NCBI GenBank assembly: GCA_947632385.1
Contig: CANRPD010000018.1
Span: 1-37,710, forward strand
Source of the DNA: an uncultured Clostridia bacterium
GTDB taxonomy: Bacteria; Bacillota; Clostridia; Oscillospirales; Acutalibacteraceae
Direction: 5' to 3'
DNA length: 37,710 bases
Shown: positions 1 to 37,710 of the stretch, piece by piece
Position numbering within the stretch: the stretch's first letter is position 1
Layout: each line of letters begins with the position of its first letter
Notes under the pieces: model-generated
The model's database searches: none
Seen by the model: only the letters and a program-made list of their open reading frames with translations
What the model was told of the DNA's origin: nothing
Position numbers and translations under genes: made by a program

Positions 1-69
1 GGGGGGGGGGGGGGGGAGTTGGGTTTGGGGGGTGGACGGCTGGTTTTTGTTGGCAGTGCGGGAGAGAGG

Positions 70-231
70 GCCGCCCCGGCGGCGGGCGGGGAGATTCGTT
101 GGAGGGGGTTGCTCGGTGGCGGGGTGGGGTGCGTTTTGGCGGGGAGAGAGGGGGTGTGGAGCCCGCCGGGGCCCGGCAGGGCCGCCCTCCGCCGCAGGCG
201 GAGGGCGCCGGGGCGGGGGCTGCGGGGAGCA
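70..231 (+). repeat. G-rich direct repeat, copy 1
   Basis: This copy matches 316-474 about 245 bp downstream. The two share an identical 19-base opening (70-88 and 316-334) and a nearly identical stretch (111-231 and 355-474). Four G-runs at 121-124, 126-129, 141-144 and 150-154 could form a G-quadruplex on the plus strand. A perfect 10-bp hairpin with a GCA loop lies at 184-206. I see no transposase or target duplication. Confidence 0.8.
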
Positions 232-315
232 GGCAGGTGGGAGAGGGGGGAGGGAGTTGGGTTTTTGGGGGGGAGGAAAACGGGTGGTCGGGGTTTGGGG
301 GTGGTTTATGGAGGA

Positions 316-474
316 GCCGCCCCGGCGGCGGGCGTGGGGTGTGTTCAGAGGGCTGCTCGGTGGCGGGGTGGGGTGCGTTTTGGCGGGGAGAGAGGGGGGT
401 GTGGGCCCGCCGGGGCCCGGCAGGGCCGACCTCCGCCGCAAGCGGAGGGCGCCGGGGCGGGGGCTGCGGGGAGC
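316..474 (+). repeat. G-rich direct repeat, copy 2
   Basis: This is the second copy of the repeat at 70-231. The G-quadruplex-capable run order is kept (365-368, 370-373, 385-388, 394-399). The 10-bp hairpin of copy 1 is degraded to about 7 bp by base changes on both arms, so this copy appears to be the more decayed one, or the two have diverged from a common ancestor. Confidence 0.8.
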
Positions 475-613
475 GGACGGCGACAAGGGGGAACGGGGCC
501 CGTGGAAAGGAGGGATCGGACGGGGACAATGGAGTGGCCTGCAAGGGATTCTGGCAGAAATCGACAAAAAATGACTGCAAGAAATGAACGAAAAGGAAAA
601 TTTTGAAAAACTG

Positions 614-642
614 TTGACAATAGACCGGCGGCATGGTATAGT
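614..642 (+). promoter_or_regulatory. Sigma-A promoter of the cold-shock gene
   Basis: TTGACA (614-619) and TATAGT (637-642) are separated by exactly 17 bp. Transcription would begin near 649. That leaves a leader of about 180 nt before the start codon at 829, a length typical of cspA-type leaders that change fold with temperature. Confidence 0.88.
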
Positions 643-828
643 GTACCTGTATTCTGACAGCACGAGGATGCACCCATGGGCGATGGAGCGCAGACCGGGG
701 GACCGGCTGCCGCGGCCCGTGTGCTTTTTGGAACGACCGGGATTTTTCGACGGACGATCTGGTTCGCACCTTCCCACGTCGGCGCGACGTACTGTGCCGG
801 ATACAAATTCTCTATGGAGGTGCCGAAA

Positions 829-1038
829 ATGAACGGTACGGTCAAGTGGTTCAATGCGGAAAAGGGCTATGGCTTTATTTCCAACGATGAAGGCGGCGAG
901 GATGTCTTTGTGCATTTCTCCGCGATCCAGTGCGAAGGCTTCAAGACCCTGGAAGAGGGCCAGAAGGTGACCTTCGACGTGGAGCCCGATCCCAAGAACA
1001 GCTCCAAGCTGCGTGCTGTGAATGTTGTGAAGCTGTAA
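829..1038 (+). CDS. csp: Cold-shock protein, CspA/CspB family
   Basis: This is a 69-residue single-domain cold-shock protein, the usual family length. It should bind single-stranded RNA and DNA and melt mRNA secondary structure. It begins [17 protein letters not shown], and the two nucleic-acid-binding motifs are visible: RNP1 as KGYGFI (about residues 13-18) and RNP2 as VFVHFSAI (about 27-34). The ATG at 829 is chosen because a GGAGG site (816-820) precedes it by 8 bases. The frame is open further upstream but that part matches nothing in the family. The gene is monocistronic, between its own promoter and a strong terminator. The long leader suggests post-transcriptional thermal control, which is an inference from cspA homologues. 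Confidence 0.96.
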
Positions 1039-1066
1039 GCTGAAGAACGCATCTGCACAAAACCGG

Positions 1067-1106
1067 CCCGGTCTGTGATGACCGGGTCGTTTTTTGTTTT
1101 TTGCAA
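1067..1106 (+). terminator. Rho-independent terminator of csp
   Basis: A perfect 7-bp stem (1067-1073 with 1080-1086) and 6-base loop are followed by a T-rich tract broken only by C and G. It lies 28 bases after the csp stop codon. Confidence 0.9.
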
Positions 1107-1125
1107 AGGTCCGGGTCCGGCAGAA

Positions 1126-1219
1126 GCCCGGCCCGCCGTCCGCCGCCCCCAGGCGGCGGACGGCGCCTCCCGCGCAGCGGGAGGCGAGCCGGCGCGCAGC
1201 GCCGGCGGGCGGGCCGGGC
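1126..1219. repeat. Cloverleaf-like hairpin element A
   Basis: An outer stem of 10 to 12 bp (1126-1137 with 1208-1219) encloses three consecutive perfect hairpins. Hairpin 1 has a 12-bp stem, 1136-1147 with 1152-1163, and shares two bases with the outer stem. Hairpin 2 has a 10-bp stem, 1164-1173 with 1177-1186, with a GCA loop. Hairpin 3 has an 8-bp stem, 1188-1195 with 1199-1206, with a GCA loop. It lies between the csp terminator and the glmS promoter, so it is probably not on either main transcript. The same layout recurs at 7943-8035 and 37159-37244 with different sequence. Confidence 0.75.
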
Positions 1220-1223
1220 GGAT

Positions 1224-1252
1224 TTGACAGCAGCAGGCACTGCATATATAAT
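1224..1252 (+). promoter_or_regulatory. Perfect-consensus promoter of glmS
   Basis: TTGACA (1224-1229) and TATAAT (1247-1252) are separated by 17 bp, a full sigma-A consensus. Transcription should start near 1259. The transcript would then open with a 7-bp hairpin (1260-1276), which could protect its 5' end. A leader of about 38 nt leaves no room for a glmS ribozyme. Confidence 0.93.
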
Positions 1253-1296
1253 AAGAGGACCGGGGGCTGCCCCCGGAGAGAGAAGGAGGTTTCGAT

Positions 1297-3135
1297 ATGT
1301 GTGGTATCGTTGGATATGTGGGCCCCAGACAGGCGGCTCCGCTGCTGCTGGAGGGCCTGGAAAAGCTGGAGTACCGGGGATATGATTCCGCGGGACTGGC
1401 GGTGCGGGACGGAGGAGCCCTTCCCCAGATCGTCAAGGCAAAAGGACGCTTGAAGGCCCTGGTGGAAAAGACCAACGGCGGGCTGGCCATGGCGGGCACC
1501 TGCGGCATCGGCCACACCCGGTGGGCCACCCACGGGGAGCCCAGCGAGGGCAACGCACACCCCCACGCCAGCGCCGGTCTGGAAGTGGTGGGGGTGCACA
1601 ACGGCATCATCGAGAATTACCAGGAGCTGAAGGCCAAGCTGGAAAAAAGCGGGTACACGTTCACCTCTCAGACGGACACGGAGGTGGCGGTGGACCTGAT
1701 CGACTACTACTACAAAAAGTACCAGGAGGGGCCGGTGGGGGCTCTGGGCCGGGCCATGACCCGGCTGCGGGGGTCCTATGCCCTGGCGGTACTGTTCGCC
1801 CAGCACCCGGAGGAAATCTATGTGGCCCGGAAGGATAGCCCCCTCATCGTGGGGGTGGGGGAGGACGAGACGGTGATCGCCTCGGATGTGCCCGCCATTT
1901 TGCAGTACACCCGCAGCGTGTACTACATCGGGAACTTGGAGATCGGGCGGCTGAAGGGCGGCGAGGCGGCCTTTTTCAACATCGACGGAGAGGAGATCGA
2001 AAAAGAGGTCACCCAGATCGAATGGGACGCCCAGGCGGCGGAAAAGGGCGGGTTCGAGCACTTCATGATGAAGGAGATCCACGAGCAGCCCCGGGCCGTG
2101 CGGGATACCCTGAACGCCTATATCCGGGAGGGGAAGATCGACTTTTCCGAAGTGGGCCTCACCCGGGAGGAGATGGCCGCCATTGGGCAGATCACCGTGG
2201 TGGCCTGCGGCTCCGCCTATCACGTGGGGATGGCCGCCCAGTATGTCATCGAGGACCTGGCGCGGCTGCCCGTGCGGGTGGAGCTGGCCAGCGAGTTCCG
2301 GTACCGCAAGCCCATTTTGGGGCCGGGGTCGCTGGTGATCGTGGTGAGCCAGTCCGGGGAGACGGCGGACAGTCTGGCCGCCCTGCGGGAGGCCAAGGAG
2401 CAGGGAGCGCCCACCCTGGGGATCGTCAACGTGGTGGGGTCCTCCATCGCCCGGGAGGCGGACAAAGTCCTGTATACCCTGGCGGGGCCGGAGATCGCCG
2501 TGGCCACCACGAAGGCCTACAGCACGCAGCTCATCGCCTGCTATCTGCTGGCGGTGGAGCTGGGCCGGGCCCGGGGCCTGGTGGACGACGGGGAATACGC
2601 CCGACTGCTGGCGGAGCTGGAGGCCCTGCCGGGGAAGATGGAGAAGATCCTGGAGGACAAGGAGCGTATCCAGTGGTTCGCCTCCAAATTCTCCAACGCC
2701 CGGGACGTGTTCTTCATCGGGCGGGGCATCGACTATGCCTGCAGCCTGGAGGGGAGCCTGAAGATGAAGGAGATCAGCTATATCCACTCCGAGGCGTATG
2801 CCGCCGGGGAGCTGAAGCACGGCACCATCAGCCTTATCGAGGACGGGGTGCTGGTGGTGGGGGTGCTGACCCAGGAGGAGCTGTTCGGGAAGACCCTGAG
2901 CAACCTGGTGGAGGTCAAGAGCCGGGGGGCCTACCTGATGGGCCTGACCGCCTACGGGCATTACAGCATCGAGGACACGGTGGATTTCGCCGTGTATATC
3001 CCCCGGACGGACCAGCGCTTTGCCACCAGCCTGGCGGTGATCCCCCTGCAGCTGATGGGCTATTATCTCAGCGTGGCCCGGGGACTGGATGTGGATAAGC
3101 CCCGGAACCTGGCCAAGAGCGTCACCGTGGAATGA
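1297..3135 (+). CDS. glmS: Glutamine--fructose-6-phosphate aminotransferase (isomerising)
   Basis: This enzyme converts fructose 6-phosphate and glutamine to glucosamine 6-phosphate, the first step toward UDP-GlcNAc for peptidoglycan. The protein has 612 residues, the normal length. It opens MCGIVGYVG, so the processed N-terminal Cys2 is the glutaminase nucleophile. The class II amidotransferase domain covers about residues 1-230, and two SIS sugar-isomerase domains follow. The isomerase segment with ELKHG and the family-typical C-terminus KPRNLAKSVTVE are present. The start is fixed by AAGGAGG at 1283-1289. Many Gram-positive glmS genes carry a self-cleaving ribozyme in the leader; here the leader is far too short. 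The GH16 gene follows 16 bases later and is probably co-transcribed. Confidence 0.98.
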   Translation: MCGIVGYVGPRQAAPLLLEGLEKLEYRGYDSAGLAVRDGGALPQIVKAKGRLKALVEKTNGGLAMAGTCGIGHTRWATHGEPSEGNAHPHASAGLEVVGVHNGIIENYQELKAKLEKSGYTFTSQTDTEVAVDLIDYYYKKYQEGPVGALGRAMTRLRGSYALAVLFAQHPEEIYVARKDSPLIVGVGEDETVIASDVPAILQYTRSVYYIGNLEIGRLKGGEAAFFNIDGEEIEKEVTQIEWDAQAAEKGGFEHFMMKEIHEQPRAVRDTLNAYIREGKIDFSEVGLTREEMAAIGQITVVACGSAYHVGMAAQYVIEDLARLPVRVELASEFRYRKPILGPGSLVIVVSQSGETADSLAALREAKEQGAPTLGIVNVVGSSIAREADKVLYTLAGPEIAVATTKAYSTQLIACYLLAVELGRARGLVDDGEYARLLAELEALPGKMEKILEDKERIQWFASKFSNARDVFFIGRGIDYACSLEGSLKMKEISYIHSEAYAAGELKHGTISLIEDGVLVVGVLTQEELFGKTLSNLVEVKSRGAYLMGLTAYGHYSIEDTVDFAVYIPRTDQRFATSLAVIPLQLMGYYLSVARGLDVDKPRNLAKSVTVE

Positions 3136-3151
3136 GCAAAGGAGAGACGAG

Positions 3152-4141
3152 ATGAACGGCAGGATCTGCACCCGGCTGCTGGCGGGGGCCATCGTCCTGG
3201 GGCTGTTGGCCGGCTGTGGGGGAACCACCGGCGGGCCGGCGCCGGAAACGAGCCCCGCCCCCACCGCGGCACCCAGCTCAGCGATTTCATCCAACATCCC
3301 AGAGGAGGCGCCCACCATGACCCCTGAACCCGAAAAGGCCACCGGCTTCGAGTACGACCGGGAGACCCTCACCTATGAGCTGGTGTGGAGCGACGAATTC
3401 GACACGGACGGCGCTCCGGACCCCGAAAAGTGGGGGTATGACCGGGGCGGCAACGGCTGGGGCAACCACGAGCTGCAGTATTACTCCAGCGAGAACGTCA
3501 CCGTGGCGGACGGGAAGCTGATCATCGAGCTGCGGCAGGAGGCCGAAGAGGGCCCCCAGCAGTACACCTCCGCCCGGCTGGTGTCCCGGAACAAGGGGGA
3601 CTGGACCTATGGGAAGATCGAGGTGCGGGCCAAGCTGCCCGCCGGACGGGGCACCTGGCCGGCCATTTGGATGATGCCTACCCGGTCGGTGTACGGCAGC
3701 TGGCCGCTGTCCGGGGAGATCGACATCATGGAGCACGTGGGGTTCGACCCGGAGGTGATCCACGCCACCGTGCACAACGGGGCGTATCACGGCGGGGACG
3801 GCAAGGGGGATTCTCGGCCCGTGGAGGGCGTGTGCGAGGACTTCCACACCTATGCGGTGGAGTGGCTGCCCGACCGGCTGTGCTTCTCGGTGGACGGGGA
3901 GGCGCTGTTCGAGTATGACCCCCATGCATATGCCCAGAGACCCACGGCCCAGGAGTGGCCCTATGACCAGGACTTTTATCTCATCCTCAACGTGGCCTTT
4001 GGCGGCGACTGGGGCGGCGCCCAGGGGGTGGACCCGGCGTGCCTGCCCGCCCGGATGGAGGTGGAGTATGTCCGGGTGTACCAGAGCCCGGAGATCCGGG
4101 CGCTGACGGGACAGGGGACCGACGCGCCCGCCCAGGAGTGA
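3152..4141 (+). CDS. GH16 family beta-glucanase lipoprotein
   Basis: This is a predicted surface-anchored endo-beta-glucanase of glycoside hydrolase family 16 (laminarinase/lichenase-like), 329 residues. A lipoprotein signal peptide ends in the lipobox LLAGC, with Cys at about residue 22. A Pro/Thr/Ser-rich linker runs to about residue 65 and the catalytic domain fills the rest. The GH16 signature GEIDIMEHVG supplies nucleophile E189, assisting D191 and acid/base E194. Conserved WPAIWMMP and the C-terminal VEYVRVYQ strand also fit the family. The ATG is preceded by AAAGGAGAG (3138-3146). It sits 16 bases after glmS, likely on the same transcript and ending at the 4170-4211 terminator. The exact beta-glucan linkage cannot be told from sequence. 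Confidence 0.93.
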   Translation: MNGRICTRLLAGAIVLGLLAGCGGTTGGPAPETSPAPTAAPSSAISSNIPEEAPTMTPEPEKATGFEYDRETLTYELVWSDEFDTDGAPDPEKWGYDRGGNGWGNHELQYYSSENVTVADGKLIIELRQEAEEGPQQYTSARLVSRNKGDWTYGKIEVRAKLPAGRGTWPAIWMMPTRSVYGSWPLSGEIDIMEHVGFDPEVIHATVHNGAYHGGDGKGDSRPVEGVCEDFHTYAVEWLPDRLCFSVDGEALFEYDPHAYAQRPTAQEWPYDQDFYLILNVAFGGDWGGAQGVDPACLPARMEVEYVRVYQSPEIRALTGQGTDAPAQE

Positions 4142-4169
4142 CGCGGAAGACAAATCAAAAAAGGAACAG

Positions 4170-4211
4170 GAAAAGCTCCTCACTGCCGGTCCGGCAGCGG
4201 GGAGCTTTTTG
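4170..4211. terminator. Terminator shared by convergent genes
   Basis: Complementary arms (4171-4179 with 4201-4208) enclose an inner CTGCCGG/CCGGCAG hairpin and are followed by a T-run on the plus strand. It ends the glmS-GH16 unit. The hairpin overlaps the last codons of the opposite-strand ogt gene (stop at 4180), and plus-strand A residues upstream would give that gene a T-run too. Confidence 0.85.
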
Positions 4212-4698
4212 CAGGGGTGCGTTCAAATTCCAGGAGCCAGCGCTTGCGCTCCACCCCGCCGGCATAGCCGGTGAGGGCACCGCCTGCCCCCACCACCCGG
4301 TGACAGGGGATCAGGATGGAGAGGGGATTGCGGCCCACCGCCGTGCCCACTGCCCGGGGCGCGGAGCCCAGCCGGGCGGCCAGGTCCCCATAGGTGACGG
4401 TGGCGCCGTAGGGGATCTCCAGGAGGGCGGCCCAGACCCGCTGCTGGAAGGGGGTGCCCTCCGGGGCCAGGGGGAGGGTGTGGGGATCCGGTCGGTGGCC
4501 GGCGAAGTAGTGTTCCAGCCAGCGCACCGCCGCCTGCAGCGGGGGCGTGTCTCCGGGGGGACAGTCCTGCAGGCGGAAGGGGCCGCCGAAATACCGCTGG
4601 CCCGCCAGCCACAGGCCCCGGAGGGTCTGGTCGTCCCCCGCCAGGGTCAGGATGCCCAGGGGAGAGGGGACCTCCCGGAGGAAGAGGGGGGCGGCCAC
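4180..4698 (-). CDS. ogt: Methylated-DNA--protein-cysteine methyltransferase
   Basis: This is a suicide DNA-repair enzyme that moves the methyl group from O6-methylguanine to its own cysteine. It has 172 residues, normal for Ogt-type proteins. The active-site motif is ILIPCHRVVG with acceptor Cys132. The upstream helix-turn-helix and arginine-finger region TYGDLAARLGSAPRAVGTA and the following GRNP are also intact. The start is a GTG only two bases after the stop codon of the LysR gene, with a poor ribosome site, so translation is probably coupled to lysR. Pairing of ogt with a LysR regulator has no obvious functional logic and may be simple co-transcription. Confidence 0.95.
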   Translation of the reverse strand: MAAPLFLREVPSPLGILTLAGDDQTLRGLWLAGQRYFGGPFRLQDCPPGDTPPLQAAVRWLEHYFAGHRPDPHTLPLAPEGTPFQQRVWAALLEIPYGATVTYGDLAARLGSAPRAVGTAVGRNPLSILIPCHRVVGAGGALTGYAGGVERKRWLLEFERTPAKSSPLPDRQ

Positions 4699-4700
4699 GG

Positions 4701-5606
4701 TCAGTCTGCGGCCTTGGCGCCGCTGTTGGCCCGGTAGAGCTCCACCAGGTCGGGGAGGAGGTCCACCCGGGCAAAGTCCTTGTTGTACACCAGGCTGATC
4801 TCCCGGACCATGTTCAGGTTCTCGATGGGCAGGGCCACCAGCTTGCCCTTGCGGAGCTCGTCCATGCAGGCGCTTTGGGGCAGCACGGAGATGCCCATGC
4901 CCTTGCGGATGAGGTCCTTGATGGTGGAGATGTTGTCCACCTCGATGGACACGTTGAAGTCCTCGATGCTCTGGCCCACGCTGGTGAGGGAGGCCTCGAA
5001 CAGCTGGCGGGTGGCGGAGGAGGGCAGGCGGAGGATCAGCTTTTCGTCCTTGAGCTCGTTGAGGGTGACGCTGGTGCGGCCGGCCAGGCGGTGGGCGGGA
5101 TCCAGGACGCAGAGGAGGCAGTCGTTGTCCAGGGTGCGGTAGGTGAAGGAGGACCCGGGACGGCGGCTTTCCACCACGGCGATGTCGATCTCGTAATTTT
5201 CCAACATCCCATAAAGATTTTTTATAGTATCTGTTATTATGGTAACATTCAAATTATCTTTCTCAGAGGCGTACTTGGCCAGGATCTCCGTCATTAGATT
5301 GCTTTCGGAGGTGTGGGTGATGCCCACCCGGATCCGGGCCAAATGGCGCTTGCGGTCGCTGATATCCGCCCGCATTTTTTGCTCCATGGCCTTCAGGCGG
5401 CGGGCATACCGCAGGGCGATCTCGCCCTCCGGGGTCAGGTTGAAATTGCCTTTGCCGCGCTTGAAGAGGCGCGCGCCCAGTTCCTTTTCCAGCTGCAGGA
5501 TATGGTGGCTGACGGCGGGCTGGGTCAGCTCCAGGGCCTCCGCTGCGCGGGTGAAATTCCGATGCTCTGCTACGGCCAGCAGAGTCTCCAGTTTTGCGTC
5601 CAGCAT
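4701..5606 (-). CDS. LysR-family transcriptional regulator
   Basis: This is a 301-residue LysR-type regulator of normal length. A winged helix-turn-helix covers about residues 1-60 (MLDAKLETLLAVAEHRNFTRAAEAL, with the signature TQPAVSHHI), and a periplasmic-binding-protein-like effector domain covers about residues 88-295. The ATG at 5606 is chosen because GGAGG (plus-strand 5611-5617) precedes it closely; a 19-residue extension upstream is not family-like. It is divergent from the antiporter at 5721. A dyad in the intergenic region overlaps the antiporter promoter, so autoregulation and control of the antiporter-mgtC unit are the likely roles. The effector is unknown. Confidence 0.93.
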   Translation of the reverse strand: MLDAKLETLLAVAEHRNFTRAAEALELTQPAVSHHILQLEKELGARLFKRGKGNFNLTPEGEIALRYARRLKAMEQKMRADISDRKRHLARIRVGITHTSESNLMTEILAKYASEKDNLNVTIITDTIKNLYGMLENYEIDIAVVESRRPGSSFTYRTLDNDCLLCVLDPAHRLAGRTSVTLNELKDEKLILRLPSSATRQLFEASLTSVGQSIEDFNVSIEVDNISTIKDLIRKGMGISVLPQSACMDELRKGKLVALPIENLNMVREISLVYNKDFARVDLLPDLVELYRANSGAKAAD

Positions 5607-5621
5607 GGGGTACCTCCTGAG

Positions 5622-5649
5622 ATAATAAAAATTTTTGTGAGAAGTACAA
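5622..5649 (-). promoter_or_regulatory. Promoter of the LysR gene
   Basis: Read on the minus strand, TTGTAC (5644-5649) and TATTAT (5622-5627) are separated by 16 bp. The match is moderate and the position is right for the start codon at 5606. Confidence 0.6.
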
Positions 5650-5650
5650 A

Positions 5651-5686
5651 ATATGATTTGCATTTATCCGAAAAAAATCATATCAT
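5651..5686 (+). promoter_or_regulatory. Antiporter promoter overlapping a LysR-type dyad
   Basis: TTGCAT (5658-5663) and TATCAT (5681-5686) have a 17-bp spacer. A perfect inverted repeat, ATATGATTT (5651-5659) and AAATCATAT (5675-5683), straddles the spacer with 15 bases between arms. The symmetry, AT content and divergent setting fit a LysR-type operator. The arms overlap both promoter boxes. Confidence 0.75.
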
Positions 5687-5720
5687 AAAGGACAAGATTT
5701 GACAAGGGGGTTTGCGAGGA

Positions 5721-7163
5721 ATGTCGAATTTTCTTTCCGATTTTCTGTCCGGGCAGTCCGGCTCTGCGGCGGTGATCTTTTCCATTGCGGTGATGCTGCT
5801 GGCGGGCTTCCTCATGACCCGGGTGACCAAGCGGCTGAAGCTGCCCAATGTCACGGGGTACATCCTGGCGGGCATCCTGCTGGGGCCCTACTGTCTCAAC
5901 GCAGTGCCGGATTTCGTGGTGGAGGGCGCGGGCTTTCTGCCGGACATCGCCCTGGCGTTCATCGCCTTTTCCGCCGGGCAGTACTTCCGCCGGGAGACCC
6001 TGCGGGGCAACGGCTGCAAGGTCCTGGTGGTGACGCTGTTCGAATCTCTGGCGGCCAGCGTCCTGGTGTTCGTCCTCACGGACTGCATCCTGGGGCTGGA
6101 TCTGGCGTTCTCCGCGGTGCTGGCGGCCCTGGCGGCTGCCACGGCCCCGGCCTCCACCATGATGACCATCCGGCAGACGGGGGCCAAGGGCGACTTTGTG
6201 GACACCCTGCTGCAGGTGGTGGCATTGGACGACGTGGTGGGCCTGGTGGCGTACAGCGTGGCCATTGCGGTGGCGCTGGCCTCGGTCTCCGGGGCGGGGT
6301 TCCAGGTATCCACCCTGGCGCTGCCCATTTTGCAGAACCTGCTGGTGATGGCCTTAGGGGGACTGTTCGGGCTGGTCATGAAGTGGACCATCCAGAACCG
6401 GCACTCCTCCGACAACCGGCTGATCATCGCGGTGGCGCTGCTGTTCTCCTTCTGCGGCATCTGCGCGGCGGTGGATATCTCGCCGCTGCTGGGGTGCATG
6501 GCCATGGGCACGGTGTACATCAACCTGACCCAGGATGACAAGCTCTTTAAGCAGTTGGGGTATTTCAGCCCGCCGCTGCTGCTGCTGTTCTTCGTGCGGT
6601 CGGGGCTCTCTTTCGATCTGGGGGCGCTGCTGACCCCTGCGGGGTCCATTGGGCCCACGCCGCTGCTGGCGGTGGGGGTGGGGTACTTTGCCGCCCGGCT
6701 CATCGGGAAATATCTGGGGGCGTTTTTCGGGTGCCTCTCGGTGCACAAGTCCCCCAAGGTCCGCAATTACCTGGGCCTGGCCCTGGTGCCCCAGGCGGGG
6801 GTGGCCATCGGCCTGGCGGCGCTGGGGGCCCGCACCCTGGGGGGCGAGACCGGCTCGGCGCTGGAGACCATCATCCTGGCGTCCAGCGTGCTCTATGAGC
6901 TCATCGGTCCCGGCTGCGCCAAGCTGGCGCTGTATCTGTCGGGGTCCTATTCCAACCAGCTGGAGGAGATCGCCCCCGTGGAGGAGACCGACGCCCAGGG
7001 GGAGCCCAAGACCCAGCTGGAGCTGCTCATCGAGCGGATCCAGAAGATCCAAGAGGAGCTGCCCAGCCACGCGGTCAGCGAGGAAGAGCGGGCCTTTACC
7101 GAGGCCGCCGAGGAACAGTATCGCGCCACGGTGCCCTTCCGTATGGGCTTTAGGGGCCGCTGA
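5721..7163 (+). CDS. Cation:proton antiporter, CPA2 family
   Basis: This is a 480-residue membrane antiporter of the CPA2 (KefB/NapA-like) family, expected to exchange Na+ or K+ for protons. About 12 to 13 hydrophobic segments fill residues 15-420. Typical features are LPNVTGYILAGILLGP early in the protein and the core motif ALDDVVGL with D170-D171, the acidic pair that binds the ion in electrogenic CPA2 exchangers. A charged tail of about 60 residues follows and lacks a TrkA-N or TrkA-C domain. The ATG at 5721 has AAGGGGG (5704-5710) 10 bases upstream; a TTG nine bases earlier is less likely. The mgtC-like gene follows 22 bases later, so they form one operon under the LysR-overlapped promoter. 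Confidence 0.92.
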   Translation: MSNFLSDFLSGQSGSAAVIFSIAVMLLAGFLMTRVTKRLKLPNVTGYILAGILLGPYCLNAVPDFVVEGAGFLPDIALAFIAFSAGQYFRRETLRGNGCKVLVVTLFESLAASVLVFVLTDCILGLDLAFSAVLAALAAATAPASTMMTIRQTGAKGDFVDTLLQVVALDDVVGLVAYSVAIAVALASVSGAGFQVSTLALPILQNLLVMALGGLFGLVMKWTIQNRHSSDNRLIIAVALLFSFCGICAAVDISPLLGCMAMGTVYINLTQDDKLFKQLGYFSPPLLLLFFVRSGLSFDLGALLTPAGSIGPTPLLAVGVGYFAARLIGKYLGAFFGCLSVHKSPKVRNYLGLALVPQAGVAIGLAALGARTLGGETGSALETIILASSVLYELIGPGCAKLALYLSGSYSNQLEEIAPVEETDAQGEPKTQLELLIERIQKIQEELPSHAVSEEERAFTEAAEEQYRATVPFRMGFRGR

Positions 7164-7185
7164 GCGCCGAAAGGAGGAACTTTCC

Positions 7186-7914
7186 ATGACATCCTATATC
7201 GATCCCATCGCTGCCCTGCTGGGGCCGTGGTCGGCCCAGCTAACGGCCGGAGCTGTCCTGCTGCGGATGGGCATGTCCCTGGCCCTGTCGGCCATCATCG
7301 GCTGGGAACGGTCCAGCAAGCGGCATTCGGCGGGGCTGCGCACCTTCATTTTGGTGTGCCTGGCCTGCACCACGGCCATGCTGCTGGACACCTATCTCTC
7401 TGCGGCCAGCGGTTCGGGGCTGTACCTCATCTCTGCCGCGGCGGTGATCTCCGTCTCGGTGATCTCTGTCAACTCCACGCTGTTCAGCTCCCGCAGTCAG
7501 ATCAAGGGGCTGACCACCTCGGTGGGGCTGTGGGCCTGCGGCATCCTGGGGCTGACGCTGGGGGGCGGGTATTACACCGTGACCCTGGCGGCCTTCGTGG
7601 TGCTGATGTGCGGGCTGGCGTTGTTCCCCTCGGTGGAGGTGTTTCTCAAGAACCGGTCCAACCATTTCGAGGTCCATTTGGAGCTGAAGAACAGCCAGTA
7701 CCTCCAGGATTTCGTCACCACCATCCGGAGGCTGGGTCTGACCATCGACGACATCGAACTGAATCCAGCTTATGTCAACTCCGGCCTCAGTGTGTATTCC
7801 ATCGCGATTTCCATCAGCAGCCAGGAATTGCGGAAATATAAGACCCATTCGCAGATCATCGAGGCGCTGGCGACCTTGGATTATGTCTACTACATCGAGG
7901 AGATGCGCGCCTGA
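7186..7914 (+). CDS. MgtC/SapB family membrane protein
   Basis: This is a 242-residue MgtC/SapB-type protein. The N-terminal half has four or five membrane segments and carries the family signature GWERSSKRHSAGLRTFILVC (about residues 39-58). The C-terminal part (about 160-242) is soluble and resembles the ACT-like domain of MgtC proteins. In pathogens MgtC is linked to low-magnesium survival and modulation of membrane ATPase activity; its biochemical role in gut commensals is not settled. The start has a strong AAGGAGG (7171-7177). Cotranscription with the antiporter suggests a joint role in ion or membrane-potential homeostasis, which is an inference. Confidence 0.93.
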   Translation: MTSYIDPIAALLGPWSAQLTAGAVLLRMGMSLALSAIIGWERSSKRHSAGLRTFILVCLACTTAMLLDTYLSAASGSGLYLISAAAVISVSVISVNSTLFSSRSQIKGLTTSVGLWACGILGLTLGGGYYTVTLAAFVVLMCGLALFPSVEVFLKNRSNHFEVHLELKNSQYLQDFVTTIRRLGLTIDDIELNPAYVNSGLSVYSIAISISSQELRKYKTHSQIIEALATLDYVYYIEEMRA

Positions 7915-7942
7915 GTGTTCGGTGCAGATCGGGCCTGAGGTC

Positions 7943-8035
7943 CCCGCCTCGCCGCCGGTCCGCGCAGCGGACCGGCGCGGAACGCCCCGAAGGGGCGGGC
8001 CGGCCGGGCGGCAGAGCCGCCCGGAGCGAGGCGGG
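7943..8035. repeat. Cloverleaf-like hairpin element B
   Basis: An outer 10-bp stem (7943-7952 with 8026-8035) closes three perfect hairpins. The first has 10 bp with a GCA loop (7954-7963 with 7967-7976). The second has 6 bp with a GAA loop (7983-7988 with 7992-7997). The third has 9 bp with an AGA loop (8004-8012 with 8016-8024). It sits between the convergent mgtC-like and GH1 genes. Topology and size match the element at 1126-1219, but the stem sequences are different. Confidence 0.78.
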
Positions 8036-8164
8036 AGACCGGAAGGCGCCGAAAAGGGTCGGTGGTGCTGGGCAGCCGGCCCGGAATTGGAACATGCCGG
8101 CGGGAGGCCGGAGCCGGGTACACCCATGCAAAACGGTACCTGCCCTGAATTTATGAAACAGAAG

Positions 8165-8188
8165 ACCCCGCCCCGGGGAGGGCGGGGT
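8165..8188. terminator. GC hairpin ending the GH1 gene
   Basis: A perfect 9-bp stem (8165-8173 with 8180-8188) has a 6-base loop and lies 18 bases beyond the GH1 stop codon. The flanking T-tracts are short on both strands, so termination strength is uncertain. Confidence 0.55.
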
Positions 8189-8205
8189 TCCGATTTCTGT
8201 GGGGA

Positions 8206-10459
<2,254 letters not shown>

Positions 10460-10494
10460 ACGTGAAACCTTCCTTTTTTTCAATGGGGTCGGGC

Positions 10495-10523
10495 TTGACT
10501 TTTGAAAAGAGAGCCCCTACAAT
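10495..10523 (+). promoter_or_regulatory. Promoter of the AraC-type regulator gene
   Basis: TTGACT (10495-10500) and TACAAT (10518-10523) are separated by 17 bp. Transcription would start near 10530, about 40 nt before the GTG start. The promoter is intact even though the gene it serves is interrupted. Confidence 0.85.
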
Positions 10524-10570
10524 TTGAGTGGATGAGAAGCTGGGTCGGGCGACCGTGGAGGGAAATGCAG

Positions 10571-12910
10571 GTGAAAAAGGGCCTGAAAATGAATTACAGG
10601 AGGACGCTGATCCTCTCTTATCTTCTGCTGCTGGCGCTGTCGGTGGGCGTGCTGCTGCTGGAAACCGGGTCGTCTTTGTCCAGACTGGAGGAGAACACCC
10701 GGCAGTTTTCCCGGATGGCACTCTCCTAGGTGAGCAGTTCTATGGAACGAGCCCACGGACGGATCTTGGACCAGGTGAACCAGGTGCACTCCCGGGATGA
10801 ATATCTCTCGCTGGTGTATGCGGACGAGGATCTGAACGGGTACAAGCTCATCAAGGTGGGCGAGCTGGAGGAAGAGATGATCCGGGAGGCCTCCTACAAC
10901 AGCTATATCCGGGGGATGTACATCTGGTTCGAACGGCCCCAGATCGCCGCTACCACCCAGGGCTTCGTGCGCTCCCGTGCGCAGTTCGACAGCTCCCTTC
11001 GGCGGAATTTTGGCGTGGACCTGGACAGTGTGGAGGCCATGGCCCGGGATACCGGACTGACCCTGCGGGAAGTGGGCAACGGAAGGATCATCGCTGTGCT
11101 GGCCAGCGGGCGGCGCAGCGGGGACCCGGACCGCAGTTGGGAGACCATCGAGGTGATGGAGCTGGACCGGTCGGCGTTCCTGAGCCCTCTGGCCCCGCAG
11201 TCTACCCAGGGCGGGTTGACGGAGTTCTGGGCGGTCCTGCCGGACGGCGCGTTACTGGCCCCTTCCCAGCAGGTCCAGCTGCTGGCAGAGACCGTGGGGC
11301 TGGATATCGGAGAAGCGGAGCCGGAGCAGGGGACGATCTTTCGGAAGAACTTTGAGGGACGGGACTATGCAGTGATGACGCTGCGCTCCTCCAGCGGCCT
11401 TTGGATGTGCTCGGCTGCGGACTATTCGGCCTGGTCCAGAACAGTTTCGGAGCACGGCGCTACGGTGCTCATCTTCTGTGTGGGGTATTTACTGCTGGGG
11501 TTGGTGATGGCCGCAGGCTTTACCCGGGCGAATTCCCAGCCGGTGCAGCGGTTGAGCAATCTGATCTCCGAAAAGCTCACCGGTAAAGAGGGCGAAGGGG
11601 ATCTGGCGGTGCTGGAGGCCGGGGTGGAATCCCTGCTGCGGTACTGGCGGGAATATGCGGGCGCCCAGGGCCGGGAGGAACGACAGGCCCGGGAGGAGAC
11701 CCTGTATTCGCTGCTGTCCGGACGGTTGTCTCAGGAAGATTTCCTGCAAACGGAGTCCGGCAGAGAGATGGAATTTCCCTCCCAGCGGTTTGCCGTGGTG
11801 TGCATCTCTCTGCGGCAGCTGACCGGCAGTTTTTTGGAGGGTCGGCCCACCGAGGACCGGGAGAGCCGGGAGATCGCGCTGTTTGCGGTGTCCTCGGCGG
11901 CGGGAGAGATCTTGGCTGAACTGGGGGCTGCCTACACCTGCCGTCACGACGACCGGATGTGGGCGCTGGTCTCCCCGCGGGAAGCGCTGCCGGAAGAAGA
12001 GGCGCCTCGGGCTCTGAATGGGGCTCTGGCCCAGGCTCAGGGGTTCCTCCGGGAGCAGATGGGGATCCTCACTGGGGCGTATCAGAGCCGGTTTTTCACC
12101 GGCTGGGACAACATTCCCGCGGCATACCGGGAAGCGGCATGGGCGGTGGAACAGATCGAAGGCTATGCCATTCCCGGAGATCTGTATGATCTCTATGCGG
12201 TGGAACAGTATCTGGCTCCCGAGCGGGAACAGCCCGGGGAGGATCTGACGGAAAAGCGGCGCAGCTTTTTCTCCGCCGTAGCGGCGGGAGACTTTGACGA
12301 GGCGAAGCGGCTGTATCTGGAGCTGCGTCGGCAGGAGCTGCCCCTGGCGGATGAGTCCTTTGGGGCCATTCGGGTGCAGAGCAGCATTCTGTTGGGATAC
12401 CTGGTCTCGAATCTGGCGCCAAAGGATCGGGAAGCCAACAGCAAGCGTTTGGAAGAGGCCGCCCGGACCATCCGGCTGGAGACCCGGGACGAGCAGCTGA
12501 CCGAGGACATGTGCGCTTTCATGCGGGACTTTCACCAGATGGTGCTGGCCGCTCAGGCAGAGGGCCGGGAAGAACGGGGCGACATGGCCCAGCTGGCGGT
12601 GGAGTACATCAACGACCACTTTGCCGATCGGGATATCAGTGTGGCGGTGGTGGCCGAGAACCTGGGGGTGAGTCCGTCGTATCTCAGCCGGGTGTTCAAG
12701 AAAAAGTACGATCTGGGCGTGTTGGACTATATCCACCGGCGGCGGATCGATACCGCCAAGGTGCTGCTGCGAGAGAGCGATCTGACCGTGGAGGCGGTGG
12801 CAGCCCAGGTGGGCTACGGAAGCGGTCTGGCGCTGATCCGGGCCTTCCGGAAAGCGGAGGACTGCACGCCCACAGAATATCGGAAATCCCTGTCTCAGGG
12901 GAACCCCTGA
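10571..12910 (+). pseudogene. Membrane AraC-family regulator split by an amber codon
   Basis: The full frame would encode 779 residues: a first membrane helix (about residues 13-30), an extracellular sensor, a second helix (about 298-318), a cytoplasmic linker and a C-terminal AraC helix-turn-helix domain (about residues 678-775, with SVAVVAENLGVSPSYLSRVF and a second helix near VEAVAAQVGYG). This is a known layout for sugar-locus regulators in Firmicutes. Codon 53 is TAG (10727-10729) and the frame continues without any shift on both sides, so a single C-to-T change from CAG is the simplest cause. The GTG at 10571 has GGAGGG (10557-10562). Restart at ATG 10742 is possible, since AGGTGA at 10728-10733 resembles a ribosome site; that product would lack the first helix. 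A sequencing error is an alternative. Confidence 0.85.
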
Positions 12911-12937
12911 ACCGGAACGGAACAGTCTACAGAAGAC

Positions 12938-12997
12938 TTTTTAGGAAATTCAGCGGAGCACAAGAGGCTCCGCTGATTTTTTGGACATTCCTAAAAA
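12938..12997. terminator. Bidirectional terminator, AraC gene and permease operon
   Basis: A perfect 9-bp stem (12951-12959 with 12967-12975) is followed by ATTTTTTGG on the plus strand. An outer pair, TTTTTAGGAA and TTCCTAAAAA (near 12939-12948 and 12988-12997), extends it. It lies between the convergent regulator and the permease gene ending at 13023. Confidence 0.88.
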
Positions 12998-13022
12998 GAG
13001 CGGTGCAGGCGGCTGACTGAGA

Positions 13023-13910
13023 TCAGCCCTTCACCGAGCCGATCATGACGCCGGTGACGAAGTACTTCTGAATGAAGGGGTAGATGACCATCATGGGGAT
13101 GACGGACACCATGATGGTGGCGTACTTGATCAGGGGCCGATAGATCTCCACGTCCTGGCCGTCGGCTTCGGCCACAATACTGTTTTCCGAAGAGAGCAGC
13201 ACGATCTCCCGCAGGGTCAGCTGCAGGGGGTACAGGGCGCGGTTTTGATGGACCAGATAGATGGATGCGGAGAACCAGGCGTTCCATTGCTGGATGGCGT
13301 AGAACAGCACGATGACCGCAATGATGGCCTTGCTGACGGGGATGACGATCTGCCACAGGATGCGGAAGTTGCCAGCGCCGTCGATGCGGGCAGCCTCATA
13401 GAGCTCCTCCGGGATCTCGGAGAAGGAGGTGCGCATGAGGATGATGTTGTAGGCGGTGAGCGCACCGGGAACGATGATGGCCCAGCGGGTGTCCAGCATG
13501 CCCAGGTTACGCACCACCATAAAGGTGGGGATGAGGCCGCCGTTGAAGATCATGGTGAAGAGAACCAAGAATGCGATGATGCTCTTGAAGTAGAGATTCT
13601 TGCGGGAGAGCACATAGGCTGCCAGGATGTTGAGCACCAGCCCCAGCACCGTGGAAGCGACCACATAGATGATGGTGTTCATGTAGGAGGTGAGGATGTT
13701 GTGGTTGTTGAGCACCAGCTTATAACCGCCCAGGGTGGCATCTCCCAGGGGGGTCAAGATCAGGCCGCTGGAGGCGGAGACCTTCAGGGGATCGCTGATG
13801 GAGCCCATGGCCACATGCCACACCGGCAGGATGAAAATGAAGGAAAGGCAGACCAGCCCGATGGTGTTGAACACCGCGAATACTTTTTGTCCGGTCGTAC
13901 GTCTAAACAC
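13023..13910 (-). CDS. Carbohydrate ABC transporter permease, LplC/MalG-like
   Basis: This is a 295-residue inner-membrane permease with six predicted helices. The EAA loop that docks with the ATPase is clear: EAARIDGAGNFRILWQ at about residues 175-190. The C-terminal half has the LplC/YtcP style (QWNAWFSASIYL, ending in YPFIQKYFVTGVMIGSVKG), as in transporters for complex oligosaccharides. It is the last gene of the SBP-LplB-LplC set, 13 bases after the LplB-like gene. The substrate cannot be read from sequence. No ATP-binding subunit is in the window, so an MsmX-type shared ATPase is presumed. Confidence 0.94.
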   Translation of the reverse strand: MFRRTTGQKVFAVFNTIGLVCLSFIFILPVWHVAMGSISDPLKVSASSGLILTPLGDATLGGYKLVLNNHNILTSYMNTIIYVVASTVLGLVLNILAAYVLSRKNLYFKSIIAFLVLFTMIFNGGLIPTFMVVRNLGMLDTRWAIIVPGALTAYNIILMRTSFSEIPEELYEAARIDGAGNFRILWQIVIPVSKAIIAVIVLFYAIQQWNAWFSASIYLVHQNRALYPLQLTLREIVLLSSENSIVAEADGQDVEIYRPLIKYATIMVSVIPMMVIYPFIQKYFVTGVMIGSVKG

Positions 13911-13923
13911 GGTATTCCCTCCT

Positions 13924-14871
13924 TTACCACAAACTGGTATCGCTGATCTTTCGGCTGATGGCGTTGCCGATGAACAGCACGATGAAGTTGACTACGGAAT
14001 TGAACAGGTTGATGGCCGTGGAGAAGGAGTAGTCCGCGTCCACAATGCCCACCCGGTAGACATAGCTGGAAATAACGTCCGCCGTCTCATAGGTGGAAGG
14101 GCCGTACATCAGGATGATCTTTTCGTAGCCCACGTTCATGATCTGGCCCAGACGGAGGATCAGCAGCACCACGATGGTGGAAGCGATGCCCGGCAGGGTG
14201 ATGTACAGGGTCTGTTTCCAGCGGCCTGCGCCGTCGATGACCGCAGCCTCGTAGAGCTCGGGGTCGATGGCTGCCAGGGCCGAGATGAAGATGATGGAGT
14301 TATACCCCAGGTGCTGCCAGATGTTGGAGCCGATGAACAGCGGCTGGAACCACTCTGGGCGGGAGATCAGGGCGCCGCCGTTGTCGCCGAAGAAGGCGGC
14401 GATCTGGGTCAGCAGACCGTTTGCCTTACAGAAGTCATTGAGGATGGACACCACGACCACCACGGAGATGAAGTAGGGCAGATACGAGATGGTCTGGGTG
14501 ACTTTTTTGAAATACTTGTTGCGGACCTCGTTGAGACACAGGGCAAAGATGATGGGGAAGGGGAAGGAGAACAGCAGGCCGTAAAGGCTGATGGACAGGG
14601 TGTTGCGCAGGTTCCGCCAGAAGTTCGGTCCGTTGAAGTAGCGGATGAAGTTCTTGAGGCCGACAAACTCGCTGCCAAAAATGCCTTTGCGGATGTTGAA
14701 GTCCTGGAAAGCCATGACGATGCCGCCCATGGGCACGTAGTTGAAGATGATGAAGTAGGCCAGGGGGAACAGGGCCATGACATACAGGCTCCAGTTTCGG
14801 CGCAGGTCCCGCTTGATCAGCTTTCCGCGGGAGACCTGGATCTCCACCGCCTGGGAAGCGTCTTTCTTCAA
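13924..14871 (-). CDS. Carbohydrate ABC transporter permease, LplB-like
   Basis: This is a 315-residue permease of the LplB/YtcP-partner type, with six predicted helices and a long basic N-terminus. The sequence NYVPMGGIVMAFQDFN after the first helix is typical of LplB proteins. The EAA loop is EAAVIDGAGRWKQTLYITLP at about residues 210-229. I place the start at a TTG (14871) because GGAGG lies 8 bases upstream; an earlier TTG at 14892 would include that ribosome site in the coding sequence. It forms a heterodimer with the product of the next gene. A hairpin in the gap from the solute-binding gene should lower its expression relative to that gene. Confidence 0.92.
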   Translation of the reverse strand: MKKDASQAVEIQVSRGKLIKRDLRRNWSLYVMALFPLAYFIIFNYVPMGGIVMAFQDFNIRKGIFGSEFVGLKNFIRYFNGPNFWRNLRNTLSISLYGLLFSFPFPIIFALCLNEVRNKYFKKVTQTISYLPYFISVVVVVSILNDFCKANGLLTQIAAFFGDNGGALISRPEWFQPLFIGSNIWQHLGYNSIIFISALAAIDPELYEAAVIDGAGRWKQTLYITLPGIASTIVVLLILRLGQIMNVGYEKIILMYGPSTYETADVISSYVYRVGIVDADYSFSTAINLFNSVVNFIVLFIGNAISRKISDTSLW

Positions 14872-14899
14872 AAGGAGTTCCTCCTCTCTCAAAATATAG

Positions 14900-14946
14900 A
14901 GAAAAGCGGGCCTCTCTCAGACAGTTTTTCTGACGGAGGCCCGCTT
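14900..14946 (-). terminator. Intra-operon attenuating terminator
   Basis: An 11-bp perfect stem (14904-14914 with 14936-14946) contains an inner TCAGA/TCTGA pair. Read on the minus strand it is followed by TTTTC and a T-rich stretch. It separates the solute-binding protein gene from the permeases, a common way to make more binding protein than permease. Confidence 0.82.
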
Positions 14947-14992
14947 CCCGGTTATTTAGGTCTTAGCGAAAAGGAATGGTCCGACCCCTCGA

Positions 14993-16753
14993 TCAGCGGG
15001 CGTAGTAGCGATCCAGGGCGGCTTGCTGCAGGTTCATGCAGTCCTCGATGCCCATGGACTTCAGGGTGTCGCGGTAGCTGTCGTAATCATCCAGGGACAT
15101 CTGGCCCATGATGAACTTGACGTTGCACTCCTGGACATAGGCTTCGATGTCCGGATACATGGAGGCGTACTCGGTGTTTTCATCGGAAGTCATGGTCACA
15201 CGGGTGGGCATGAAGGAGGTGGGGTCATTGGTGGACCAGACCTGATAGTTCTCCTGCAGGTAGTCAACCATCTGCTCGATCTGAGAGGCCTCATACCGCA
15301 CGGGAGGATTCTTGGTCCAGAACTGCACCAGCACGGTGGCAGAGGAGATACCGTCCGGGTTGGAATAACGGAAGTCATACTCGCCGATGCGGTGGCCGTC
15401 CTCGGCCGCGTACCAGACGACGCCCTCCTGGTCATCCAGGCCATAGTTGGCGTTCAGATAGACATCCTCAGCGTAGAAGCCGTCGTTCCAGCGAATGGCT
15501 TCTTCGATGTGCTCGCCGGTGGCAGAGAACACCATGCAATAGCCGTTCATATGGTCAGAGCCAGCGCCGGCATTGCGGAAGGTGGGCGTGACCGCGTCAG
15601 AACCGCTCTTCACGGGCTGGGGAGCAGCCACCAGGAAGAAGTCGGGGTTGGTCGCGCCGCGGGTGACATAGGTGCCGCCCATACGGGTGCCGTAGTCGAT
15701 CAGAGAACCGACCTTGTCGTTGAGCATCATGTCGTTGTCGGCAGTGATGCCGGTAGAAGTACGGGTGGCAAAATCCTTGTCCAGCAGGCCCTTGTTCCAC
15801 CAGTCGTTGAGCAGGGCCAAGTAATCGCGGTACTGGTCGTCCAGAGGACCGTACTGCACTTTGTTGCCCCGCACATACCAGTAGGGAGCGGTGTCATAGC
15901 CGGCCATGAACTCGCCGAAGTCGATGCCGTACTTGGAGGTGTAGAAAGGAGCCTCGATGCCCAGCTGATCCTTAAAGGCAGTGAGAACAGTCTCCCACTC
16001 GTCATAGGTGGTGGGCACTTCCATGTTGACCTTGTCCAGGAAGTCCTGGCGGATGGCGATGCCCTGGTCGGCCACGCACTCGTCGCCCATGGTGAGCCAC
16101 ACGCCCCACATGCCGTACATGTTGCCCTCATCGCTCTTGGCGGCACGGCCGAAGTCTTCCTGAGAGTTGAGCCAGGAGACATAGTTGGGAGCGATGTCCA
16201 GGTAATCCATCATGTTGACGAAGTAGCCTTCCTTGATGGCGGCGTCCTCACCGGTGCGGTAGCTCTGACCGGCGTTGGGCTGGGAATAGGCCATGTCGGG
16301 CATTTCGTCGGAAGCGAACAGCAGGTTGAAGGCCTCGCCCTCGGTGCCGGAAGAAGGCACGATGAAGTCGATGTGGATCCCGGTCTTCTCCTCGTACCAC
16401 TGCCAGAACTCGCCGTCATTGAAGTCGGCCAGCTCGCCCATGGAACCGGCCATGGGGTACCACAGAGACAGGGTCAGAGGCTCGGAGACGATGGGATAGG
16501 TCTGCTGATTGACCTTGCCGAACTCCACGTCAGAGACGGGGTAGCCCTCGGCCGTGGTCTCGCCGCCAGTGGAAGCGGGCTCGCTCACATCAGAGGTATC
16601 GGGGGTGCTGGTGTCAGCAGGCTCCGAGGTGGGCGTGCTCGTGTCGTTGCCGTTCGAGCCGGTGCTGGAGTTGTTGTTGCCGCCGCAAGCAGCCATGCAA
16701 CCGATGATCAGCACCAGTGCCAGCGCCAGAGCAAGCAGTTTTTTGAGCTTCAT
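14993..16753 (-). CDS. Extracellular sugar-binding lipoprotein of an ABC importer
   Basis: This is a 586-residue solute-binding protein of the large LplA-like group (COG1653-type). A lipoprotein signal peptide ends at IIGCMAACGG, with the lipidated Cys at about residue 23. An Asn/Ser/Thr/Pro-rich spacer of about 45 residues follows, then the two-lobed binding domain with many aromatic residues (WYPMAGSM, GMWGVWLTMGDE, YWYVRGNKVQYG) of the kind that stack on sugar rings. The ATG at 16753 has GGAGG 11 bases upstream; the open frame further upstream is not protein-like. It is the first gene of the importer set and has its own well-formed promoter. The substrate is unknown; oligosaccharide is inferred from family and size. 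Confidence 0.93.
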   Translation of the reverse strand: MKLKKLLALALALVLIIGCMAACGGNNNSSTGSNGNDTSTPTSEPADTSTPDTSDVSEPASTGGETTAEGYPVSDVEFGKVNQQTYPIVSEPLTLSLWYPMAGSMGELADFNDGEFWQWYEEKTGIHIDFIVPSSGTEGEAFNLLFASDEMPDMAYSQPNAGQSYRTGEDAAIKEGYFVNMMDYLDIAPNYVSWLNSQEDFGRAAKSDEGNMYGMWGVWLTMGDECVADQGIAIRQDFLDKVNMEVPTTYDEWETVLTAFKDQLGIEAPFYTSKYGIDFGEFMAGYDTAPYWYVRGNKVQYGPLDDQYRDYLALLNDWWNKGLLDKDFATRTSTGITADNDMMLNDKVGSLIDYGTRMGGTYVTRGATNPDFFLVAAPQPVKSGSDAVTPTFRNAGAGSDHMNGYCMVFSATGEHIEEAIRWNDGFYAEDVYLNANYGLDDQEGVVWYAAEDGHRIGEYDFRYSNPDGISSATVLVQFWTKNPPVRYEASQIEQMVDYLQENYQVWSTNDPTSFMPTRVTMTSDENTEYASMYPDIEAYVQECNVKFIMGQMSLDDYDSYRDTLKSMGIEDCMNLQQAALDRYYAR

Positions 16754-16952
16754 GATTCTGATTTTCCTCCTGATTGATTTTTTCCGGATCGTCCGTCTGT
16801 TGCTCCCCATCCGTTCCCTAATCCCGCCACCCATTTTATTAAAGATGAGCAGAGACCTGGAACCACACGGCCCGTCTGCCGAAGCAGAACGACCCGCGGA
16901 GCCCAGAGGAACGGGCTTGACAAATCGCGCGGATCGACCCTTTACACCAGCC

Positions 16953-16981
16953 AGTATACGGCGGACAACTTCACTTTTCAA
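16953..16981 (-). promoter_or_regulatory. Promoter of the sugar importer operon
   Basis: On the minus strand, TTGAAA (16976-16981) and TATACT (16953-16958) are separated by exactly 17 bp. Transcription would start near 16946, giving a leader of about 190 nt. Two AraC-type half-sites abut the -35 box. Confidence 0.85.
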
Positions 16982-17018
16982 GTATCAAAATGAGAACCGA
17001 TGGTATCAAAATCGGAAC
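16982..17018 (-). promoter_or_regulatory. Tandem AraC-type activator half-sites
   Basis: Two direct repeats of GTATCAAAATNNGAAC (16982-16997 and 17003-17018 on the plus strand, identical at 14 of 16 positions) lie 21 bp apart. The first touches the -35 box of the importer promoter. Direct repeats two helical turns apart next to the -35 are the standard site for AraC-family activators. The likely protein is the regulator encoded at 10571-12910, or a paralogue. Confidence 0.78.
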
Positions 17019-17181
17019 AAATCGAAAAACGATACGTTCTTCTCTCGACAAAATTCCCTTGTGCAAATTTTCTAACTTTTTCTCCACTTTTGATTTTGAA
17101 TCAATAAATAATCCGATGATTCCCAAAAAATGTATTATAAAGCAAAAGAGCTTTACAGGCAAGATCCGACGGGGATCCCTC

Positions 17182-17210
17182 TTGCAAGAAATGCTTCTGT
17201 GGAGTATACT
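17182..17210 (+). promoter_or_regulatory. Promoter of the ribokinase-family gene
   Basis: TTGCAA (17182-17187) and TATACT (17205-17210) have a 17-bp spacer, with an expected start near 17217, just ahead of the ribosome site at 17226. The AT-rich stretch 17019-17181 upstream carries no gene that I can support. Confidence 0.75.
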
Positions 17211-17238
17211 GAATGAAAAGAGTGTAGGAGGAAAGGCT

Positions 17239-18150
17239 ATGGCAAGGATCCTAGTTGTTGGCAGCCTGAATATGGACACAGTATTGGAGGTAGCCCATTT
17301 ACCGGCACCTGGGGAAACCGTGCTTTCCCGAAGCAAGCACTTGGTGCCCGGAGGAAAAGGGGCCAATGCCGCCTTTGCAGCGGGCCGACTGGGCGGAGAT
17401 GCTGCCCTGCTGGGGTGTGTCGGCCGGGATGAGCCGGGCCGACTGCTGCTGGAAAGCCTGCGGGGGGCTGGGGTCGATGTGAGCGGTGTCCGGCAACTGG
17501 AGAATGTGGATACCGGCTGTGCGGTGATCCAGGTCGAGGACAGCGGCGAGAATTGCATTACGGTGGCGCAAGGAGCCAATTTGTACACAAATGAGGCCTT
17601 TGTCCAGGACCATGAAGAGACGATCGATGCCTGCGAAGTGTTGCTGCTGCAGCTGGAGATCCCATTCAGTGGGGTGTTGGCGGCAGCGGAGCGGGCCCAC
17701 GCACATGGAAAAACAGTGATCCTGGATCCCGCACCAGCCCGAATGGATTTGCCGGAGGCGTTGTTCCGGGCTGCGGACTACGTGAAGCCCAACCAGGGGG
17801 AACTCAGTTTGCTGACTGGGTGCGATCCCGAGGAGTATGTCGCGGGCGCGCATCGATTGCAGCAGAAAGGTGCGCGAAATGTGTTGGTCTCTCTGGGAGA
17901 GCAGGGGGCCTACCTGCTGGAGGAAGACGGCCGGGAGACGAGGATCCCCGCTTACGTCGCGGGACCGACGGTAGACACCACGGCAGCAGGGGATTGCTTT
18001 ACGGCGGCTTTCGCCTGTGGCCTTTGCCGGGGGCTGTCCCGGCAGGAAGCAGTTCGGTTCGCTGCGGTAGCGGCGGGCATTGCGGTGACGCGGAAGGGCG
18101 CACAACCGTCTATTCCCATTTTGGAGGAAGTTTTGGCACATTATTCATGA
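17239..18150 (+). CDS. rbsK: Ribokinase, PfkB family
   Basis: This is a 303-residue PfkB-family sugar kinase that best fits ribokinase, transferring phosphate from ATP to a pentose. The N-terminal signature is GSLNMDT followed by PGGKGANAAFAAGRLGG (about residues 37-53). The C-terminal signature is DTTAAGDCFTAAF, with catalytic base D252. Length and the adenine-binding region are normal. The ATG is fixed by AGGAGGA at 17226-17232. It is divergent from the sugar importer and has its own promoter, ending at a strong terminator. Other PfkB sugars, such as a nucleoside, cannot be excluded. Confidence 0.9.
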   Translation: MARILVVGSLNMDTVLEVAHLPAPGETVLSRSKHLVPGGKGANAAFAAGRLGGDAALLGCVGRDEPGRLLLESLRGAGVDVSGVRQLENVDTGCAVIQVEDSGENCITVAQGANLYTNEAFVQDHEETIDACEVLLLQLEIPFSGVLAAAERAHAHGKTVILDPAPARMDLPEALFRAADYVKPNQGELSLLTGCDPEEYVAGAHRLQQKGARNVLVSLGEQGAYLLEEDGRETRIPAYVAGPTVDTTAAGDCFTAAFACGLCRGLSRQEAVRFAAVAAGIAVTRKGAQPSIPILEEVLAHYS

Positions 18151-18188
18151 AGATAGCTCCATATTTCAAGGAAAACGATGGAAAATCA

Positions 18189-18223
18189 AAAGGCTTTCCG
18201 CACATCAAGGGCGGAAAGCCTTT
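18189..18223. terminator. Bidirectional terminator between rbsK and dnaI
   Basis: Perfect 13-bp arms, 18189-18201 with 18211-18223, have A-rich and T-rich edges, so the hairpin can stop both the plus-strand kinase transcript and the minus-strand replication-loader transcript. Confidence 0.92.
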
Positions 18224-18262
18224 CAACTTTACAAATGTGGGATCGATCCAAACCGGTCTGTT

Positions 18263-19270
18263 TCAAGGGCGCTTGGTGCCGGGATCGGTACGTTTGTGGG
18301 CCTGTTTGCGTTGGGCAAGGCGCTGGTCTGCCCCCAAAAAGACCATCATCCCGTAGGCGCCGGCAATGCGGGAGGAGAGGCGCTGGCCGTACCGGGCCTC
18401 CAATTCGGTGATGGACAGGTTGGTGCTGATCACGGTGGGCCGGTTTGCCAGCAGGCGGAGATTGAGGATGTCATACAGACAGGCGGACACGTACGCAGAT
18501 TGAAATTCCGCTCCCAGGTCATCCAAAATCAGCAGATCGCAGTGGGCAACCTGAGTGGCGGTGTCCTCCATTTCGGAGTCCTCCGGGTGCTGGAAACGCT
18601 CCCGTTCCAGCGCCACGGCCAGACTCTGCACGGAGGAGTAGATGACGCCAAAGCCCTTTTCCAGGGCTGCTCCGGCAATGGCCAGAGAAAGGTGGGTCTT
18701 GCCCAGGCCGGTGCCGCCCATGAACAGCAGGCTGGGCGACTGGGTTCGAAACCGCTGGGCATAGTCCTGACAGGCCGCGAAGATGCTGCTCATCTGCTGA
18801 TAGGCCCGATCATCGCCCCGATAGGGTTCCAGCGAAAAGGTGGCAAAGGTGCACTTTTCCAGCGGCACCTGCAGATTCAACCGGCGATAGGCCAGATCTC
18901 GCTGCAGCTTTCGGAAGCAATCGCACATCTCTCCGTTGACAAATCCCGTGTCTTTGCATTTCGGGCACACATACTTGGGCTCTAGATCCTCTCGAGACAG
19001 GCCGTTTTCCCGTAGCAGATGTTCGTAAGTCTCCCGCAGCTGCATCCCCTGTTCTTGGCGCTTTTTCAGCCGGCCGCGCACATCGCCCCCCGCCAACAGA
19101 TCCTTGGCGGCTCTCGCCGCGTTGGAGGCCATCTCCTGGCGGACCTCAGCCGCCTGGGGACACCGGGACAAAAAGTCGTTCAAACGGTCTCGGGCGGCCT
19201 GTTCCGCAGCGGTGCGCCGCTGTTCCAGCTGAGCGTACGCTTCCCGGTAGATCTTTTTTCCGTATCCCAT
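18263..19270 (-). CDS. Replicative helicase loader, DnaI/DnaC-type ATPase
   Basis: This is a 335-residue AAA+ protein of the DnaI/DnaC group that loads the replicative helicase onto DNA. A helical N-terminal region precedes a zinc-binding knuckle (C102, C105, C116, C118). Walker A is GGTGLGKTH with K191, and Walker B is LLILDDLG with D250 and D251. Sensor motif STNLS is also present. The gene directly follows the dnaD-like gene with no space between stop and start, so the two are translated together. This pair, DnaD with a DnaI-like loader, is the Gram-positive primosome set. A family-typical alternative is an IstB/phage DnaC-like protein, but the partner favours the cellular role. Confidence 0.92.
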   Translation of the reverse strand: MGYGKKIYREAYAQLEQRRTAAEQAARDRLNDFLSRCPQAAEVRQEMASNAARAAKDLLAGGDVRGRLKKRQEQGMQLRETYEHLLRENGLSREDLEPKYVCPKCKDTGFVNGEMCDCFRKLQRDLAYRRLNLQVPLEKCTFATFSLEPYRGDDRAYQQMSSIFAACQDYAQRFRTQSPSLLFMGGTGLGKTHLSLAIAGAALEKGFGVIYSSVQSLAVALERERFQHPEDSEMEDTATQVAHCDLLILDDLGAEFQSAYVSACLYDILNLRLLANRPTVISTNLSITELEARYGQRLSSRIAGAYGMMVFLGADQRLAQRKQAHKRTDPGTKRP

Positions 19271-20272
19271 TTACATTCCCTCCGGCAGGTCGAAAAAGCT
19301 GATGGTCTCCATATCTTCCGTGCGGTAGCTCTTTTCGGGGCCGGTATGGGCACCCGGCACCTCCGCACGTTCCACGTCCTCGGGCGTTTGCAGGCCGTCC
19401 CGCTGCCATCGGCCCAGCACACGGTCTATGTACGCCGCAGAAAACTTACCCGTATTGTCCACGCAGCGTTCGTAGGCAGCGGCGATCATCTCCTGAGAGA
19501 AATGCCACTCATTGACCCACCGGTACGCGGCTTCTTCTTCCTTTTTGGAAGGAGAGCGCTTGGCCAGGCCGGCTGCAGCAGCGACCCGGCCCCAAGCCAG
19601 ACGCTTTTCGTCCAACAGGCGGAGCTTTTCTTCCGCTGCCGCCAGGGTGTTCACCCCGCTGGCGCTCCAGTCCCGCACCACGCTTTCCACATAGGCTGTA
19701 CTGGTCTTGCCCACGCTTTTGACATATTGCAGGAGCATGATCAGGACCTCAGGGGGCAGGCCATAGTCGTCACACCCGGCCAGGATCACATTGGTCATGG
19801 CCGGAGACAAAATGCCCAGCACCAGCTCGGCCTCCTGCAAGAGCTGACGCAGTGTCGCAGATTCCTTTAGTCGAGCGGCCAAGTAGTGGGCATCCGGCTT
19901 GAGAAACCGGCGGGGCGGGGCAGGCTTGTCTGAAGGGGCATTTGGGCATGGCGTAGCCGCCGCAGCGGGTTCGGACTCCTGAGCGGTCTTGTTTTGGGGG
20001 AGCTCCTCCTGAGGCACGGGGGCAAGGGCACTGCCCTGCTGGGCCAACAGGCCGCGCTGAACCCAATATTCCAAAGCCTCTTCCGCCTGCTCGGGGGTCA
20101 TCCCCAGGGCGGTGCCAGCCTCCTGGGCAGAAAAGGGCCGCCCGGGATTGCGCAGCACCCACAGGATCACCTGAAGCTGTTCCTTTCCGGCCAGTTTGAT
20201 GTGCCGGTCCACCAAAGCGCACGGAACCGCAAACACGGCATTCCACGCACCGATATCTAAAGTATACTGCAT
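19271..20272 (-). CDS. dnaD: DnaD-domain replication initiation protein
   Basis: This is a 333-residue DnaD-like primosome protein. A winged-helix N-terminal part (about residues 20-100, including EQLQVILWVLRNPG) is followed by a low-complexity Pro/Ala linker (about 100-145) and two DnaD/DnaB2-type repeats. Each repeat has the helical core ending in the family motif: YGLPPEVLIMLLQYVKSVGK with YVESVVRDWSASGVNT, and WHFSQEMIAAAYERCVDNTG with YIDRVLGRWQRDGLQT. In such proteins these bind single-stranded DNA and help recruit the helicase loader. The ATG at 20272 follows a GAAGGAG site. The next gene on the strand is the dnaI-like loader. Confidence 0.9.
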   Translation of the reverse strand: MQYTLDIGAWNAVFAVPCALVDRHIKLAGKEQLQVILWVLRNPGRPFSAQEAGTALGMTPEQAEEALEYWVQRGLLAQQGSALAPVPQEELPQNKTAQESEPAAAATPCPNAPSDKPAPPRRFLKPDAHYLAARLKESATLRQLLQEAELVLGILSPAMTNVILAGCDDYGLPPEVLIMLLQYVKSVGKTSTAYVESVVRDWSASGVNTLAAAEEKLRLLDEKRLAWGRVAAAAGLAKRSPSKKEEEAAYRWVNEWHFSQEMIAAAYERCVDNTGKFSAAYIDRVLGRWQRDGLQTPEDVERAEVPGAHTGPEKSYRTEDMETISFFDLPEGM

Positions 20273-20307
20273 TGACGCTCCTTCTTCCTGCATCCACGTT
20301 CCCATAC

Positions 20308-20316
20308 AGTATACCA
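20308..20316 (-). promoter_or_regulatory. Extended -10 promoter of dnaD-dnaI
   Basis: On the minus strand TGGTATACT forms an extended -10 element (TGN plus TATACT at 20308-20313), about 36 bases upstream of the dnaD start. No clear -35 box is present, as is common for extended -10 promoters. Confidence 0.6.
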
Positions 20317-20350
20317 CACTTGACCGAAAGAAAAAAGATGCAGTTTTGTC

Positions 20351-20379
20351 TTGACGGGAGAAAAAAACTTTAGTATAAT
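20351..20379 (+). promoter_or_regulatory. Promoter of tRNA-Thr
   Basis: TTGACG (20351-20356) and TATAAT (20374-20379) have a 17-bp spacer; the tRNA starts 20 bases after the -10 box. Confidence 0.9.
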
Positions 20380-20399
20380 ACTCACGCAGTCCCAATCGT

Positions 20400-20475
20400 G
20401 CTGGTGTGGCTCAGTCGGTAGAGCAGCTGATTCGTAATCAGCAGGTCAGCGGTTCGAGTCCGCTCACCAGCTCCA
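20400..20475 (+). tRNA. tRNA-Thr (anticodon CGU)
   Basis: The 76-base gene folds as a normal cloverleaf. The acceptor stem GCTGGTG pairs with CACCAGC, the D loop is intact, the anticodon loop TTCGTAA contains CGT, and the T loop is GGTTCGAGTCC. The CCA tail is encoded. It reads ACG codons. A terminator follows directly. An integrase remnant lies just downstream, which fits tRNA genes being common attachment sites. Confidence 0.97.
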
Positions 20476-20477
20476 CG

Positions 20478-20512
20478 AAAAACCCCGGAACCATGCGGTT
20501 CCCGGGGTTTTT
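20478..20512 (+). terminator. Terminator after tRNA-Thr
   Basis: A hairpin of CCCCGG/CCGGGG core plus AACC/GGTT (with one bulged base) is followed by TTTTTCTTTTT. It begins three bases after the tRNA. Confidence 0.92.
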
Positions 20513-20516
20513 CTTT

Positions 20517-20747
20517 TTATGCCGATTTCTGATTTGTTAGTAACGTGTTAGTAACGTCAACGCTTCCTATCGCAGAAACGAGCGAGTTTTGGTCTAAGTG
20601 CGTGTATATATTTGCGGTCGTAGAGTAGTCCGCATAGCCATGACAAGCTGCGGGACCTCCGGATTCACACCTGCCTTGACTGTTATGCTGGCAAACGTGC
20701 GGCGGGTGGAATACTCCGTTTTCATTAATAAAACCACCAAAAAACAT
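20517..20747 (-). pseudogene. Tyrosine-type integrase, C-terminal fragment
   Basis: The last part encodes HADYSTTANIYTHLD-like sequence, the end of a phage/ICE tyrosine recombinase with the nucleophile Tyr in NIYTHLD. Just upstream, in a neighbouring frame, the strand encodes RRTFASITVKAGVNPEVPQLVM, the R-x-x-[FH] active-site region that should be joined to it. Reading both together needs one lost base near the VMGH position, so a frameshift has split the gene. The other 300 residues are missing: sequence before about 20747 does not continue the family. The open frame as given is therefore not a working gene. It sits directly after tRNA-Thr and its terminator, in AT-richer DNA than the flanks. 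Confidence 0.85.
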
Positions 20748-20765
20748 TACTCTGACTCCAATTGA

Positions 20766-21110
20766 TTAATATGTGGATATTGTAATTCTCTTTTCCAGAC
20801 GGTCGTCAATCTCAATAAGACTTCTTTTCCCGTCTCGGAATGTGATGGACAAAAGGTGCGTTCCTTTTTTCTTCGCGCCAAGCGCAGCAGCATATCCAGC
20901 GCTTTTTCCACCGAAAACAGATGCAGCAGACGAACGCCTCATGGCGCTGGTCGAACTGATTTTTTCAGTTTCTTTCACCACCTCGATGGATTCAACCGTT
21001 TCTTTATTGATCTTCTGGGTCTTGATAACCGATATCAAGATATATGGGTCCCCAGATACCGGAGCGCATACAGACTTTCCTTTGAAATCTCCTGCAATGA
21101 CTTTGTTCAT
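20766..21110 (-). CDS. Small protein of unknown function, element-associated
   Basis: This is a 114-residue soluble protein with no recognisable catalytic motif. It is Lys/Ser/Ile-rich. It has a central Gly/Ser/Ala-rich stretch (AASVFGGKSAGYAAALGAKKKG) and ends in a beta-rich segment (LLSITFRDGKRSLIEIDD). I recall proteins of this general shape beside cI-like repressors and integrases in Firmicutes elements, but cannot name a family. The ATG at 21110 has GGAGG 9 bases upstream. It lies between the integrase fragment and the repressor gene, on the same strand, with base composition like both, so it is probably part of the same acquired remnant. Confidence 0.75.
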   Translation of the reverse strand: MNKVIAGDFKGKSVCAPVSGDPYILISVIKTQKINKETVESIEVVKETEKISSTSAMRRSSAASVFGGKSAGYAAALGAKKKGTHLLSITFRDGKRSLIEIDDRLEKRITISTY

Positions 21111-21134
21111 ACCATCCAACCTCCAGTTAAAATT

Positions 21135-21779
21135 TTATTCGTGACGGACAATGTTGGTAAAGGCGACCGCCTCTCCCAGAATTTCCACATCTTCCAAATC
21201 TTGCCCTATATATATCATATCAGCATACAGCGGATTGCACGGACGCAAAACAAGCCTTGATTCTTCTGGAAAATAGTATACCTTTTTTAGCGTTGCCTCG
21301 TCTCCGATGCGGACGGCGGCAATTTTGCCGTTTTCCACTTGCGGTTGTTGTCGGATGTACACAACATCCCCATCAAATATCCTGGCGTTAATCATGCTGT
21401 CCCCCGTACATCGGAGCGCAAAATCAGCCCGAATGTGGCCAGGTAGGTCCACAAATTCCTCAGTGGTCTCAACCGCCAGCATTGGTTTTCCGCATGGAAT
21501 GGTGCCTATAAGCGGTAGTTTGTTTGTACTAGGCAAAGGAATAACATTTTTAATTTCCGGAGAAAAACGGTTGTCCGACGATTCCCACCCCACAAGGAAA
21601 GCCGGTGTTGTTTGCAAAACAGCAGCAAGAGGCTCTAATATTTCTGTAGGAAATTTTTCAATATCGTTGCTTTCATAACGGTAAATCGTTGCCCTGTGTT
21701 TCCCCAGTCTCCTAGCTACTTCATCCACAGATAACCCGATCTCTTCGCGCCTCTTTTTTATACGGTCTCCTATTTTCAC
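21135..21779 (-). CDS. LexA/cI-like repressor, HTH plus S24 peptidase
   Basis: This is a 214-residue regulator of the phage-repressor type. An XRE helix-turn-helix occupies residues 1-62 and a LexA/UmuD-like S24 peptidase domain about 85-210. The auto-cleavage site is Cys-Gly (C96-G97 in IPCGKPMLA), as in UmuD, rather than the Ala-Gly of LexA. The Ser/Lys dyad is S128 in TGDSM and K165 in ATLKKVY. RecA-stimulated self-cleavage would therefore lift repression on DNA damage. The start is the GTG at 21779, preceded by AGGAGG. The gene, with the integrase scrap, looks like the lysogeny module left from an element inserted at tRNA-Thr. No downstream phage genes remain, so its current targets are unclear. 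Confidence 0.88.
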   Translation of the reverse strand: MKIGDRIKKRREEIGLSVDEVARRLGKHRATIYRYESNDIEKFPTEILEPLAAVLQTTPAFLVGWESSDNRFSPEIKNVIPLPSTNKLPLIGTIPCGKPMLAVETTEEFVDLPGHIRADFALRCTGDSMINARIFDGDVVYIRQQPQVENGKIAAVRIGDEATLKKVYYFPEESRLVLRPCNPLYADMIYIGQDLEDVEILGEAVAFTNIVRHE

Positions 21780-21808
21780 AGCACAATTCCTCCTAACCAC
21801 GTATCAAT

Positions 21809-21837
21809 ATACTAGCATATTTTTTGCAAAATTGCAA
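21809..21837 (-). promoter_or_regulatory. Promoter and possible operator of the repressor gene
   Basis: On the minus strand TTGCAA (21832-21837) and TAGTAT (21809-21814) have a 17-bp spacer. A second TTGCAA lies just downstream of the first (21824-21829), making a TTGCAA-N2-TTGCAA pair that may be the repressor's own operator. Confidence 0.65.
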
Positions 21838-21907
21838 TCGGCGCACCTTCATTCAGAGTGGCGTAGAAAAAAGCCCAATCTTCTTTTAGCCTCAGCAGGT
21901 GCCCGAT

Positions 21908-21940
21908 CACGCCGTTTTGCCGTCCGGGCAAAACGGCGTG
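21908..21940. repeat. Perfect 14-bp inverted repeat of unknown role
   Basis: Arms 21908-21921 and 21927-21940 are fully complementary with a 5-base loop. Neither strand has a T-run after it, so it does not look like a terminator. It sits between the repressor promoter and the hrcA promoter, at the boundary of the AT-rich remnant, and could be an element end. Confidence 0.7.
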
Positions 21941-21992
21941 CCAGCGGTTTGCAGAAAAATGGCGGGTTCAAAAATAGTTTACAATTTCAATC

Positions 21993-22021
21993 TTGACTTT
22001 TTCTGACCATAGTGGTACAGT
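21993..22021 (+). promoter_or_regulatory. Heat-shock operon promoter
   Basis: TTGACT (21993-21998) and TACAGT (22016-22021) have a 17-bp spacer. Transcription would start near 22028, a few bases before the CIRCE dyad, so a bound HrcA would block it. Confidence 0.85.
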
Positions 22022-22032
22022 ATGAATGTTGG

Positions 22033-22059
22033 TTAGCACTCGAAGAATCAGAGTGCTAA
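22033..22059 (+). promoter_or_regulatory. CIRCE operator (HrcA site)
   Basis: The site is a perfect consensus inverted repeat: TTAGCACTC (22033-22041), nine spacer bases, GAGTGCTAA (22051-22059). It lies in the transcribed leader just before hrcA, the standard position for heat-shock repression by HrcA. Confidence 0.98.
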
Positions 22060-22084
22060 AAAAGTGCGAAGGGAGGCGCCGAAG

Positions 22085-23101
22085 ATGGAGCTGTCTGGAA
22101 GACAGGGAAAGATCCTGTCCAGGGTGGTCCGGGAGTTTGTGGAGAGCGGCGAACCGGTAGGTTCCAAGCTCATTGCGGATGAGATCGGCGTTTCCTCGGC
22201 CACCGTGCGCAATGAGATGGCAGAGCTCATCGAGTTGGGTCTGTTGGAGCAGCCCCACACCTCCGCCGGCAGAGTGCCCAGTCCCCTGGGATACCGGGTC
22301 TTCGTGGACCGGCTGATGGTGGTGCCCAACCTTTCCACTGCAGAGCGGAGGGACATCGACCTGGCACTGGGAGACGGCAGCGCGGATCAGGAGCAGGTGC
22401 TCACCCGGGCGGTGCGTTTTTTGGCTGGAGCCACCCACTGTGCGGCACTGGTCACAGCACCGCAGGATCCCGGGGCCAAGGTACGGGCGGTGCAGCTGGT
22501 GCAGACCGGACGCAGGACTGCCATGCTGCTGCTGATGAGCAGCGCCGGCATGATGAAGAGCCGGGTGTTCCGGTGCGATTACGATCTGACAGGGGAGATG
22601 CTTCGGGTATTTTTCCGGGCGCTGAACGACCGGGTCACCGGCGTGGCGGTTCGGGACATCAATCCCGCGTTTTTGCAGAGCTTGGGCGTTTCTCTGGGAC
22701 CGCTGGTGTCCCTGGTTCCTCCAGTGCTCAGTGCGCTGCTGGAGACCGCACAGGATACGCTGGAGACCCGGGTGATCCCCGCTGGGCAGCTCAATCTGCT
22801 GTATTATCCCGAGCTAGAGCACCGGCGGGTGATGGATCTGCTGGAAAACACCGGACGGCTGGAAAGCCTGCTCAGCAGGCGATCCGGGCGGGTCACGGTG
22901 CGGATCGGCCGGGAAACGGGACTGGGCGAGCTGCGGGACGCCGCTTTGTGTATGACCGGTTACCGGCTGTCCGGTGGGGATGCGGGTACATTGGCCGTAT
23001 TGGGTCCCATGCGGATGGATTATCCCCGGTGCGTGGCCCTGCTGGAGTACCTGGCAGCAGAGACCGGCCGGATCCTCACGTTGCTGCAACAGGAAGACTG
23101 A
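22085..23101 (+). CDS. hrcA: Heat-inducible transcription repressor HrcA
   Basis: This is a 338-residue HrcA protein, normal length. It has a winged helix-turn-helix at the N-terminus (residues about 1-70, containing VGSKLIADEIGVSSATVRNEMAEL), then the GAF-like and dimerisation parts. It binds CIRCE and represses this operon; its folding depends on GroEL in well-studied species. The ATG has AAGGGAGG 8 bases before it. Its own CIRCE copy is 26 bases upstream, so the gene is auto-regulated. It is the first gene of the hrcA-grpE-dnaK cluster. Confidence 0.97.
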   Translation: MELSGRQGKILSRVVREFVESGEPVGSKLIADEIGVSSATVRNEMAELIELGLLEQPHTSAGRVPSPLGYRVFVDRLMVVPNLSTAERRDIDLALGDGSADQEQVLTRAVRFLAGATHCAALVTAPQDPGAKVRAVQLVQTGRRTAMLLLMSSAGMMKSRVFRCDYDLTGEMLRVFFRALNDRVTGVAVRDINPAFLQSLGVSLGPLVSLVPPVLSALLETAQDTLETRVIPAGQLNLLYYPELEHRRVMDLLENTGRLESLLSRRSGRVTVRIGRETGLGELRDAALCMTGYRLSGGDAGTLAVLGPMRMDYPRCVALLEYLAAETGRILTLLQQED

Positions 23102-23128
23102 ATCGGACGAGAAAGGAGCGTTTTGCAT

Positions 23129-23716
23129 ATGGAAACGCAGGAATCCCGGGAAAAGACCGTTCCCGAGGAGGAAAAACCGGTGGAGCAGGCCGCTGAGCCG
23201 GCTGCGGAGAGCGCCGAGACCCCCGGCGAAGCTGCCGGAAAAAAGAAAAAGACCGCTAAAAAGAGTCAGATCGAGGAACAGCTGAAAAAGCTGGAGGGTG
23301 AATTTGCCGAACACAAGCAGCAGTACCTCCGGGTGCTGGCCGAGTACGACAACTTCCGCAAACGGACTCAAAATGAAAAGGCCGGGATCTACAACAATGC
23401 GGTTTCCGATACGGTACAGGCCCTGCTGCCGGTGGCGGACAACATCGAACGGGCGCTGGCCCAGGAAAATGCCTCTGCCGAGGATATGCGCAAGGGCGTG
23501 GAGATGATCCAGAATCAGATCGCCCAGGCCTTTGAAAAGCTGGGCCTTCAAGCCATCGGGGAAGCAGGGGAGACCTTCGACCCCAACCGGCACAACGCGG
23601 TGGCCCACATCGAGGATGAGACTTTGGGTGAGAGCGTCATCGCTGCAGTGTACCAGAAGGGCTATATGCTGGGAGACCGGGTGGTGCGCTGCGCTATGGT
23701 GCAGGTGGCCAACTAA
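23129..23716 (+). CDS. grpE: Nucleotide exchange factor GrpE
   Basis: This is a 195-residue GrpE, the exchange factor for DnaK. An acidic, Lys/Glu-rich N-terminal tail (about residues 1-45) leads into the long dimeric helix, and the C-terminal beta domain holds FEKLGLQAIGEAGETFDPNRHNAV and the ending GDRVVRCAMVQVAN. The ATG is preceded by AAAGGAG. It sits between hrcA and dnaK. The 114-base gap to dnaK holds no gene and no obvious terminator. Confidence 0.97.
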   Translation: METQESREKTVPEEEKPVEQAAEPAAESAETPGEAAGKKKKTAKKSQIEEQLKKLEGEFAEHKQQYLRVLAEYDNFRKRTQNEKAGIYNNAVSDTVQALLPVADNIERALAQENASAEDMRKGVEMIQNQIAQAFEKLGLQAIGEAGETFDPNRHNAVAHIEDETLGESVIAAVYQKGYMLGDRVVRCAMVQVAN

Positions 23717-23830
23717 GGCCTACGGCAGAAATGTCCGACTTTCCAGGTTCAATGAGCTGACACCGCTCCAATTGGGCGGATGATCATACAGCGAAAACTA
23801 AATTTTTTCAATAAAGGAAGGAATCATTTT

Positions 23831-25675
<1,845 letters not shown>

Positions 25676-25777
25676 GTTTGCATCGGGCAGATCCACTCAA
25701 TCGAATCATCGGCGGTCGCGCCAGAGAGGCAATTCCTTTGGCGCGATTTGCCCTGCCTGAGAAGACGGAGGTAAAAT

Positions 25778-26338
25778 GTGCAGATCCAGGAAATTGAGTT
25801 TTCGCTGAAGGATGGCCGCAAGGCCGTTCTGCGCTGCGCCGGTCCGGAGGACGTGGAGGGCACGCTCCATTATTTGCGGGTGTCCGCCGGGGAAACGGAA
25901 TTTATCCTCCGATATCCCGAGGAGTGCGACAAATATACCCCGGAGAAAGAACTGGCCTTTTTTGAGCGGTTCAACACCTCTCCTACCGATGTGATGCTTC
26001 TGTGCCTGGTGGACGGCGTGGTGGCGGGCAACTGTCAGATCACGTTCAACAGCGCCATCAAGACCCGGCACCGGGCCAGTGTAGCCGTTGGCCTCATGAG
26101 CGAATACTGGAACCTGGGCATCGGGACGAAGATGCTCGAGGTGATGATCCGCCTAGCCGAGGAGCGGGCGGACGTCACCCAGATGGAGCTGGAATTTGTG
26201 GAAGGCAACGATCGGGCAAGGCATCTCTATGAGAAGATGGGGTTCCGGATCACGGGGGTCAGGCCCAATGCCATCCGGCTGAAGGACGGGACGCTGCTCA
26301 ACGGGTATGAGATGGTCCGGGAGATCCGGCGTTCGTAA
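25778..26338 (+). CDS. GNAT-family N-acetyltransferase
   Basis: This is a 186-residue acetyltransferase of the Rim/GNAT type. The acetyl-CoA loop is at about residues 108-118 (LMSEYWNLGIGTKMLE), followed by VEGNDRARHLYEKMGFRITG near the C-terminus, which is the characteristic second half of the fold. It starts at GTG (25778) with GGAGG six bases upstream; an ATG two bases earlier is in a frame that stops almost at once. The gene is on the dnaK-dnaJ strand, 102 bases after dnaK and 194 before dnaJ. Its substrate is unknown; a protein or amino-acid target is only inference. Confidence 0.9.
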   Translation: MQIQEIEFSLKDGRKAVLRCAGPEDVEGTLHYLRVSAGETEFILRYPEECDKYTPEKELAFFERFNTSPTDVMLLCLVDGVVAGNCQITFNSAIKTRHRASVAVGLMSEYWNLGIGTKMLEVMIRLAEERADVTQMELEFVEGNDRARHLYEKMGFRITGVRPNAIRLKDGTLLNGYEMVREIRRS

Positions 26339-26346
26339 GCAGCTGT

Positions 26347-26515
26347 TCGGGCAGGAAAAGGTTTCGATCAAACTGACCGAAGGCTCAGTGGGTTCTTTTG
26401 ATTTCTGTTTCTCCCAAAGAAAAAGGAACAGTCGGGCAGAAAAAGGTGCGCATCTAAATCAACTGGGTGCGAAGCGGGTTCTTTTTGGTTCTTTTTCTTC
26501 CCTAAGAAAAAGAAC
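26347..26515 (+). repeat. Tandem 85-bp repeat with hairpin before dnaJ
   Basis: Two units (26347-26431 and 26432-26515) begin with nearly identical 16-mers and end in matching T-rich/A-rich arms. Unit 2 ends in a perfect 12-bp hairpin (26488-26499 with 26504-26515, loop CCCT) that stops one base before the dnaJ ribosome site; the arms in unit 1 pair imperfectly. The arms look like a dispersed repeat, but I cannot confirm other copies in the genome from this window. Confidence 0.78.
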
Positions 26516-26532
26516 AAGGAGTTGGTATACAA

Positions 26533-27675
26533 GTGGCGGACAAACGAGATTACTATGAGGTGCTGGGGGTCGCAAAGGGCGCTTCCGAGGACGAGATCAA
26601 AAAGGCGTACCGGACCATGGCAAAGAAATACCACCCGGACCTGAACCCCGGCGACAAGGAAGCCGAGGCCAAGTTCAAGGAGGTCAACGAGGCGTACGAG
26701 GTGCTTTCCGATAGCGGCAAGCGCGCCCGATACGATCAGTTCGGTCACGCCGGGGTGGATCCCAATTTCGGCGGAGGCGCAGGAGGCGGGAGCCCCTTTA
26801 CCGGTGGGTTCGATTTCACCGATATATTCGACAGCTTCTTTGGCGGCTTCGGAGGAAGCGGTCGGCGTGCCAATCCCAATGCGCCCCAGCGGGGCACCGA
26901 TGTGCAGGCCAATGTGGCGGTGTCCTTTGAGGAGGCCGCCAAGGGTGCTGAGAAAAAGATCAACTATCAGGTCATCGACACCTGTGAGGACTGCCACGGC
27001 ACCGGGGCTGCGCCGGGGACCTCTCCCAAAACCTGTCCCAACTGCGGCGGCACCGGGCAGGTACGCATCAGCCAGCGCACGCCCTTTGGGGTGATCCAAT
27101 CCAGTCAGACCTGTGATAAATGCCACGGCACCGGCCGGATCATCGAGACGCCCTGTAAGACCTGCGGAGGACAGGGCCGGGTGCGCCGGAAGAAGACCAT
27201 CGAGATCACAGTGCCTGCGGGCATCGACGACGAACAGATCCTCAACGTAGGGGGCAAGGGCAATGCCGGCGCCAACGGCGGCCCTCCCGGGGACCTGCAT
27301 GTGTATGTTTCCGTGCGGCCCCATCCGGTGTTCGAACGCCGAGGAAACGACGTGTGGTGTGAAATGCCCATCACCTTTACCCAGGCAGCCTTGGGCGCAG
27401 ATGTGGAGGTGCCCACTCTGGACGGGAAGGTCAGCTACCATGTGCACGAGGGGACCCAGCCCGGAGATGTATTCCGCCTGAAGGGCAAGGGCATCCAGGG
27501 GCTGCAGTCCCGGACCAAGGGCGACCAGTACGTACAGATCACCGTGGAGGTCCCCAAAAACCTCTCCGAAAAGCAAAAAGAGCTGCTTCGCCAGTTGGAT
27601 GCCGACACCGGCGAGAAAAACTACCAAAAACGCAAGAGCTTTTTCGGCAAGCTCAAGGACATGTTCGGCGACTAA
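26533..27675 (+). CDS. dnaJ: Chaperone protein DnaJ (Hsp40)
   Basis: This is a 380-residue DnaJ, full length. The J domain (about residues 1-70) has HPD at residues 34-36, which stimulates DnaK ATPase. A Gly/Phe-rich linker follows, then four CxxCxGxG zinc motifs starting at about C151 ([32 protein letters not shown]), then the two C-terminal substrate domains. It starts at GTG 26533, with AAGGAG about 11 bases upstream. No promoter is obvious; it is either read through from dnaK or driven from within the repeat region. A strong terminator follows. Confidence 0.98.
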
Positions 27676-27689
27676 GCGTCTCCATGATC

Positions 27690-27731
27690 AAAACCGTCTG
27701 CTCCCCATTTCGGTGTGCAGGCGGTTTTTAT
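27690..27731 (+). terminator. Terminator of the dnaK-dnaJ operon
   Basis: A 12-bp stem with one G-T pair (27690-27701 with 27717-27728) ends in TTTTTAT. It begins 14 bases after the dnaJ stop codon and also lies just beyond the end of the convergent methyltransferase gene. Confidence 0.92.
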
Positions 27732-27739
27732 GTAGCCGG

Positions 27740-28402
27740 TCATCGATCGACTTGTCCCCCTCGGGGCGGGTTTCTGAACAGGAAGACCTGTTCCTCTTGC
27801 GGATCCGGCTGGACGTATACGAGTTCAAAGCCCTCCAACAGGCGGAGCGCCTCCGAACGGTCATACGGATGCAGGAGCATCCCGCGACGATTCCCGGCTG
27901 TGTACCGGATGCTCCCATCGTCCAGGATCTCATGGGGAAGGGATCGATCGTCCTCCTCCGGCCGATCCAAGGCTACCCAGATCAGGCCGCCCGGCTTGGT
28001 GATGCGGCACAGCTCCGTCAGCGCCCGTTTTGCATCGGCCACGCACATGTGGTCCAGCACGGAGTTCGCCACCACGCCGTCAAAAAAGCCGTCCGGATAC
28101 CCGGTGGCCAAAATGTCGGCGGTCTTTACGCGGGACCCGTCAAAGCCGTAGTGCTCCAGCCCCATGCGGGTGAATCCTGCCGCCGAAGGAGCGACGTCGA
28201 AGCTGTACACTTCGAATCCGTTGGAGGCCAGGGCCAGGGAAAACCCGCCGTATCCGCAGGCGGCGTCACAGACCCGGACCACGCCCTTTTCCTTCAGCAG
28301 GTCGATGGCATGTGACTTTAGCCGATAGAAGCGTTCCAGATACGTCAGCAGTGCGTTGCCGTCCTCCTGCGACCAAAGCTCTTCCCAGAGATTTCCATTC
28401 AT
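27740..28402 (-). CDS. Class I SAM-dependent methyltransferase
   Basis: This is a 220-residue Rossmann-fold methyltransferase. The SAM-binding motif I is DAACGYGGFSLAL (about residues 45-57), followed by a motif II Asp in SFDVAPSA. A later segment FDGVVANSVLDHM and RITKPGGLIWVAL match motifs post-I to III of the small-molecule or tRNA-modifying class. The ATG at 28402 has GGAGG a few bases upstream; a 20-residue extension is rejected because it crosses the promoter. It is divergent from the MATE gene. The methyl acceptor is unknown. Confidence 0.88.
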   Translation of the reverse strand: MNGNLWEELWSQEDGNALLTYLERFYRLKSHAIDLLKEKGVVRVCDAACGYGGFSLALASNGFEVYSFDVAPSAAGFTRMGLEHYGFDGSRVKTADILATGYPDGFFDGVVANSVLDHMCVADAKRALTELCRITKPGGLIWVALDRPEEDDRSLPHEILDDGSIRYTAGNRRGMLLHPYDRSEALRLLEGFELVYVQPDPQEEQVFLFRNPPRGGQVDR

Positions 28403-28433
28403 CCAGATCCCTCCAAAAGCGTGATATTCCCGC

Positions 28434-28462
28434 ATTATACCGCGAAGCACCGGGAAAGTCAA
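28434..28462 (-). promoter_or_regulatory. Promoter of the methyltransferase gene
   Basis: On the minus strand TTGACT (28457-28462) and TATAAT (28434-28439) have a 17-bp spacer. It is divergent from the MATE promoter, whose -35 box begins 17 bases beyond. Confidence 0.9.
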
Positions 28463-28478
28463 GGTCCGGGAAAACCCG

Positions 28479-28507
28479 TTGCAATCGGTGGGCCCCTGTG
28501 CTATACT
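28479..28507 (+). promoter_or_regulatory. Promoter of the MATE exporter gene
   Basis: TTGCAA (28479-28484) and TATACT (28502-28507) have a 17-bp spacer. The expected transcript starts near 28514, about 57 nt before the GTG start. Confidence 0.82.
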
Positions 28508-28570
28508 GATTCCTGTATGGGTGGATCAGGGGAATGAGACGCCCCATTTTTCGGAGAGAAGGCGGCAATC

Positions 28571-29956
28571 GTGCAGTGGATCAACGCCCAAAAGATCTGC
28601 AAGGGTATGGAGCTGGGGGAGATCCCGCCCCCCAGGTCCATTTTTCGGGATGTGCTGAAGGTGGCATGGCCTTCGGTGCTGGAATCGTTTTTTGTGAATC
28701 TGGCCGGTCTAGTGGATACCATCATGGTGGGCGGGATCGGTTCCTATGCCATTGCGGCGGTGGGGCTGACCACCCAGCCCAAGTTTTTGGGACTGGCCAT
28801 TTTTCTTTCCTTGAATGTGGCGGTTTCCGCCATTGTGGCCCGACGCAAGGGGGCAGAGGACCGGGAAAGCGCCAACCGGGTGGTGCGCATGCTGCTGTTG
28901 GTGACGTTGGCCCTGGCGGCAGTGATCAGCGTGGTGTTCGTGGTGTTTGCCAGCCCCATCGTGCATTTGGTGGGTTCCCAGCCGGATACCCATGACGCAG
29001 CCGTGGCGTATTTGCGGATCATCATGGGCGGCATGGTCTTCAATGTGGTGTCTCTGGTCCTCAATGCGGCCCAGCGGGGCGCGGGCAATACCCGCATCGC
29101 CATGACCACCAACGTGATCTCCAACAGCGTCAACGTGGTGTTCAATTACCTGCTCATCGGCGGTCATTTCGGCTTTCCCAAGCTGGGTATCCAGGGAGCC
29201 GCCATCGCCACGGTGCTGGGCACGGTATGTGCCTGCGCGTTGAGTCTTCGGTCCGTGCTCAAGGGCGGGTTCATCGACCTGCGCAGCGTCAAGGGTTGGA
29301 TCGCCGACCACATGAGCATCCGGTCGGTGTTCAACGTGGGTTCCAGTGCCTTTGTGGAGCAGATCTGTATGCGCATCGGGTTTTTACTGTTCTCCATGAC
29401 GGTGGCTCGTCTGGGCACAACGGAAATGGCCTCGCACCAGATCGGCATGAACCTGATGAGCATGTCCTTCTCCATTGGCGACGGTTTCTCTGTGGCGGCG
29501 GTGACGCTCATTGGCCAGAGTCTGGGCCGCAGGCGGCCGGATATGGCCAAGATCTACGGCAATGTGTGCCAAAAGATCGGTCTGCTGTGCGCCTGCGTGA
29601 TCTCCACGGTGTACTTTATCTTTGGCAGGAACATCTTCACCCTGTTCACCGATGAAGTCCCCATTTTGAATTATGGCGCTACGATCATGCGGATCCTCAG
29701 TGTCATGCTGTTCCTGCAGATCGAACAGGTGGTGCTCTTCGGATGCCTGCGCGGCGCAGGAGATACCCGGTTTACGGCGCTGGTCTCTCTCATCAGCGTG
29801 ACCTTCATCCGGCCGGGCATGAGCTGGCTGCTGTGCTATCCCTTGGGCTTTGGCCTCATCGGCGCATGGATGGGCACGTTCTGCGACCAGGCGGTGCGGT
29901 TCACTCTGTCCCTGATCCGTTTCCGAAAGGGCCATTGGACGCAATTGAAATTGTAA
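28571..29956 (+). CDS. MATE-family multidrug/metabolite exporter
   Basis: This is a 461-residue inner-membrane transporter with about 12 hydrophobic helices in two similar halves, the normal MATE/NorM layout. The first half has PSVLESFFVNLAGLVDTIMVG and the loop NAAQRGAGNTR; the second has FVEQICMRIGFLLFSM and CLRGAGDTRFTA, which mirror each other. Export of cationic drugs or metabolites against a Na+ or H+ gradient is the family role; the substrate is unknown. The GTG at 28571 has an AAGG-type site; an ATG at 28607 (MELGEIPPP) is an alternative with AAGGG, so the exact start is uncertain. Confidence 0.9.
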   Translation: MQWINAQKICKGMELGEIPPPRSIFRDVLKVAWPSVLESFFVNLAGLVDTIMVGGIGSYAIAAVGLTTQPKFLGLAIFLSLNVAVSAIVARRKGAEDRESANRVVRMLLLVTLALAAVISVVFVVFASPIVHLVGSQPDTHDAAVAYLRIIMGGMVFNVVSLVLNAAQRGAGNTRIAMTTNVISNSVNVVFNYLLIGGHFGFPKLGIQGAAIATVLGTVCACALSLRSVLKGGFIDLRSVKGWIADHMSIRSVFNVGSSAFVEQICMRIGFLLFSMTVARLGTTEMASHQIGMNLMSMSFSIGDGFSVAAVTLIGQSLGRRRPDMAKIYGNVCQKIGLLCACVISTVYFIFGRNIFTLFTDEVPILNYGATIMRILSVMLFLQIEQVVLFGCLRGAGDTRFTALVSLISVTFIRPGMSWLLCYPLGFGLIGAWMGTFCDQAVRFTLSLIRFRKGHWTQLKL

Positions 29957-30065
29957 AAAAAGCGGCATGGGGACGATCTCCTGCAAAAAATTGACAGTCA
30001 TAACGGATTTCTTTCGTGCAAGAATACGTACTGCAAACGCAAAAACACACGAAGGAGAGAAAGGT

Positions 30066-30257
30066 ATGAAGAACAATTCCGTTATGGTCCCCGAGGCCAA
30101 GGAAGCGATGGAGCGTTTTAAGATGGAAGCCGCCAACGAGGTGGGCGTCAGCCTGAAGCAGGGCTACAACGGCGAACTGACCTCCCGTCAGGCCGGCTCC
30201 GTGGGTGGACAGATGGTCAAGAAAATGATCGAGAGCTACGAGAAGGGCCTGAAGTAA
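30066..30257 (+). CDS. Alpha/beta-type small acid-soluble spore protein
   Basis: This is a 63-residue SASP. Such proteins coat DNA in the developing spore, protect it from UV and heat, and are degraded at germination. The family core is visible: EVGVSLKQGYNGELTSRQAGSVGGQMVKKMIE. The second conserved part includes the GGQMVKKMI ending. It has AAGGAGAG before the ATG. A possible sigma-G-like promoter (a CATA-type -35 near 29998 and an AATACGTA-like -10 near 30025) is only suggestive. It ends at a strong bidirectional terminator. This gene marks the organism as a spore former. Confidence 0.95.
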   Translation: MKNNSVMVPEAKEAMERFKMEAANEVGVSLKQGYNGELTSRQAGSVGGQMVKKMIESYEKGLK

Positions 30258-30268
30258 CCCAACAGCCC

Positions 30269-30302
30269 GAAAACGCCCTGCCAAGCCTGGCAGGGCGTTT
30301 TC
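30269..30302. terminator. Bidirectional terminator after the SASP gene
   Basis: Perfect 15-bp arms (30269-30283 with 30288-30302) begin with A-runs and end with T-runs, so both the SASP transcript and the convergent BofC-like transcript can end here. Confidence 0.93.
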
Positions 30303-30734
30303 CTATTCATAATCCTCCAGCACAGCCTTCACTGCAGACATCCCCGTGACCCGCACGCCCTGTTCCAGGTATTCCCGGTCTGCCTGGGGCAGCAGGTACA
30401 CCTGGATGGGTGCGGTGAGGAAAGGTTCGCTCTCCCCGGCCCGAAAGACCCCCACCTGCCCCCGGTACAGCGTGATGAGATACGTCTCCCGGTCCGCTGC
30501 CGGCGTCTCGGAGGCGGGCGGCGCGGTTGATCCCACAGGCTGGGTGGGTTTTTCGCTGGTTTCTTGACTTGCGGCGGCATTTGGACTATAATAGCTGGCG
30601 TAGGCCTGCTGGGCGGTGTTTTCCAGGTCCCGCTTCAGGCCCCGTGCGCTCCAGGCCGTTGCCATTGCAATGGCGGCGACCAAGAGCAGCCATACAGTGG
30701 ATCGCTTTACAGTACCGGCATTGCCGTGTTTCAT
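30303..30734 (-). CDS. BofC-like membrane-anchored protein
   Basis: This is a 143-residue protein with one N-terminal membrane helix (about residues 14-30), a Pro/Thr/Ala-rich linker and a small C-terminal domain. That domain (about residues 85-143: YLITLYRGQVGVFRAG, LPQADREYLEQGV, ending VLEDYE) follows the pattern of the BofC C-terminal domain, which in Bacillus sits in the forespore intermembrane space and restrains SpoIVB, hence pro-sigma-K processing. It lacks BofC's N-terminal domain, so the exact role is not assured. The ATG at 30734 follows a near-perfect ribosome site, GGAGGTGATCC. The gene is convergent with the SASP gene and divergent from the penicillin-binding protein gene. Confidence 0.72.
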   Translation of the reverse strand: MKHGNAGTVKRSTVWLLLVAAIAMATAWSARGLKRDLENTAQQAYASYYSPNAAASQETSEKPTQPVGSTAPPASETPAADRETYLITLYRGQVGVFRAGESEPFLTAPIQVYLLPQADREYLEQGVRVTGMSAVKAVLEDYE

Positions 30735-30811
30735 GGGGATCACCTCCGGGATAGTATGTGCCATTTTCTGGCGGGTATACTGTCTCTGGTTCAGTTGAAA
30801 GGAGGCTGCTT

Positions 30812-33400
30812 ATGCCGCGTAAGGAAGATATGAACAAGTACACCACCGTCTACGACCGACCCGCTTCCCAGCGCACCGAGGGCGAGCTGGCCCAGTCCGC
30901 CGGGGCTACGGCCCGGACCGTGGGCGGCATGGTGTGGAAATTGATCAAGACCGTCTTTTGGGTGGCAGCCATCACCGGGGTGCTGGTGTTTTTGTCCGTG
31001 GCTGCCACCATCCTCAGCTATCGGAACGCGGAGCCCCCCAACATCTCTGCCATGAAGCTCAGCTACTCCAGCATCGTCTATCTGGATGACACGGAGGGCA
31101 ACGCCACGGAATATATGTCCCTGTACGCCAACGAAAACCGGGTGTGGGTGCCCCTGGAGGACATCCCCATCTATATGACCACCGCCCAGATCGCCATTGA
31201 GGATCACCGCTTCATGGAGCACCAGGGCGTGGACTGGAAAGGGACCCTGGGCGCCGTGTACAAGCTGGCCACCGGCATGGAGGGCGGCGGCGGTTCGACG
31301 TTGGACCAGCAGCTCATCAAGAACATCACCGGTGAGAACCGGGTGAGCATCAAGCGCAAGGTCAAGGAGATCTTCACCGCCCTGAACCTGGAGGCCGGAT
31401 ATACCGACGAGACCGGCGTGCACCACGCGGGCTATACCAAGGAGGAGATCCTGGAGGCCTACCTCAACGTGGTCAACTACGGCGGCCAATGCCAGGGCGT
31501 GGAGGCTGCCGCCAACTACTACTTCAACAAATCCATCGGTCAGTGCACCCTGGCGGAGTGCGCCATCATCGCGGGCATCACCCAGAACCCCTACCAGTTC
31601 AACCCCATGCTCTTCCCCGATGAGTGCAAGGAGCGCGCCGAGGACGTGCTGTTCCGCATGAACGAGCTGTCCCAGCAGGGGCTGCTGTCCACCCGGCTGA
31701 CCACCCCCATCACCGAGAGCGAATACCGCGCCGCCCTGGCGGAGCTGGAGCAGATCGACTTTTTGGGTGTGGAGGATGAGGCTTCCAGTGCGGACGCCCC
31801 GGCCGACGATACCGATCCCCGGGTGTGGAACTGGTATATCGACCTCATGTTTGACGATGTGGTCAGCGACCTGATGGACAAGTACGGCTACAGCTACGAC
31901 CTGGCGGTGGATATGATGTACAATGCCGGCTTGGAGATCCACTGCGCCATGGACGCGGGTTTCCAGCGGGACATGGAGAATTTCTTCCTCACCCGCACCG
32001 ACGTCCTGGCCGAGGATCCCGCCATCGAGCTGGGCTTCTATATGATGGACCCCTACACCGGCCGGGTCATGGCCGTGGTGGGCAGCCGGCAGGAGCGCAA
32101 ACAGGTCCGCCTGATGAACTTTGCCACCGATGCCCGCCGGCAGTCCGGCTCCGCCATCAAGCCCGTCAGCCCCTACGCGGTGGGCCTCATCACCGGCGCC
32201 ATCACCTATTCCACCGTCCTCAAGGACCAGCCCCTGCCCGATTATCCCGACAACGGTCCCAGCAACTTCTCCGGCGTGTATACCGAATTCATGAACGTGG
32301 ACGCCGCCATCGAGGAGTCCCAGAACGCCCCGGCGGCCTGGCTGTGCAACGAGGTCACCCCCGAGGCCTGCTATGACTTCCTGGTCAATTCCCTGCACTT
32401 CACCACCCTGGAGGAGGAGGACTCCCACAGCATCGCCGCCATGGCTCTGGGCGGCCAGAGCTGGGGCGTCACCGTCCGGGATCTGGTGTCCGGCTATCAG
32501 ATCTACGCAAACGGCGGGATCTACCACAAGCCCATCACCTACTACTACGTCCGGGACCACGAGGGCAACGTCATCCTGGACAACCGGGCGGACGTCAACC
32601 CCGGCGAGCAGGTCATGTCCCTGGAGAACGCCACGGTGATGAACAAGCTGCTCCAATGCCCGGTCCACGGCGACCGGGGCACCCTCACCGCCTTCTTCAA
32701 CGACATGAGCATCCCCGTCTTTGGCAAGACCGGCACCACCGACGACCGCTACGACCTGTGGACCGTCCTGGGCACGCCCTTCTGCGTGATGGGCCTGTGG
32801 AACGGCTACGAATACAACGACGAGCTCACGGATTCCAACTCCAGCCGCCGCACTCTCCGGGCCCTCACGGATTACCTCCTGGAGCACTACGACTGGTCCT
32901 CCAGCGGGGAGTGGGTCCTCAGCGAGAACGTGGTGTCCCGCACCTTCTGCCGGGACAGCGGCAAGCTGGCCGGCCCCAACTGCACGGACAACGACATCGG
33001 CTGGTACGCCACGGACAACATGCCCGGCACCTGCAACGGCACCACGGACCACGTCACCGGGAAGAACAATTCCCCTTCTCCGTCCCCGTCTCCCTCCGTG
33101 TCGCCTTCTCCTTCGGTGTCGCCCTCTCCGTCTGTGTCGCCGTCGCCCTCGGTGGAGCCCTCGCCCTCCGTGCAGCCCACGCCCAGTCTGGAGCCTCCCG
33201 TTTCCTCCGAACCCCAGCCCCCTGTCTCCAACACGCCCGAACCCCCGGTCTCCTCGGAACCGGAGCCTCCGGAATCCACCGAGCCCGAGCCGCCTGTTTC
33301 CTCCGAGCCCGAACCGCCTGAGCCCCCGGTGTCCTCCGAGCCCTCGGTCCCGGATCCCGGACCCGGCCCGGAAGAGGGTCCCGGCGGCCCGGAGGGTTGA
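30812..33400 (+). CDS. Class A penicillin-binding protein (PBP1a-type)
   Basis: This is an 862-residue bifunctional peptidoglycan synthase. One membrane helix (about residues 44-68) is followed by a GT51 transglycosylase domain with catalytic E130 (EDHRFMEHQG) and GGSTLDQQLIKN, then a transpeptidase domain: S447-A-I-K450, S503-Q-N505 and K639-T-G. The family arrangement is complete. The C-terminal tail (about 752-862) is a Ser/Pro repeat that shifts into Pro/Glu/Ser/Val; such tails often interact with other cell-wall proteins, but this is an inference. The ATG at 30812 has AAAGGAGG. It may be co-transcribed with lysC, whose start is 85 bases after the stop. Confidence 0.96.
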   Translation: MPRKEDMNKYTTVYDRPASQRTEGELAQSAGATARTVGGMVWKLIKTVFWVAAITGVLVFLSVAATILSYRNAEPPNISAMKLSYSSIVYLDDTEGNATEYMSLYANENRVWVPLEDIPIYMTTAQIAIEDHRFMEHQGVDWKGTLGAVYKLATGMEGGGGSTLDQQLIKNITGENRVSIKRKVKEIFTALNLEAGYTDETGVHHAGYTKEEILEAYLNVVNYGGQCQGVEAAANYYFNKSIGQCTLAECAIIAGITQNPYQFNPMLFPDECKERAEDVLFRMNELSQQGLLSTRLTTPITESEYRAALAELEQIDFLGVEDEASSADAPADDTDPRVWNWYIDLMFDDVVSDLMDKYGYSYDLAVDMMYNAGLEIHCAMDAGFQRDMENFFLTRTDVLAEDPAIELGFYMMDPYTGRVMAVVGSRQERKQVRLMNFATDARRQSGSAIKPVSPYAVGLITGAITYSTVLKDQPLPDYPDNGPSNFSGVYTEFMNVDAAIEESQNAPAAWLCNEVTPEACYDFLVNSLHFTTLEEEDSHSIAAMALGGQSWGVTVRDLVSGYQIYANGGIYHKPITYYYVRDHEGNVILDNRADVNPGEQVMSLENATVMNKLLQCPVHGDRGTLTAFFNDMSIPVFGKTGTTDDRYDLWTVLGTPFCVMGLWNGYEYNDELTDSNSSRRTLRALTDYLLEHYDWSSSGEWVLSENVVSRTFCRDSGKLAGPNCTDNDIGWYATDNMPGTCNGTTDHVTGKNNSPSPSPSPSVSPSPSVSPSPSVSPSPSVEPSPSVQPTPSLEPPVSSEPQPPVSNTPEPPVSSEPEPPESTEPEPPVSSEPEPPEPPVSSEPSVPDPGPGPEEGPGGPEG

Positions 33401-33485
33401 CCGCCGGACGGCCTGCGGCATATGCTGAAAGCAGGGTCGTCCTTCGCCGGACGGCCGATGAATGAAGAAAGGTTCTGATCGTTTT

Positions 33486-34697
33486 ATGGCACTGATCGTG
33501 CAGAAGTTTGGCGGGACCTCCGTGGCGGATGCCCAGCGCATCGCCAATGTGGCGGACATCGTCACCCAGGCCTACCGGGCCGGGAACGATGTGATCGCCG
33601 TGGTCTCCGCCCAGGGCGACACCACCGACGACCTGGAGGCCAAGGGCCGGGAGATCGACCCCAGCCCCTCCCGCCGGGAAATGGACGTGCTGGTGGCCGC
33701 CGGGGAACAGATCTCCGCTGCCCTGCTGTCCATGGCCATCCAGCGCATGGGTTTTCCGGCCGTGTCGCTGCTGGGCTGGCAGGTGGGCCTGGAGACCACC
33801 TCCGCCCACGGTGAGGCCCGGATCCGCCGGGTGCGGGAGGACCGCATCCGCAAGGAACTGGACCAGCGGCGCATCGTGGTGGTGGCCGGCTTCCAGGGCA
33901 TCGACCGTTCCGGCGATGTCACCACCATCGGCCGGGGCGGCTCCGACACCAGCGCGGTGGCCATCGCCGCCGCCATGCATGCGGACCTCTGTCAGATCTA
34001 CACCGATGTGGACGGCGTCTACACCGCCGACCCCCGGAAGGTCCCCGGTGCCCGCAAGCTGGACACCATCTCCTACGACGAAATGCTGGAGCTGGCGACC
34101 CTGGGGGCCCAGGTGCTCCACAACCGCTCTGTGGAAATGGCCAAAAAATACAACATCCAGTTGGAAGTGCTTTCCAGCCTCACCCGCAAGCCGGGGACCA
34201 TCGTAAAGGAGAAACGGAACATGGAAAAGATGCTCATCAGCAGCGTGACAAAGGACGAGAATTCCGCCCGGATCTCGGTGATCGGCGTGCCGGACCGGCC
34301 CGGTCTGGCGTTTAAGATCTTCTCCTGCCTGGCGGCCAAGGGCGTCAACGTGGACGTGATCCTCCAGTCCATCGGCCGCAACGGCACCAAGGATATCAGC
34401 TTCACCGTCACCACGGATAAGATGGAAGAGGCCATCGGCCTGCTGCAGGAGCATCTGGAGACCTGGGGCGCCACCTCCATCGTCTCCGACGAAAACGTGG
34501 CCAAGGTGTCCATCGTGGGCGCGGGCATGGAGACCCATCCTGGCGTGGCCGCCCAGATGTTTGAGGCCCTGTTCGGCGAAAACATCAACATCCAGATGAT
34601 CTCCACCAGTGAGATCAAGGTCACGGTGCTGGTGAACAAAAAGGATGCCGACCTGGCGGTGCGGGCCATCCATGAAAAATTTTTCGGCGCCGACTGA
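33486..34697 (+). CDS. lysC: Aspartate kinase
   Basis: This enzyme phosphorylates aspartate, the entry to lysine, threonine, methionine and diaminopimelate, the last for cell walls. It has 403 residues, the length of monofunctional Gram-positive kinases. Catalytic signature KFGGTS is at residues 7-12; VVSAQGDTTD and GRGGSDTSAVAIAAA also fit. Tandem ACT domains (about residues 260-403, e.g. VGAGMETHPGVAAQMFEAL) should bind lysine or threonine as feedback effectors. The ATG at 33486 starts MALIVQKFGG, as in homologues; an in-frame ATG at 33462 adds a non-homologous peptide. AAGAAAGG lies 13 bases upstream, rather far. A direct repeat, CGCCGGACGGCC (33402-33413 and 33445-33456), lies in the gap after the PBP gene. 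Confidence 0.97.
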   Translation: MALIVQKFGGTSVADAQRIANVADIVTQAYRAGNDVIAVVSAQGDTTDDLEAKGREIDPSPSRREMDVLVAAGEQISAALLSMAIQRMGFPAVSLLGWQVGLETTSAHGEARIRRVREDRIRKELDQRRIVVVAGFQGIDRSGDVTTIGRGGSDTSAVAIAAAMHADLCQIYTDVDGVYTADPRKVPGARKLDTISYDEMLELATLGAQVLHNRSVEMAKKYNIQLEVLSSLTRKPGTIVKEKRNMEKMLISSVTKDENSARISVIGVPDRPGLAFKIFSCLAAKGVNVDVILQSIGRNGTKDISFTVTTDKMEEAIGLLQEHLETWGATSIVSDENVAKVSIVGAGMETHPGVAAQMFEALFGENINIQMISTSEIKVTVLVNKKDADLAVRAIHEKFFGAD

Positions 34698-34739
34698 CCT
34701 TTCCTGGACACCCAGACATTGCACACGGTTGCGCGGTCT

Positions 34740-34781
34740 AAAATCACCCCCGGCGGGCACACTGATGCCGGGGGTGATTTT
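34740..34781 (+). terminator. Terminator of lysC
   Basis: Perfect 15-bp arms (34740-34754 with 34767-34781) have A and T edges. The 3' arm contains GGGGGTGAT, which may also serve as the ribosome site of the small gene starting at 34784. Confidence 0.9.
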
Positions 34782-34783
34782 CA

Positions 34784-34975
34784 GTGAACGAGCCGTTTTA
34801 CTGGAGCGGCGGGCCGGTGATGGACCCGCTGCCCATGGGGATGTATCCCATGCTGGACCTGGATCTGCGCTACTACCCGGAGGAGATCCGGGAGGCGCTG
34901 GAGCAGTACCGGGACGAGATCCATTCGGCGGAGGACCTGCGGCGCATCGCGCTGGGTCTGCTGCGCCGGCGTTGA
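34784..34975 (+). CDS. Hypothetical 63-residue protein
   Basis: This short open frame (GTG start) encodes an acidic protein with a Pro/Met/Tyr-rich N-terminal half (PVMDPLPMGMYPMLDLD) and a helical C-terminal half (EEIREALEQYRDEI). No family is recognised, and no signal peptide or membrane helix is seen. The ribosome-site-like GGGGGTGAT five bases upstream is inside the 3' arm of the lysC terminator hairpin, so read-through and translation would be in tension. The helical-looking end suggests a real gene, but length and context leave doubt. Confidence 0.5.
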   Translation: MNEPFYWSGGPVMDPLPMGMYPMLDLDLRYYPEEIREALEQYRDEIHSAEDLRRIALGLLRRR

Positions 34976-35024
34976 GGGGAGGCGGGCAGGGGAGACCTGT
35001 CCGCTTCTTTTTTTGCAAAAAGGG

Positions 35025-35053
35025 TTGCTTTTTCGGCCCAAATGCCGTATAAT
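35025..35053 (+). promoter_or_regulatory. Promoter of tRNA-Leu
   Basis: TTGCTT (35025-35030) and TATAAT (35048-35053) have a 17-bp spacer; the tRNA begins 16 bases after the -10 box. Confidence 0.85.
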
Positions 35054-35068
35054 AACAAGCGGTTTCAA

Positions 35069-35155
35069 GCCGGTGTGTTGGAATTGGCAGACGAGGTGGA
35101 CTCAAAATCCATTGCCAGCGATGGCGTGCGGGTTCAAGTCCCGCCACCGGCACCA
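35069..35155 (+). tRNA. tRNA-Leu (anticodon CAA)
   Basis: This 87-base type II tRNA has a long variable arm. The acceptor stem GCCGGTG pairs with CACCGGC, the anticodon loop CTCAAAA carries CAA (reads UUG), the T loop is GGTTCAAGTCC, and CCA is encoded. It stands alone with its own promoter and terminator. No element remnant is seen beside it. Confidence 0.96.
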
Positions 35156-35159
35156 CTCC

Positions 35160-35203
35160 AGGTGTCCGCAGGGGGGTTCTTTCCCCTGCGAACACCTTTT
35201 TCT
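35160..35203 (+). terminator. Terminator after tRNA-Leu
   Basis: Arms AGGTGT and CGCAGGGG pair with CCCCTGCG and ACACCT across one mismatch, followed by TTTTTCTG. It starts five bases after the tRNA. Confidence 0.9.
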
Positions 35204-35332
35204 GTTTCTGCTTCCCTTGGATCGCCCATCCTTCCGATCATGCGGCTGGACCCCGTTGGTCCAGCTGGCGTGCAGTTTCCGGCAAACCCCAGTACGGAGA
35301 GAAGCAGGAAGGTATCAGATGTGTCCACCCCC

Positions 35333-35379
35333 AAAAAACGCCCCGGTCCCTCCCCTAAAAAGGAGAAAGACCGGGGCGT
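35333..35379 (-). terminator. Terminator of the dehydrogenase gene
   Basis: Perfect 11-bp arms (35338-35348 with 35369-35379) are followed on the minus strand by a six-T run (plus-strand AAAAAA at 35333-35338). It lies just beyond the stop codon at 35385. The stretch 35204-35332 holds nothing I can support. Confidence 0.9.
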
Positions 35380-35384
35380 CCCCC

Positions 35385-36461
35385 TCAAAACACGATGGCC
35401 ACCTTGAGATCCCCATATTTCCCCGACGCGCAGTCAAACGCCTTCTCCCACTCCTCGATGGGGAAGGTCCGGGTGACGACGCCATCCGTCCGCAGGTTGC
35501 CATTGGCGATGTTCTCGATGACGAAGGGATAGCAGTAGGGGCTCAGGTGGGAGCCCAGCACGTCCAGCTCCTTCCGGTCCCCGATGATGGACCAGTCCAC
35601 CGTGGCGGGCTCGCCGAAGACGCTGAACTCCACGAACCGCCCCAGCTTCCGCACCATATTGAGGCCCTGCTGGACGCTGGAGGGATGGCCCGTGGCCTCG
35701 ATGTAGATGTCGCACCCGTACCCCTCCGTCAGGTCCAGCACCTGCTGCACCACATCTTCCTTCCCGGGGTTCATCACCCGGTCCGCGCCGAATTCTTTGG
35801 CCTTCTCCAGCCGGCTGTCGATCATGTCCAGCACGATGAGCTTCGCGGGGTTGTGCATCCGGGCATAGGTCACCATGCCCAGCCCCAGCGTCCCCGCCCC
35901 GGAGATCACCACCACGTCGTCCGGGGTGATCTGCGCCCGGTCCACCGCGTGCTTCGAGCACCCATAGGGCTCGATGAGCAGCGCCTGTTCCAGGGGCAGG
36001 GACTCCGGCACCCGGGAGATCACCGCGGTCTTGGGGTACCGGACGTACTCCGCCATGCCGCCGTTGTTGCCCTTCTGGAACCCAAACGTGGCGTGGGGCT
36101 GGCACATCCAGTACCGCCCGCTCTTGCAGAACCGGCACTCCCCGCAGGGAACGATCTGGTCGGCGGTGATGCGCTCCCCCAGGGAGAACCCCCGCACGTT
36201 TTCGCCCATCTCCACGATGTGCCCCAAAAACTCGTGCCCCGGGATGAACGGCGGCGCCACCCACATGGGCTGCACGCTGTCCCCCCAGAACATGGCGGCG
36301 CCGTGCCAGCACTTCAGGTCCCCGGCGCACACGCCGCAGCCCTCGGTGCGGATGATGATGTCGTCCGGCCCGCACACAGGCGTGGGGTACGACGGCTCAA
36401 AACGGTAGTCGCCCTTTCCATAGGCGACCAGCGCCTTCATGGTCTCCGGAATGTTTCGCAT
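35385..36461 (-). CDS. Zinc-dependent alcohol dehydrogenase, erythritol/threitol-DH-like
   Basis: This is a 358-residue medium-chain, NAD(P)-dependent dehydrogenase. Zinc ligands are visible: C43 in GCGVCAGDL, the PGHE motif, and the structural-zinc loop CGECRFCKSGRYWMC. The nucleotide-binding motif is VVISGAGTLGLGMV. The segment GDLKCWHGAAMFWGD resembles erythritol/L-threitol dehydrogenases, which oxidise four-carbon sugar alcohols. Another polyol, such as sorbitol, is possible. The ATG at 36461 follows GAGGAG. A promoter and a leader hairpin lie immediately upstream. Confidence 0.88.
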   Translation of the reverse strand: MRNIPETMKALVAYGKGDYRFEPSYPTPVCGPDDIIIRTEGCGVCAGDLKCWHGAAMFWGDSVQPMWVAPPFIPGHEFLGHIVEMGENVRGFSLGERITADQIVPCGECRFCKSGRYWMCQPHATFGFQKGNNGGMAEYVRYPKTAVISRVPESLPLEQALLIEPYGCSKHAVDRAQITPDDVVVISGAGTLGLGMVTYARMHNPAKLIVLDMIDSRLEKAKEFGADRVMNPGKEDVVQQVLDLTEGYGCDIYIEATGHPSSVQQGLNMVRKLGRFVEFSVFGEPATVDWSIIGDRKELDVLGSHLSPYCYPFVIENIANGNLRTDGVVTRTFPIEEWEKAFDCASGKYGDLKVAIVF

Positions 36462-36481
36462 GGGATCCGCTCCTCTGTGTG

Positions 36482-36542
36482 CCGCCGCCAACCCGGCGGC
36501 GGTTATTTTTTTTATTGTAGCATACCCCGCCGCCCCCGTCAA
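36482..36542 (-). promoter_or_regulatory. Dehydrogenase promoter and leader hairpin
   Basis: On the minus strand TTGACG (36537-36542) and TACAAT (36514-36519) have a 17-bp spacer, so transcription starts near 36507. The leader opens with an 8-bp GC hairpin (36482-36489 with 36495-36502) placed shortly before the ribosome site. It may protect the 5' end or tune translation. The T-run seen on the opposite strand is just the A-rich start region and not a true terminator. Confidence 0.82.
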
Positions 36543-36596
36543 ACCTCTTGTCCGCGCTCTTTGGACTTTTTCCCGCGGCCACCCGCAAAATCCGTC

Positions 36597-36686
36597 TGTC
36601 AAGGAAACATACTTGTCAAACGCGCGCTTCCAAAACCCGCCTATTTCCTGCACAAACTCCGTTTGTCAAGTCTATTTGCTTGTCAA
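36597..36686 (-). promoter_or_regulatory. Paired TTGACA repeats upstream of dehydrogenase promoter
   Basis: TGTCAA (TTGACA on the minus strand) occurs at 36597-36602, 36614-36619, 36664-36669 and 36681-36686. Each pair is exactly 17 bp apart, and the two pairs are 67 bp apart. None has a good -10 box at 17 bp, so they look like protein-binding repeats rather than promoters, set 55 to 145 bp upstream of the dehydrogenase -35 box. Confidence 0.55.
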
Positions 36687-36828
36687 TTTTCCCTCCTCCG
36701 CCGGTTTCGGCCCCATTCCGCCAAATGTAAACAATTTGTGAATTTTTTCCATTTGTTTCCCTTTTGGGGGAAACTTACCCCCTTTTAAAGGGGGATATAT
36801 GGGAGGACTTTTTGTCCGTGCCCGGACT

Positions 36829-36943
36829 GGCCAAGCCGCGGTCCGTGGCCGGACTGGCCGTGTCGCGGGGCGCGCGGTCCCCGCGCGGACGCCTACTGGA
36901 AAAAAGTGGACCGTCGCGCCCGGCACCTGGCGGTGCAGGCCAG
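36829..36943 (+). repeat. GC-rich mosaic repeat, copy A
   Basis: Bases 36829-36900 (72 bp) are identical to 37262-37333. The following block, 36891-36943, matches 37444-37496 with only two differences. The unit contains hairpins (for example 36841-36854, and CGCGGGG/CCCCGCG inside 36864-36885). It is a complex repeat and not a simple tandem array. Confidence 0.9.
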
Positions 36944-37158
36944 TGTCGCGGGCCAGCGCCGACAAACCGAGAGTGGGCCGTCGCGCCCGTTAGTTCCCGG
37001 TTTCCGCAAGTCTCCGCTGCGAACCTCCCCAATTTGCACCAATCCCGCCAAAATGGCTCTTTTCGCAGCTCCAACCCGCTCAATTCCCCCTTTGAACGTG
37101 CCGGAACCCGACACTGCCCCACCAAAAATTCCATCTCGCCCGCCCCACCCACCTCCCC

Positions 37159-37244
37159 CGTCTCGCCACCTGCTCCGCAGGCGCTTTTGCTCCGCAAAAG
37201 GGAGGGATGGGGTCGAAGTTCAGACCCCATCCCTCCGCGAGACG
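37159..37244. repeat. Cloverleaf-like hairpin element C
   Basis: An 8-bp outer stem (37159-37166 with 37237-37244) closes three perfect hairpins. The first has 5 bp with a TCC loop (37169-37173 with 37177-37181). The second has 7 bp with a TCC loop (37184-37190 with 37194-37200). The third has 14 bp with an 8-base loop (37201-37214 with 37223-37236). The topology is the same as at 1126-1219 and 7943-8035, though the sequence is unrelated and the third loop is larger. Confidence 0.72.
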
Positions 37245-37261
37245 GCGCCCCTGCCCGGGCA

Positions 37262-37403
37262 GGCCAAGCCGCGGTCCGTGGCCGGACTGGCCGTGTCGCG
37301 GGGCGCGCGGTCCCCGCGCGGACGCCTACTGGACGAAAATAGGTCGTCGCGCCCGCCGGTGGCCCGGCAGGCCAGGTCGCGGCCCCTGCCGGGGCAGGGC
37401 AAG
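37262..37403 (+). repeat. GC-rich mosaic repeat, copy B
   Basis: Bases 37262-37333 repeat 36829-36900 exactly. The later block 37367-37403 (37 bp) is identical to 37488-37524. Between them lies a third, diverged version of the GCCTACTGGA-to-GTCGCGCCCG segment. Blocks are reused in different orders, which suggests recombination or slippage among copies. Confidence 0.88.
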
Positions 37404-37443
37404 CCGCGGTCCGTGCCCGGACGGGGCAAAGCCGCACCACAGA

Positions 37444-37524
37444 GCCTACTGGAAAAAAGTGGGTCGTCGCGCCCGGCACCTGGCGGTGCAGGCCAGGTCG
37501 CGGCCCCTGCCGGGGCAGGGCAAG
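37444..37524 (+). repeat. GC-rich mosaic repeat, copy C
   Basis: This copy joins the block found at 36891-36943 (here 37444-37496, two differences in 53 bases) directly to the block found at 37367-37403 (here 37488-37524, identical). It therefore combines parts of copies A and B. Confidence 0.88.
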
Positions 37525-37710
37525 TCGCGCCTGGGCTTCTTCATTCGTCCAGTCCAATACCGCGCCGAACGTGTCTGGAACCCGCCCGTGCCCCTCCAAA
37601 ACCGCCCCGAACCCTGCACCAACTCTGCTCCTGCCTGTAGGTTTGTCAATGATATTGGACAGTGGAAGGGAAAGGATTAGAGAAGAAAGAGAGGAGTTTC
37701 TCACGAGGGG

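Follow-up and report, generated by a model that had tools for sequence, protein, structure and literature searches.

This genome carries many copies of a cloverleaf-shaped figure in which three smaller inverted repeats lie within an outer one, so that a single strand can form a nearly fully paired four-way junction. A finder script that required at least three neighbouring hairpins enclosed by an outer stem returned 38 of them in 437,710 of the genome's 1,962,478 b, comprising the window (the whole stretch of 37,710 nucleotides analysed here) and 20 further stretches. The letters of these elements change, yet each arm remains close to a perfect palindrome, a pattern suggesting that the arms are continually repaired by DNA copying itself. 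With a probability of roughly one half, we read them as nested palindromes in DNA, MITE-like in kind, in which template switching during replication homogenises the arms, rather than as structured RNAs.

Cloverleaves in the window and across the genome

A first-pass annotation of the window had ascribed one layout, an outer stem closing three hairpins, to three loci. The layout is present on both strands, with predicted folding energies of -93.2, -85.1 and -58.5 kcal/mol for 1126-1219, 7943-8035 and 37159-37244 (z of -7.2, -7.6 and -9.2 in the same order) and none of 200 shuffles equally stable. The element at 1126..1219, to which no strand is assigned, has an outer stem of about 11-12 bp and loops CCCA, GCA and GCA. 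It lies past the terminator-like hairpin of a gene that we take from its sequence to be cspA-like, 87 nt beyond that ORF and 77 nt ahead of one that is presumably glmS-like, and sits immediately upstream of TTGACA-N17-TATAAT (1224-1252). The second, at 7943..8035 (likewise unstranded; outer stem of 10 bp; loops GCA, GAA and AGA), is flanked by convergent ORFs at 6649-7914 (+) and 8206-9621 (-). The third belongs to what we call the CCGTCTC subfamily; its outer stem of 8-9 bp extends to 37158..37245 on the + strand, its loops are TCC, TCC and GAAGTTCA, and it is embedded in an ORF-poor repeat mosaic (36800..37710, no strand assigned) of a kind that also surrounds other copies of the subfamily. 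The placements given earlier for these loci were therefore right, and all three lack a T-run.

Triloops account for seven of the nine loops, six of which had been named before. The description of the hairpins as perfect fits most arms and fails for the middle arm of 7943-8035, which has a 2x2 internal loop. The GCA-loop hairpin reported near 184-206 is real; it spans 183-207 and forms part of a two-arm figure at 162..217 (6-bp outer stem, no strand assigned), which a stretch at about 400-470 resembles. At the gathering threshold, an Rfam scan of the window gave two tRNAs and nothing else, with no family at the three loci, in keeping with the statement that no named class covers them.

The excess over chance that had been proposed as a check is large. 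Against 38 real cloverleaves, ten dinucleotide shuffles of whole stretches gave 0, 1, 2, 2, 3, 3, 1, 1, 2 and 1 figures, ten shuffles in 500-bp blocks gave 2, 2, 4, 1, 2, 6, 1, 2, 2 and 2, and a mirror-repeat control gave 6; in other organisms, 116 loci totalling 879,353 b gave 6 figures vs 5 in one shuffle. In stretches of 62% G+C, where some copies lie between convergent genes, palindromes might be expected to arise by chance or to be ordinary terminators. This explanation is hardly credible given 38 figures vs 0-6 in 20 shuffles, none in 100,000 b of a same-genus genome (G026) at 60% G+C, no T-run at the window loci and representation of every gene context. Indeed, the contexts of the 38 elements (16 tandem, 8 convergent, 7 divergent, 7 unclear) are much like the background of 84/38/42. 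Our gene finder is crude, and 15 of the 38 elements, 7943-8035 among them, overlap its ORFs by at least 10 bases, such that it backs the term intergenic for 23.

The elements measure about 65-105 bp, and many have few or zero unpaired bases at the junction and share a T-rich middle arm (GCTTTT..AAAAGC). GNA/TNC triloops make up 26 of 45 in the arms of elements outside the CCGTCTC subfamily vs 20 of 87 in other hairpins (Fisher p 1e-4 on observations that are not independent).

Sequence kinship and matched changes in the arms

The CCGTCTC subfamily makes up 11 of the 38 elements, is set in a longer repeat mosaic and has at least 41 BLAST matches in its own genome (40 of 52 candidates scored). 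Among the other 27 elements, a match to a different element is present for 16 at E<=1e-4 and for 11 at E<=1e-6; in a control with pairs shuffled and the fold kept, any match occurred in 3.9 and 1.6 of 27, respectively. The remaining 11, including 7943-8035, share the fold only and have no sequence relative among the sampled elements. The claim of a conserved fold but not sequence thus survives for these 11, and within the window for 7943-8035, which has no relative at E<=1e-4 in the sampled stretches of the genome. It does not extend to the 16 with sequence resemblance, to 37158-37245 as a member of a repeat subfamily, or to 1126-1219, whose relative at E<=1e-6 is L007:10350-10441 (79% similarity over 77 nt). 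The elements without relatives may not form one family with the rest. Lenient BLAST joined 30 of 31 elements and was discarded as poor evidence of kinship, since shuffled elements were joined in 45 of 93 cases and fold-kept shuffled ones in 53 of 93.

Mobile repeats of the MITE kind should leave related copies at unrelated places, each bounded by an inverted repeat. Besides the 16 elements with relatives, 18 of the 27 have neither 200-nt flank matched elsewhere in the sample, and the CCGTCTC copies lie inside their mosaic; by eye, the flanks show no obvious target-site duplication.

Stems had been said to differ while their paired bases change together, and we find just this: a single layout recurs in many copies, and a change on one side of a stem has its counterpart on the other. 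Because the finder picks near-perfect stems, which biases pairing counts made on its output, we used copies found by sequence. We parsed 36 copies of the CCGTCTC subfamily, with the middle arm and outer end allowed within one substitution, a rule that leans towards the claim. Arm 3 has 26 distinct 5' strands in these copies. Its 33 distinct segments form a mean of 11.4 pairs, 377 of 381 being Watson-Crick (99.0%), vs a mean of 7.1 pairs and 7464 of 8635 (86.4%) in 1,056 chimeras with halves from different copies and the same stem search. This comparison supersedes an earlier re-pairing control (98.7% own vs 55.4% re-paired) in which the stem was not re-optimised. Between L016:17120 and the window copy at 37158, three arm-3 changes are each matched on the opposite side. 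In alignment A4, which is ascertainment-biased, two-sided changes affect 31 of 43 pairs, where shuffles give 17.8, and there are 86 two-sided vs 10 one-sided cells. One alignment is built on 16 selected elements (13 of this genome, 3 of the sister species G022), most of them taken for the T-rich middle arm and oriented by weak lenient-BLAST links.

Do matched changes imply selection on the structure, as the first-pass annotation suggested? In arms 1 and 3 of the CCGTCTC copies, 706 of 716 pairs are Watson-Crick, and the mismatches are A-C 8 and G-T 2, counts that are small and related, given that four of the eight A-C cells are a single inherited CACCTGC..GCAGGCG state. Selection on an RNA strand would favour G-T over A-C on that strand; wobble is rare whichever strand is read. 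The rarity of G-T (2 of 716) and the background-like gene context would both speak for pairing upheld at the level of DNA over RNA. The suggestion of selection thus finds no clear one-strand G-T bias in its favour, and one sister copy at an orthologous site is partly decayed. Paired changes need not mean selection, as template switching in DNA can make them: it is reported to create and maintain hairpins (PMC8794818), and in yeast, switching between inverted repeats reportedly homogenises arms and inverts the spacer (PMC8604942).

We propose that pairing is upheld for the most part through template switching from one side of an arm to the other during replication, which would copy one side onto the other, thus homogenising the arm, and could invert the loop. 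The copies may formerly have been spread by some enzyme and now be mostly passive; a transcribed role would be unnecessary. This fits the near-perfect pairing of arms whose letters drift and whose length varies, the inverted loops and the indifference of the elements to gene orientation. In the CCGTCTC subfamily, however, the middle arm is invariant in 10 of 10 copies chosen by flank and outer stem alone, which homogenisation would not lead one to expect and which weakens the case; nor does homogenisation account for the spread of copies. Selection on a cruciform or on a fold of single-stranded DNA would give much the same pattern.

Relatives in sister species and in Anaerotruncus colihominis

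In the genus, represented by 29 genomes, G022, G027 and G006 carry the figure, with 10 in 280 kb, 9 in 116 kb and 3 in 67 kb, respectively. These densities are unfair samples, because several stretches were picked for an element match, and at the threshold of 28 bp used there (vs 26) some figures are probably chance. Nine other species have no figure in about 270 kb, of which 100 kb is G026 at 60% G+C. One cloverleaf is shared by G006 and G027 at an orthologous site, the flanks of which are 87% and 81% identical; inspection by eye shows a matched double change in one outer pair, the G006 copy is intact and the arms of the G027 copy are partly broken. The cspA-glmS spacer of G022 contains other repeats and no cloverleaf, a state in which insertion and loss are indistinguishable, and a synteny search found no empty sites, the compared regions being too diverged or rearranged.

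Further afield, two copies with the middle arm CTTCTCC are present in G167, which belongs to a different genus of the family. Model R1, searched across 250 family genomes, has matches in at least two, this genome and G167; with at most 17 candidates scored per genome, its misses carry little weight. No figures were present in 148,665 b made up of single stretches from nine further genomes of the family. Viral contigs gave a single match, which lacks a cloverleaf, and none for the A. colihominis element; phages gave no match to the one element queried; plasmids gave a single match, located on a plasmid of A. colihominis and covering 38% of the query. A pattern scan of contigs returned mostly chance matches among those listed.

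Might many of the elements have separate origins, with template switching in G+C-rich spacers repeatedly making nested palindromes that neither descend from one another nor move? The sharp differences in number between sister species of similar G+C speak for this, and so do the 11 of 27 elements with no relative among the others. We nevertheless judge it improbable, as 16 of 27 do have relatives, one subfamily has at least 41 matches, and such a process would not obviously yield three arms every time.

In Anaerotruncus colihominis JM4-15 the figure occurs as a tandem pair, with at least 36 matches genome-wide (40 of 77 candidates scored). Even with lenient BLAST settings, three of its elements have no link to any element of this genome. 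One alignment used 18 of 23 B places and the other 17 of 17; dropped were L205, which is identical to L201, and, as wrong matches, L208 (+), L209:2663 and two L224 places. The second cloverleaf covaries, with 8 pairs changed on both sides vs 2.4 in shuffles; its further pair types are not above shuffles (325/500), and the covariation of the first is not clearly beyond them. On the putative transcript strand the mismatches are G-T 23 vs A-C 14 of 1,020 cells, and for the second cloverleaf G-T 12 vs A-C 4, with eight of the 12 in two decayed copies. Several arms carry either AAA or TTT as the loop on one and the same conserved stem, and these two loops are commoner than GNA; it is on them that we base the proposed loop inversion. 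Other loops are present too, and together with the small, related mismatch counts and the excess of G-T over A-C in A. colihominis they weaken the template-switching reading.

The left end of the A. colihominis element is TGNTATAAT-like and TATAAT-like, resembling an extended -10. A -35-like hexamer (at least 4 of 6 positions) lies 16-18 nt before it in 12 of 21 unique flanks, at exactly 17 nt in 10, whereas across 71 other windows the mean is 3.1 and the maximum 7; a second, smaller peak is at 24 nt (6 of 21). The 21 flanks derive from 30 loci, of which 2 gave no left end, 6 were repeat-flanked and L217 was removed by hand. A start codon with an SD-like motif follows 87-360 nt downstream in 13 of 21, a count that has no control. 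These hexamers and the TATAAT-like end place the element where transcripts would start, either by insertion into promoters or as a leader. Given these sequence features and the excess of G-T, the element may have an RNA role in A. colihominis.

That the elements are structured RNAs generally, whether leaders, sRNAs or mRNA stabilisers maintained by selection on base pairing, would account for the paired changes, the promoter-like left end with its 17-nt spacing in 10 of 21 flanks and, for what an uncontrolled count may say, the downstream motifs at 13 of 21 loci. We consider it unlikely: wobble pairs are few and strand-inconsistent, gene orientation shows no preference in this genome, the window loci match no Rfam family at the gathering threshold, the sister copy is partly decayed and the first A. 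colihominis cloverleaf does not clearly covary above shuffles.

The main rival, though not a probable one, is that a mobilising enzyme reads the folded four-way shape in single-stranded or extruded DNA, so that selection for mobility would keep the shape while the letters drift. Consistent with this, the layout recurs with unrelated letters in A. colihominis, 11 of the 27 in this genome have nothing but the fold in common, and GNA/TNC triloops are enriched (26 of 45 vs 20 of 87), GNA loops making very stable DNA minihairpins (cited in PMC6479982). Integron integrase, which reads folded attC sites, offers a precedent. These sites lack sequence conservation (PMC2727003). However, a Y1_Tnp search of this genome, whose assembly is 98% complete, gave 0 matches, with the control positive in 5 of 14 genomes. 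Ten ORFs near elements, called by the crude gene finder, comprise 4 that match ordinary Pfam families and 6 that match none. The variable loop base is nearly even in 80 one-hairpin loci among the matches listed (T 27, G 20, A 17, C 17), and AAA/TTT loops outnumber GNA in the A. colihominis alignments. Similarly doubtful is a shape-only class of mobile DNA in this family and its kin, in which an enzyme would act on a near-perfect four-way junction of a single strand and the unrelated letters of this genus and Anaerotruncus would share nothing except the fold. Of the three options first offered for the window loci, a repeat-like DNA element fits best, and a structured RNA and a protein-binding fold fit less well.

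Meaning and comparison with known systems

Paired changes are usually taken as proof of a selected RNA, whereas the present elements form a natural set, numbering dozens per genome, that keeps its pairing with very few wobble pairs. Should those changes prove to occur in single steps, the loop being inverted as well, the set would directly exemplify a mutation bias that imitates selection and would call for caution where RNAs are discovered by covariation. Should an enzyme instead read the shape, the elements would be a new kind of mobile element.

Like MITEs, the cloverleaves are short and dispersed, with an outer inverted repeat and a strong fold; they differ in that three inner palindromes fill the entire element and the arms drift while staying paired. 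A full-text search of open-licence PMC papers, judged from titles and the starts of abstracts, turned up no recognisable description of these repeats. Integron attC sites consist of one long imperfect hairpin with extrahelical bases and occur in cassette arrays. The cloverleaves resemble them in conserving a fold at low sequence conservation (PMC2727003) and differ in forming a four-way junction with few unpaired bases. The hairpin repeats of sponge mitochondria are likewise dispersed, intergenic and divergent in structure and composition (PMC2800124); they are mitochondrial, and the abstract of that paper does not describe a constant four-arm layout.

The palindromes of REP, BIME and RAYT systems (GTAG and CGTC superfamilies, PMC3733652) are also short and present in many copies. 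That ours are REP/BIME elements mobilised by a RAYT transposase would suit their high copy number and the CGTC near the end of one subfamily, and is very improbable. REPs carry an unpaired GTAG or CGTC tag and measure 20-40 bp according to the same source. Here the elements reach about 65-105 bp, the genome has no Y1_Tnp match, and CGTC lies within a paired outer stem that encloses three arms.

Double cloverleaves of Anaerotruncus colihominis

In Anaerotruncus colihominis JM4-15 (loci L199-L228), the cloverleaf figure, an outer stem closing three hairpins, occurs as a double-cloverleaf repeat of ~160 bp, the left end of which is the extended -10-like sequence TGNTATAAT. A -35-like hexamer is present at a spacing of exactly 17 nt in 10 of the 21 unique flanks, and many copies are bordered by TATAAT-like direct repeats, one at either end. 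Elsewhere in A. colihominis, L325:6157-6241 holds a further cloverleaf that is unlike the others of that genome in sequence.

A hairpin repeat and a four-arm figure in two genomes of the source genus

In G022, the closest relative, the spacer between cspA and glmS (L054:1790-2260) contains a hairpin repeat of another kind, with GTA loops, in several copies. One figure of G027 (L076:4787-4893) takes a four-arm form, with loops TGT, AAA, TCC and AGC.

Repeats at the two ends of the window

Positions 1-480, where the contig opens, are a G+C-rich tract in which, by eye, a stretch of ~240 bp bearing the two-arm GCA hairpin figure is present twice. The other end (36800-37710) has no obvious genes and consists of short repeats in a mosaic; a similar mosaic surrounds other copies of the CCGTCTC subfamily, the sequence-related group of cloverleaves that includes 37158-37245.
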